In this document: piece after piece, positions 1-64,000 of the stretch
How the letters are laid out: every line of letters begins with the position of its first letter
Position numbering within the stretch: position 1 is the first letter of the stretch
NCBI RefSeq assembly: GCF_019649055.1
Contig: NW_026570303.1
Coordinates: 372,001-436,000, forward strand
From: Paramacrobiotus metropolitanus
Lineage: Eukaryota; Tardigrada; Eutardigrada; Parachela; Macrobiotidae
DNA length: 64,000 nucleotides
Direction of reading: 5' to 3'
The notes under the pieces: generated by a model
The model's database searches: none
Seen by the model: the letters and a program-made list of their open reading frames with translations, nothing else
What the model was told of the DNA's origin: nothing
Translations under genes and position numbers: made by a program

Positions 1-36
1 AATAATCAATCCAATCTGCTCTACCGAACGTTAGCG

Positions 37-3000
37 AGCCGGATAACCTGGCTATTCACCTGATTACAGGTTTGCAAATGCAAAAGCCATGGAATGATTG
101 GATTGTTTTATTTTTTTCTCACTGGAATCTGTGGTGTTTTGTTAACGCGGTTTTGTGTTTACCTCCTCGCATATTTACATGAAAGTTTAGTAACTGGCAG
201 TGATTCTTTTATTGAGTGTTGTTTGATGAAAAGCTCAACGATAAGCCGACAGTAAGTTCCAAGTAACCAACGTGACTCTGGGAATGATTAAATTCTGAAA
301 CTGATCAAGTTTACGTAACTGCAGATCGCCGGCGGTACAAAATCGTACACAAAAAGTCATATTTATTCCCAGCAAACAGTTTAATATAGGGTTTTAAGTT
401 ATTTTGTTAACCTTATCTAAGTTTTGCCAAAATGGCGCGCAAGAGTGACACTTCTTCGCGATTTAATTTGAAACAAAGGCGCCGAGCTCTGATTACTAAG
501 GGACGACAAAAATACAGCCGGAAAACCTGGCTCTTACTGCTTTATGCCGCAGCAGCGTTTATCGTGGATCGTCAAGAAAAAGAACTGGAGAAGTTTTATG
601 TGAGACACGAGCTGGATTTGCGATCCATGGAAAACGACAAGTTCAAGCATTTTTTTCGACTAGAGTGCTACAATGATTTTGAAAGGCTGTACCGTGCACT
701 TATGATACCGTGTGTCATCCACTGCAGCAACAACTCGAAGGTGAGCGGACGCTTCGGCCTAGCTGTCGTCTTAAGAAGACTTGCTTATCCAAATCGATGG
801 GGAGATTGCATGGAGCTGCTCGGTCGTGAAAAAAGCCAGTTATCAAGAATTTACAACGCGACAATTAACATCATTTACAGTAAGCACGGCCACCTTTTAA
901 ACTCGTTGACCCAACCCTGGTTGTCGAAAGAACGCATAGCGGTCTACGCTGCCGCTGTGAAAAGAGCAAGCGAAGGAATTTACGGTAACGTTTAAGCCTG
1001 GTTAGCCGGCTGATCATGGGTGACCATGAAGATAACATTTTGAAAACATTTTTATAAATTGCAGGCAACTGCTGGGGTTTTATTGACGGCACCGCGCGTC
1101 CTATCTGTCGACCAGGATTTTTGCAACGATTGTACTATTCCGGTCACTGCCGCGGTCACGTCATGAAATATCAAAGTATTGTTGCTCCGGATGGACTCAT
1201 CATAAACATGTGGGGACCCTGTGAAGGTAGCCGACATGACGGATATATGGCTCGTGAATCCAGAATACGTGAGCGATTGCAAGTGAAAAATTTTGAATGG
1301 GGAAAGCCGTACTGCTTATTCGGCGATAAAGGGTATTGCCTTTCTGAGGAAATACAAGTGCCTTATAAAGGTCCGCGAATCACACCAGCGGAAGAGCGAT
1401 TTAATCTGGTAATGTCCAGATGCCGAATAGCAGTGGAATTGGGGTTCCAAAGGATTTGTTCATTGTTTGCGTTTAGTAATTACCGAGAAAACAACAAATT
1501 ATTCTGGCAGCAGACTGGGAAAACCTATCTTGTTTCTGCTATACTTGCCAATTGTTTGACTTGCTTGTACGGGTTTCAGTTAATTTATCAAAAATATTTC
1601 GTACTTCCACCATCACTGGAGGATTACCTTCGCACAAAGGAACAGCGAAGAAAGCCTGGATAACCGGCTGAAGCCTGGATAGCCGGCGGTGATTGTAACG
1701 TTTTATTGTCAAGTATTTTTCTGAATACAAATAAAATGTTTACTCAGCTATTTTAACATTTTCAGACGCCTGAGATTTTTTTGTAGTTTTAGATTTTTTA
1801 AGAAAATCGCCCATGAATCCAATTAACGTTTTGACTTCATCCGATCGTTTTTCTTGCTCTTTTTCGCGATGTTCCATTTCAATTTTAAACCGCTCAAGCT
1901 CCAATTTTCGAACGGCTTCTCTTTCGGCTCTGTCACGTTCCTCTTTTTCGATTTGCTGTTGTCGAATTAATTCTCTTTCCGCACGGTCTTCTTTGTCCTT
2001 TTGAATCCGCTCCGCTCGATCAGCATCGGCTTTTTCTTTTTCCGCAGCACGATCTAGGGCCCGCTCTTCCCGCTCCATAGCGCTAGTAATGCGTTCTCCG
2101 TCAGACATCTTTTCCACTGCCGATTGCAGCCCACCAGCCAAAGCAGCTATTTGCTGTCTGCTACCGCGAATGTGGGTTGCTTTTTTTCGCGCTGCTTCAG
2201 CAACTTCTTTAATGCCTTTGAAAGGTGACTTTTTCGGTGTCTGAACACCAGCCGGCTTTCCGGCTTTTCTTGCAGTAGCCATAGCGCCTTTCATAAAGCT
2301 TTCATTCGCGACTGAAATTTCTTCGCTGGAACTTTTCAAAAGGCTTTTTTCGTCGGAGCCGGATAGCCTGGCTTTTTTATCCAGCGTGGAAAATGATTCA
2401 AATTGACCGTCCTCACCAACTGTCAATAACTCGTCCTCTGCAAAGCAGTAACGAGTCTTATAAGTACAGCAAAAAAAACACCCGTTGACTCGAGCAGGGT
2501 AAATAATTCAAAAAATTTGCATTTTTCAGTATTACGTACTGTCAAATCGCATGTCATCGCAGCGTTCGACTAAATCGCCATTCTCAAAATCTGCATCGTA
2601 GCTGTCTGTATGGCCACCTAATCCGTTGTCCATTAAGTCGCCAAACTTTTCCACGGACATTCCACTTGTCATTGCAAGCTTAGTTGCCCTTGCACGTATG
2701 GCAATGGCAGCATCTTTTTTTGCCTTTTCAGGTTTGCGAATAGCCAGAGGTGCCGATTCTTTATAATTAGAAATTTGCTCCATGACCTGGTCAAACGTAA
2801 ATTAGCCAATTATATACACGTCAAGCAAACTACGCACAGAAGTTCAACTGTGAAAGCGCAACAAAAATCCTGAAAAATATAAATACAAACTTAATTAACA
2901 AAAAAGGGAGAACGCTGCTTAGTTAACGATAAGTAAATATAATTTTACGACATTAACATAAATGAGCCTGGATATCCGGCTGCATAAGGCAAGCACATCT

Positions 3001-3430
3001 ACGTGTTTAAACTAAAACAAATGCAGAATGAAACAGCTAAAACAGTCAGGATTTACCTGCATATATTCGTCAAAGACTTCGATGTCTCTTTCCGTTCCCG
3101 TAGGGCGATCTTCGTTATCGATGGATTTATACGTCTTCAAATGTCGCTGCACCACAGCTTTGATGGCATTTATGTCGGTCTCTCTAACGTTGATTTTATC
3201 ATCTCCGTTGGCTAATTTTACAGCTGAAACCCACGCTTCTCTTCGCTCCACTGATTTTTCTGGATAGTCGAATGGATTCTTTTCCAGCACCGCTTTCAGC
3301 TTATTCAAGGTTTTTTCGTCTGCAGGAATTCGCTTGCGTTTGTACCTGGTTTGCGTTCCGAGAGCCTCTTCTCCATCGCCCGATTCTTCAATTTTAGCCG
3401 GATCTCCAGGCTCAGCCGGTTTTCCAGGCT
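37..3430. repeat. Nine dispersed copies of a 17-bp palindrome (AGCCKGGATAACCKGGCT-like)
   Basis: Near-palindromic copies are at 37-53, 995-1011, 1653-1669, 1672-1688, 2250-2266, 2357-2373, 2965-2981, 3396-3412 and 3414-3430. Each has an AGCC-GG arm, a 3-5 bp centre around TA, and a CC-GGCT arm. Copies lie in the upstream region, introns, 3' ends and coding exons, where they encode runs such as KPGKPA. They are confined to the Harbinger element. A binding site for the element's own Myb-like protein is the natural guess, but is inferred. Confidence 0.7.
432..1663 (+). CDS. PIF/Harbinger transposase (DDE superfamily), 2 exons
   Basis: Exons 432-984 and 1065-1663, joined over an 80-bp intron (donor gtaacg, acceptor ttgcag, phase 1), give 383 residues in one frame. 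Catalytic signatures of the DDE_Tnp_4 group are visible in exon 2: the first Asp in GFIDGT just after the junction, the typical YSGHCRGHVMKYQ and GSRHDG blocks, the second Asp in FGDKGY, and a Glu in IAVELGF near the expected place for the third residue. The N-terminal half is basic and fits the helix-turn-helix part of Harbinger transposases. Function by family: cutting and joining element ends, normally together with the Myb-like partner encoded opposite. No disabling change seen. Confidence 0.88.
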
Positions 3431-3734
3431 TTTGTGGATTGTCGTAATCACCTTCCATTTCAACTTCAACATCTCCCGGAAGTCCAGTGGAATAAGATGG
3501 AACTGGAGCTTGTACTGCACCTGGCTCTGATTCCTTTTCCGACTGTGTGCCAGCAGTGGATGGCTGGTAGGATTTCATGTAGGATTTACGATAGGCCTCT
3601 GCTAAAGATGTACTTTGTCCGTTCGCCGGTGCATTTTGATTGCGCTTAATCGCAAACACTTGCCCGGGTTTATTAGGGTCGGTAAAAAATATATGCGTAT
3701 CCGCTGAGATTGGTTCTTTTGCAGACATTTTCAC
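1740..3734 (-). CDS. Harbinger Myb/SANT-like DNA-binding partner with coiled coil, 3 exons
   Basis: Minus-strand exons 3734-3057, 2786-2540 and 2437-1740 join in frame (phase 0, then phase 1, where A+AG makes Lys) to give 540 residues. Residues about 120-225 (basic RYKRKR, then L..VLEKNPFDYPE...REAWVSAVKLA and a helix ending in VVQRHLKTYK) resemble the Myb/SANT-like domain of Harbinger accessory proteins. The last 130 residues are a highly charged E/R/K/A-rich helix, a probable coiled coil. In studied Harbinger elements this protein binds near the ends and brings the transposase into the nucleus. Start at 3734 or, two codons later, 3728. The domain call rests on pattern resemblance, not a search. 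Confidence 0.75.
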
Positions 3735-5229
3735 TAAATGAAATTATTGGAAGTAAATTGTTGATTTTTTTAATTCAATCAAATAACAAAGAACTATAAA
3801 GTTTTCAGAAATGGGCAGCTCGGTAATTTTCGGACATTTTGCCCATGGATTTACTACACGGACAAGTGCTTACTGCTTCGTAGCAGCACGATATGTATGC
3901 TAGGTCCAAAAATGCGCAAGAGGTGGAGTTATCATCCATACACGTAAGGCCCTTATGTGTATGGATTTTTGGTTCCGCCCTCATCCAAACATACATCTAA
4001 TTTGCGCGGCAGCGAATCGCCGCGTTGTGGGTTCGGTCATGACGTAACTTGTATAGATGGATCCTTACTTGTCGGCCATACAAGTAACCAACGCACATGG
4101 TCTACTGAATCAGCACCACACAGCAAAATGCGTATAATCTTACCTGAAACTGAAAGGGATGGCCAAAGCAACGGGTGTAGCAGCAGTCAAACGGAAAGCA
4201 GGAAGAGTTAGAACTTAGAAATACCGTTTCCTGGGAGAACACTGTCTCTTTTCCGTTCGCAATGGAAACGATGGGGGTTCTTGGAGAAGCCGGGAAAGAC
4301 ATGGTCAGTTTCATTGAACTCATAATTCACTGAAAACCGGAAAACGCCGATTTACCGCATTCCGTAGACAACGCATTAATTTAGCGAGAATGAAGAGAAA
4401 TATGGCTGCATTTTTGGGCATAGCACTTTTGACGGTTGCCGGGCAAAACAAATTTGTTGAAGTGAACGATTTCGGTTGTTTTTGTGATTTGTAATTGTAG
4501 TGAAATCGTTGTTGCTGCACAAGAAGGCAACGAATAAATAAAGAACTGTAGCAATATTTATTGAGCGTATTATACATAACGGTAACGTGAGACCGATCCG
4601 TCCGGTTTTCTTGCACATAAGAGAGTCCGCAATTCGCAATCCGTGGTGTGCATATTTCATGAGAAAAATAGCAGGGCAGTGAGTGGTATTAGGCGTCTAA
4701 GCATAAGATTTTAAAAAATGAGAAATGTTTCACAGCTCCGGGAAACATTACAGCAAAGCTTGAAGCGCAGATTATAGCGTGCGGCTTGCACTAATTTTAT
4801 ACTAATCCCGCATGACCTCCAACTAGAACAGGTAGTCAAGGTCAACTTACTGCGATTTGCCTTATTTTTTTTACGAAATTCCTTTGCGAACGCCAAAAAT
4901 AACGTTGTTGCAAATGACAGAAAGACCTGATGCCCGAATTTACTATGCACAGTGATAATTCGTAATGTTTTGTTTCGTAAGTCCCAGAACTGCACGTGCT
5001 GTATTCTTCAGAACGGACAACTTCTGATGTCTGTGCTGCGTGGAGTAAACAACAATCGAATGGCTCCTAGCGTTAATTATTTATAGTCAAATTTCAGTTT
5101 TTCGCACCAATAGCTGGAATCTGCTGAAAAGCGGCATATGGCGTGGGAAAGATCACACCCGTAAATCCTGGAATTATCAATTTGCAGAACAACCAACAAT
5201 AGCACCACACTGCCTATTATGAAAGAAAA
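3735..5229. other. Intergenic, no supported gene
   Basis: No convincing gene. A near-perfect palindrome spans 3934-3966: 16-bp arms 3934-3949 and 3951-3966, one mismatch, 1-nt centre. A short plus-strand frame from 4390 to 4494 begins with a signal-peptide-like stretch (MKRNMAAFLGIALLTVAG) but ends after 34 codons and has no clear splice partner. The last 100 bases before 5230 resemble the upstream sequence of the other GPCR copies. Confidence 0.5.
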
Positions 5230-6383
5230 ATGAATACTAGTAGCAAAAGTTTTAACACGGCCAACATATCCAACGGCTCTCTGTCGCTGGAACGATTACC
5301 GCAGCGGCATGGAACGGTTTCCGCAGCGGAGTTGACCGTCTGGATATGCATGCAATTTGCCATTGCTCATGATTGCTGGCGCTGCAGCCAGCCTTATGGT
5401 TCTGTTCTTGGCTATGATTTTTCGGCTTAAAAAATGGAAAAGTGGGTCTGGGATGTTACTCATCCACTCTGTCAGCCTCGACCTCATTTTCTGTCGGGTT
5501 GCCGTGCCGACAACTACATTGCCGATCTACTAATTCTACTTGACGCAAATGCATTTCTTATTTCCGTATAACTGTTCGCCGTCATATTTCTATCTCCTCC
5601 TCAACATTTGCTTGGGCAACTGGACATGGGTGGCACTCGCATTCAACCGCTTCGTCGCCATCATTCTAGTATTCTACCTCACCGTTATGCCTTATTCTGT
5701 ACCTGACGCGGGTCGTGTGCTGCCCTCCTCTTTGTCTGGGTCGTGTCCATCCTTGTCAGTCTTCCGTCAACGAATGTTGTCCCGGGTTTACTGTATGGTA
5801 GTTTACTATCAGGTCATTGTGGAACGGTCATAGGGAGGGGAATCGTTTATAGCCTTATGCCAATATTCGGGACATACATTCCTATTGTCATCCTGGGAGT
5901 GACGTACAGCAGTCTGTTCATCTTACTCGGATTTCGACGATTCGGTCGAAACAGCAACGTGGCAGTGGATGACGGGCAGCGGCGCACCCGGAAACGACGA
6001 TTATCTATTGCTAAGGCGCTATTCTTCGCATTTATACTCTACTGCTTGAGCGTACTTCCGCCCGCTATCCTCACCACTTATTTTACCGCGGTGTGGTCAG
6101 AGAATCTCTGGTCAACATTACACACTAAAACGGCACAGCTAGTACTGGCATACGCCGCAAATCGGTGAGATGGAGGCAGGCATTTGAGAGACAAGTGGTT
6201 TAATAAACTGCAATAAACTGTTTCTATTACATATGAAGTTATTTTGGTTTCAGGTGTTGTTTGTTGTTCGCTATTGGCGCGGAATACCGAATAGTACTGA
6301 AAGGAGATCTTAAAAAGTGTTTTTCTTTTGCAAGAAAAAGACGGGTAAAAGTAGGCATAGTAATTTCGCCGGTACCATCGTAA
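5230..6383 (+). pseudogene. GPCR family member 1, degraded
   Basis: Same family as the receptors at 9406, 12720, 19709 and 27439. Recognisable pieces in order: N-terminus with Asn-linked glycosylation sequons, TM1 with the family tag RLKKWKSGSG, TM2, TM3 (LGNWTWVALAFNRFVAIIL), TM4 to TM7 (5743 onward, including SGHCG, MPIFGTYIPI, TRKRRLSIAKALFFAF) and a second exon from 6254 to 6383 (about EYRIVLKGDLKK...). Pieces lie in different frames: a shift in TM1 near 5370, an in-frame stop and shift near 5526, a shift after TM3 near 5670, loss of one base in the final Pro codon at the splice junction, and a shift early in exon 2. At least four breaks, so a pseudogene. Confidence 0.85.
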
Positions 6384-6914
6384 AGAGTACAAGTACTCGT
6401 AGTTATCTGACGCAGTTGTCAATGGGGTACATCGTACACCGAGACTATATAACTGGAGCACAGATCTTTGTACGTAGCGATAATACTGGTTCGTACGAGG
6501 TGTAGTCTTATACACTTCCTTTTCATGTCTGGTAAACATCCCGTTATTCTGTTCATGGTTGGCTGGTATTTACAGTCAGAGCTGACAGAACATGATGATA
6601 TTCTAGTGATTTTATTCCCAATATCTCATTAATGAACAGCAGTTCCTTGAATCATTAAAAATTAAAAGGATAATCATATTTTTGGTTTCCAGTTATAAGC
6701 CAAGTAAACGCTTACAAAACGACTTAAGGATTCAAGCCATTAGTATGATTAAGCATACCGGTGTACGACCAACCGCCGTATAATAGCGTATGCCAAACGC
6801 TTTAAACAACTTTTGAAAATTTTTCGAATGAGGGTGATTAGAAACTTGTGGGTGGCATTCGGTGGCATCATCTGGCATGTGATATGAAAGCAACATAAAG
6901 ATGATGCGCCGGAT

Positions 6915-8012
6915 TTAACTGAAGCAGTGCAGAGTGCGCATATCTTTCATCGCGTCCACAAGTACATCGACTGATGTCTCTCCACATTTCTCCACTAACG
7001 CTGTCCGTGCCGCCGTGCCATTCAAGCGCTCCATAAACAACTGAGAAACCCTGGAACGGACAAATCAGAAATGTTGGGTTAATGTATTTGTTATCGTGCA
7101 GTATTGAGTTTTTAACTATGCAGCAATTAATATTTGTTTGTGTACCCTCATTTTCTTTTTCTAGAACTGTACGGCTATTATAGGCATATTTCAATGGAAA
7201 TAACGTCTACCGTGCTTTTACCGTAAACAAAATAGTAGTATCGGTGGTATGCAATATTTCATACTGTAAACCCACATAAAAATTTGAAAAGTGAAGGATA
7301 TCAATTAAAAATATACAAAATTTCAAAAACAAACCGTTTAGTGAGCTAAAACTAAAATGTATGTGTATGTTGGTCAATTCAGTTCAAGACAACATACTCG
7401 CACAAATTATGCTGTGCAGCGGTAGCATTAGGAGAGATGTCTTCGTAATGGTTCCAATCAAAGTTCAAAACTCTCTGTCCAAACCCCGAACTTTTCTTGC
7501 TGCAGTCCACCATAGCGCGGGTAAACGGAAGAGAGCCACGCGGCAGCTGACAGAGTTTAGCCGCTGCACTGAGAAACTCGGCATGGAACCATCCTTTTCC
7601 CACCTTATTGAGCTGAAGGTGTTCAAAAATACCCGGACAATCTTGATTCAAGCCACGAAAGCAGTGTGCCGATTCGTTGATTCCCCTGCAACACGATCGT
7701 ATGTTTCGAAGCAGGCAGACACGATTACAGCAGACTACCTAATTATCTACTAATGAAACTGAATAATCAGCATCAGCTATACCGGCAGAACGTTTCGGCT
7801 AATGGACGATGCGTGTTAATGTATTCGTCCGTCATCGGCCATGGAGCAGCTAATACTTCGGCTAATGAAGTGTTTCCAAAATAATCGTGGCCAGTGCAAT
7901 GGAAGAACCGGTTTTCACAGCCTTCTTTGTAACTGTGTGCAAAAGGATAAAAAACCAACGACGCTGCAATAACAGATAGGAAGAAAAGCTGCGCCATGTT
8001 TTTCGGCATCAT
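6915..8012 (-). CDS. Secreted cysteine-rich protein, 3 exons, unknown family
   Basis: Exons 8012-7783, 7685-7398 and 7050-6915 join with good donors (gtatag, gtatgt) and acceptors (ttgcag, ttccag), both at phase 2, to give exactly 218 codons including the stop (217 residues). Residues 1-27 (MPKNMAQLFFLSVIAASLVF...) are a clear signal peptide. The mature part has ten cysteines (for example C32, C39, C76, C85), an even number that fits five disulfides, plus N-glycosylation sequons (NTS, NES, NAT). It most resembles small extracellular cysteine-rich domains of ecdysozoan secreted proteins such as DUF19, but I cannot confirm the family. It lies antiparallel between two GPCR copies. The in-frame fit of all three exons is the main support. 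Confidence 0.65.
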
Positions 8013-9405
8013 GAGCTTTTTTATTAAAAGCTCATCTAAAAGCGAGCGCTAATCAATATTCAATAAACAAAATGTGCAGGCAATTCTACCTGTACATACA
8101 GTATACAGACTACAGTATACAGCTTATGCTACGATAATCACACATCTCTGCGCATCTTGTGTTATTTTGATTGTGTAATAACTAATAAGTCAGTTTGTAG
8201 CCGCGAACAGGAGATTCTTAAGGAAGATTAAAAACTGCACAGCATATCTGTATCTATGTACTCGACTTTGGCACCAGCAGTGGGTGCCGCTTTGCACCGG
8301 TGGAAAATGATATCAGTCGTTTCATATACCATACCAGTATCAATAAAAGTATTTTTCGACGCATGCGGCAACGTGCTCAACTTGCCAAAAACGGCCACGG
8401 CCAAGGTAGCTGTGAAGTACAATACTGGGTGCTTTTTCTGCACAGGTATAATGTACATGTACAGCCCACAGGGAACGGGAGAACTGAAAGAGGAAGCGAC
8501 TACTTACACAAACGAAAGACAGTGTTACAGTACAGGTACCCTTCAGTCATAAAATTTTGGCAAAAAATACCCGTAGTATCTCCACTATCTCGTACTCTGT
8601 CGGCGACCTTGGTAAAACGTTTAAAAAACAGAATAGTCTCTAATATCATCGAGAGCACGATTTAGTTTGTCTTTATTCTGCGGTTTTGAGTGCTTTTTTT
8701 TGTTTGAATCTAAAATGCTCAGTTTCCAAATTTCTGGATTATCTGTCTAATTGATGCTCGTACTTTCTTGCCTCGTTCGTCCTCATTTTTCCATAATTGA
8801 CATATATTACTCGTAACTCACTTGATCACAACGTCCTTATCCTAAAGTAGGACACTATTCCGTAATAAGATTTTATAATTGCAGTCGTACATCGTGCACT
8901 GAGCCGAAAAGGTCATAAACCGCTTAGCTAAATTTAACGAAATAATGTGAACGCGATCCAGCCTTTCCGGTTTCAAGAACAAATAAAATCCCGTTCGTAA
9001 TTTCTGTGTGGATGCTGCACATGAAAAATATTCATTAACTACACACTGATTTCGTGACATTTAAGTACCTTGAAACGGTTGCCTGTTCCCAAGTTCCTGG
9101 AAGCACTGCAACTTCATGATAATAATTTTCAGAAAAATTATTGTGTCAGGTCCGATTCCCTTACTATGACTGCATGCGCGGATAGGAAGAGCCTACCTAC
9201 ATGGGTGAATGAACAAACAACCAACGGAGTTCACAACGTTTAAATGGGCTTCATGGTTAGCGGGAACACAAATAGGAGCGGCTTCACGTAATGAACGCAG
9301 CACACAATTAATACCTGCATAACTGCTCCTACACAATTGTTCCTTTTTATATGAAGCCATCGTTTTACATATCAAGGCATTTGTTTAGATATCCCTAAAG
9401 GAAAA
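8013..9405. other. Intergenic / upstream region of GPCR 2
   Basis: No supported gene. The last 200 bases contain a block (around 9198-9225, CATGGGTGAATGAACAAAC) also seen upstream of the receptor at 27439 (around 27258) and, more weakly, upstream of the one at 19709. The duplicated unit therefore includes upstream sequence. Frames on both strands at 8228-8665 are open but show no recognisable protein. Confidence 0.5.
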
Positions 9406-10470
9406 ATGAGCAACAAAACTCTGAACATCTGGAACGCGTCCAACAGCTCATTTCTACTGCGGGAGACGTTCTCCGCGACCGAAATGAATATCTGGATTGG
9501 CGTGCAGCTTAGCATTGCTGGTTGTGCCGCTGTTGTGATGATTTTCTTTGTAGTGATCATGTACCGCTTAAAGAAATGGAAAAGTGGTTCGGGCGTATTG
9601 ATTCTGCATTCCGTTGGCAATGACTTCGTATTCTGCGTGATTTCTATGCCTATTACGACATTGCCGGTATATTTGACGCAACGGCACTACTCCTTCACGT
9701 ATTACTGTGCACCGGTGTATTTTTTTCTCTTTGTCAACATCTGCCTGAGTAACTGGACGTGGGTGGCACTAGCATTCAACCGCTTCATTGCAATTATTCT
9801 GCCTCACCGTTATGCCGCATTCTCATCCCGGCGCGTGACATTTGCTGCCCTGCTCTTTGCGTGGATCGTGTCTATCCTCGTCAGCCTTCCCGCAGCCAAT
9901 GTTGACCCGACAATTGTATACGGTAGACAGGCATCTGGGCATTATGGACGGGTTTTTGAGAAAGGGATCGTTAGCAACCTGATGCCGATATTCGGGACGT
10001 ACATCCCTATAGCCATCATGGGAGTAACCTATGGTAGTTTATTTGGCTTGCTTGGACTTCGACGGTTAGGGGGGAAGAGCAGTGTGCAGGTGGACGACGC
10101 GCAACGGCGAACCAAGAAACGACGATTGGCCACTGCCAAAGCGCTGTTTTTCTCGTTCATCCTGTATTGCATGACCGTCCTTCCTCCCGTCATCCTGACA
10201 ACGTATTTTATCGCCGTGTGGACAAAGGATCTCCGGTCAACGTTGTACGCGAAAACAGTGCAACTTGTAGCCTACGCTGTAAATCCGGTAAGACTTGGTA
10301 CTATGTACGAAGCAAACTGGTTTGGTCATTTTTATTAATTTATTGTTTTACAGGTATTGTTGTTCATTATTGGCACGGAGTACAGAACAGCACTGAAAAA
10401 AGACGCTAAAAGGTTCATGGCGTTTTTAAGAAAAAGAACCGTCAATGTAAACAGAGTAACCCTTTCGTAA
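9406..10470 (+). CDS. GPCR family member 2 (class-A-like 7TM receptor), 2 exons
   Basis: Exons 9406-10287 and 10354-10470 (intron gtaaga...ttacag, phase 0 after Asn-Pro of TM7) encode 332 residues. The N-terminus has three N-glycosylation sequons (NKT, NAS, NSS). Seven hydrophobic segments follow. Intracellular loop 1 carries LKKWKSGSG. TM3 starts with a Cys (YYC) and ends AFNRFIAIILPHRY, so the class A DRY is replaced by NRF. Loop 3 is very basic (RRTKKRR). TM6 lacks the CWxP Trp. TM7 has NPVLL in place of NPxxY. Extracellular loop 2 reads SGHYG where paralogues read SGHCG, so the usual TM3-loop 2 disulfide cannot form here. Ligand unknown; a lineage-specific chemoreceptor or peptide receptor is inferred from the tandem expansion. 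Confidence 0.88.
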
Positions 10471-11390
10471 AGAACGACCGGCTTGTTCTTGCCCCCGTTC
10501 ATACCCCAACTTTCCTCTGTTTAACATGATATCTAGAACTGCTGCAGTGTTTTCACTGTTTTGGGCTGTTAGCTTCGTTTTGAATCAGGCATTTTTTAAT
10601 AAATACGTTTTACCCCAAAAATTAAAAGATATCCTTTAAAATTGCTTTGTAACTGCAAAGCGCATTGGGGAACATCGTAACCTGCATACTCGTAAATGCT
10701 TATCCCAGAGACGTTAAGCCAGGATAAACCAATTATTAATAAGCATATTTTTGAGAAATGTTTTTTCTCTATTAACTTTTGCCAATAGAGAAAATTAGAG
10801 AAAAAACTAATAGAGAAAAAACTCTATTAGCTTTTGCTAATAGAGAAAAACGCATCGGTACGGGCACGTCTGAAGTTTTTAACACCTCTGCCATATCTTA
10901 TAAAATCCTTCAAAATCAATCTCATACAATGCATGAACTGTAAAAGGGGATAAAGCAGTAACTTAGCACCATATGCCAAAGTCTAACAAGAAAGAACACC
11001 ATTGTTCCGATCCTTCCGGTTTCCTTCAATAGATTCATGCTATTCACACCGCACTTCCTGTTGTGCATGTTTCCCAAGAAATCTAGCACTCAAAGCGGCT
11101 AATTGATTTCGCGGCAACTAGGCGTTTTGAAAATACGAGTAACAAATACCGAGTCTGTATGTTTTGGAAAACGTGATCGAGTTCTGGAAAAAGTCCAGCT
11201 GTGCAATCCACACTGATACTACAAGTAGTACCACTAGTACTACGCTTTTTTAATAAATATTATTACAAACGTGTACTATACAGACAAGCAAGCATTAGTG
11301 CAATGTGCATGAAGGTCAATCACAGCTGGGGTTAGTCTCAAAGGTTTTAATTTTTATGTCTGAATACATTCGCACCTGGAAAACTAGGAG
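10471..11390. other. Intergenic with short A-rich hairpins
   Basis: No gene. Around 10770-10855 several short inverted repeats of TTCTCTATTA / TAATAGAGAA alternate. From about 11030 to 11210 a diverged copy of the sequence duplicated at 15302 and 17310 is visible (TTTTGGAAAACGTGA and neighbouring words), part of the downstream portion of the GPCR duplication unit. Confidence 0.4.
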
Positions 11391-11396
11391 TGTGGT

Positions 11397-12010
11397 ATTT
11401 CGACGCGCGACTTTTTGCCGCGGGACATATGGACGCTGGGCACTTCACTTTGGGACATGTCTGCATAGAGACATTTTAACTTTGCGACATTTTGCAAGGC
11501 AACTGGCCATAGACAGTTCGTCCGGGAACTTTCGAATCATGTGACAATTCGACGCAAACGATCCCGATGCGCTTAGTTTTCACAAGTCGCCAAATGTTCC
11601 AGGTTTTTCTTTTCTATATGTTAATCATAAGCCTTTGCAAGCCTTTTTATTGCGTTCTTTTATGTTCTCTTATTTTTTTCATGTTTTCTTGTGGTTTCTC
11701 ATGTTTTCCTAAATAATGCTTCAAGGGTTCCATGGATCAATTCTAGTTCTGAATCTTTCTGTTTTCTTCACCGTTGCATTTAAACTAAAAACTATTATCT
11801 GATAGATGAATTGTTCCTTCGTCGAACGGGCGTCGCGGCGATATGTCCTGGCGCGGAAACGGCCTTGCGACAATATGTCGTGCGGCGTTATGTCTTGTCC
11901 ACTAAAATTAAATGTCTCGCTACGAAAGTCGCGCGGCGAGAGGACATTGCGGCTAAATGTCAGCGACTAATTGTTCTCGGCGAAATGACGCGGTGCCGAA
12001 TACATTAGAC
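11397..12010. mobile_element. Probable non-autonomous DNA element (MITE-like) with GACAT-rich inverted ends
   Basis: The two ends (about 11397-11540 and 11805-12010) are GC-rich and carry repeated GCGACAT / ATGTCGC words in opposite orientation, while the middle is AT-rich. The left end reads CGCGCGACTTT... and the right end, reverse-complemented, also contains CGCGCGACTTTC. Exact termini and a target duplication could not be fixed, and no transposase is present. Superfamily not assigned. Confidence 0.4.
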
Positions 12011-12719
12011 CCAACATTTACTTTCCTATATATAAACAGCAAAAAAATATGCACAGCCATCTTTGCCTTGTCGTTACAAAAAGGTCGATATCCAACTGGA
12101 TAATCTCTCACCACCCGCACCAACGATCTGCAACGTAAACAGAATACGAATACAGATATAAATGCACCAGATCTTTTAATTATGGTAATAATGTGTTTCC
12201 GAGAATTAAATTGCAGTGACCTGTCGTATACCAACTTGGTCCGTTGTTGCTTAATGAAGCACTCAAGTCCGTATTCGTTCGTGCATTTTTCTTGCACTCA
12301 TGCGGAAAATCAGGACAAGGCGCATTCTGTGCTAGCCAGTCACGAAAAGTCATGCTTGTTATATGATGCGAAAGCCCCTTCTGCGCATGGGCCAACAAAC
12401 TCACAATTAAAACATTTCCTTTATTAAAATAAATTCTTCGTGCGAAAGACATCGAATATGGGCGGCATCCAATGTGGAAACCTGTTCCCATAAATGCAGC
12501 GCTGCGGTTGTTTGCGATACCTTTTTGTACTACCACATAAAAGATTATCTTCCCGTTCACAACAAGACAAGCGGCAACCACCAGGAAAACACTATTTTCT
12601 TAGATTAATATTACAACGTACAATCGAAAATATGAATATCCCTTTCGATTGACCGAACCGCGGCTAATTTACGCAGGGTTGAATCTCCAGTTTTGTTAGA
12701 ATTTAAAGACGAACAAAAA

Positions 12720-13795
12720 ATGAGCAACAAGACCTTAAGCATACCCAACTCATCAAACGCCTCGCTGCCGTTGCGTGAGCCGCTTTCAAAAATGGAGTTC
12801 AACATCTGGATTGGCATCCAGTTCTTCATTTGCGGCTGTGCCGCTAGTCTCATGGTATTGTTCCTACTAATGATGCTCCAGTTGAAAAAATGGAAAAGCG
12901 GTTCCGGAATACTAATCCTTCATTCTGTCAGCCTCGATCTGATTTACACCCTGGCCGCAATGCCCATCACTGCCCTACCGGCTTATCTGACACGGATGAA
13001 CTTTTCCTTTACGTATTACTGTTCAGCGGCATATTTCGTTCTCTTGCTCACCATCTGCCTGAGCAACTGGACGTGGATGGCATTAGCATTTAACCGCTTC
13101 ATTGCCATCATTTTCCCTCATCGTTATGCGACCATCTCTTCTTGGCGGGTGTCGTGCGCTGCTCTGCTTTTCATCTGGATAGTGGCCATTGTCGTTAGCC
13201 TTCCGGCAACAAATGCTATTCCGGGTATAGTATACGGTAGCCAACCATCGGGTCACTGCGGACTGGTCTCCGGGAAAGGAGTCTCTAATACCCTGATGCC
13301 GATATTCGGGTCGTACATTCCTATTGCCACGCTGGGTACGACGTATGGCACTCTGTTCGTCTTACTCGGATATCGACGAATCGGTCAGAACGGCACTGCG
13401 AGGATGGACGACGCGCAACAGCGCACCCGCAGACGCCGACTGGCCATGGTCAAAGCTCTGTTCGCGGCGTTCGTTCTATATTGTATAGCAGCACTGCCGG
13501 CCGCCATTATGACGACGTATTTTTTGTCGGTGTGGACAAAAGATCTCCGGGCGACGATGTACTCGAAAACAGCGCAGTTAGTGGTCTACAGTGCGAACCC
13601 GGTAAGATTATTATTAGTTAGTTCCTGCAACTACGTAATTCATTTAACAACTTCATTTGTTCGTTTGCGTACTCGTAGGTGTTGTTGTTCTTTATCAGCG
13701 GGGATTGCAGAACTGCACTGAAAATTGACTTTGGAATATGTTGCGCTTTTCTCAGAAAAAAAAGGGTGAAAGGCAACCGTGTAGTTCCGTCTTGA
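12720..13795 (+). CDS. GPCR family member 3 (class-A-like 7TM receptor), 2 exons
   Basis: Exons 12720-13601 and 13679-13795, phase 0 junction after Asn-Pro, 332 residues: exactly the same exon lengths (882 and 117 nt) as the copy at 9406. Start chosen at the ATG of MSNKT, shared by all intact paralogues, rather than an upstream in-frame codon. It has the N-terminal sequons, LKKWKSGSG in loop 1, YYC at TM3, AFNRFIAIIFPHRY (NRF for DRY), SGHCG in extracellular loop 2, which permits the conserved disulfide, a basic loop 3 (RRRRL), and NPVLLF in TM7. No break seen. The sequence just upstream is shared in part with that of the 19709 copy (a GGACAAGG / CATGCTTGTTA block). Confidence 0.88.
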
Positions 13796-14203
13796 TCGAC
13801 CATCAGTTTTGGCCGCTTGATTTGTTTTGTATTGGCATAAGCATTTTCATTTTCTCATTCGAATACCAGTTTTTGATTTTAATTGTTAATTAAATGTTTT
13901 TCTAGATTGTGCTTTAAAAATATGCACTTCACCTCACAATCAAACACACCATCCCTATCATACGCTGTTGCATACAGTAATACTTAAGTATGTTGCCTTT
14001 TGTCTTTAAAAATGCAGTTCAGAACTGCAAATAAACTTTGTCATGTATTCGAATTAAAATTATTTATGCTGTAATCTTTTCTGCATCAATAAATAGTTTG
14101 TACGAGGATCCACTATTTTGCTTTGTATGATCCACTATTTTGCTTTGGCAAGGCTTAGTACAGTATTACTTACAATTGACAGAACTACTCTCTTCCTGTA
14201 AGT
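13796..14203. other. 3' flank of GPCR 3, nothing recognised
   Basis: AT-rich sequence with a short direct repeat GATCCACTATTTTGCTTTG at about 14106-14146. No gene seen. Confidence 0.4.
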
Positions 14204-14208
14204 GTAAG

Positions 14209-15152
14209 TGTCACGACTTGAAGGTGGCGGCATAATACGTATTTATTATGAACCGCCACTGAGGGCGCAAACAACCAACTGATCGTTGTCATCAAGACAA
14301 CAATGGCACACTGCAACCGCAATTGCTATGCTGGACAACACACCACACAGAGGTCACAGCGGACACAACACTCTCGTGATATCAGTGCCACTGCACTACG
14401 CCACACGCCCTTCACTTCTGAAGTGCTAACAAAGAAGTACAAATCCATAGTCATACTAGTCAAAGCACGTACGTACAGATACAAGCACCGAATTTTCTTA
14501 GCAACGAGCATTAATTCCATTTTCTGTATTAAAACACACAGACTCACTCAACCTGTACAATTGCGTCCTTGTACGTACAACTCGCTCATTCTCCCTTGCT
14601 GGTGAAGGTCATCTGGCTGGCTCTCCGAGTCCAGCATTCACCAAACTCTTTCCACGCCGTCCGTCTCACCGCGCTCTTCATGCCTTCGGCTTTCCCAGCT
14701 GCCTCCACAGGTGCGGCACTTCTTCACCCTCGCGGCTTTCCCAGCTGCCTCCACAGGTGCGGCACTTCTCCTCCCGCCCTGCTTTCCCTCGTGGATCCCA
14801 TCCACGATTCAGGCACTCGTTCCCAGCACTAGCACGTTTTACATCCGATGGATGGAGTTGTTGTGCCTCTCCCTCGCTCGTCGATCGCATCGTTCCGGCA
14901 GTAAAGCAGCATACATTAACACCTATACGCCACTAGTACTGACATCCTTCACGCCACTGTCACGACTTGAAGGTGGCGGCATAATGTATTTATTATGAAC
15001 CGCCACTGAGGGCGCAAACAACCAACTGATCGTTGTCATCAGGACAAAAATGGCACACTGCAACCGCAGTTGCCATGCTGGACAACACACCACATAGAGG
15101 TCACAGAGGACACAACATTCTCGTGACGTCAGTGCCACTGCACTACGCCACA
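14209..15152. mobile_element. Short LTR-type miniature element (TRIM-like) with 5-bp target duplication
   Basis: Direct terminal repeats at 14209-14405 (197 bp) and 14958-15152 (195 bp) begin TGTCACGACTTGAAGG and end CTACGCCACA, and are flanked by the 5-bp duplication GTAAG at 14204-14208 and 15153-15157. TG...CA ends plus a 5-bp duplication are the hallmarks of LTR-type integration. The roughly 550-bp interior has no coding capacity, and I see no convincing primer-binding site or polypurine tract. The two repeats differ at about 10 of 195 positions plus a small indel (about 5%), so this is an older insertion than the giant element at 29883. No genes of its own. Confidence 0.7.
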
Positions 15153-15301
15153 GTAAGGTATTACTTCAATAACGTATTCCCACGTATGCTACCCTTTTGC
15201 AATCAATACGTATATTCGTAGGTTCTTATCTTGTTGTGTTTCATGCAGTTCTTAACTAGCCCAGTAATAATATCCTTCCGGTTTTCTGGAATAGATTCTT
15301 T

Positions 15302-15473
15302 TTATTCATTCCCTACTTCCCGTAGTGCATATTTCCAAAGAAAGATAATACTCGACTTGTAACTCATTTCCTGACATTTGGGAGTTTTCAAAACAACATG
15401 TTCTGGAAAACGTGAACTCCGGAAACAGTTAAGCGATGAAATCCACATAATTACGTTTTTCTAATTACGCTTA
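15302..15473 (+). repeat. 172-bp direct repeat, left copy
   Basis: Nearly identical to 17310-17482 (few substitutions and a 1-bp length difference in a T run). The pair brackets the GC-rich 1.8-kb block. A more diverged relative lies at 11030-11210, downstream of GPCR 2, so the sequence belongs to the GPCR duplication unit. Confidence 0.85.
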
Positions 15474-15979
15474 ATGTTACCGCTTCCGGACTCCACTGTG
15501 GGCACTGAAGCCCCGGTTGCTGGGAGGCTGGTGCTCTCGGTGATCGGCTGTGTGCGGTGACCGTGGGTCAGCGAAAAGCCGGCCGACCGGGGTCGGCGGA
15601 AGAGAGCGACCAGTGCCTTGCGCAACCGAAGGCCCCAAACAAAACCCAAACAACCCAGTATTAGGATTGATGCAGCAGTTGGCACGGTTCCACGGATGTA
15701 TTGGTGAAGAATCGGAGTTCATCTGGAAGTGTGCAAATCCGGCTATCTTGATCTCGCCAGAGCAGGCGCCGTTGCGTTGCCGATGCGGAAGCGGTGCGTG
15801 CTTGATCCCGTCGTGGTATGCAGCGCAATCTAGGCTTTCCATCGTATCGTGAAATTCGCTGTTGTGCAGGCTCGTTAAGCAACGCTACGCCGTGTAATCT
15901 GGTAGCCCTCCCGATTTCGTTCGTCTTTTTAACTCCCGAACGTAGGTCAGCAAATGCCGCGTTGGCAGTAACACCGTGC
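15474..15979. other. GC-rich block, unassigned
   Basis: Strikingly more GC-rich than its surroundings, with overlapping open frames on both strands (such as 15550-15852 plus and 15477-15842 minus). None resembles a known protein. Open frames are expected by chance at this base composition, so no gene is called. Confidence 0.4.
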
Positions 15980-17305
15980 AGGAGTGGAGGTGAGCTGTAG
16001 CTGCCAGAGAACGTTGCCGTTAGACAAGGCGCAGTTGTCGTTGGAAACGGAGTGCCGCCGTCGTTGTTGCCCTGCTTTGCCAGCCCGAGGTAGTTGTAGC
16101 CGCTGCTAGAGGACTGCTTTGCCGTCTGAGGTAGGTGCAGTCGTCTTCTTAGCGGGCCCTGAATGCCCGTCAGCGCTAAGTGCAGCCGTTGCTGGAGGCC
16201 GCCTTCGTCAGAGGAAGGTGCGGCCCTAAGGAGAGAGCTGCCTTGCCGTGCGAGGTAGGTGTGGCCGCAGCTGTTGGCTTGCCTTGCCGTCCGAAGTATG
16301 TGCGGTCGTAGTTAAGGGCACGCGCTGTCGCCAGATGTAGGTGCAGTTGTGGTTGGAGGCCTACCTTCCTGTTGGACACAATGCGGCCGCAGTTGCAGGT
16401 AGTGTCTGGCCGTCGGTGGAGGATGTGGCCCTGGTTTCAAGTGACGTGCATGCAGCCATATTCAAAGGCCTCCCTTGCCGTACGCGGTAGGCGCAGCCGT
16501 CACTGTTGGTTTGCCTTGCAGTCAGAGGTGGGTGCGGCCTTAGTTTAGCCTGCCCTGCCGTCCGAGGTGGTGCAACCGTCATGTTGGCTTACATGCTGAC
16601 TCGATAACAAATAATTGTACACATGCCGCCGGTGGGAGCGGGAGCCGTCGCTGGATCAAGTCCGCTTTGCCGTCAGAAGTGGTGGAGCCAACGTTGCTGG
16701 CTTGCTCTCTGCCAGAGTTGGTGCGGGCATAATTGATGGCTTGCCCTTCCGCTCACGGGAGGTGCAGCCATCGTTGGTGTGTCTGCATGCGGGGTTGCTG
16801 TTGCTAGGGCGCTTCAGTTCCGTCCGAGGGAGGTACAGCCGTCGGTACAGGTCCTGCATGCCGTCGGTGGAGGACGCCGCCGTCGCTAGGGGGCCTGTCT
16901 GCCGTCCGAGAAAGGCGCAGCCAAACTGGTCGCCTAATATGCCGTCCGAGGAAGGTGTAACCGCCGCAGGGGATCTGCTTGCCGTCGGAAGTGGGCGCAC
17001 CGGAGGTGGTGGCCGTGTATGCCATCCGAGTAAGGTGCAACCGCCGCTGGGAGTCTGCTTGCCGTCGGAGCAGGCGCACCGGAGGTGGTGGCCGTATATG
17101 CCGTCCGAGGAAGGTGCAACCGCCGCTGGGCTTGCCGTCGGAAGTGGGCGCACCGGAGGTGGTGGCCGTGTAAGCTGTCCGAGGAAGGTGCAACCGCCGC
17201 TGGGGGTCTGCTTGCCGTCGGAGCAGGCGCACCGGAGGTGGTGGCCTTATATGCCGTCCGAAGAAGGTGCAATCGCCGCTGGGCTTGCCGTCGGCTTGCC
17301 GCCGT
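15980..17305. repeat. GC-rich minisatellite, about 70-bp units
   Basis: From about 16945 to 17300 five clear tandem units of about 65-75 bp share GGAAGGTGCAACCGCCGCTG, CTTGCCGTCGGA, GGCGCACCGGAGGTGGTGG and TATGCCGTCCGA. Further left the same words (CCGTCCGAGGTAGGTGCAG, GCCGTC) recur in shorter, decayed units back to about 15980. All three plus frames and several minus frames are open across it, which is a side effect of the composition rather than evidence for a protein. Confidence 0.75.
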
Positions 17306-17309
17306 CATG

Positions 17310-17482
17310 TTATTCATTCCCTACTTCCCGTAGTGCATATTTCCAAAGAAAGATAATACTCGACTTGTAACTGATTTCCTGACATTTGGGAGTTTTCAAA
17401 ACAACATGTTCTGGAAAACGTGAACTCCGGAAACAGTGAAGCGATGAAATCCACATAATTACGTTTTTTTTAATTACGCTTA
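17310..17482 (+). repeat. 173-bp direct repeat, right copy
   Basis: Second copy of 15302-15473. It abuts the Tc1/mariner-type element that begins at 17487. Confidence 0.85.
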
Positions 17483-17486
17483 TATA

Positions 17487-18423
17487 CAGAGGGTGATTTT
17501 GCAATATGCTTCCACTTTCTTTATGAATTTATTGCCATCCTCACCGTGCATATTTTATTTTTAGAGCCGTTAAGTTTGAAAGCCCTTTCTCTTAGCGATC
17601 ATAGCAAATTAATTTTAAGAAATAGAAAACAACTTAGAATACGGTGGGATTTTGCAAACCGACAAGGGTCTGTGCGCAACAGTGTATCAATTCGCAAAAC
17701 GTTTTCCAGTGCCTTCCATTAAAAATTTGCCAAAAAATCGTCATCAATTCATAATCTATGGGTGCCAAGTTTAGTAAACTGTTACATCATGTGGTCTTTG
17801 GAAAACATCTGGCTTCGTGAGATTCTAGGCACTGGTACGTTGTGTTAGCTTCGTGAACTGGAAGATAGCCATTTGACTGTTCCACTTGCGTTCCTCCACG
17901 GGCTGCAAATCCAGATTGCTTGTCCTGAGAAGTTTTTTAAGCGACTTTTCACTATAGACATCTACAGTAGTTTTAACACTGGGAGGGACCACATGCACTC
18001 ATTGTTGTCAAGGTTAATAATTTCGGAAAACAAACATCATTCGATTTCGTTTTTTACCAAATTTTCAATTTTTGTTATGGCGATACTTAAAAGCAGCAGC
18101 ACGGAATTTCGTATCTCCCGTCCGAATAAAGAAGCCACATCTGCGCCTCACCGATTACGACGGTCTGTGTCAAATTTCAGAAAATAGGGAAACTGGCAAA
18201 AAGATTTCCTCGTCAAAAATTTGTTTTGGTTTGGAAAACTGGGCGTTCTGCTTTAAAATCACTTTTAAGGGCCACTTACTTCTTTTTTCGAATTCAATTA
18301 ATTATGAATTATAAAGCACATATTGAAGTATTTTTAAGCGACAAGAAGTGAAGGAAAGAACAAGGGAGAGAATTACTGCAACTTTGTGTCCGTGCTGGAA
18401 GCATATTGCGAAATCACCCTCTG
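17487..18423. mobile_element. Tc1/mariner-type element, 937 bp, TA target
   Basis: Inverted ends of about 28 bp: the left begins CAGAGGGTGATTTTGCAATA and the right is its reverse complement with about two differences, ending TCACCCTCTG at 18423. TA dinucleotides at 17485-17486 and 18424-18425 form the target duplication typical of Tc1/mariner. The interior is long enough for a decayed transposase, but I could not read a conserved one in any frame; the longest frame (17873-18187 plus) has no DDE signature. Non-autonomous or dead. Confidence 0.7.
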
Positions 18424-18425
18424 TA

Positions 18426-19708
18426 GATATGCAGGTACTAGTGACTGTGCGCGAAAGTCAACTAGAACTGCGGCTCAAGTTTAACGGTTCCACGCCTGCG
18501 CTTGTTCAACCTAAACTTGATGTCAGAATAAATCAGATCCGATATCTGCGTTATTATAAATCGCAAAATACACGTGTCCACTTATTATTAGTCTTTACAA
18601 AATGGTCAGATGCTGAAGTCCATAACTATGGACCTCTCAACCGACTTACTGCAAAGTATTCGTATAGCTGCAGGTCTTGCGCCAAGTCTTTCTTTATAGT
18701 CTTTATTTAGAACAAATGTCTTAGCGATTTTTCGCATATTTTGCTCACTTTTTGCTTTAAGTATGTAGTATCATCTTTTGCTCACCGGTCACCAATATCA
18801 CCCCCCTGCTGCGCGATATATGAATAGCTGCTGATCGCATGACTTATCGTTTGACTTGTTTTTTCGATGCTCTGTATTCTTACAACAAATTGAATTTGTT
18901 GAAAATTAAAAAATAAAATTGTTGGAACTACTTAGAAGGCGGGGAAGATGCGTTCTTCTCCATTGCACTCGGTCCACTTCCTCTTCCCTCTTTGGCGTTT
19001 TTATGAAGATTTATTGATGTTTATGCTTCCCATAAGGGTTTACCATGAAACTTGTCAATTCTGTAATGAACTGTGTTGAATTTTGTTAGGAAATTAAGCT
19101 GAATTTTGTTAGGAAATTTTAACAACTGGTGAGCAAAATATGAAAACGTTACTTTTAAATACGTACGAGCAAAGTATAAGAAAAATCGAAGCATTACAGA
19201 AATTTGTTGCGTTAGCTACGCTTTGCTTTCAATTAGGCTCTGTAGTCCGTGTGTATCCTTGCATTTTCGTTGTGTTAGTGCGAAAAACCTGGACAAGGTA
19301 ACCCTGCGCACATCATACATAAAAGGTCATGCTTGTTACCTGATAGCGGTTTCCTATATCTGCAGGCACGTGAACAACGCGCAAATAACCAAAACGGTTT
19401 CCGGTGTTGAATCAAATGTTTTGAAAATAATTTCAGTCCAATGGGAGCTGTATCGCAAGCGGTAAGCAAGTTACTATAAAAACCGGCGCTATGGTCCCGG
19501 ACAAACCTTTGTTGCTGATCTACAGTAATTCGTACAGCAGGAGAAGCGACAACGTTAACTGCGAGTAAAATACTGTTGCTTCAGATTAATGATATAAACA
19601 TCTAATCGAAATCACGATTACCATTCTTCAAGTCATCGGATCTCTAAAGCTGCGTCAAATTTTGATACTACTGATTCTCGCATTTCGGTAGAATTTAAAG
19701 CAGAAAGA
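18426..19708. other. Upstream region of GPCR 4
   Basis: No gene seen. The block at about 19255-19490 (GCATTTTCGTTGTGTTAG, then CTGGACAAGG, CATGCTTGTTA, ACCGGCGCTA) has counterparts upstream of 12720 and, without a following receptor, at about 29050-29320. This marks duplicated upstream sequence. Confidence 0.45.
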
Positions 19709-20780
19709 ATGAGCAACAAAACCTTAAACATATCCAACTCGTCAAACGGTTCACTGCTACTGCGTGAAGCGCTCTCCGCAACGGAGTTTCACATCTGGAT
19801 TGGCATCCAGTGCGGCACTGCCGGCTGTGCCACCGGTCTTATGGTACTGTTTTTACTAACTATGGTCCGGTTGAAAAAATGGAAAAGCGGTTCCGGAATA
19901 CTGATCCTTCACTCTGTCGGCCTCGATCTCTTTTACTGCCTGGTTTCCATGCCTATCTCCACCCTGCCGGTCTATCTGACACGAATGAATTTCTCGTTCC
20001 CTTATAACTGTTCACTGGCATATTGCTTCTTCTGCTCAACATCTGCCTGAGCAACTGGACATGGGTGGCACTAGCATTTAACCGCTTTATTGCCATCATT
20101 CTGCCTCATCGTTATGCCGCATTCTCTTCATGGCGGGTGTCGTGTGCTGCTCTGCTTTTCACCTGGATTGTGGCCGCTCTTCTCAGCCTTCCAGCGGCGA
20201 ATGTCATTCCGAACATAGCCTACGGAAGACAGGCCTCAGGTCATTGCGGAAGAATATTCGAGAAAGGGAACGTTATTAGCAGCCTGATGTCAATAATTGG
20301 GACGTACATCCCTATCGCCATCCTGGGTATTACGTACGGTAGTTTGTTTGGCTTACTGGGATATCGACGAGTCGGTCGAAACAGCAGTGTGAAGATGGAC
20401 GATGCGCAGCGACGCACCCGGAAACGACGAATGGCCATGGTCAAAGCCTTGTTTTTTTCGTTCGTTGTGTACTGCTTAAGTGTACTGCCGCCCGCCATTT
20501 TAACCACATACTTTATCGCGGTGTGGACAAAGGATCTTCGGTCGACGTTGTACGCGAAAACAGCACAACTAGTGGCCTATGCTGCGAACCCGGTAAGGCT
20601 GTCACGTGCAAACAAGCAAATTATCAGAAAAATTGAAATTGCTTTTTTCTGCAATGTATACAGATATTACTGTTCCTCATCAGCGGGGAGTACAGAACAG
20701 CCGTGAAAAATGACCTTGGACGATGTTCTGCTTTTCTCAAAAAGAAACGGTTGAAAGGGAATCGCGTAGTTCCGTTTTGA
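19709..20780 (+). pseudogene. GPCR family member 4, one frameshift
   Basis: Exons 19709-20592 and 20664-20780 (last exon 117 nt, as in the other copies; intron gtaagg...tacag after Asn-Pro). Against the 12720 copy it has one extra codon in extracellular loop 2 (NVISSLMS) and is one base short between TM3's Cys and NICLSNWTWV, around 20024-20034, which shifts the frame. Everything else is intact: sequons, LKKWKSGSG, AFNRFIAIILPHRY, SGHCG, RRTRKRR, NPILLF. Either a very young pseudogene, a segregating null allele, or a sequencing error in a T/C-rich stretch. If the shift is an error it would be a normal 332-333 residue receptor. Confidence 0.8.
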
Positions 20781-22784
20781 TGGATCGTTTTGATGGATCG
20801 CCCTTTTGTGCTAGCGTAATTTATTTGGCACATTACTACATATCTGGGATTCGTATTTCATAGCCTTTTCCTTACTGTTTGTAATTCGATTGTAATTGGT
20901 GACGGATACTCCCGCGAAACAGTTATGGCGAAGTGTCTGGGTCATTGTGGTTGTGGAGAAGAACTGCAAAATCTGAGCTATGTAAATGTGGGCGTTTCCG
21001 GTATGACTTTCTGCATCGGTCTCTGCAATACTGGATACTTGGAAGGGTTACTTGCGCGTTGTAATAAATAAACTTTTCCTCAAGATTTGCAAGTAAGCGC
21101 TCGCAAATATAAAAATCAATTTACATTGAAACACAGTTCTAGCGTTTTTTTGCCAGTTAACGTAAATTTAAAAGGCTAAAATTCAACAGATCACAAAAAA
21201 TTTGCAGAGATCTGGCTCGGTGCTATTGTGTGCAGCTAATTTCCCCATATATTAATTTTATGATAAGTACTTTTGTGCAATTTGTATCGACATGATAAGC
21301 GCGCACTGTAGCGAAACATCTGCTTGAAGAGGTATAAATACAGCTGGTTCCAGAAATTCTGAAACGAGCGTTGAGTGAAAAAGTGAGGGTTTACAAGTTT
21401 TAAAGGTTTTGCAAGTTTTAAGACTTCACCCACTTTGTACCTACTAAGCACCAGGATAACGATAATTTCATGACCTGCAGATTTATATACTCTGTATATA
21501 AATCTGCAGGACTCCTGATGATGCAACCAACTCCGGCACAGCAGGTCATGAATCGTATTGTAGTGACATGTAGAAAGGAATTTACTGCGATGACTGCAGC
21601 GTGACACGACTAATATACCCAGTATTGTATAATTTCATGCGCGTATCGTAACACTGTGTAGCGCCCAATCAGTTAAAAAAATCAGTTTATTAAATCAATG
21701 CAATCCAGGGTACAAGCACCAGCATTCTTAGCAGTCGCCTTTTCTGAACAAGCTGCAAATGCGGGGCTGGTGCTGCCGGCTGTGTAGTCGTAAATTTTGT
21801 ACTGTACTCAGTATTAAGTACAGTATAAAATTGTTAAAAATTAGTATTTCTCGAGTAGATAGATATACTAAAGATAGGCAATCGTCTGTATAAAGTGACA
21901 TACATGCGATTTGCAGGAAATTCGTCTTATTTGTTCATTTCACTTTTCGCGATCTTGCGAATGGTTTTCGCGACGGTTTCATACCACATACTTTTCATCT
22001 GTTTGTGGTATTGCGGGCTGCTCCGAGACCATTTCTGGTGAAGTCATCCGCACTCTGTGCGCTCCACTTCCGGCAGCTGTTTGTCACGTCACTGCCAGCA
22101 AAAAATTTAATTTCGACAGAGTGGTGTAACAAAAAAAACAAAAGTACGACGGACTCTTCTTTCAAACAAGAAATATATTGTAACTTTCAACAACAAATTT
22201 CAACAACAAATTTCAACAACAAGATAGTAAGTGCTCTGCAGTAGTGTTCCTACAAATTTTGCGCCTAACGGGGCAGCTCGTCAGGGAGTAAAGCATGCAG
22301 GCAACAATGCCTGCCAATGACATGGAAAGCGATAAAACCTTGGAGACCCTGGAAACTGGCAAACAATGAAATACGACAAAGACCAAATAAAATGCTGTAC
22401 TGATTCTAGATCTCCGTACATTTAAATTTCTACGTACATTTTCAGGTCTGTTAAACAGATATGTACTGGAAGTAACCGGCAAGGGATGTCTGTACTCTGT
22501 TTACATAAGGGGATGGGAACTGCTTTGGGCTAATATTTTCTTGGCATTGTGGGTTTTGTTTGTGTTAGACAGTTTTCCTGTTCCCAAATACGCACAATAA
22601 TCACTTTTTCTCATGATTCTGTGTGTGAATTGTTCCTTTACAGCAATAATGACCGCTTTTTATCAAAACAACAGTTTCTCGAATCTTGTTAAGGTTCAAA
22701 TGTCACAGGCGCAATATACGCGTGGCAGCCGTGCTACACATTAATTTTATCGTGCGTGCGAAGTTATAAACCGATATTCCGCTA
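20781..22784. other. Intergenic, with a perfect palindrome
   Basis: No supported gene. A perfect inverted repeat has 16-bp arms at 21474-21489 and 21495-21510 around a 5-nt loop (CTCTG); the arms read CCTGCAGATTTATATA and its complement. A further pair, ATGACCTGC near 21469 and GCAGGTCAT near 21541, brackets it. Open frame 21236-21607 (minus) overlaps this and has no recognisable features. Confidence 0.45.
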
Positions 22785-22839
22785 TTATCGACCGAAGCGT
22801 AGCGAAGGTCTTCTATGTTCAAGAATAATGCAAAATGTG

Positions 22840-23370
22840 GTGTCTGTGCGTCGGTCACCGCCAGCAAATGCACATATGCGCGATCGTACCAGTTACTGAA
22901 TGCACACCTGCACGGTGGCCGTACATACTCACGCCGCATGTAACTCGGGGTGTCTGTGCGTCGGTCACCGCCAGCAAATGCACATATGCGCGATCGTACC
23001 AGTTACTGAATGCACACATGCACGGTGGCCGTACATACTCACGCCGCATGTAACTCGGGTGTCTGTGCGTCGGTCACCGCCAGCAAATGCACATATGCGC
23101 GATCGTACCAGTTACTGAATGCACACATGCACGGTGGCCGTACATACTCACGCCGCATGTAACTCGGGGTGTCTGTGCGTCGGTCACCGCCAGCAAATGC
23201 ACATATGCGCGATCGTACCAGTTACTGAATGCACACATGCACGGTGGCCGTACATACTCACGCCGCATGTAACTCGGGGTGTCTGTGCGTCGGTCACCGC
23301 CAGCAAATGCACATGTGCACGACGGTACCTGTTACCGAATGCACGCATGCACGGTGGCGGTCACCGCCAG
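22840..23370 (+). repeat. 110-bp tandem units, left arm
   Basis: Units begin near 22840, 22950, 23060, 23169 and 23279 with GTGTCTGTGCGTCGGTCACC, and contain GCAAATGCACATATGCGCGA and TGCACGGTGGCCGTACATAC. The first four are almost identical; the fifth is diverged and truncated. Lengths near 110 bp keep different frames open, so the cysteine/histidine-rich frames over this array are not genes. Confidence 0.9.
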
Positions 23371-25749
23371 GAAATGTTAACATGCACAGTGATATTTACA
23401 ACGGGATGCAGGCATATGACGGTAATCACGGCAGGCAAAAATGGGGGGCGGTCTGCCCCCCCCCTGTTTTCGAGTTTTGACCGCCGGGAGGGGGGCGGAC
23501 TGGAAAACGTGGCTGTAGGTGAGCCGCCAGGAAGGCGAATAAACTTTAATTTTTTCGAATTTTTTTAGTTTTTTTCGGATTTTTTAAATTTTTTCAAAAG
23601 GTTTTTTCAAAAAGTTTTATTAAAATTTTAAAAAAATTTCATTCCGTCCCCCGGCGGACGGTCCAAAATCAGTCCACCCCCCGACGAATCTGGCGCGCTC
23701 GACAGCCCCCCGGCGGTTATTATTCCGGTTATTAAAAAGTTTCTTCTAGAAAATTGCCTAATCAGAATCGTAATCTGTTAGCATTGCTGGTCGCAATTTC
23801 GTCAAAAGGGTAACCCTCCGGCTAGGTCGGTATCACCAGTTTTGTGACATGATACAGTAGACCTCAGTCTGCTTTTGTCATAGCAGATATTACTTGCCAT
23901 TGACTGTTTTGTTATGTGCATATTGTTCTGGACCTTCCATAACACTGCATGAACCGTAAATTATTCCACTATGAGCTGAAGAAATTATGATTTGTTGGAC
24001 TGAAGATATTAAATGTAAATGCATTGACTGTTTTGTATATGTGCATATGTTAATCGAAGACCTCACTCAGGACATAGTCCTGCTACGCTTCAGTCATGGT
24101 GCCCGCAAAAGCGAGTGCACTTTCCTAGTTTTACTATACTTCATATTCAGATATGTACCGGTCGCAGCAAGAACGAATAAAAAGCCAAGTTTCCTGTTTT
24201 CAGAATCATGAGTTTCCCTAATTCAAAGCAAATCTATGGACGAACACAGAGCCCACTGTTCTGAGGGAACAAAAGAACAATGCTCAAACTGCTTGCAGCA
24301 TGAGTAGCTTGCAATTTTGTTATATTTTTTGCCTACAGCGGTGAACAAAGAACAATTAGCGAAGAATTGAAACGGCAAGGTGAGCGAATGCAGTTAGTTA
24401 CGAGTACCTTGGAACCTAGCACTAGGTAAACTTTATGTTCCACTTGGCGGTGCCTGGAAATGATAACAATCGTTTTTCGTCATTCACAACGGCCGGCTGA
24501 ATACATCTCAAGCGGCACATCATTACTGAAAGCAGGAAATTTTTCTTACAATTTGTGCACGTTTTTATAATTTCGACGACAACCTGATCTCCTGCCAAAA
24601 TTACCTATAAAAAACGACACAGCTTGTATGCACAAAACAGTTCCAGTTTAATGTGTCGAAACGCCATATACGAGTATTTAAAGCGTTGAAACATTCCATT
24701 AGTTTTAAAAAGAACTTAGCTTTCGAAACTGCGAATTAATTGCTTAATACTGTCATGTTTCGCTTGCTGGTAACTTCTTATCTGTACAGAGTGCAGGTTT
24801 TCGTATAATTACAAAATCACCAAGCCAAGTTAACTAGGAAAGTGCACTCGCTTTTTGCGGGCACTGCATGACCGAAGCGTAGCAGGACTATGTCCTGAGT
24901 GACTGGCACCCCTTTTTACTGTGGGCAGTCTTCTTCGATTATTTATTGCCATCATCCCGGTTGGTATAATTTTTTGTACAACGACAAGTGAAATCTCGGC
25001 CTGTGACCCCGGTACGCATTTACGTAAAATTTCGCAAATCGCAAATGTTTCGAAACAGTCCAACAAATCATAATTTCTTCAGCTCATAGTGGAATAATTT
25101 ATGCCGGTTCATGCAGTGTTATGGAAGGTCCAGACACAATATGCACATATGCAAAACAGTCAATGGCATAGTAATATCTGCTGAATATAGTATGAATTGT
25201 TGGATTTGGTAACGCTGGTGACGGTTTATAAAAAGCTATAGACTGACCAAAAAAGCAGGATTCCCGTATAGGTCTACTGTATCATGTCACAAAACTGGTG
25301 ATACCGACCTAGCCGGAGGGTTACCCTTTTGACGAAATTGCGACCAGCAATGCTAACAGATTACGATTCTGATTAGGCAATTTTCTAGAAGAAACTTTTT
25401 AATAACCGGAATAATAACCGCCGGGGGGCTGTCGAGCGCGCCAGATTCGTCGGGGGGTGGACTGATTTTGGACCGTCCGCCGGGGGACGGAATGAAATTT
25501 TAAAATTTTAATAAAACTTTTGAAAACCTTTTGAAAAAATTTAAAAATCCGAAAAAAACTAAAAAATTCGAAAAAATTAAAGTTTATTCGCCTTCCTGGC
25601 GGCTCACCTACAGCCACGTTTTTCAGTCCGCCCCTCCCGGCGGTCAAAACTCGAAAACAGGGGGGGCAGACCGCCTTATTTTGCCTGCCGTGATTACCGT
25701 CATATGCCTGCATCCCGTTGTAAATATCACTGTGCATGTTAACATTTCC

Positions 25750-26283
25750 TGGCGGTGACCGCCACCGTGCATGCGTGCATTCGGTAACAGGTACCGTCGT
25801 GCACATGTGCATTTGCTGGCGGTGACCGACGCACAGACACCCCAAGTTACATGCGTCGTGAGTATATACGGCCACCGTGCATGTGTGCATTCGGTAACTG
25901 GTACCCTCGTGCATATGTGCATTTGCTGGCGGTGACCGACGCACAGACACCCCGAGTTACATGCGGCGTGAGTATGTACGGCCACCGTGCATGTGTGCAT
26001 TCAGTAACTGGTACGATCGCGCATATGTGCATTTGCTGGCGGTGACCGACGCACAGACACCCCGAGTTACATGCGGCGTGAGTATGTACGGCCACCGTGC
26101 ATGTGTGCATTCAGTAACTGGTACGATCGCGCATATGTGCATTTGCTGGCGGTGACCGACGCACAGACACCCCGAGTTACATGCGGCGTGAGTATGTACG
26201 GCCACCGTGCAGGTGTGCATTCAGTAACTGGTACGATCGCGCATATGTGCATTTGCTGGCGGTGACCGACGCACAGACACCAC
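25750..26283 (-). repeat. 110-bp tandem units, right arm
   Basis: Five units in inverted orientation to the left array. The diverged truncated unit is innermost (about 25750-25850) and near-identical units lie outward, mirroring the left arm. Keeping the same unit order in both arms suggests the arms are homogenised or arose by one inversion-duplication. Confidence 0.9.
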
Positions 26284-26335
26284 ATTTTGCATTATTCTTG
26301 AACATAGAAGACCTTCGCTACGCTTCGGTCGATTA

Positions 26336-27438
26336 GTCCCTTAGGTTGCAAGATTAACGGCTCGCAACATCCCCATTCTGAATATGGCAAACCATTTCGT
26401 GCTATCCACATAGCATGCGTGATCTGTAAGGATAATGAACCGTATCTGAACAGCTAAATTTAGCGAAATAATTGTAGCACGCCCGACATGTACTGTTCAT
26501 TTGAGCAAATAACAACCCATTATTCATAATTCCTGCGTGGATGTTTTGCAAGTAGGATATTACTTAACTGATCTCGCTGCATCTAACTACCGTGTCTAGA
26601 AACAGGTGCGTTCTCCAGCTACTGGCAATACTAAAGCGGTTCAGATTGCAAATGTGTTACAAGGGTGAAGGGCGATATTGATCATTGTTTTATCTTGGCT
26701 CTACAACATTGATTTAAGGATAGAGTGACTCGTTTTTCGCCCTGATTTTATGAACAGGCATAAACTTAAAATTAAAATTCTTCTTGCATTTTATTACCGC
26801 AAAGAAATTTAATCCTGTACGACTCTTCCTGCACAAGATGGCAACATCAGTACAGTACAGTCATGTGGGAGATTTCAGCGCTAGCAACTACTGAGTATTG
26901 TTTACTGTCATTTACAATGTTACCTTATTCCAGTAAAGTAATTTCAATAACTTGCTGTAATGACTTTTTACTTCTCCTGCAAAATGTGCGAATCGTCTCG
27001 TTTCGCTCGTCTTGCATAATGGGTCAGGACGGATGGACATCCGGATATCTGGAGGAAGATAACTGGTGGTGCACAAATCCTACAAGGACAGAGGAAATCA
27101 CAGTGGATATAACGTGATAATAATGTTCGATGGAACCAATATAGCCCATTATTAATCAAGCTTCTTTGTGGAAGGATTCGTGGGATTACCACGAAATGTC
27201 ACGCCTGTCAGCTGACATACGATAGTGGATGCGAAGAGTCTATATGCACTATGCAGTACATGGGTGAAGGAACAAATAACTAAAATAATTTCCGGTGTTT
27301 CAAAGAACGGCTTCCCATGTTAAAACAGTACGACTTAGATGCCGGGACTATCGTAGCAGTATACAAGCTCAGTCTGGCCGTCTCCACTCTACTATCTACG
27401 TCTACATTTCACCACTCAGCTTAGTCTCTACGGGTAAA
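26336..27438. other. Upstream region of GPCR 5
   Basis: No supported gene. Around 27255-27290 the block ACATGGGTGAAGGAACAAAT matches the region upstream of the 9406 receptor. A plus frame at 26863-27117 is open but unremarkable. Confidence 0.45.
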
Positions 27439-28539
27439 ATGAGCAACAAAACTTTCAACACGTCGAATGTGTCGAACGGCTCATTGCCACGGCGAGAAAC
27501 ACTCTCCGCAATGGAAATGCATATCTGGATTGGAATACAGTTTGGCACAGCCAGTTTCGCTGCTGTCCTGATGATTGTGTTCTTAGTAATAATGCACCGC
27601 TTGAAGAAATGGAAAAAAGGCTCAGGCTTACTGATTTTGCATTCCGTTATCATAGACTTCTTATACTGCGTTGTCAGCATGCCCATCACCACACTGCCTA
27701 TCTACTTGACGCAGATGAACTTCTCATTCACGTACTACTGTTCGCCGGTATACTTCTTTCTCCTGGTCAATATTGGTGTAAGCAACTGGACGTGGGCGGC
27801 GCTCGCACTCAACCGCTTCATCGCCATCATTCTGCCCCATCGTTATGCCACATTTTCTTCCCGATGGGTATCGTTTGCTGCGCTCCTCTTTGCATGGATC
27901 CTGTCCATCGCCGTAATGCTTCCTGCGGCCAATGTTTTCCCGGGTTTGGTGTACGGCAAAAATGCAGCGATTGGCCATTGTGGAAGGATTTTGGGGAAGG
28001 GGACGTACGTCCCAGTGGCCATCGTGGGTACAACATACGGAAGTCTGTATGTCTTGCTTGGGTTTCAGCGGTTAGGTTGGCATACCACTGTGCTGACGGA
28101 CGAACTGGAACAGCGAATCCGGAAACGACGACTATCCACTGTCAAAGCACTGTTCCTCTCATTTATCTTAAATTGTATGACAGTACCTGCTCCCGTTCTG
28201 TTAACAACATACTTTACCACGGTGTGGTCCAAGGATGTGCGGTCTTCAATATACGCGAGAACGGTGCAGTTAGTGGCCTACGCTGCGAACCCGGTCAGAC
28301 TACCATGAATGAAATCTACTTGTCTGTTCACTGTTTTTATTCTGTCAATCTTTTTGTAGGTAATACTCTTCATTGTTGGTTCTGAGTACAGAATAGCATT
28401 TAGAAAAGACGTTGAAAAATGCCTGGAATTTTTAAGGAACAGAACGCCAACGGTCAAAGGAAACCATGTCGCTCCATCGCAAAAGGTGGCCGGCGACTTG
28501 TCCCATCAAGTCCGTGTCACTAATTTCCAAAGCGCTTAG
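27439..28539 (+). CDS. GPCR family member 5 (class-A-like 7TM receptor), 2 exons, short loop 2
   Basis: Exons 27439-28293 and 28360-28539 (gtcaga...ttgtag, phase 0 after Asn-Pro) encode 344 residues. Start at the family MSNKT ATG. Same signatures as the paralogues: sequons, LKKWKKGSG, YYC at TM3, ALNRFIAIILPHRY, GHCG in loop 2, a basic loop 3 (RIRKRR), NPVILF in TM7. Two differences stand out. About ten residues between loop 2 and TM5 (paralogue IVSNLMPIF-type segment) are missing, leaving GKGTYVPVAIVG, so TM5's extracellular entry is shortened. The last exon is 180 nt instead of 117, extending the cytoplasmic tail by about 21 residues. In frame throughout; whether the receptor still folds is open. 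Confidence 0.85.
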
Positions 28540-29882
28540 CACGGGACTATAGGAAGTAGGAACCACTGGTATCAGGCATGTTTTCCTTGTATGACTTTAC
28601 GGTACGATGAGCGGTCTACTAAGCTACTAAGCTCGCACCAAAAGGCGAAAAGTTTATAAAAATTTGATTACGAAAATGTATGCCGAGCCTTTCGGTGTCT
28701 TACAACGAACCATGTCGGTCTTACTTTCGTCACACTAACTTTCTCATGTTCTATGTATTACTTGGGGTTATAAATTTTAACCAAAATTTGAAGCAGTGGA
28801 TCGAAGCAGTGACGATTTTGAACTGAAATAAAGAGCTAGACGCGCAAAGAGTAATTAAGTGAGTTTGGGACCTCTACACTTTTTGTAAGCTGTCCGAAAC
28901 AACGAAACGGTGAAATACTGTGCAGTACACACCAAGATCTGTCAACCAGCTGCAAATCAAATTCAATCTTAGCCAGTGCCGCCTTTTTATGCCAAACAAC
29001 AAGATAACTGCCTTGAGTCATTTTTACCGTTCGATGAAATGCTGCTTTGCAGACTGCATTGTCTGTGTGCATTTTCGTTGTATTTGAGGTATAATCAGGA
29101 CCGAGCGCATCATATTTCAACCAGAATAGGTTGTCTTTGCCGCACGATCTCTGATGCACTACATCCTGCACAAGCCAATGAACAGACTATAAATTTCGGA
29201 CTAAAATTCTTCATGCGAAAGTACTGTGATCGTGATCAGGCAATATGGAGCAGTGATTACAATTACATGGAGAAAGCGCGACTGCGTTCTAATCAATACC
29301 GGCGCTACTGTTACATGTTGCTGTATTAATTTTCAAAATAATGTACTTAGTAAATGATCGTGTTCTTATTATTCGCCCCAACCGACGTATCAACGTATCA
29401 AGCAAAATCTCTCCTGTGCCATCCAAAAGTTTAAACATATAGTCGATACAACCAACAACGTCATTTCGGCTATGCTAATGCGTGGGCGCTCGTGAATTTA
29501 GGTAGAGTCCGCAGTTTGTGAGAATTTAACATCTCGGCAATCTTAATGTGACAAAGAAAACAATAAAACCTGTCAATTAACGCCCTTCCCCCCCCCCCGG
29601 CTTTTCTGGACTCGTTAAGCACTATGCTTTTCTCGCGAGTATCTTCACTGTCGAGACTCTTCGGTACGTATCAGTAAACGTACCGAAGAGTCTCTTCGCT
29701 ATATTAGTATCACTCAGAAGTGGTTCTTTAGTCATTACATGTAACTCTTAGGCGTTGTGGTTACTCGATCTCTCCACAAACTCTTAGGCGTTGTACAACA
29801 TTTTGCGCTACAAGTACCAAGTACAACCGTACATTGGCACGGCAGCAGGAGCGGCGCAGTGTTATGATAATTTTGTTTGCAG
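28540..29882. other. Intergenic: orphan GPCR-upstream block, C run and hairpin
   Basis: About 28840-29330 resembles the sequence that lies upstream of the 12720 and 19709 receptors (GCATTTTCGTTGT, AAATTCTTC.TGCGAAAG, ACCGGCGCTA), but no receptor follows. A run of ten C lies near 29590. A perfect hairpin with 16-bp arms (29653-29668 and 29679-29694, GAGACTCTTCGGTACG) and a 10-nt loop follows. The giant LTR element begins at 29883. Confidence 0.5.
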
Positions 29883-30231
29883 TCTAATGCTAGATCCAGA
29901 ATGGATCCAGGGACAGAGACTCAAACGGGATGAATCCTGTGGAGTGAGCAATACGATCTGGATTGCGAACTATGCGAAATCACAAAACGCCGCACCGTAA
30001 ATTGCTGACTTTTTAATATTGAAAAGTCTGGAGAACAGAAAATCAATAATGATCGGCGCAGCTCGATCGTAAAGCGTGGAGCCCGTTCAACAGTGTGCAA
30101 CACTGTGCAGCACGTGCTATGCCGCGCCCACTAACAAAACACAAGCCAATCAGAGGCGAGACACAACACAGACACGTAATCCAGTGGCGAGTAGCGTTGC
30201 GGACGTGAACGCTAGTGAACCCCCGCTCACA
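29883..30231 (-). repeat. 3' LTR of the giant element
   Basis: Begins TGTGAGCGGGGG in element sense and ends GCATTAGA; 349 bp, same as 54038-54386. The terminal TG is present but the 3' end is not the common CA. The stretch just upstream in element sense ends CCCCCCAGAGGCA, a weak polypurine tract. Confidence 0.95.
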
Positions 30232-31660
30232 TGCCTCTGGGGGGATGCCGAGCTCCTGTGAGGCCCAACACTCTCCCGAATCGACGAAAACGACGGTCGC
30301 CAGTGTCTGTGCGTGCTCAAAACATCAAATTCTCTTAATCCATTTTATCACATCAATTCCATAAAGGCACAATTTCATTTAATACGATGTGAATAAAGGG
30401 ATCCAATTATAAAAATACTATCATAAAACAGATCAACAGTTAAACAGATCAACAAAAGTATTAATCAAATGTAGACTAGGATCCTCCATTTCTGACTCGT
30501 AAAGGTCACAGGTCCTGTCCACCGTTTTCCGCACTTTGGCCCATTCCGCTCTGTTGAGCAATCCTGCGCATCCATAATGCGACTTCATCACAATCCGCTT
30601 GAGAATCAGGTGCGTATCAAGTACGACTTAGGAATACTGCTTCGTCTTTGGAATAAGGTGCGTATCAACTGTACGACTTCAAATGAGATCCAAAAGGTCA
30701 TGGAGGGACGTCATGTAGACAAGCGTAGTTCGCTTCCTCCCTGGTAAAGGTCATCCTTTGTTGAGATGATCCGTTGAGATGTGTGACTCATTTTGGGTTA
30801 ATGGTCCCAAAGGTCATGCGACTTGAATTCCATTACGGTGACTCTGTTGGGCAATTGGTGATCCCAAAGGTCATCCGACTTTTCTTCAAACTTCCATTAA
30901 AGGTCATGGAGGAACTTAGCCAATTATCTGCGGCTTTCAAGCACTTCTTCGCTTGCCTCCCTGGTAAAACTTGCAGTTTGACCTTTCCGTCGCACATCCA
31001 ACTTCAGTATGCCTCGAGCGGCCAGAGTGCCGGCGAGTTTACCGTAGCATCTCTGATGGGGCCGGCTAATTACCGCATTGAGTTTACCCCATGAAATTTC
31101 CACCTTAAATCTTTTACTCTTGTTCGCCGCTTGTGGCTTACGTTATTACGAGAAATCCGGCTTGGTTACCGTAGTTTTTTCTCGTTTTAATTTTAACACT
31201 GAATCGCTTAAAGAGAGTGCCGGCATAGTTTACCGTAACAACTCTAATGAGGCCGGCTGATTGCCGCATTAAGTTAACCTCATCAATATTCCACCTGTTG
31301 TCTTTCTCTTTTTCGCCGCTTGTGGCTCCGTTTCGTATTCAAGAGATCCGGCTTGATTACCGTCGTTTCTCTTGTCAATTTATAACATTGAATCGCTTAA
31401 GAAGGAGAGCCGGCTAACTGCCGTAACTACTCCCTTGGGGCCGGCTTTGTAGACCGAATCAATTTCAACCCCAATAGTATTCCACATGATTTCTTTAGGC
31501 AATTCTGTGCTATAAATGCTGCAAACAACAAATACACAAATACAATTAATGTTAACATGTCACATATCACGCCCTTTATACAACACCGTTTTTTATTTTT
31601 GTGACGTACCGACAAAATGCCGTAGACGTCCTTTCAATAGTGTGATCCTAACGATCAACA
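30232..31660 (-). other. 3' noncoding region of the giant element
   Basis: No protein is called here. Six AAGGTCAT/C words in plus orientation at about 30503-30905, opposite to the usual orientation in the coding part, are followed by the hairpin array at 31023-31474. This region would be the 3' UTR of the genomic RNA. Confidence 0.7.
31023..31474 (-). other. Array of eight covarying RNA hairpins
   Basis: Eight copies of one fold in element sense: an outer stem, a 5'-side bulge of 5-12 nt, an inner CGG-loop-CCG stem (loop 7-9 nt, GCCGG on its 3' side), then the outer stem closes. Outer arms (plus coordinates) are 31023-31027/31051-31055 (CAGAG/CTCTG), 31056-31061/31087-31092 (ATGGGG/CCCCAT), 31148-31155/31178-31185 (ACGAGAAA/TTTCTCGT), 31214-31218/31241-31245 (AGAGT/ACTCT), 31247-31252/31278-31283 (ATGAGG/CCTCAT), 31340-31346/31368-31374 (CAAGAGA/TCTCTTG), 31404-31407/31430-31433 (GGAG/CTCC) and 31435-31440/31469-31474 (TTGGGG/CCCCAA). 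They sit in a roughly 190-bp tandem repeat of three hairpins per unit. Outer-stem changes between units are matched on the other side, the signature of selected RNA structure. Confidence 0.8.
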
Positions 31661-32782
31661 CTATTCCATTTCATTTGAATCGCCCTCGCCATCTCTTGGC
31701 GGGCGCTTCTTAGCACTTTCGGGTTGATTACGATCAGATGTCCGGTCAATTGGTTCCGTTGAATCAACTTCCATGACCTTTGCCGGGTCAACTTCGCGCT
31801 GGCCACGACCTTTACCTTGGCGACTTCGCTTAACCGCCTCAAGTCGATGGCGTGCGTCATTTTCTTTGAGTCGCAGTTTTCGGTTATCAGGGTCTTCCGC
31901 CAATCGACGCTGCACGTCGGCGAGATTATCCCGCAGCTGTTGGTTTCGTATGCCGCGTCGTCCCATCTGGTTGGGAGCGCGTTCCGGACGTCGGTCGCTC
32001 TTCTTCACTAGGAATTCATCGATGTACGTTTCAACTCCGTCCACTGGTTCGACGTAGTCACTTCCCAGGGAATCTTTGATCTTGTTGACCCTTTCTTCGA
32101 CTTGGGAGGCATGGCGCTGTATCAAGTTGCCCTTTTCCATTCGTGTCTTACACTTTTTCAGCGCCTTTCGAGCTGTGTGCGCTATGCTGATATGTTCCAT
32201 TGGTTGTCCCAATTTAGCGACATGAGCTCGGAAGAACGGTGGGATGTCATCTCTCATGGTATTGGATACCAACTGGTTCTGTGTCTTATAATGTGCCAGT
32301 CTCGCAGCGAAGACCTTTTGCCCCATTCTTTTTGCGGCATAATCTGTGGGATCCACTTGAAGTCCTACTGATGCTCTGGCTGCGAGCAACTTGAAGGCTG
32401 GATTCACATGTCGTAAAACAAACTGGGCCACGTATTCTTGTCGTTCGGGATAGTCTCTGTAATAGAACTGTGTCATCCCGATTGGGTCAGTTGTATCCAG
32501 CGGTACATCCAATAAACTCAAATCCACCAAACTGTGTAGCCCATTCCGTCGAATAGGGAGATAACAGTCCCGTACCGAATCGCGGTGGATGAATAACCGA
32601 CGAAAAATTCCTTGTTCCACACCCTGTTTAATCTCTCTCGCATATCCGGAGTCAAGTAAGATTTGGCGTAGCTGGTTCAGCATCGTACCAATCTTGTTAG
32701 CTTCGGCTGAGTCCAACTCTATTCCGAAGTACCGACAAATTTCAACCGTTTGCTCGTCAATATCATTCATATTATTTTCCAT
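31661..32782 (-). CDS. Giant element, last extra frame (373 aa), unknown
   Basis: No family recognised. The N-terminal two thirds are mixed alpha-helical-looking sequence (Phe/Leu/Arg rich, including FIHRDSVRDCYLPIRRNG and QEYVAQFVLRHVNPAF). The C-terminal third is highly charged and basic (RRGIRNQQLRDNLADVQRRL, then KRSRQGKGRGQRE), suggesting nucleic-acid binding. No signal peptide or membrane segment, so not an envelope. It is the frame closest to the 3' noncoding region. AAGGTCA words are sparse here compared with the rest of the element. Confidence 0.55.
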   Translation of the reverse strand: MENNMNDIDEQTVEICRYFGIELDSAEANKIGTMLNQLRQILLDSGYAREIKQGVEQGIFRRLFIHRDSVRDCYLPIRRNGLHSLVDLSLLDVPLDTTDPIGMTQFYYRDYPERQEYVAQFVLRHVNPAFKLLAARASVGLQVDPTDYAAKRMGQKVFAARLAHYKTQNQLVSNTMRDDIPPFFRAHVAKLGQPMEHISIAHTARKALKKCKTRMEKGNLIQRHASQVEERVNKIKDSLGSDYVEPVDGVETYIDEFLVKKSDRRPERAPNQMGRRGIRNQQLRDNLADVQRRLAEDPDNRKLRLKENDARHRLEAVKRSRQGKGRGQREVDPAKVMEVDSTEPIDRTSDRNQPESAKKRPPRDGEGDSNEME

Positions 32783-32868
32783 ATCGATGGTATCCGGCTG
32801 TCGATTATCGAATCTGGAATTCTGTCGCTGATCAGCCTGGCGACGATTATTCGGTTCATGTTGACCTT

Positions 32869-33915
32869 CTAGTTCACGTCTCTCTCCTGACTCAGGCTGC
32901 GACGGTTCATTACTCGCCTGTGTAGCCGGTTGAAAAAGTCACTATCCAGAATTACGTTCCGTCGATGAGTTACATTCTCTTGAGAGGCGGTTTCCATAAC
33001 TGAACTAGTTCCTTCCATCGCATCGTCTTCTTGTACGACGCTCACAATTGGATCCACGACGTGAACCATCGACTCCACCCGCTGGTAGTTTGGGGGTGTA
33101 TCTTCCCGTTCGGCGCTTGATGACCTTTTGCTTGCGCCCGAGTCAAAGGTCGCATAAAATGCGGCTCTCTGTTGCCATTTCTTATCACGTGGGTCGGGTG
33201 TTCGATCCCGCGTGCGCTCACGTCTTTTGTCCCATGACCTTTCAGGTGTTGACATTCTAACATTGCGGTTCCGGAATGCAACTCCCATCGGCACCTGATG
33301 CCCTTGCTTTTCAGGTTCTGTACGGAATGTCTCCGCACGCCGTTTTTCTTCACGTTCTCTCGTCGCCGCCAAAATCTTTGCCGTATCGATTTTCCTTTGA
33401 ATACTCATTTCTGTAACTTCGTCTCCATGGCGCACCCATCCTCTTCCGCCACGGTAATCTCGGTCACGAGAGCGTTCGCGTGACCTTTCACTGTGGTAGT
33501 CACGTGTCCTTTCACGAGAGTGTTCACGTGACCTTTCGCTCCGTCTTTCAGAAATCCGTTCATGTTCACGTGAATGGCCGCGTGACCTTTCTCTATGCGG
33601 AGGCGACCGTGGTCGTATGAAGCCTTCGTCCCGTTTAAAACTTCTGAGTGCTTGCAGCACATCGCTTTCGGTTCGGCGAGATTTACGTAGTTCATCCATA
33701 CGTCTTTCGACTTCCTTCTTTATGTATGGTGCCGGCGCGAACCCGTCTTGCAGTCGTTTCTTCTCCCGCAACAGCATTTTGAATAACTCGTCTGGCATAG
33801 CAGCTGGATCTTTCGTTAGCGTTTCGATTTGTATGATGAGGGACTGACGTGTCAGCTGCACTTCTTCTTCGTTTAGGCTGGCTGTGGGTCCGGTTGAACT
33901 CGACGTACTGGGCAA
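32869..33915 (-). CDS. Giant element, RS-rich extra frame (348 aa)
   Basis: Residues about 100-160 are an Arg/Ser/Glu-rich stretch with repeated ERSR, SREH and SRER, similar in composition to RS domains of splicing factors. The DNA behind it is largely repeats of GAAAGGTCACG and close variants, so the peptide repeat and the nucleotide repeat are the same thing seen twice. The flanks are charged and apparently disordered. Its start overlaps the end of the neighbouring frame (33873-34400). A role in splicing or packaging of the element's RNA is only a guess. Confidence 0.55.
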   Translation of the reverse strand: MPSTSSSTGPTASLNEEEVQLTRQSLIIQIETLTKDPAAMPDELFKMLLREKKRLQDGFAPAPYIKKEVERRMDELRKSRRTESDVLQALRSFKRDEGFIRPRSPPHRERSRGHSREHERISERRSERSREHSRERTRDYHSERSRERSRDRDYRGGRGWVRHGDEVTEMSIQRKIDTAKILAATREREEKRRAETFRTEPEKQGHQVPMGVAFRNRNVRMSTPERSWDKRRERTRDRTPDPRDKKWQQRAAFYATFDSGASKRSSSAEREDTPPNYQRVESMVHVVDPIVSVVQEDDAMEGTSSVMETASQENVTHRRNVILDSDFFNRLHRRVMNRRSLSQERDVN

Positions 33916-34400
33916 CCCTCTCGTGCAGCCTGTTCACTTGCTCTCTTATTTTCCGCATTAATCTTCGCGCGGATTTCGTCTTCCATCTGCTGAGCTCGCA
34001 TCTTCGCTTGGTCTTCTTCGAACTTCTTCCGATATGCGTCTGTTTGTGGACATTTCAACGGCTCCAAGGTGTCATCCCAACCAGGTTCATTGTTCCGGAT
34101 CGCTTCTCGATAACGATCTTCGAATAGCATCCGCTCTTCTACTGGGATGCTGTCGTAATTTCTTGCGTTTATGAGATTTCGAAAAACGTCCAAGTTCCCA
34201 CGTTTGGCTTCCATGATCCCAACAAGCGTGACGGCATGTGGGTCTTCCAGCTTGTGAATACAAGTGTAGCAAGGGAATTTCTTATCGACCTTTTTGTTGT
34301 TCCGTAAGCAGTCCGGACACTTTGGATTATAGCCCGTAAACTGATCGATGTCTGCCGCCATTCCCGAACGTTTAGGAGTGGCTTGACGTTTTTGTGCCAT
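33873..34400 (-). CDS. Giant element, small zinc-finger-like frame (175 aa)
   Basis: Residues about 27-47 contain two CxxC pairs, CPDC and CYTC, spaced by about 12 residues: a possible four-cysteine zinc site. The rest is a charged, probably helical region ending in a long Lys/Glu/Gln/Ala stretch. No family recognised. It lies 338 bp downstream of the 813-residue frame, and that spacer also carries three GTGACCTTT words. Confidence 0.5.
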   Translation of the reverse strand: MAQKRQATPKRSGMAADIDQFTGYNPKCPDCLRNNKKVDKKFPCYTCIHKLEDPHAVTLVGIMEAKRGNLDVFRNLINARNYDSIPVEERMLFEDRYREAIRNNEPGWDDTLEPLKCPQTDAYRKKFEEDQAKMRAQQMEDEIRAKINAENKRASEQAAREGCPVRRVQPDPQPA

Positions 34401-34738
34401 CTTTCTTCTTCAATCTGCAATTATAAAACAATCCGTCATAGTAATCTTTTCCACGTCAATCTTTTCCATTCCTATCCATGTCAAGGCTTTTCTATCATTT
34501 TTACGCCTATTCCGTTACTGAGCTGAGACTTTCCTAGCTCCTGCTGCCTTTTGTATCACTGTAACGTGGTGACCTTTCTCACGTTATCAGCACTCTCTGA
34601 CTACTGTGACCTTTTCTATTAGTCCTAGTACTGTTCAAGTGACCTTTCGTCATACTTTTCTCTTTCGTTTTGAACTATTTTATGCTTTTTCTGTAATATG
34701 CAGGGTTGATTACTCGCTGCATATTACACTCGTCCCGT

Positions 34739-37180
34739 TTACTCGGATTCCTTCGCCGGTGGTTTGTACGGCTTAAAGTCGATTCGACCATCTGGTTTAA
34801 TATGAAGCACTTCGTCTGCGATCAAGGCTTCGACGGCGTTCTTAATCCACTCTTTATCACTTTCAATATTCAAATCTCCCAATTCGTAATTGACGGCCAT
34901 GAAGTTCGAAAGGTCATTCCAGGACGCTCCATTGGTACCGCCAATGGCGTCCAAAGCCACGTCTGTGATGGCTATCTTCCAGGCCTCCAGTTCCATTTTC
35001 AGTCTGGGCGTTCGTTCCTGACCCTGTTTCGGAAGGTAGTAGACGACTTTGTTGTCCTTGTTGTATTTACATCCCAACTTTCCTTCCTTATATGCTCGTT
35101 TCAGGGCTCGTTCAGTCATGTTAAGTGACGACCTTCCGTTCGTATTTATTGCCACTTGTCTTTTCAGGTCTGTACCAAGCATTTCTTTTTCCCGAATAAA
35201 CTGGAGCGCAGCCTGGACTTCGTTCCATGTACGATTATTCACGTCCAATGCCGGCCCTAACGTGTAATCTGTAGCCTCCTTTGCCGGTATGCCGCTACTT
35301 TTCTGGGAGGATGCCGAGTTCGTTGGGTCGGCTGTCGCTGTTTCGTCGATCCTCAGCTTTGCCAATGATCCTGATGATGACCCCGCTGATTTTGGTTCGG
35401 CTGTCTTCTGCTCCTCTTGTGGCAAAGTCTCTTGACCTTTTGAATCGCCGACCGACTTCGATCGTTCCTTCTCAAAGACGTCCTTTAATGGTATGAACAG
35501 TGATTTGTGAAACACCTGGCGCGCCGAATCCGCTTCAGCTTCTGCCGCTGCCTTATCCATCGGGAGCATGACCTTTTCTTTCTCCCGTTTGTCTGAAGTC
35601 TCATGACCTTTCGGTTGAACTTCTGCGGTAGTTCCAGATGTCTTCTGACCTTTCGACTGTTCATCTTTTTCTGTCGCAGGTCCAGAAGGAGCCGTTATTG
35701 TAGTATCGTCATCACTTCCCGATTCCGAGTCCATTGGTCCTTTTTTCCTCGACACTTTCGGGGCTTGTGATTTCAACCTCGCCGCATCTTCTTCGGCCGT
35801 TTTCTGTGCAATCTGATCCAATATCGGAGTTGACGGGTCTCCGCTCAATGGAACTGTGACCTTTTCCGTATCCTGACTGTCAGACATATGACAGTGGATC
35901 TGTCTTTCCGGTGGTATCAAACCAACTCTCGTGTATCGGATTGGATGTCCTTTATTTGCGTTTGTTGTAGCAAGGACATTCTGTTTAATCAGTCTCGGCA
36001 GTACACGCTCGGTTGCCGTATCGATTTCTTTTATCATTCCATTTCCATCGTTCCAAACTGCGTTAATATATTGGCTAATCCGATGACTCGTTGACCCTAA
36101 CGGGCTTGTCATTCCTGCGATTGCCCTTTCTACCCGCATTGGGACCGCTTCATTCGGAGTTGTCAGCGCTTTATCCGAACTGGTTGGTCTGAACAACTTG
36201 GCCTCATACGAAAAACTCGGGTGCTTCTGTATGAGTTTTCCTGCGTTCCGCGCGAATTCCAATACGACGTCGAACTTTTGTTTAGTGAAGCTACGATGTT
36301 GTTTCTTCAAATATGTCTTCAGGCCTGCTTTGAATTTGGATGTCACCGATGCTGTTCTTATTCGTGTGAAATTCTTCTCAGCTCCGTTGTACGCGTTGAT
36401 TATTTCATCAAATATGTTCAAATTATCATCGTCTGGACCATCAAATTCTTCATCCGAGGTGAAGTCCAGTTCGCTCTCTCCATCTGGTTCAGTATAATTA
36501 ACCAGTGTCAATGCATCGATTTTCGTAACTGTCTTGCCCTTTCCTTTGGTTCTAACGGGTTCGCTCTTTGCTTTTTTCCCTTTATCCAAAGCCTCCGCTA
36601 GACTTCTTGGTTCAGTAGTCCTTGATCGCGTCGTTTTCGAATCCGCATGTGACCTTGCACTAACCGTCGAAGTGCTTGGAAGGCTCACTTCCGATGCCTC
36701 CGATTCACGCGACGTCTTCCGTTTCGCTTTTTCGCGAATCTGTTTGTCCTTGCGCTCTTTTGGCGTGGATGCGGAAATGACAATGGGGACAACTTGTTTC
36801 ACCGCTATGACCTTTCCTTTGGGTTTTAACGGTTCTGACGTAGCCGAATTGATAACTTTCTTTGAAGTCGTAGGTGTCGATGACCTTTCTTCAACTTCGC
36901 CAACTGACTCGTCCAATATCTCAACATCATGAGACGCTGGTTCATCTCTTTTCTTTGATCCTTCCCTTTTCTTCTTCCCGGTGCTTGTGCTATCGCTTTC
37001 GTCACCGCTCTTTTTCTTCTTATCTTCTTCCTCCTGTCGTTTCTTCTTATCTTCTTCCTCCTCGTCTGAGTCCTTCTTCCTTTCCTTCATGGCTGAGCTC
37101 TGGTTCATCGTCACCAGGTGGATTACAATGGGCACAGTTTGGTTCATCACACTGAAGGTGCTCATGACTTCCTTGGGCAA
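34739..37180 (-). CDS. Giant element, long extra frame (813 aa)
   Basis: The N-terminal 230 residues are very acidic and lysine-rich low-complexity sequence (EEEEDKKKRQEEEDKKKK). From about residue 240 a more ordered region appears (LNIFDEIINAYNGAEKNF, LKKQHRSFTKQKFDVVLEFA). The middle is again disordered with many KGQ/KGH tags, and the final 130 residues look folded (NVNNRTWNEVQAALQFIREK, KYNKDNKVVYYLPKQG). No recognised domain. It overlaps the short frame 37047-37451 by about 130 bp in another frame. No membrane segment. Confidence 0.5.
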   Translation of the reverse strand: MPKEVMSTFSVMNQTVPIVIHLVTMNQSSAMKERKKDSDEEEEDKKKRQEEEDKKKKSGDESDSTSTGKKKREGSKKRDEPASHDVEILDESVGEVEERSSTPTTSKKVINSATSEPLKPKGKVIAVKQVVPIVISASTPKERKDKQIREKAKRKTSRESEASEVSLPSTSTVSARSHADSKTTRSRTTEPRSLAEALDKGKKAKSEPVRTKGKGKTVTKIDALTLVNYTEPDGESELDFTSDEEFDGPDDDNLNIFDEIINAYNGAEKNFTRIRTASVTSKFKAGLKTYLKKQHRSFTKQKFDVVLEFARNAGKLIQKHPSFSYEAKLFRPTSSDKALTTPNEAVPMRVERAIAGMTSPLGSTSHRISQYINAVWNDGNGMIKEIDTATERVLPRLIKQNVLATTNANKGHPIRYTRVGLIPPERQIHCHMSDSQDTEKVTVPLSGDPSTPILDQIAQKTAEEDAARLKSQAPKVSRKKGPMDSESGSDDDTTITAPSGPATEKDEQSKGQKTSGTTAEVQPKGHETSDKREKEKVMLPMDKAAAEAEADSARQVFHKSLFIPLKDVFEKERSKSVGDSKGQETLPQEEQKTAEPKSAGSSSGSLAKLRIDETATADPTNSASSQKSSGIPAKEATDYTLGPALDVNNRTWNEVQAALQFIREKEMLGTDLKRQVAINTNGRSSLNMTERALKRAYKEGKLGCKYNKDNKVVYYLPKQGQERTPRLKMELEAWKIAITDVALDAIGGTNGASWNDLSNFMAVNYELGDLNIESDKEWIKNAVEALIADEVLHIKPDGRIDFKPYKPPAKESE

Positions 37181-37451
37181 TCTCGAAAACTCTTTGTAGC
37201 GAACGTCTGGCCCCTCCTGTTTCAGTTACATTTGCCGACGTGCCCTGCGCCTCTTCCGTCTCTCCGGCTCCGCCTTCTTGTGCCGGGGGATGAATTTCCA
37301 AATGCGCTGTCTCTTTCGGCTGTCCCTGTGAGGCGACCTCCCACAAAGGGTTCTTCTTAGCGTCGTAAAAGACCGTTTTGTACGATCCATCTTCCATTCG
37401 TCTTGTGAGTCGGAAATGTGCTCCATCGATCTCCGCTCGATGCCGCATCAT
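37047..37451 (-). CDS. Giant element, short frame (134 aa) with Cys cluster
   Basis: Starts MMRHRAEIDGAHFRLTRR. Ends in an acidic then basic tail with a Cys cluster, CDEPNCAHC, followed by NPPGDDEP, which might bind a metal. It overlaps the following 813-residue frame. No family recognised. Confidence 0.4.
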   Translation of the reverse strand: MMRHRAEIDGAHFRLTRRMEDGSYKTVFYDAKKNPLWEVASQGQPKETAHLEIHPPAQEGGAGETEEAQGTSANVTETGGARRSLQRVFEIAQGSHEHLQCDEPNCAHCNPPGDDEPELSHEGKEEGLRRGGRR

Positions 37452-37456
37452 GCTGA

Positions 37457-39610
37457 TCAGTATATCGCTTGAACCACGGCATCTGTTCGGTCACTTTCAG
37501 GTATCAGATCCCATAACTGCTCAATGGCTGCCTGATTCGCATTTCGGGCGCTCTCTTCTGATACATCCCATGGGGCATATGGGATCGGGTCTCCTGTTAT
37601 TGGGTCGACTATCACTGCAGTTATGGTTTCCACAGCTTCTCCATTACCAGCGAAAAGTCTGAGGGTGACCTTTCTACTTGTCGCCTCTGTATATCTCAGG
37701 ACCGACTCATAATCATCTGACGATCGTTTCTTCGGATCTGGATCCGCCGTCGGTTTTGAGCGAGTTCTCTCTTTGGTCAACAATTTGCCGTCCGTTGTGT
37801 ATGTATATGCCAAGTGGTCATCATTTGTGCCCACTTTGATACGGATCCATGCATCTTCTTCGGTCGCAACTTTAGATACCACGTGCTTCATCATCTGAAT
37901 GATAACTCTTGGGTTATGACGTTCTTCTGGGGGAATAAACTGTAGCGCCTCGTTAACTACCGTTTTTGACTCTTCCCCAATGGCATCCTTAACTGACCTA
38001 TCCGCGAGGGGATTATACGAGTTGATCTCTTTGTTCGTTTTCTTATCGACTATTCGTGCCGTAACCTTTCGTTCCTTATGGTCTTCCCCAGTGTACTTGG
38101 CCGTGAAACTTCTACACTTCGGGAATCGAATCTGACCTTCTGTTCCAGCCGGTGTGGGTGGCGCACTCTTTCTACCCACTAGGACTGGGCCTTGTGGCTT
38201 TGCCGGCTCAGCTGGTGTTGCTTTATCTGACGTGGCCTTCTTCGTTTGCTGCCCTTTCTTGTCAGTTTCTTTTGGGCTTATCGTTGGTGACCTTGCTCTT
38301 TTTCCACTCTTTGTGGCTCCGCTAGATGGTTCTGTAACCGAACTAGTACGTCCACGTACTGATCCTGCGGTCGAGCTGGCCCGTGACCTTTCTGCTCGTT
38401 CATTTAATTCTGCATCAATCTTCTTCTTTGTTGCCAAAAGGTCCTCATCCGTCATTTCATCGACCGGGGCGTCTTTTTCAGCTATGAGCTTGGATGGTCC
38501 CGCGACTCTGGTAGTCGGTATCTGTCTTGTTTCCGGGAACACTTTGAGATACCTAAGGATCTTTTCGACAGTCTCCGGCCACCTTCTACCTTTTATCGTC
38601 GGATGATATTGCCACATCGATGCAACTTGTATTGCGTATTCCTTGCGCTTTGCTTCAACCTGTTTCGTTTTATCTTTCATGGCAATGTGGCACGGTTTGA
38701 TAACAGCTTCCAGACTGATTAACTTCCCATACCATGCGTGTTCATCTTCAACTCGCATGTGGATTCTGTAAAGGTCACGGCATTTCCGATTGAAGTCACG
38801 AATGGCTTCTAAGTCGGTTTCCGTCAGCTTTTCCTTTTTATCCACGATTAAATTCAGGTTTGGGTCATCGTCCCTCAAGTCCAAAGGGGGCTTCGGTGCG
38901 TATTCGTGTAATGAGGGTTCGCCTGGGGGCGTAAGGCGTAAGCCATCTGGTCCAGTCTGCTCCAAGTTGGGACCCAGTGACGGTAGAATGCCTCTCGGTC
39001 GCCTTCCTCCTCTGTGTGGCGAATTACGATGAGGGCGCTGCGCTCCAAGTTGCTGCGGTGTTCTCATGCGAGGCGTTCCTATGTCCGACAATGACAAGCC
39101 TCCCGTCTCCGGAAAAGGCGGTAGTATCGGAGATGACCTTTGTGACTGTACCGGAGTCGCTAGCATTCCGCTGAATCCTCCTTGTCCCGTAAATCGATTC
39201 GGTGGAGTCTGTTGTGGTGGCGGCATCAGCATTCTTGCCGGTCCCATTATCACCTGCGATGATCCCGGTGGGGTGTACGATCCCGGATACGGTTGATAGG
39301 GGGCGCCCATCGCTTGTCCCGAATACTGGGTTCCGGCAGGTGAGCCGTGGTGCACCCAGTTTACCGTGTCCTGATAATTCGTCTGCTGTCCTGGATCGTG
39401 GTATACGTAATACCCCTGTCCGCCGTAGTAACTTCCTTGAACTGTTCCGGGTTCATTCTGAGCCGTTCCCGCTGACGACGTCGATCCCTCACCGTATGAG
39501 GTGTCGTAACCGTATTCACCTTCCATTCTTTTAGGTGTCGATGCTTTTAATGGGTTTCCAATACTTCCCGAATCAGAATTATCCGAGTTTTGCCGTTCCA
39601 ATCTTTCCAT
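37457..39610 (-). CDS. Giant element, prion-like extra frame (717 aa)
   Basis: The first 150 residues are Tyr/Gly/Gln/Pro/Ser-rich, with YGGQGYYVYHD-type repeats, of the low-complexity kind found in phase-separating RNA-binding proteins. Residues about 250-370 are ordered and basic (TDLEAIRDFNRKCRDLYRIH, KYLKVFPETRQ-type helices). A disordered Ser/Thr/Lys-rich linker follows, then an ordered C-terminal 230 residues containing two similar modules (RSFTAKYTGEDHKERKVTARIVD and RKVTLRLFAGNGEAVETITA..IVDPITGDPI). The two modules suggest an internal domain duplication. Function unknown; position is directly after pol. Confidence 0.5.
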   Translation of the reverse strand: MERLERQNSDNSDSGSIGNPLKASTPKRMEGEYGYDTSYGEGSTSSAGTAQNEPGTVQGSYYGGQGYYVYHDPGQQTNYQDTVNWVHHGSPAGTQYSGQAMGAPYQPYPGSYTPPGSSQVIMGPARMLMPPPQQTPPNRFTGQGGFSGMLATPVQSQRSSPILPPFPETGGLSLSDIGTPRMRTPQQLGAQRPHRNSPHRGGRRPRGILPSLGPNLEQTGPDGLRLTPPGEPSLHEYAPKPPLDLRDDDPNLNLIVDKKEKLTETDLEAIRDFNRKCRDLYRIHMRVEDEHAWYGKLISLEAVIKPCHIAMKDKTKQVEAKRKEYAIQVASMWQYHPTIKGRRWPETVEKILRYLKVFPETRQIPTTRVAGPSKLIAEKDAPVDEMTDEDLLATKKKIDAELNERAERSRASSTAGSVRGRTSSVTEPSSGATKSGKRARSPTISPKETDKKGQQTKKATSDKATPAEPAKPQGPVLVGRKSAPPTPAGTEGQIRFPKCRSFTAKYTGEDHKERKVTARIVDKKTNKEINSYNPLADRSVKDAIGEESKTVVNEALQFIPPEERHNPRVIIQMMKHVVSKVATEEDAWIRIKVGTNDDHLAYTYTTDGKLLTKERTRSKPTADPDPKKRSSDDYESVLRYTEATSRKVTLRLFAGNGEAVETITAVIVDPITGDPIPYAPWDVSEESARNANQAAIEQLWDLIPESDRTDAVVQAIY

Positions 39611-39739
39611 TAACTGTGCTTACCTTCTATAAATATGAAACAATAAAGGTTAACTTTTTGCACAGTGGTGACCCTTTTTTTTTTTTTTCCTTCCCAACTC
39701 CTATTTTTAATCTAGTGTGACCCCTTATTTATGTCTATG

Positions 39740-41500
39740 TGGTTATTTGTTCTCGCGTCCTTTAGTTATCCGATCAAGGAGTTCTTTCTCGGCTGCGTCC
39801 TCAGGTTCGCCTTTCTGGGTTAGCAGTTCCGTAGGAGTTGGTTTCTTCTTCTTCTGCTTGACCTTTCGCTCATTGATTGCTTTTGCTATATCGCGGCCCA
39901 ATTGTTCTGCCTTTGTTTTGACCGCCTCTATTTCCTCATCTCTCTTCCTTATGAGGTCATTCTCATTGCCGGTAGCAGTGCGTGGTTCGAAAAAATTCGA
40001 ATCGCGCTCTGATATTCCAGCGCCAACTTGCTGTTTCAAAAGGTCATCTTTGTCTCCGGTAGCAGTACGTGGTTCGAAAAAAGGCTTTTGATTCGATTCG
40101 AAATCCTTTTGTGAAGCGCGCCCTGCTACTTCGATTTCGTCTTCTGGTGACCTTTCTGCCAAATTTCCAGCTTCTGCGTTCAACTTTTTTGTAACCGCTG
40201 TCTCGAAATCCTTATCCTCTTTCTTCTTTCTTCCTCTTTTCTTTGTAGATTTGTCTTCCTTTTCCATTTCAGGTTCGAAAAAAGGTTCTTTTTGAGGAGT
40301 ATGCTCTGCACCCTTATCCACTTTTTCCATTTCAGGTAGCAGAGGTGGTTCGAAAAATTGATTGATACCATTTTTCGAAGCATGCTCGGCTTCTTCCGTT
40401 TCTTTTTCATTCAACGTTCGTTGCGAATCTTTCTCGTCGGGTAATGGTGGGTGCCACGGCTTTAACCGATCGATGGAAACCACTTTTAGGTCAGCTTCCT
40501 TCTTCGGATTCTGCTCGATGACCTCCGCTTCGTTTGCTCGCGGGAAACTGAGAATCTTCCACACTTTATCATATTTTGACTTAAAGTCCGATTGGGTTTC
40601 TTTCTTCCCTTGCTTCGTATCCTTTGGTAATCGTATCAACGTACGAAATCTCCCACTTTGAAGTTCGGTTCCGACTTCTTCTTATTGTAAATTTCCGCGT
40701 TCTTCTCATAAGCATCTTTAATATTGCATTTCGCCACTTCTTCGGCAAAGGTCAAGTTCTTTTTCATGGTCTCAACCCATTTGTCTGGAGTGCCGTAGTC
40801 ATCCGGTATATTCGTTTTTGTGACCACATCCTCCGGCATTGTCATTTCTCTGCCGTGTAGCATATAGTATGCTGAATATCCTGTTGTGGCGTGCACGACT
40901 CTGTTCATCGCCGAAATAACATATGGAAGGTACTTATTAAACTTTCTTTCATTTCCTGCTTTCAGGTACTGTGCTAGGCCATCCGCAATCGTCTGCATCT
41001 GTCTTTCGACTTGGTCTTGACCTTCCGGGTGATATGCCGTTCCAAATGTGTGTCTGATTTTAAAGACATTGGTGACCTTTGCCAATACTTCAGCTGTGAA
41101 GTGCCGTCCGCGATCCGTGTGCAGGATGTGCGGTGCTCCGTGTACCAATATCACGTGTTTCACGAACACTTTCGCGAACTCTTTAGCCGTTGCCGTCTTC
41201 ATTGGTACCGCAATCACATATTTCGTCAACTGATCGATGAACACTGCTATGTACTTGTATCCGCGTTTCTTCGTCGGTAACAACGGTCCTTTCAGATCAG
41301 CGTACACTCGGAAGAACGGATGTCCGACCTTTATCTCTTGTAATTTTCCGGTGGGCATTTTCTCGGTGTCTTGCGGAACTGGCAGCCTTGGCACGCGAGT
41401 ATGTAGTTCTTCACATCTGTACTCATTCGATCCCAGTAATATCGAAGTCTTATCGCTGATAATGTCTTTTCAAATCCCAGATGTCCTGCCGCTTTCTCGT
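39740..41500 (-). CDS. Giant element pol: integrase part
   Basis: In element sense: the zinc-binding HHCC region (HALHDEKAAGHLG ... CQGCQ), the catalytic core with DLKGP, HTDRGRHF and HPEGQDQVERQ supplying the D,D,E residues, then a C-terminal module ending KVVSIDRLKPWHP, the usual tail of Ty3/Gypsy integrases. After it comes a long acidic extension with repeats of FFEPRTATG. Inserts the DNA copy into the host genome. No chromodomain seen. Confidence 0.9.
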
Positions 41501-44500
41501 CGTGCAATGCGTGGATTATCGCTCTTCGCATTGACAACGGTACGACATATGACCTTTCAAGTTTCCCATTCTTATTCTTTACTCGGTATAATATACCGTT
41601 CCACAACTGGTAATGCACTTCAAATTTCGATCTTGTTTCCGCGTCTGGTAGATGTTCCAATTCATCTATAATCATTGCCAGATGAGGATCTTTCAATTGT
41701 TTGTTTCGTAGCTGCAGATTCGAGTCATCCTCTTCTTCTTCGTCACCTTGCAGGTTAACGATGCGCACTGTTGCTGTACTGAGTTCGTTCCAATCTCTGA
41801 TGACCTTGCATCGTGGTAGCGGTTTGTACCTCTTTTTCGTCTGTTTTGGGAATCTCAGCAACTTAATCGGACATTCGTTCAATGCTTGTGTCACTTTGTC
41901 CGTGACCTTTCCGTTCTGCGTTTTAGATTCCACGTCAAGTCCGGTGACCTTTAAGTCACTGACGGTTGGCAACCAACTTTTCACCCGGTTCACTTTTGCT
42001 TCGTTTTCAGCCGACTCGTTCGCCGTAGCTGAAGTGACATTTAATCGTTTTTCTCTCTGTTCCACCATCTGCAGAAACAGTTGTCCAATTTCAATTGCTG
42101 GTTCCTTCGTGTCGAATTCCTTCTTATAATCCTCGAAGTTTGGAATCTCATCGAATTCCTCTTCTTGACACGTCGGGCCTTCAATTGGTGCTCTTGATAA
42201 CGCGTCTGCATTGTCGCAGTACTTTCCCGGTTTGTATTCAATTTTGAACTGGTGACCTTGCAAGGCCATTGCCCATCTTGTCAAGCGCGGGTTCATTCCG
42301 ACTTTGTTCGTCTCCGACCTTAACAAATTGGTCAGCGCCTGATGATCCGTCCTTACGGTAAATTCCGCGTAATCAATGTACGGTTTGAATTTCCTGACAG
42401 CGAATACTACTGCCAGACATTCCCATTCCGTTACGCCGTAATTTTTCTCGGCTCCATGCAGAACGCGACTCGCATATGCGATTGGATGTCCATCCTGTGA
42501 TAGTACGGCTCCAATTCCCTCTTTGCTCGCGTCGCATTCAATAACGGTTGGTTTTGCGGGGTCAAACTTTGCCAGTACTGGACCTTCACATAACAACTGT
42601 TTCAAACTGTTGAACTCATCTTCATGTACCTTCGTCCAGTCCTTTTTCACGTGCTTGTCTTGTCTCAGCAACTCGTATAGGTGGCAGGTCTTCTGTGCAT
42701 ATCCCATTATGAACTTGCGGTAATAGTTCGCCAGTCCAAGAAATGACCTTAATTGCCTTTCTGTCTGAGGCCGTTTAAACTCTGAGACCGCAGGGACCTT
42801 TTCCGGATCCATGCGAATTCCGTCTTCACTGAGTATGTGACCCAGGAATCCCATTTGTCTCATTCCAAATTCACATTTCGTTGGCTTTATTGTGAATCCC
42901 GCTTCGACCAGGCTCATTAGGACGTTTCTCAAATTCTGCATGAAAATTTCCCAAGTTTTTCCAGCGAAGATAACGTCATCAATGTACCCGAAAACGCAAC
43001 CCTTTCTTTTCGCTTTTGAGAGTACTTTGTCCATGCACAACTGGAATGTTGCTGGTCCGTTGCACACTCCGAATGGCATTCGTTTAAACCGGTACATTCC
43101 ATCTTGCGTCACAAAGGTCGTCTTGTTGATAGACGCCGGATCCATTGGGATCTGCCAGAATCCACTTTGTAGATCCATTTTTCCATAATATTTATTGCCT
43201 GCGCACGCGTCGAGCAATTCATCTGGGTTCGGTAGCGGATAATTGTTCTTTCTTGTTAGCTTGTTAAGCATGATATAGTTGACACAAAATCTTGTCCCCA
43301 TTGTTCCGTCGCCATTTTTCTTTACTGCCAGCACGACTGGAAAACTCCACTCGGCATCTGACGGTTCGATTACATCTTGTGCCAACATCTCCTCAATATG
43401 CTTCGTTATAAACTCACGGCCTGTCCAACTCGTTCTGGCCGGGTTACACTTAACTGGCTTTGCATCTCCCGTGTCAATTACGTGAGTGACCCCTTTTACA
43501 TCTCCATACGGTTTCTTTGATGTGGGTAAGACCTTCCAGAATTCCCAGAACGCGTTATACACGTCGTTTTTCTGCTCTTGGGTAAGGTCAGGTCGCAATT
43601 TCAAGTTTTCGATTATCTTTTTCAGTTCAGCTTTCGTTGTATCGTCCACCTCAGGGTCTTCGAGTACGTTTTTTACTGTCCCTGCGTTGACCTTTACATT
43701 CTCCATATGTTCATACGGCTCAACATAGCCGAGTAGCTGATTTTTCTTCACGATCCGGTATTTGCTACTATGATTCGCAATGACGATTTCAAAGTATTTT
43801 CCTCTATGGTCCGTCACTCCTGCCAACGGTTGAACTTCAGTTTCCACTTGTGGGACCGGTGTAAACATCAACTTGTTTTGGGCCGGTGCATATTTTCCCA
43901 TCTTGACCTTTACACGTGTGCAATTTGACGGTTTCAATTTGATTCGCTGGTCGCTGTAAACTTTGATCACGTCCTTCGACATTCTAGCTTTTTCCACTTT
44001 CAATCTTCTGACTTTAATATCCTTTTCTTTTTCCTCATCTACTTCGTCATCTTCATCCAAGTCCATTAAATCTTCTTGTTCTGAAAGGTCACTTACACCT
44101 GAATCTTCCGAAGTTGTTGAGTTATCACTTGAACTCGTCCACTCGGAGTCCGAGTTACTGCTCTCGTAGTCTTGCACAGTAGCTTGACCTTTGTCAGTCT
44201 TTTCGAGTGGGCGCTCATCAACACCTTCATCTTCTGATGAAAGGTCACTTTCGTTTTCTCGCGAATCGCTAAGTTCTTTCGCTTTCGAATTTTTGAGCAG
44301 AGGTTTGTCCCCTTCTTTTGCCTTTCGCCCATTTCGTGCGGCGACTCTTGGGTAACTCCTTGCTACTCGGATTCTCGCTGGTGACCTTTCTGATTGGTCG
44401 GAGTTTGACCTTTCCTCGTCCGATTTTGACTTTTCCAATTCATTTATTTTTTTCAGGCTCGTTAATGGCTTTTCGGTCAACTCGACCGGCGGACATTCCT

Positions 44501-45404
44501 CACCGTTATCGAGTGACCTTTCCCCGTTTTTTGCCTCAGTTACTGGGTTTTGCTGTTCATTCGATATCCTTTCGATTTCCTCTTTGAACTTCTTCCACAT
44601 TTCTCCTCTATCCGTTAGCATCTGTGCGATGTCAAAAGCCGACTTTGAACTTTCTTCCGTTTCGTTCGATCCGCCTTCAACTATCTCAACTGGTTCCTCA
44701 TTCTCTGTTTCTTTTGCTGTCCCCTTATCGACTTCATCCTGTTGAACTGTTTCGTAACCTTCAGGTCGTTTAGGACCAACAAAGATGCAGTTTGCCATCA
44801 GTTCTTCGGTGACCCATTCATCATTTGGGATCGTTTCATACATGCACCATGTATCGCCACCTCGTTCTGGGTAGTCCACTCCGTCTGGGTCTGGTGCAAA
44901 GGTCACCTTTTTCTTTTGCATCAAACCCGGTAACCTTCTTTTCCGAGTTACCTGTAGTTCTCGCATTTCTTTTACGTCAAATTTGGGGATTTCTTCTTCG
45001 AATTTCTTCCAGTATTTCTCGAATGCTTTTTCGTTTCCCTCTTTTAACGCGTTGTAGTACACTTCAAGTGATTCGTAGACAGGTGTGCCAAGTCCTGCCG
45101 GGAAAATAATCGTCCTCCCTTCACCTTTGTACATGTGGTTTACGCGAAAGTCCCAGAAAAGGTCAACTCTCGCTTCTTCCCACATCTCTCCTTCCTCGTT
45201 CATCTCTTCTATCTCTCTTTCAAATCTCCTTCCTGTTGCTACCGGATCAAGGGGATCCTGGATTCCTTTCTCGACACGTTGTAACCAATGGTTTAGCCAT
45301 CTTCCTCTCCCGATAATGAAGCTCTTCACGCATGACAACCAAGTCCGGTATCTGTTACAGTGATACCGTTCAATGTGTGGCTTCCACATTTCATTTGTCC
45401 GCAT
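41500..45404 (-). CDS. Giant element pol: reverse transcriptase and RNase H part
   Basis: RT blocks in order: WSFPVVLAVKKNGDG, RFCVNYIMLNKLT, YYGKMDLQSGFWQIPMD, YRFKRMPFGVCNGPATFQ, the catalytic GYIDDVIFAG (Y-x-D-D) and GFLGHILSEDGI. RNase H follows with IECDASKEGIGAVLSQDG, ECLAVVFAVRKFKPY and VRTDHQALTNLL. About 500 residues of charged, low-complexity sequence precede the RT, much longer than in ordinary Ty3/Gypsy elements. The RNase H to integrase order confirms the Ty3/Gypsy assignment. Confidence 0.95.
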
Positions 45405-45549
45405 GATGCTTTTCGCTTCCTTTTGAACATGACCTTTAAGGTCTGCTAATGCAGCATTACATCTTGGCCATTCTGAAGGGTCATCTTGAGAGGCATTTTC
45501 ACAACATTCGGCACATTCCCATTGTGGTTGTATTCTGCACGGGTCCTCG

Positions 45550-48500
45550 AATTAGCCGTTGTGACAACTCCTGGCTCGTTCGTCTGAGGTTAGCGACCTT
45601 TGGCTCGCTTGCGGTCTAACCTCTTCCTGTGCTGTTGCGTCTTGTTTGCATTCGATTGGGGTCACGCTTTTGTCCTCAGAGGATATTTCGATGACCTCTG
45701 GTTCTTTTTGTGTTCGGTAACCTTTCAGCTGTTCGAGCGCCTTGTTACGAATTTCACTTGTAAACATCTGTTCCTCTTCGGCTATTCGTTTTAATACTCG
45801 TAACCTTTCGCTCTTTTTATCCTTCCACACTTTAGCCGTTTTTATTCCCAGTGCCTCTGGTACTGGGATAGGCTTTGCCCACTCCATGTCTGGCACAAGC
45901 GATTGTTTCGCTGCAACTGCCGCTTCTTTCTGTGTGGCAATTATCTCTTCAAGCGTTGGTGACCTTTCGGTAGCAGGTCGTGGTTCGAAAAGGTTCGAAG
46001 TACGTTCTGGTTCCAAGTTCTCAGTCGCTGGTGACCTTTCGTCTTCCTTTCCTAGTGCCTCTGGTACTGGGATAACTTTTCGACATTTCCATTTTCTGTG
46101 GCTCCTTGTTCACAGTCATCTGCGATCATACTTCTCCCGTCCGGGAGAAATATGATCGCCTCATCCGTGTCTGGCGCGAGCGGTTCCTTTTTCCTTTCGT
46201 TGACTTTTTTGACATTTACGCTTTCGCTTTTCTTCTCCGGTGCCTCTGGTACCGGGATTATCCGTTGGCTAATCTCGTTCTGCTGCACTCTCGTCATTCC
46301 CGGTGCCTCTGGTACTGGGATGACCTTTTCTCTTCCCTTTTGTGTCGGCATTGTCCGGTTTAACGTGTTTTCGATCTCCTGCTGAATCATTTGCAACTGC
46401 TCAAATGGTGACAATTCTTTTCGCGTCATCTTTTTCTTTTCGTTTCCCGGTGCCTCTGGTACTGGGATTAGCGTTTTATTAGCAGTTTGAACATTTTCCT
46501 GTTTTACAAGTTCGGTGACCTTTCCGACTTGAACTTTGGCGACTGGTTTGGGGTCATCTTCTTTTTCTTCTTCCCCTTCGTTATCCATCAGTACGAACTT
46601 CTTCTCTAAGAAGTCGAATCCCAATAACACCTGTACGTCGTCGCACTTCGGTCGGACGTAGAATGAATGTTCGCTAGTCTTTTTTCTTAAGGTCACTGGT
46701 GCTACACAGTAATGCGTCACCAAGAATCCTGACGTCCCGCTAATTCCATTTATTTTCACCAATCTGTCTGGTGGTAATGGGAGCATGTGAAGTCCATTCT
46801 TCTCACAAAACGGTTTGCTGATCAACGACGTCTCAGCGCCGGTGTCCAACATTGCGTTGACCTTTATGTCTCCCACTTTCACTTCGTGTGTGTATGCTTC
46901 AATTCTCTTGGGCAGTTTTCCATTTTGAATCTTCAAAGTGTGAATCTTACATTTCACAGGAATGAGCGATACTGGTCCCGGATCCATATCGGGAAGCACT
47001 TGCCCTTTAGCTGGAGTGCTGTGACCTTTCAGTATCTCGCTCAACTTGTCGATCCTGTGTGGCACGTCGGTTCGAACATCGTAATATTTTCGCGGCTTTT
47101 CTTTACTTATTTGCTTCTCTGTAGTCATTTTACCACTGGTGACCTTTTCAGCATTCTGCACTTGCTCATTTGCTTTTGTGCCAGCTGTGTGACCTTTTGT
47201 CGCTTCATTTATCGTTTGATGGATCAGTTCCTCTTTGCGATTTTCATTCCGTTTATCCCTCAACTTCTCAATGACTTCACTTGTTATTTGGTCCGCTCGC
47301 TTCAATTCGTCTTCTTCACTGTCTTTCATCTCGTCTGATGACCTTTCGTATGTAACCATGTTGTATCCTTTTTCGGTCATCCATTGCATCACTTTTGCAG
47401 ATACTTCATTGTTTGTTTTCGTCGGGTCGATTTGTGAAGACATTCCGTCTGTTCGGGTTGATGACTTGTCATTGGCATTCTTTTGCAGTGCTTCCGATAA
47501 GTCCCGTGACCTTTCAACTGCGCAACTCTGTTGCGTTTGCGCCATCTCATTTGACTGTCCTTTTTGTTCTTTTTGCGCTAAGTCCTGTGACCTTTCGTTG
47601 CGCTTCATGACAAATCCGCCGTTTGTCAGCTTTTGTATGGGGACTTTTTCTCCATAATTCAGCGGTTTGTCCTGTGGCGGGGCATTACGTGAATCATTCC
47701 AGTCAGCGCATGTCTTCTTATATTCCTCTGCGTTGAATGCTGGGACTGGGTTCGGTGACCCTTGGGTTGGTTTCCCGGTAACCAACTCTTCTACTCGCTT
47801 TCTTTCACATTGCTTTCGCAACTGTTGCGTGTCCCAGTAATCCTCCTGTGACATTCCCGCTTTCTGCTTCGCTTTTGGAGTTACGGGTATCCACATATTG
47901 TGATTGCCATTCGGTCTGTAGGCCACTTTTTGCCACTTCTCCTTCTGTTGTAGTGTTACTGCGTCCACCAGTGAGTCGTCGGAGTTCTGTGCCATTTCAT
48001 CATTCTTTTGCTGCGCTGTTCGCAGTGTCAAGTCTGTTTCTTGACCTTTTAACACGACGCTGTCGCCGTGACCTTTCGCATTCGCACTCGCTCCTTGACC
48101 TTTAACTTGGACTTTTCCAACAGAAGGTAACCTTTCATCTTTACTACTAACGGTGATATTCTGCTTAATCCATTCTTGCCTTGCCAGCTTCTCTTCTTCG
48201 TCTTCTGAACAATTCCAAAACTTTGGCTTTGGCTCCCCGTAACAATCGCAACTTGGCTCAATCGCCTTATCGTTTTCTGCTAAAAATTTTCGGAATTTCG
48301 CATGCTGCTCGTTTTCTTCTTGCGCAGTATCGTTCTGCGGTTTCTTCTGATTCAGCAGCGCCTGTTTAATCTTTGCGTTCCGTTGTGCGCGTCGTTGCGC
48401 TAGCACTTCTTCGCTGCAGTACGGTGACCTTTCGTTTTGCTGCACTTTTTGCAGTGTCGCGCTACCGTCACGACAATTTCCACTCGCAGTACCATCCTGC

Positions 48501-49140
48501 GGTGACCTTTGGTCCCGTTGCGCGCTTCCACTCGCAGTACCATTCTGCGGTGACCTTTTACTTTGTAACGGTATCCCTATAACCGTTCCATTTCCTTTTT
48601 GTGATGACGGCATCCATATAGCCGTTTCTCTTTGCTGTGGCGGCATCCATCTAGCCGTTTCTTGTGGTTGCGGCATCCATATAGCCGGTCCACTTTGCTT
48701 TTTCGTTGACGGCATCCATATAGCCGTCGCAGTGGTCACATTCACTGCAGTACCATTCTGCAGTGGTGACCTTTCCCTTTTATCCGGTGGTTTAGGGTCG
48801 GGTCGATCAGTAGGCTCACCGGTGCCTACTGATCTTGCCCGTTTTCCTGAACCGGCGCCCCGCCTTGTTGCGCGCCCTGCACATTCCCTTGCGCTTGCTC
48901 GTTCACCGGGCCACCTCCGTTTTGCTGGCCACCACCCTGTTGGTAGTTTCCTTGGCCGCCTCCATTGTTCTGGCCTCCTCTGAAATTTCCGCGGCCATAG
49001 CCTCTGTTCCTTCCTCTGAAGCCGCCGCGGCCGAAGCCACCACGGCCGTAGCCGCCATTCTGGCCACCGCCATTTCCATTTCCGTAGTTCCCGTTTCCAT
49101 TCCCTTGTTGGTTTTGGAAGTTTGCTTTGTGCTGATACCA
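45550..49140 (-). CDS. Giant element pol: protease part and repeat-rich linkers
   Basis: Contains the aspartic protease: VNAMLDTGAETSLIS with the catalytic D-T-G, and VLLGFDFL as the later hydrophobic-Gly motif. Upstream is a roughly 700-residue low-complexity region with several IWMP tags (48600-48725) and many KGQ/KGH runs from the AAAGGTCA words. Downstream of the protease the peptide IPVPEAPG or a close variant (IPVPEALG) recurs five times (about 45855, 46055, 46235, 46300 and 46450). The repeats may be flexible spacers or binding tags; no function is known to me. Confidence 0.85.
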
Positions 49141-52100
49141 TTGGGTGATGAGGTCATATCCGTTTGCGACCGCTGGGCGCCAGCCACCTATAGCTCGGAG
49201 GCGTTGCCACTCGTTAAAGGCAAACAGATTCGGGTTCTGTTCTGGTGGTGTATTGGCGAACTTGCACCCCTGTGTCTGATGGTTGCCGTTCATACAGTAC
49301 TGGCACATCTGTACGTTGTTCGCCACCCATCCATCAATCATCTGGAACTTGAATTCGGTTCGTGACCCTTGATTTTGCTGTTGATTCTCTCTGAAGTTTC
49401 CTTGACCTTGACCTCGTCCCTGATTCTGGAAGTTCCCCTGACCTCCGTTCCAGTTTGCATTTCCATATCCGTATCCATTTCCACCAAAATTTCCGTTCCC
49501 TGCTCCTTGTTGTGGTATTCCAACGTTCATTGGGGCCACGTTCTGTGGAGCTGGTGGAGCCACATTCTGAGGTGTCGGTTTCACTTGAGCCGCCGCCTGT
49601 ATTGCAGCTACCATGGCGTACGTGAGTGGCTGTCCCGTCTGGCTGTCGATAAAGGTCACTTCTTTGGTGACCTCTTGCGCCGGGGCCTCCCTGCGGTATT
49701 CAACCGGCTGCTGGACTGGTGCAGCTGCCATCCTCTGTTGTGGTACGTTTTCGACTTGACCTTGGCGGATGGTCACGTATTCCTGATTACGTTGACCTTT
49801 AGGCGCTTTATATTTATCTTCTCCCGCTGACCAGTGACGGAAGAAATCTTTGATTTCGGTTGGAGTCCTGCACTGTTGCGTGCGCAGGGCTTTATAAAGG
49901 TCACCATCCACTCTACATCCTTCGATCAGGAAACCGACTGCCTGCTTTTCAGTTATAATCCGTTTCGCTTTGTATTTCATGATCGCTTGATAAAACTGAT
50001 CAAGAGATTCTTTTCCAAGGTCAAATTTTCTTGCCATGGCTTCTCGTAATCCAAGGACTTCTTCATCACGATCTCCATATTCATCTTTGAATTTGGCCAG
50101 CCATTCCGTAATTGTATATTCTGTTTCCTTCTGGAGTGCGATCTCTCTCTCTCCTTCGAACCAGGTTTTCGCTGGTCCTTTCACCGCGCTGGCTATTTCA
50201 ATTAAGATCTGGTCGTCGGTGAGGTGATACGTTCGTTGGGTATCTCTAACCAGTTGTGTCCAACCGTTCACTGCGTCACGACTTCCGTCGAAGGTCACCA
50301 ATGTCGTTTTCCGTGCCATCGAATTGAGTGCATTTACCAATTTCTGTGTCGGATCTTGATCTTCTGCTGCACTAGAATCACTGTCTTCTTCTTCCCGGTT
50401 TTGCTTCGCCTTTGCGTAGCGGGACTTCCTCGGGCGTTCTTGACGGCTCGGTGGTCTATCCCGCTGTCCTTTTTTGATGAAGACATAAGTTTCGATATGC
50501 TGGGGAAACTGAGAAGGGTCACCTCGATTCGTAAGCGAATAACTTTCCGATGGTGGCTCTTTGTCATCTTTGGCCTTTTCCCCGTCCTTTTCGTTTTTGA
50601 CACTTCCTCTGCCGGTACCAGTTCGTAGCGGCATGTCGAAGTGGAAGCTTCTGCCCGTGCCCGTTTCATGCGCCTTGCTGTAACTGGGCGGCGGTGATTC
50701 CACTGTTGCTGTTCTACCGCCGTATTGCAGAAGCTGCTCGTCTTTGTGCTTGTTTGACGTCTGAAGGGCTTTGTTTTCATCTTCCAGTCGTTTAGTTCGC
50801 AGCTGAAGTTCCTCTCTTTCCCTCTTCAAGTCGGAATTTTCCAAGTTGACCTTTCGTAAATGCTCATGCAGTTTGAAAGTCTCCCGCTGCGTGACCTTTT
50901 CATTGTCCTCTTCCATCTTCTTAATGTGTCTGGCCAGCTCAGTCGTTTCATTTTCGAGTTGCTGATACTGTCCCGCGGCTGATCTCAACTGATCCTTGAT
51001 CACGATCAACTCGTCATCCTTTGCTAATGCTGTGGTGGTCATCTCGACGAGGTCAGTGTTCAGCTTTGCAGTTTCCTGACTCTTTTGAGCGACCTGTTGT
51101 TGCCACTCTTTGTCCTTTAGCTCCAATATTGTAATCATTGTGTCCAGTCGCCGTGCTTCCTTCTGCCATTTGAGTCCTTCCTTAGTGACCTTTTCAATGT
51201 CTTCCTTGACCTTTTCGTTCTCCTGGTTGACCTTTGTGATTTCTTCTTTCATGCGTTCTCCTTCAGTAGCTGTAATGTCTTTTGCCTCTCGCATCGCCTT
51301 GATTGCCTCATTGCGCGACTTTTCAGCTTCGTCAGCCCGTTCCTGATGACCTTTCGACTCCTTCTGTAGGGTACCGATAGCTTTGTCTCGTAGCTCAAGG
51401 TCGTTCCTGAGCTTAAATGTTTCGGCTGCTAATGTTGTCAGTCGCTTCGTGACCTCTGCGAAGTTGGTAGCATATTCATCTCGTTTAGATTCTGCTTCAG
51501 TGACCTTTTGTTTCAGGGAGTCGCATTCGTCCTTCAATTTTGCCAAGTGCCGTGACCTTTCCGCTGTTTCCTCGGACATACTCTCGTTAAGGTCACTGAC
51601 TGCAAGATGACCTTCCATTTCTCTGTCATCTACCATTTTCAGGTACTCCTCAGCGAGTTCTTTTTGGCGCTCGTATTTGATCTTCCATTCGTCCGCCGTG
51701 TTCTCCAAATAAGCCTGTTGTTGCTCCAATTCATAAATACGAGCATTGAGGGATCCCATCTGGTTTTGGTATTCCTGTCTCTTTTTCATCACCTGACCTT
51801 CCTTCACTTCGAGTTCTTCTTCCAATTCCTTTACACGTCTTTTCAGGGTTGACGTTGGACTGTTCGGTGATGGCGGTCGTACATTGATGACCTTTCCAGT
51901 TTGTGTCCGTTCAATGAGGTGCTCTGGTATGTCCTTGAATCGTGTCATACCTTCAGCGCGGTCAGCTTCCCTCATCGCAGTTTGAAAGGACATATTCATC
52001 GTCGCTTCGTCATCCGTGAAGTATGATTCGTTTGACTCATCTGAGACCATTGGAGTTGCCCAAAGGTCATCGCCTGCGGTTTTATCGTTCAGTGAAAGGT

Positions 52101-52287
52101 CGTCCAATCCCAGTTCAGCCAGTTCCTCTTCGGTGACCTTTGTGTTTCTCTCCTCCACTTGAGTCAGGTTCACATTTTTATCCTGCTCATTCGTTCCGCT
52201 AATGGTAACATCCAGCTGTGATGCTCCAATTGGGTCCGCTCCTCTTTCTGTGGCTTTTTCCTCCCCAGTGACCTTTGTCTGGTTCAT
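48826..52287 (-). CDS. Giant element gag (1153 aa) with long coiled coil
   Basis: Order: an acidic N-terminus; a continuous heptad-rich coiled coil at about residues 140-540; a PPPSY sequence (PPxY late-domain type) near 550; a basic linker; a capsid-like Ty3/Gypsy gag domain at about 690-870 (TFDGSRDAVNGWTQLVRD ... GPAKTWFEGER ... FKDEYGDRDEEVLGLREA); a CCHC zinc knuckle (CQYCMNGNHQTQGC, CX2CX4HX4C); and a Gly/Arg/Asn-rich RGG-type tail. It packages the RNA. A 400-residue coiled coil in front of the capsid domain is unusual for the family and more than doubles its normal length. Confidence 0.9.
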   Translation of the reverse strand: MNQTKVTGEEKATERGADPIGASQLDVTISGTNEQDKNVNLTQVEERNTKVTEEELAELGLDDLSLNDKTAGDDLWATPMVSDESNESYFTDDEATMNMSFQTAMREADRAEGMTRFKDIPEHLIERTQTGKVINVRPPSPNSPTSTLKRRVKELEEELEVKEGQVMKKRQEYQNQMGSLNARIYELEQQQAYLENTADEWKIKYERQKELAEEYLKMVDDREMEGHLAVSDLNESMSEETAERSRHLAKLKDECDSLKQKVTEAESKRDEYATNFAEVTKRLTTLAAETFKLRNDLELRDKAIGTLQKESKGHQERADEAEKSRNEAIKAMREAKDITATEGERMKEEITKVNQENEKVKEDIEKVTKEGLKWQKEARRLDTMITILELKDKEWQQQVAQKSQETAKLNTDLVEMTTTALAKDDELIVIKDQLRSAAGQYQQLENETTELARHIKKMEEDNEKVTQRETFKLHEHLRKVNLENSDLKREREELQLRTKRLEDENKALQTSNKHKDEQLLQYGGRTATVESPPPSYSKAHETGTGRSFHFDMPLRTGTGRGSVKNEKDGEKAKDDKEPPSESYSLTNRGDPSQFPQHIETYVFIKKGQRDRPPSRQERPRKSRYAKAKQNREEEDSDSSAAEDQDPTQKLVNALNSMARKTTLVTFDGSRDAVNGWTQLVRDTQRTYHLTDDQILIEIASAVKGPAKTWFEGEREIALQKETEYTITEWLAKFKDEYGDRDEEVLGLREAMARKFDLGKESLDQFYQAIMKYKAKRIITEKQAVGFLIEGCRVDGDLYKALRTQQCRTPTEIKDFFRHWSAGEDKYKAPKGQRNQEYVTIRQGQVENVPQQRMAAAPVQQPVEYRREAPAQEVTKEVTFIDSQTGQPLTYAMVAAIQAAAQVKPTPQNVAPPAPQNVAPMNVGIPQQGAGNGNFGGNGYGYGNANWNGGQGNFQNQGRGQGQGNFRENQQQNQGSRTEFKFQMIDGWVANNVQMCQYCMNGNHQTQGCKFANTPPEQNPNLFAFNEWQRLRAIGGWRPAVANGYDLITQWYQHKANFQNQQGNGNGNYGNGNGGGQNGGYGRGGFGRGGFRGRNRGYGRGNFRGGQNNGGGQGNYQQGGGQQNGGGPVNEQAQGNVQGAQQGGAPVQENGQDQ

Positions 52288-52639
52288 CGGTTCACTTCCC
52301 GCCGTAGACGCGGGAGTGTGCTTCTGGTCGTCGCTGGAACTTTCCTGATTGGCGACCGCCTCGAGCGCCTTCTGATAAGTGCTATCAGACCCTCGTGAAT
52401 CCTTCTTCTCGAATGCCTTGGGCGCTCGAGTGTTCCGCTCATGTCCAACTGGACGTGAGTACGGGTACGGATTCTTTTTGTACGGGTTTGGTGCGCTTTG
52501 CTGTGAGCTGCGGGAGCTTTTGCTTCACTGACTGCTGTTGGATGTCGGTTCCTCTTGGTCTTTGTCCATGTTGATCGGATAACTTGGACGCTCCTGCCAA
52601 TTGTTCTCACACACACGTTATTGTATGGTTTATTCAATT

Positions 52640-53165
52640 TTCCTAAAGGTCACTCTGTACCTCCGAAATTTTTCTAAGTCCTTATTAAAGGTCACTCTTC
52701 GACTGAAAAGTTTCGACTAAGTCCCGTGTAAAGGTCACTTTTTCGATAAAAAGTTCGAGAGATTTGCCCTAAAAGGTCACTTTCGGACAAAACTTCAAAA
52801 CAGCTTTTACAGTTCGAAGCACGTTAGCGAATGAAATCCTACAGCTACTGATATCGCTGTACCACTATTCAGTTCAATTTCAGTTCGATAAAGGTCACCG
52901 TTCGTCAGTTTCAGATCATAAAGGTCACTTAAATAGGTCAATTTGGTCAATTCCAACTTTTCAGTAAAGGTCACTTTTCAAAGTCAACGGTCACGTTCTG
53001 ATCTCAAAGGTCACTTTCCGACTCGATTCAACTCAAAAGGTTACTTTCCAACTCAATTTCTGTTAAAAGGTCACTTTCCCGTTCAATTTCAAGTTAAAGG
53101 TCACTTTTAAGCTCAATTCGATCAAAGGTCACTTTTCCTTTGTCTCCACTCAAAAGGTCACTTTT
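52640..53165 (+). repeat. Cluster of twelve AAAGGTCAC words in the 5' leader
   Basis: AAAGGTCAC recurs every 25-60 bp (near 52645, 52688, 52731, 52771, 52890, 52919, 52964, 53005, 53067, 53096, 53123 and 53154), with decayed relatives between (ACGGTCAC, AAAGGTTAC). Spacers are mostly T/C/A-rich and not conserved, so this is not a simple tandem repeat. In element sense the word is GTGACCTTT, opposite to the prevailing orientation in gag and pol. Confidence 0.9.
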
Positions 53166-54026
53166 CGTCTCAATTATCTTATCTCAAATCAAATTTCCCA
53201 TTACAGCTAGAGTTCAGCGGAAAATCCCCATTCGGGTTGTTTACTTCTTTCTGATTGGTCCGCTAGCTCAAAATATTCAGTTCAAATTTCGGCCAATCAC
53301 AGCTCAGATAACTGACCAATCGCGCTGAACCATTTAAATTTTATATTAGCCTGACGTCACGGTCAACGGCCAGACATGCGCGCCGCGTGCAAAACTCCGC
53401 CTACTTTTACGCTCAGCTCAGTACGGACCAATAGAAATTGTCAATTTTGCTAACTAGCCAATCCCGTAATTAATAACGGGTTTTCTACCTGTTTCCTCGT
53501 CCGTTCCACGGGAATCGATCCAGATGATCCAGATTCTTCTTCCACTGTCCGTTCCCGCGCTGCCGCCGGTTTTACCGTAACGGTTGTGCCGCACGCTTTT
53601 GGTCGGTTACTGTGCCGGCTGACTGCCGTAGCAACAGTAATAGTGCTCTACTCCAGTTTGGAGGAGTCTGATCTGTCTTTTCCGTGCGCCCCTTTCAGCG
53701 CTTCGCCTCCTGTGGCCCACGGCTTAGGATTCGCTGAATCCTTGCCGAGTAACGGTGACACCAGTGCAGGTCTTCGCTGAAGACTCCGCACCGAGGAACA
53801 CCGCCGACTGAACTCTTGAACTCTTTCACAGCAGTGGAACAGCACAGGTCTTCGCTGAAGACACTGCACCGAAACCAAGGCTGGTAATCCCGTCCGATGA
53901 GGAACTTGCACCGCTTGTGGTGTTGCGCTTTGCTGTCGGATAGACCTGTGCCTTACTGGTCGGGTTTCACGTCAAATAACAGGCCAACTTTGCCTGACAC
54001 AAATCAAATCAGAGAACCGCTGTCGG

Positions 54027-54037
54027 CTCTGCTACCA
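54027..54037 (-). promoter_or_regulatory. Primer-binding site, initiator tRNA-Met type
   Basis: Directly after the 5' LTR in element sense the sequence reads TGGTAGCAGAG, complementary to the CTCTGCTACCA 3' end of animal initiator tRNA-Met. The 11-base match to a conserved tRNA is recalled from general knowledge, not searched. Confidence 0.75.
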
Positions 54038-54386
54038 TCTAATGCTAGATCCAGAATGGATCCAGGGACAGAGACTCAAACGGGATGAATCCTGTGGAGT
54101 GAGCAATACGATCTGGATTGCGAACTATGCGAAATCACAAAACGCCGCACCGTAAATTGCTGACTTTTTAATATTGAAAAGTCTGGAGAACAGAAAATCA
54201 ATAATGATCGGCGCAGCTCGATCGTAAAGCGTGGAGCCCGTTCAACAGTGTGCAACACTGTGCAGCACGTGCTATGCCGCGCCCACTAACAAAACACAAG
54301 CCAATCAGAGGCGAGACACAACACAGACACGTAATCCAGTGGCGAGTAGCGTTGCGGACGTGAACGCTAGTGAACCCCCGCTCACA
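54038..54386 (-). repeat. 5' LTR of the giant element
   Basis: 349 bp, identical by eye to 29883-30231. Contains the element's promoter by family rule; I see no strong TATA box, though TTTTTAATATTG lies near its middle. Confidence 0.95.
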
Positions 54387-54390
54387 GCAG

Positions 54391-55683
54391 GTTATAGTCA
54401 AGTAACGGCGTCTTACGCTGCCAACTGGGCGATATGTTAATCTTAGTTAGTTTATACATAACCTTCTTCTGATATATTGTTCGACCATGGACCAGTACGA
54501 GAAAAACTCATGTATTACTGGTACTCCTTTTCGTAAAGTAATAATATCAGGGTTACGCAAGGATTGATAGAAGAGGAATGGTTCATAACGCGTTGAAGAC
54601 ATTTTTGTTTTTCTCATTTTTCACTCCCCCCGGGTTCGCATTAAGGGGGGGACCACTAAAGTATCATCATTTGACACGGTGGGAAGCTTAGTTCAGGGTG
54701 GACTCCAAAATCAGGAAGCCGGATACTGCTTGATAAAATGCAGTATTTCTGTTCTCCTGATACTGCGCTTTCAATAATTATTGCGCAGAGCGGATACTGC
54801 AGTCATTGCCCTGGCTGAAGTTCTTTAGAAAAAAATTAATCTTTACGCAAATTACCGACAACAAACAACGGCTGCGCTTTATACTCGTATTTCGGCGTGC
54901 TGTGCATGCGGTGTGCGTGGCAACAACCATTATGCTTAAGGTTGCACATGTGCCCGTACTTGTACATCAAGTTTTTCAATTTGGCGTTTAAGGTCAGACA
55001 TTGTGCATTAAACGAATACTGTGAACATTTGTTTGGCGGAACTTATAAACAAACCGAAGAACGAGCATAATCAGTTCTTAGATCGCCCGTAACCAGTACC
55101 TCGTCATCCTATTAGAAGCAGTCGTTGAATATCGTAAATACTTACTCGTACAACCGATAATTTCTTTACGTTCAAGTCACAACATAGAGGGACGAGCTGA
55201 GACACCGAGGATAATTTTATTGTAATTCTATGACGAGACTCGATATGCTTTCAAAATAATATAAAGTGCTTAAAAGCACGCAAAGATGCAGATACAATAC
55301 TAGTACCTTATATGACAAATGCTCAAGCACCCTGAAGTCTACAATGACTGCGATGGATATCGTGAAATAAAATTTTATTTTTCTCACGGTCTTAATAACG
55401 GAAAACGGCTGCGCAGAATTTCTGCAAAAGCTCTAAGCGCAGGGCCAACTGCAGAAAATTAATGCGAAACGTAGTACGCGAATTACAGTACTAAACAATA
55501 CAACCAAGTATAGTTGCAACACCTTCTTGAACTGGAACAACGCACTTACCTATTTGAACCTCGATATTATTTTTCTCTCTTTTTCCAAAACAGTCTTGAC
55601 TTCATCACGCTGCTTTTGTATTCTCTGGTAATAAACTTTGTTTGTTCGGTAATGCTACACTAGTACTCTTCTGGTAAACTGCT
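54391..55683. other. Intergenic, nothing recognised
   Basis: AT-rich with a run of G near 54640. No gene, repeat or structured element that I can support. Confidence 0.5.
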
Positions 55684-57750
55684 TTACTGAGCACCATTGT
55701 TATTCTCTCTAATAAGCGGAACAACCACATCAAGGTCAGTTTGAATCGTACAGGATTGTCGTTTGAGCCCATTCTTTTCAGGAAAATCACTACACAACAG
55801 CTTATTCTCAACAGAGTTCTGTCGGTGGTTTTTTCTTTGGAAGAACGCTGTAACTACATAAATGACCACAACTGCAAAGCAGACACCCGCTGCGAAGCGG
55901 TATGCCACTCTGGTACTGTCGAACTGTGCGATGACGAATCCACCAATTATGTAGCCTCCACCAATTCCTAAAAGTAAAGGGGGGGTATTTCTTCACCGGC
56001 AATCAAAACCCGTAAGCGGAAGACAGTCTGCAGTAACATTTTGTCAACTTACCGAATCCGGTTTGAATAATGCTCATGAGAGACTGGAAGGTCGCCAGGT
56101 AGTCAGGAACCAGTTTCCCCGCATAATCACACGCTACACTCCACATTAGGGCAGAGGACAGTGATGACAGCGCGCTTAACGGATAGATCATCCAGATATC
56201 GGTAATGAACGAATAGGCAGTAAAGCGTATGGCGTAGACAAAGACGGCGAGTGCCAACGTGTGCATATGTCCAAGCCGGTTGACAAAGAAAGCTGACTGA
56301 CTTACGACTAGCATGCCGACAGTGCCGGACACGGCTGCATCGGCGCCGAGAACACTTTTGGGCAGGGCCGTAAAGAGTTTGTCCAGGTATAGATACAAAT
56401 ATCTGAAATACAGGATAACGATCCTAATCCATTAGGTACGTGCATTCTTTTTGGCAGTTAATTTTAAAGTTAATTTTCAATCGCACAGTTGTAAGTTTAA
56501 TTTCAAATATAATTTTCTAACTTTGCAATGTTTTAGGTTTTTTTTATTTTCTTCAATAATGAGAAATGCAAGCTATTTTTAACGCAAAACAGGATGATAA
56601 ATAAAACTTTCAAGAAGCAAAAAATTAAATTATTATCGCATAAAAAGCATGTGTAATGTCTGCACTGAATGACACTTTAAAAATAACTTTGGACTCATGG
56701 TCAGTTTGTGTGTAGGTGCATTATAAGACAGTGTTTACCCTTCCAAGTATCCAATACAAACACCTGTGCAGAAGATCATACCAAGAAACGCCCAGATTTC
56801 GTAGTTCTTCTCAACAACCACAATCGTCCAGACATTTCGCCATAACTGTTTTGCCGGTGGCTTTACCGCAATATCGGCCATCAATAACGCCCCAATTGCC
56901 AGCAACAACAGTACGCTATAAAATATGAAACCCGGGTAATAATGTTGATACCCATAATTCCAGCAGTGCTGCAAGGAATCGATGATTAATCCCGACACCA
57001 CCGGAAATACCGCAATACTGCCTTGGATGAATGCACGATTAATCCCGAAATCACCATGATGTTGTTCGGTCGTGGTGGTTATGATGGTGTCCAACATCAA
57101 GAAGCAACCGGCCCCTATCCAGCCGGATACCAGATACAGAACGAAAACGATATAAAAGGTCATCGGCTGGGTGTCAGCAGTATCGGCGCTGGACACGCGA
57201 CTAACATTCGAGAACAGATTGTTGGAGGTGTTGCTGATGTTGACTGAACTGTTGTCAGTTGTATCAATCGGAGGTTGCAGAGGGACTGCAGCAACGAAGA
57301 TCCCAGTGAGAAGAACACATAAGGCTATGCTGAGGGCGAAGACGAGTTTGTATCGTCCAGTTTTATCGGCTAAACCGGTGATTAGTGGTCCAGATGTGAT
57401 GCTGACCCAAAGACTCACGGAAATGATATAACCGATTTGTGTGTCAGTAATGCCGAGACTTCTCAAGTACAGATTGAAGAAAGGATTCAGCATGCAATTC
57501 CCTGCAACACTAATTTTTGTAAATGTATAAAAAAGCGAGATTAATGTGCAGGCTGTAAGGACTCCGTCATTTATACAAGTCATACGTACATTATTGCTTT
57601 TTGTATCTTGCCAGATAGCAATTCATTTCAATAAAAATGTTTAGTTATGTAATACTTACCTCCCCAAAATAACGTAATCAGTAATTTGATCGGCACAAGT
57701 TTCCGGTTGATATGGAACCGTCGTTGCGGTTTGCTGTCCGCGACGTCCAT
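55684..57750 (-). CDS. MFSD6-like major facilitator transporter A, 4 exons
   Basis: Exons 57750-57660, 57501-56739, 56402-56053 and 55967-55684 join at phases 1, 2 and 1 to exactly 496 codons with the stop (495 residues). Membrane protein with about 12 segments. The end of TM1 reads NPFFNLYLRSLGITDTQIG, as in MFSD6/MFS_1-like proteins. The loop after TM2 has the MFS motif GLADKTGRYK. The extracellular loop after TM3 is about 45 residues, Ser/Thr/Asn-rich with several N-glycosylation sequons. The C-terminal half includes LVPDYLATFQSLMSIIQTGFG and GIGGGYIIGG. Start chosen at the ATG that gives a short tail like the paralogue (MDVADSKPQRR); an upstream in-frame ATG at 57870 is possible. Substrate unknown. 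Tandem with the gene at 59026-61892. Confidence 0.88.
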
Positions 57751-59025
57751 TTTGCAAAACGGTATGTCAAAATTTTGCAACTTCGTGGAATCACGGGAGA
57801 ACTTCGTTACCACAATTTTAATAAAACCTCTCTTTGGTTTCCGCACCAAATTTACAGGGGAAAATCGCAAATTGGCTTAGAAGAAAAGGTAGGGTAGAAT
57901 ATCTGAGAACAGAATACCATAGAATAATTAACGGCAATACTAATACCGTATGTATAATCCGATACTTAAATTATAACACCGTTGCTCAGGATGCAGCCGC
58001 GAAGCAGTGATAACATCATAAGACAATGTGTCAAAAGATAATTTATTTGCTGAATTTTTGGTGTTTCGTTAGACGTGGGTCCGCATTTCATGTCCTTGGA
58101 TTATTTTGTCAGGTAATAACAAAATGTGGCCAAATGGAACCACGAACACAAACTACAGTATATGTAGTTCAAACAGTAGTGGCTATCTCAGTTTTTCAAC
58201 ATAATCTTATCATCAATACGGGAAAACTGTAATTTGGTGTATTGTGATTGTCGCTGTTATTAGTGTTATAGCATAACAATGGCGGGCGCTTGGCTGAATA
58301 CTGCTAAAGAGTATACATTGTTATCCACCTTTATGCGCAGCGAAAGAGGCGGTTGTTGATAAACTCTTTTGCAGTTGTGGTAGGGACGATAGCGTAGGTC
58401 TCACAAAAGATGCCGCGAAACTCGAAAGACGGTAAGTAATGTGCTACACATAATATCTGTACAAGACTACAAGTATATTGATTATTGTGCCTAATAGTGC
58501 GGTGCTGTCATAGGAATGATAGGTTATGACAGTTCATTCCAGCTTTATGCATTTATTATACTTTTATGCAATATCTTCAGACAGCCATGGAAGATCTAGA
58601 CAGTACTCATCGCTACCAACGCTCTGTACACTGCTCGAACGCAGTACTTGCAGATTTCTATAATAGCAATTGTCTCCGTTTTATTGATAATTCACAAAGA
58701 CCGAGAATTAAACTTATTGCCCGTCGTCGCCCGATACATGCTAATTCAAGTTAAAACCATAAAAATCATTGCTGTGTGAGCAACCAAAGAAGATTCACAA
58801 CAAAAAAGACTCTGTGCTATCCTGATCAGAAAACGTGCCCGTTACAGATACCTCACTGTCTCGTCGAATGTACCAACGGTACTAATCCTATCCCGAACAT
58901 AAGAAACATCAAAGCCATACAAAAATGTGCCTCTAAATCTACATCAAAGAAGCAATCATAAGCACCGCTTTTTGCTGAAACCAGTACATATACCGACTAC
59001 CTATAGCAAACACAGGAAGGATCAC
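57751..59025. other. Intergenic between the two transporters
   Basis: No supported gene. A tiny plus-strand start with a good donor (MPRNSKD then gtaagt at 58432) was seen but no convincing following exon. Confidence 0.4.
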
Positions 59026-61892
59026 TTAATCAGAGAGATCACGGGCCTGAACCAGACTTTTCTCCGACGGGCTGTCCGGAGGGAGTTCAGAACGACCAGC
59101 TCGGCGACGGGAGAAACACGTGGCTAGGAAGTACAGCAGTCCCACACCGAAACATGCCCCAGAGAAGACTTGGAAGGAGAAACGCGTGCCGTAGTGTCCA
59201 ATCAGCAAACCGCTTAGCATATTCCCCAGACCAATTCCTACAAAAATGACAAGAGAATCCCGTCGGTCATGCCACAATTTCTTAAATTACGTATTGCTGT
59301 TACACTTAATTTTGTTTGACTAATATACATTTATACAACATTACAACAGATTATTTAGGATGGTAATTAATTGTAAGTAATGATAAAGGTTTTCTTCAGT
59401 ATACTCTGTACCTAATCCAGAATGAATGCCACTGGCTAATCCTTGAAAGGTCGCTAAGTAATCGTGCGCCAACACTGCCATGTACATCTGGACGACTGTC
59501 CACATCAGCGCATTGGAAAAGCACTCCAGTGCTTCGATCGGCAGCACCCAGTATGGATCTGTGGTCAACGAGTATCCCAGGAAGCGAAAACCGTATGTAA
59601 CCGTCGCTAAGGACAAAATATTCCGGTGTCCGAAATACCGCACAAACACTGACGCAAACGCCACAAAGGGAATCGCCGACACACCGGCTACGGTGTTAGT
59701 CAGACCGAGCAGCCACTTTGGAGCGTGGAGTTCCTTGTCCAAGAACAGAAACAAAAACCTAAAAATCAGCAGCGTTAGTTTGTGAATAGTTTGCTCAGCT
59801 GTTTTGCTGTACCCTTCCATGTAGCCGATGCACATGCCAATAAAGAAAATCACCAACAGAAATCCAATAATTTTGGGATCACGCTGCAACACCAGCGTGC
59901 CGAGACCCTTCCATACTTGCCGCTGAGGCGCTTTGACCTTTATGCGACTGAACAGTAAGATTACCAGCGCCATCACTTGCATTCCGCCGAAAATATAGAA
60001 CGCCACGGAGAAGTCGTTATATCCGTTCTGCTGGCTGAGATGATCGATCAGCAGACCGGACACGGGTGGCAGCGACATCATGGCCACCTGGATGTACATG
60101 CGGGTGAAGCCTAGATCACCCTTGTGGTCGACGGTCATCTGGATCATCGTGGTGTCCACCATGCAGAAACACACGTTCATCACGAAACCGGTCAGCAGAC
60201 GGATGGCGAAGTACAGAGCAAAGGTCAGCGTCCGGTCGCCGGTCTGCATGGTGTACGGCCGACAGACAGTGAAATTCTCGGAGGAAAGACAGGTGTCGGA
60301 ACATGAGGAGCTTTGGTTTAAAAGGGAGCAGAACAGTTCATCGGACCGCGATGGGATATCCTGAAAATTAATAAAAAAGCATACTGTTTTTATTTCTTTT
60401 CATTAATTCGTGTATGCAGTGGTACCAAAGCTTAATATCCAAAACACAAAATAGTTTACATACATGGCATATCGCATGCAACTTTGTAAGGTTGCGGATT
60501 ATTTCTGCTGGAAAAGCATACATAGAATTTATTCTACTACTTCTAGTATAGTCTACGGCTTCCTAAGTTGTTGTTTTCATTAATTGGTTCCATTGTTTCC
60601 CTGATTTCGTTTTACGATTGTTACGCAAACAATACACTCTCAATGCCCATTGTTTTTGAAACAATATTATTGGCATAAAAGCCGCTCACAATGCCGCTTT
60701 CGGTAATCTGGTGTTATACAGTTACTGTCTTATTAAAATTGCATTAGTATCAGTCGATAATTAAAGGCACAGTTATCTGGTAAATCGTTTATGGTTACCG
60801 CAACTGCGATAATTCTGCGATAACTTTAATCGTCTGCTAATTAATTTCAATACTTAATACAGGGGTTCACATATACTTCTACTGATAAAGTGCGCATGTG
60901 TCGCTCATTGCAAGTCGAAATCCCCCTCGCAAAACGCCGGTCGCCGGCTGTAAACGACAATGTTAAGAACAAACTACTTGTACTATAATAAAAGCTTCAA
61001 TAAATCAGTGTTAATGCACGGCACGTGTTAATGCACGGCAAATGTGATTCATGTATGGCTCAGACAAACGTACAAATAAAATTACTGTAAAGCAAACATG
61101 CTGACGACGCGTCGTGTTGACGGTTAATAGCACTTCTACATCGTGCAACCAGTTTTCCCTGATTTCCATTATACATGTTACGGTTGATTTGCAGACTGCA
61201 AGTACTCACATGAACCGCTTGCTCGGTGCACTGTCGCCAACAACTGTGAAACTGTTCGATGAGTGGACTGGTCTCGTTGCCGACAATCACACACATTGTG
61301 GCATTCCACAAGGAGACGTTTCTCCCACCACCACAGACCTCTGCCCATAAAATCGACGAATTCTGCATCACAAAATTGGGCTTCTCGTAGAGCGTTATCT
61401 CGGAATAACGCGGAACGGCCAGCAGTAACAGAATGTGGAGAACGATGGCAATGGTCAGACACGTCGCTAGTGTCTGCTTGTAGCGTCCAGTACGATCAGC
61501 CAGTGCACCAATCAGTGGTCCGCCAAACAGACTCGTCCACGCCAAGACGGAATTGATCGTCGTGATTTGTGCCAGCGTCAGTCCAATGGAGTCCATGTGC
61601 AGTGTCATGTAATTGCTCAGCGCGAAATTCCCTATCGACGACATCGTTATAGCGTACTACTGGATGCCTTAACCCAATTTTAAATTATCAAAACTGATTC
61701 TGCAAGTCTAGTGTAAGACTGCTTTCACGCTTTTTCTAATTCTAATTCTGAGAATGTTGAAAATTGTAGCCACTTACCTCCCCAGTAGAAAAACACCAAA
61801 GCTTTCGTAGTGAGAAGGTATTTGTTGATCTTCAGATGGTTCTTCGCTTTCCTGGCAAACCCACACATCTTTTCCGTACAACTGGTGGCCAT
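59026..61892 (-). CDS. MFSD6-like major facilitator transporter B, 5 exons
   Basis: Exons 61892-61778, 61631-61210, 60360-59813, 59758-59412 and 59237-59026 join at phases 1, 0, 2 and 1 to 548 codons with the stop (547 residues). Three of its four intron positions match gene A; the extra intron (849 bp) splits the big extracellular loop. TM1 end NYMTLHMDSIGLTLAQI, MFS motif GALADRTGRYK, and GYMEG at the end of exon 3, as in gene A (GYLEG). The loop between TM3 and the next segment is about 100 residues with eight Cys and several N-glycosylation sequons (NSS, NVS, NAT, NET), so it is probably a disulfide-bonded ectodomain not found in gene A. Cytoplasmic tail Arg/Ser-rich. Substrate unknown. 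Confidence 0.88.
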
Positions 61893-62653
61893 GATTTTTC
61901 GGATGATGGAGCGTACTGTGCTGCACGCCTTCACTTTCATGCAGATAGATGTTAAAACATCAAAATATGCGAGTAAATATTGGGAAGCTGAAGTTGTTGA
62001 AAGTGATCCAAGAACCGTCAAAGTTCAAACAAAAAAGTCGCAATGATATCAGAATGACATCGGCAATCGGCATGTAAATGAAAATTGTTATCAGGCTAGC
62101 TATGCCTTTACTGCAAATCTGCAATCAATATGCAGCTTGGCTTATCTGCGACATGGCCCGCGCTGGTGCTGAATGCTGACTCACAATGCACCTGCCGGTA
62201 GAAACGGTAAACTGGCAGAGCATGAGCCATGAGACAACTCAGAAAAGCAGGAACCGCGATGATTCACACGTACTCTGTAATTTCATACTCGACTCGTGGA
62301 AGAGATGTTCATTAGCCTCACCGCGCCAATCGGAAAAAAAGGCTGCCGTCGCGCACTATTTTTAAATTAGATTCTCAAATGGTTACAGGTTTATTGTTAC
62401 GATATACAGCTGTAATACTCGTATTTTAAGTTCTGAATTGCAGAAAATATTTCGCACCGGACATGCGTGGTACAAGGGGGTACCTAATTCCTACCGCACA
62501 GGTAAAACAAACTAAAGGTCACAGAGCTCTTGAAACGCTTAATGTGGAGCATATGTTCGCAGCAGCCGTTTTGCAAGGAAATTAACCGCCGCATGTTGCA
62601 GTTATTTGGAACTTGTGATCATGATATGAAATCCTACATCTGTAGGAAACAAA
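61893..62653. other. Upstream of transporter B and of the small secreted gene
   Basis: Divergent intergenic space. No clear TATA box on either side. An isolated AAAGGTCAC at 62514 is one of only about six or seven such words outside the giant element. Confidence 0.4.
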
Positions 62654-62913
62654 ATGATGAAATACAAAACTGCAGCCTGTCTGTGCATCTTTTTGCTGGC
62701 CTCTGTTATAACACTCGCCTACACAAATAAGCTGTACAGTAACAGAGAGGTATTTCCTTTTTAACTGACGAGCTTCTTGAATGGAATGGTTTTTTTTCTT
62801 TGTGCTTGTAGCAGTCGAAAAGAATTTCGCGTTCAGACGTATCTATTCAAAATTATTCGCATTTTGTAGTTTTTCTGATGCGGGTTCATTGTCACTGTCC
62901 AGTGCTGAAGTAG
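62654..62913 (+). CDS. Small secreted peptide, 2 exons (tentative)
   Basis: Exon 62654-62749 encodes a textbook signal peptide (MMKYKTAACLCIFLLASVIT, then LAYTNK) and ends at a GAG/gtattt donor. Exon 62812-62913 follows a strong T-rich acceptor (ttgtag) in the same phase and ends after 33 residues, for a 65-residue product with two Cys near the C-terminus (HCHC). It could equally be only the first exon of a longer gene with a different second exon. No family recognised. Confidence 0.4.
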
Positions 62914-63719
62914 TGACACAGTGACACTGCTTCCTGACCGCTTTGTCGCGCAGTGTCTAATCTGAAACTCCTGGTAACCGATGCAAAGCATAAATTTCGG
63001 GTGCGCGAATTGTTTCAAGTGTTTTAGATCGGAACAGTTTACTCTGGTCGCAGTTTTACTAATTCCACGATATCCACATCATATGTACGATATACAGTAC
63101 AAGTACATCTTACTGTGATTGGCATTAATTTTGGCAGTGTATGTACTACGTAATGAGCGAGAAGGCTGCAGAAGTCCATCAATAATGAAAAGCTATCGAT
63201 TCAGATAATTGAATGCGTAGTTACGCATTAAATAATCTAAGTCGATCACTTTCCGAATTTTACTGAGTAATAAATAATACTCAATAAAATTCCGTGTTTG
63301 CTGAAAAATGTTTTTGTATAGCATCATTTTCCGAACTTGCTAAATATTATAATAATGTTCAGTATAATTTCGAAAGTGGTCGACTTTGAATCGAAAATGA
63401 TTCAATACGCAATATTCATCAGTTTCATTAATGAGCCGGAATGAATTTCCGGACACGGAGAGGACATTTTATTTTCTGTGTGTTTAATATTATTTAACCA
63501 TTTTGATGTATGGTTATTATTGTACTGTACTATGATCTCTGAGTGTGTTATCTTTATGGCTGATCAGTACAGTAACGTACTTACGTCTGTTCCTGATCGT
63601 TTAGTCAGATTTCCGGGTACAGTTCTGGCTATTACTTGAATGTTACGTTTGCATATCCACTTTTAGCACACTGCAAATCTATGTATCTATGTACTTGTAC
63701 TTATGGTTAGATGTTACTC
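62914..63719. other. Intergenic, nothing recognised
   Basis: AT-rich with several short inverted words around AAGTCGATCACTTTCCGAA and TTCGAAAGTGGTCGACTT (63238-63390), forming a loose inverted pair of about 18 bp with mismatches. No gene. Confidence 0.4.
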
Positions 63720-63726
63720 GTATATC

Positions 63727-63734
63727 TATATAAG
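63727..63734 (+). promoter_or_regulatory. TATA box for the gene starting at 63898
   Basis: TATATAAG with flanking GTATATC, about 165 bp upstream of the ATG at 63898. A transcription start near 63755-63765 would follow. Confidence 0.45.
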
Positions 63735-63897
63735 TAGTCGAAGAGGCCCCTGGTAAATTGGCAGTCCAGGGTGGTCTGGTAATGCAGCCTTGTGCTTAAA
63801 TATTTCTGATCGAAAACGCTGTCGACAACGGTTTCTGCGGCTGAAAGTTCGAATTGCCTAAAACTTTAAAACAAATTTCGAATTCTCGTGTTTAATC

Positions 63898-63961
63898 ATG
63901 AACCGCGCTGTGCACTTATTCTGCTTTACCGTCCTGTTTAGTTGTTACGGATTTCCGTTCC
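63898..63961 (+). CDS. First exon of a secreted protein, runs off the window
   Basis: ATG followed by MNRAVHLFCFTVLFSCYGFP, a typical signal peptide, then a consensus donor (C/gtaagt) at phase 1. The rest lies beyond base 64000. Family unknown. Confidence 0.45.
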
Positions 63962-64000
63962 GTAAGTTCCTTCAAACCCTCTAGCTCGTTTGTGTTTTTT

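Follow-up and report, generated by a model that had tools for sequence, protein, structure and literature searches.

A short word repeated through a giant Ty3/Gypsy element of a tardigrade: a candidate family-specific self-tag

What maintains a seven-letter word, AAGGTCA (TGACCTT on the other strand), about a hundred times along one giant element of the tardigrade Paramacrobiotus metropolitanus? The element lies in a 64,000-nucleotide stretch of contig NW_026570303.1 (the window), in which the original prediction had counted about 105 such words by eye, some 3 being expected by chance. Selection on the nucleotide word rather than on a peptide was proposed, the word serving either as a receptor sponge or hormone-responsive array or as a site for the element's own nucleoprotein. 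The exact count between positions 30500 and 53165 is 109 (34 on the plus and 75 on the minus strand), and 92 of these read AAAGGTCA.

The element and its limits

The words belong to a Ty3/Gypsy LTR retroelement, whose features are listed in Table 1. A GCAG target-site duplication lies on either side of it (29879-29882 and 54387-54390), its LTRs are paired and its primer-binding site, TGGTAGCAGAGC, is presumably of the initiator-methionine tRNA type. The Pfam domains Asp_protease/RVP, RVT_1, RT_RNaseH, H2C2 and rve follow each other in the Ty3/Gypsy order with gag ahead of them, and the gag of this family (family A) was assigned through its similarity to those of two other families, B and C. 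Forty matches to family A were scored, 39 at 91% or more (the window included) and one at 84%. The original picture of an element saturated with the word holds for the enrichment but not for the ends: the element extends from 29883 to 54386 on the minus strand, and not one AAGGTCA word is found in 53166-54386 (the 5' LTR and the 872 bp beside it) or in 29883-30231. PDB searches with A3 and A1 gave no useful match.

Table 1. Features of the element within the window, with the number of AAGGTCA words in either orientation.
Feature	Position	Strand	Words	Basis or remark
Whole Ty3/Gypsy LTR retroelement, 24,504 bp	29883..54386	-		LTR match, flanks, protein domains
5' LTR, 349 bp	54038..54386	-	0	100% identity to 29883-30231
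Primer-binding site adjoining the 5' LTR	54026..54037	-		sequence read
Leader array	52646..53160	+	12	single orientation, partly within a 30-bp repeat
gag ORF	48826..52287	-	22	CCHC knuckle by eye; alignment to families B and C, no Pfam scan
Protease ORF	46052..49141	-	17	Pfam
Reverse transcriptase / RNase H / integrase zinc-binding ORF	41331..45404	-	17	Pfam
Integrase core ORF	40636..41394	-	3	Pfam
Accessory ORF A7	39743..40639	-	3	ORF list
Accessory ORF A6 (717 aa)	37457..39610	-	6	ORF list
Accessory ORF A4 (808 aa), candidate word binder	34739..37165	-	9	all similarity sub-threshold
A4 linker-histone-like domain	~aa 320-425			sub-threshold
A4, two more winged-helix-like segments	~aa 640-808			sub-threshold
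Accessory ORF A3 (175 aa)	33873..34400	-	0	CX2C-X12-CX2C by eye; relative in family B
Accessory ORF A2, R/S/E-rich	32869..33915	-	5	ORF list
Accessory ORF A1 (373 aa)	31661..32782	-	1	ORF list
3' array	30502..30906	+	6	oriented as in the leader
3' LTR, 349 bp	29883..30231	-	0	LTR match

Enrichment of the word

As background we used the 39.5 kb of the window outside the element (counted without shuffling), the loci of families B and C and the flanks of other copies. The whole window holds 121 words, which leaves 12 for the 39,496 bp outside the element, indeed the handful that had been claimed; the density is 4.45 per kb in the element versus 0.30 per kb in the remainder, and about 12 kb of copy flanks contain 4 words. 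Dinucleotide-preserving shuffles of the element (n=300) gave a mean of 3.6 words and a maximum of 10. A codon-preserving shuffle with a similar count would have spoken against selection on the word, but the ten ORFs carry 83 words, whereas their shuffle means add up to about 10.5. Sixty words made by permuting the letters of AAGGTCA occurred 188 times in the same ORFs versus 175 expected. One-letter variants of the word occur 0 to 7 times each.

Coding sequence holds 84 of the 109 words. As had been noticed, they also occur in spacers, leader and 3' region, and within genes they use every one of the three sense frames, as well as both antisense frames free of stop codons. A peptide-repeat origin is ruled out by this use of all allowed frames and both orientations. 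Beyond the 8-mer the context carries almost no information, so the coding sites are not repeat copies; tandem-repeat spread or inserted words were likewise rejected as their main source, no context being shared beyond the word. Repeat-type spread does hold for part of the leader, which contains a 30-bp tandem repeat. No helical or nucleosomal periodicity of the words appeared at the nine periods tried.

Conservation and cost to the proteins

Five family A copies fetched nearly whole (C7, C84, C4, C57 and C35) served for the conservation tests, L002-L008 being left out; 109, 109, 92, 87 and 95 of the 109 reference words were aligned in the five. At four-fold sites the word was better conserved than other positions in every copy:.957 vs.850 in C7,.925 vs.787 in C84,.949 vs.736 in C4,.921 vs.739 in C57 and.797 vs.621 in C35. 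Intact words exceeded the best of 2000 random 7-mer draws in all five. Sister copies without the word at aligned positions had been named as evidence against the prediction; what was found is a word better conserved than its surroundings. Noncoding words in C35 showed little advantage over the remaining noncoding positions (.852 vs.825). Word numbers stay between 83 and 115 in all five copies, although individual sites differ, and among 186 site differences between copies 94 (about half) are single substitutions and 49 (about a quarter) involve a gap. The word is kept by selection in the sister copies, where individual sites come and go and the number is maintained.

In family A ORFs AAAGGTCA fills 56 of the 74 sense places that the protein permits (76%) and 11 of the 15 antisense ones (73%), against synonymous expectations of about 5 and of 0.2-0.4. 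Since both orientations are favoured, the word points to double-stranded DNA. The permitted places themselves exceed the 19 sense and 4 antisense that composition would give, so the amino acids too are bent to fit the word. Shuffles, four-fold sites, frames and orientations agree with the view that the target of selection is the nucleotide word, not a peptide.

A second word in a related family

In family C the abundant and conserved word is AGGTCGG, with 57 occurrences vs 3.7 expected in 21.4 kb. It stands above all 100 synonymous shuffles in six of six ORF stretches, and the conservation of its third positions is.84-.95 vs.65-.66 (six family C copies, 19 positions). AAGGTCA is not enriched there, with 0-1 per locus and 5 in L032. 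For AGGTCGG the share of places occupied differs between the orientations (10 of 38 sense, 28 of 55 antisense), but both exceed expectation (10 vs 1.6 and 28 vs 3.6). Family C thus has a word different from that of family A; family B gives a weak candidate only, AGCCTC (44 occurrences vs 8.6 expected over 16.6 kb). AGGTC is common to the words of A and C.

The accessory protein A4

A diverged accessory protein is found in each of families A, B and C, and in all three it includes a domain with weak resemblance to the winged helix of linker histones. The relatives of A4 in C and B show 26-27% identity to it over the matched stretch; Pol shows 54-59% over the longest stretch. The shared domain sets A apart, B and C having 55% identity in it, while in the word A and C are the closer pair, so that the proteins and the words suggest different relationships. 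Used as a query, the family C relative of A4 found a single protein, from the same species.

The first Pfam match of A4 was Linker_histone (E 0.001, 19.7 bits), below the cut-off of 22.4, as was the 17.1-bit match of the family B member. With the three-family domain profile 9 of 11 PDB matches were to H1.0 or H5, two closely related histones (best E 0.035). When the family A middle domain was run by itself in Pfam, other families did as well as Linker_histone (0.08) or better: Perilipin_2 (0.014) and KORA (0.066). For the C-terminal segment Pfam Linker_histone was matched by 3 of 5 members (best E 0.033), and its profile returned only Ribonuclease J (E 0.9) from the PDB. Both AlphaFold models of A4 are poor (pLDDT 39.9 and 45.9); an H-H-H-E-E order occurs twice in the model of pLDDT only 45.9, and none of 228 Foldseek matches reached E<=0.001. 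The whole sequence matched PadR in the PDB at E 0.076. The profile of aa 640-722 matched Arc repressor chains in the PDB, pArc (E 8e-5) among them, and Pfam gave a single weak match there in 1 of 5 members; we set the Arc match aside as chance or composition, though it may have a meaning. Linker histones are as a rule not sequence-specific binders. A Pfam scan of nine element ORFs (gag excluded) at E 0.1 found neither of the VANC domains, DUF1985 and DUF287. A multiplying deletion derivative without A4 was considered and rejected, the C57 junction being whole only in C57 among the 40 scored of 168 candidates.

What might read the word

We tentatively favour AAAGGTCA as a cis-acting, family-specific self-tag, with A4 of the element itself as the most likely candidate reader and the keeping out of silencing as its effect. 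A sequence-specific protein would bind the word as double-stranded DNA in either orientation, and binding at about 100 places along the internal region would coat or mark most of 23 kb. The integrated copy, or the cDNA, would in this way escape the silencing chromatin of the host, an effect like that of VANC on VANDAL transposons. Such a tag would be like that of VANC and VANDAL, but in an animal retrotransposon and running through coding sequence. Between the two readings originally offered, the element's own nucleoprotein is accordingly preferred; the receptor sponge or hormone array is less supported, given word-free LTRs, words through nearly all genes and the family C word.

The main rival, which we consider unlikely, is that the words are bound by a host nuclear receptor (NR4A, ERR or FTZ-F1 type), which the element would use as enhancer, insulator or chromatin opener all along it, sister families recruiting other host factors. 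AAAGGTCA is the NR4A element (NBRE) and contains an AAGGTCA-type half-site, and zf-C4 is matched 63 times at exon level in the host genome. Eight stretches were fetched and seven receptor domains read, three of which we take to be ERR-like (L047, L050) or FTZ-F1-like (L045); these seven, a small part of the 63, include no NR4A-like domain. ERR and FTZ-F1 prefer C at position -1, but here that position is A in 92 of 109 words and C in only 7. To our knowledge the family C word AGGTCGG is not a nuclear-receptor half-site either. The 12-site leader array does resemble the 12 Su(Hw) sites of the Drosophila gypsy 5' untranslated region (PMC2374998). Yet the LTRs and the stretch beside the 5' LTR carry no words, and an enhancer needs no saturation of coding sequence.

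It is improbable that the word works in RNA, where gag nucleocapsid or a host RNA-binding protein would read the genomic RNA, or the leader/3' array UGACCUUU would pair with coding AAAGGUCA. Orientation is indeed segregated: the leader and 3' arrays run one way in 18 of 18 words (a lone word at 30979, directed opposite to the 3' array, excepted) and 68 of 84 coding words run the other way, the two being complementary; in family C, too, antisense places are used about twice as much as sense ones. However, both orientations in family A ORFs lie far above synonymous expectation and fill an equal share of their places, noncoding words run both ways (18 and 7), and family C also exceeds expectation in both. 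A functionless by-product of coding bias, repeat expansion or a word-writing mutational process, with which the partly tandem leader array and the gapped site differences agree, is already largely refuted and hardly credible in view of the codon-preserving and permuted-word controls, the four-fold-site conservation, the near absence of information beyond the 8-mer, the many single substitutions and the different word of family C.

The self-tag can be extended, with more reserve, to a possible self/non-self chromatin code among co-resident retrotransposons: several giant Ty3/Gypsy lineages of one animal genome would each have a private word along the internal region, genes included and proteins bent, and each would encode a fast-diverging reader of linker-histone type that recognises its own word and packages or shields its own kin only. 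We know of word-level self-marking of transposable elements against host silencing only in plant VANDALs, and the present element is a candidate case in an animal retrotransposon. A limited literature search (tardigrade transposons, giant nematode LTR elements, words throughout an element, linker histone with Gypsy) found no description of such a system. Because word and protein code compete at 84 sites and a co-resident family uses another word, readers and word-reader co-evolution become open to direct test. Codon-preserving word counts per element family offer a way to find such systems from sequence alone.

Comparison with known systems

The DNA uptake sequences of Neisseria and Haemophilus are short self-marking words spread across genes and spacers in both orientations. 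They resemble the present word in this scattered use, but belong to bacterial chromosomes and transformation, involve no element and are less dense. Plant Ogre is a large Ty3/Gypsy element with extra ORFs and is thus alike as an oversized LTR retroelement with ORFs beyond gag-pol; we know of no word saturation in elements of this type.

The Su(Hw) insulator of Drosophila gypsy shares a 12-site leader cluster in a Ty3/Gypsy element, but its sites lie within 340 bp and are bound by a host zinc finger (PMC2374998), whereas here another 97 are found beyond the leader and the sequence of the word differs. The differences from VANC and VANDAL of Arabidopsis (PMC5735166) are that VANDALs are DNA transposons and their words are noncoding and spread by tandem repeats; here we have an animal LTR retroelement with 84 of 109 words coding and about half of the site differences being single substitutions. 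The likenesses to that system (PMC5735166) are a dense short word built up within a single element family, different words in its relatives and a fast-diverging encoded protein, for which binding is demonstrated in VANC and A4 is a candidate.

The element and its family

The assembly that holds the window comprises 169.8 Mb in 533 contigs. The giant retroelement of the window encodes gag, protease, reverse transcriptase, RNase H and integrase in this order, with about six accessory ORFs downstream of them, and its primer-binding site is presumably of the initiator-tRNA type. The family to which it belongs, called family A here, is large and young, because one Pol stretch found 205 candidate places, 39 of the 40 scored were at least 91% identical and the LTR pairs of five copies were 93.8-100% identical. 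Peptides like the repeated IPVPEAP of family A (IPIPEA) were also seen at the protease of the related family B (locus L034); they are perhaps a processing or docking site. The two inverted arrays in the left part of the window may mark the termini of a further mobile element.

Features of the window, in window coordinates
Feature	Position	Strand	Observation
7TM-like ORFs, left flank	5700-28380		several ORFs sharing one 7TM-like sequence; by eye, receptors of rhodopsin-like type
GC-rich tandem repeat, left flank	16937-17294		79/153 bp
Inverted arrays	22839-23358 and 25761-26281		both built of one 110-bp unit (4.7 copies per array, 97% matches), 2.4 kb apart
Ty3/Gypsy retroelement	29883-54386	minus	24,504 bp; identical LTRs of 349 bp each; GCAG on either side; primer-binding site directly after 5' LTR
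Stretch of A4 lacking in one subtype	35753-35844		~92 bp
FFEPRTATG-like coding stretch, ORF A7	39970, 40057
FFEPRTATG-like coding stretch, spacer ORF at 45552	45968
37-bp unit encoding IPVPEAP	45833-46468		5 copies between protease and polymerase
Transporter-like ORFs, right flank	56000-61660		major-facilitator type by eye

Abundance and sharpness of the word

The original prediction had placed about 105 copies of AAGGTCA, on both strands, in the element and a handful in the rest of the window; exact counting gave 109 in the former and 12 in the remaining 39.5 kb. Even the latter number lies above the approximately 5 that a random 7-mer would reach by chance with both strands counted. Dinucleotide-preserving shuffles of the element produced 3.6 copies (maximum 10, n = 300), and those keeping protein and codon usage about 10.5 in the ORFs versus 83 observed, so that neither reproduced a similar count. 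No excess appeared for 60 words made by permuting the letters of AAGGTCA (188 observed, 175 expected). The word is sharp: it is preceded by A in 92 of the 109 copies, seldom followed directly by G (4/109) and has almost no context further out, and one-letter variants of the 8-mer occur 0 to 7 times each in the element. Its density peaks in the leader (13.7 per kb), and over the element no copy was found in the LTRs, the 872 bp following the 5' LTR or accessory ORF A3.

Conservation among sister copies

Five sister copies, fetched out of the 40 scored family A matches, bear out the prediction that selection acts on the nucleotide word, since words are constrained at aligned positions. Word positions were kept better than their flanks in each copy. 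Most tellingly, conservation at four-fold degenerate sites was.957,.925,.949 and.921 within words versus.850,.787,.736 and.739 elsewhere, and.797 versus.621 in the distant copy C35. When 109 random 7-mers were drawn 2000 times, no draw in any of the five copies reached the fraction of words left intact. However, in the noncoding sequence of C35 the advantage of words over other positions nearly vanished (.852 against.825), which counts against selection.

Copies carry 83 to 115 words, the two lowest being C57 (83, a deleted copy) and C35 (89), and in each, 66 to 96 words coincide in position with words of the window. Taken over all five copies, 91 words were found only in the window and 95 only in a copy. 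These 186 differences, among which one event may be counted in several copies, comprise 94 single substitutions, 49 cases with a gap and 43 of two to four substitutions. Word number is thus roughly held while the sites turn over, largely via substitution.

Words of the related families

Families B and C, which share the genome with family A and were read in part only, showed 54% and 59% Pol identity to it over the longest stretch. Their loci of 4-8 kb hold 0-2 AAGGTCA; the family C locus L032 has 5 (shuffles 1.1, at most 5). The word particular to family C is AGGTCGG, found 57 times in both orientations in 21.4 kb (three pieces, two overlapping by 65 bp) versus 3.7 expected. It exceeded every synonymous shuffle in 6/6 ORF stretches, and across six other copies its third positions, only 19 in number, were conserved at.84-.95 versus.65-.66. 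AGCCTC is only a candidate for family B (44 versus 8.6 expected; 29 versus about 8 in five ORF stretches), its ten third positions being 90-100% conserved versus 83-89%, values that control words partly match. The highest z was 52 in family A, 26 in family C, 11.7 in family B and 7.4 in the window flanks.

Candidate reader proteins

All relatives of the candidate word-binding protein A4, among the 12 proteins found, belong to P. metropolitanus, and related stretches at 26-27% identity occur in families C (E 1e-8) and B (E 1.5e-9). The A4 domain is likely a winged helix of the linker-histone type, on combined evidence of which each part alone is not significant: Linker_histone was the first Pfam match (19.7 bits, under the cut-off of 22.4) and returned for separate pieces of A4, and 9 of 11 PDB matches to a three-family profile were histones H1.0 and H5 (best E 0.035), themselves close relatives. 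For the middle domain of the family A protein other Pfam families scored equal or better, and two structure predictions of A4 were poor. Two points disagree with a simple coevolution of reader and word. In this domain B and C resemble each other (55% identical) more than either resembles A, yet AGGTC is common to the words of A and C; and linker histones do not usually recognize a particular sequence. Another candidate reader is A3, an ORF with CX2C-X12-CX2C and a relative in family B. A4 exists as two subtypes, 23 places in a DNA search matching as two adjoining blocks without the ~92 bp present in the window copy.

Possible function of the word

We tentatively favor a self-tag: a protein encoded by the element would read the word along integrated DNA, and this reading would keep the element from silencing. 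Binding by a host nuclear receptor seems less likely. In its favor, the host genome carries domains that look ERR-like and FTZ-F1-like by the signatures of these families. The 12-site leader resembles the gypsy insulator of Drosophila (PMC2374998), and a published count gives 42 C4 zinc-finger proteins in P. metropolitanus (PMC12941274). However, the LTRs are empty of words and family C uses a different one.

In the ORFs, AAAGGTCA was present at 56 of the 74 protein-permitted places in sense (about 5 expected from codon usage), and the antisense figure was 11 of 15 (0.2-0.4 expected). Only about 19 and 4 permitted places would follow from protein composition alone; many words therefore arrived with amino-acid changes, which inflates these usage shares of 76% and 73%. 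That sense and antisense are used to a similar degree argues for recognition of double-stranded DNA. Action in RNA is improbable, although two findings point toward it: leader and 3' arrays are one-sided (18/18 in one orientation, a single word at 30979 being the exception), and family C uses antisense places about twice as often as sense (28/55 versus 10/38), even if both its orientations exceed expectation.

The self-tag reading would have a counterpart in VANC, the anti-silencing protein of Arabidopsis VANDAL transposons, whose motif has nine bases, loses binding drastically upon single-base changes and is replaced by other motifs in a related family (PMC5735166). Unlike the words of this element, VANDAL motifs lie in noncoding tandem repeats.
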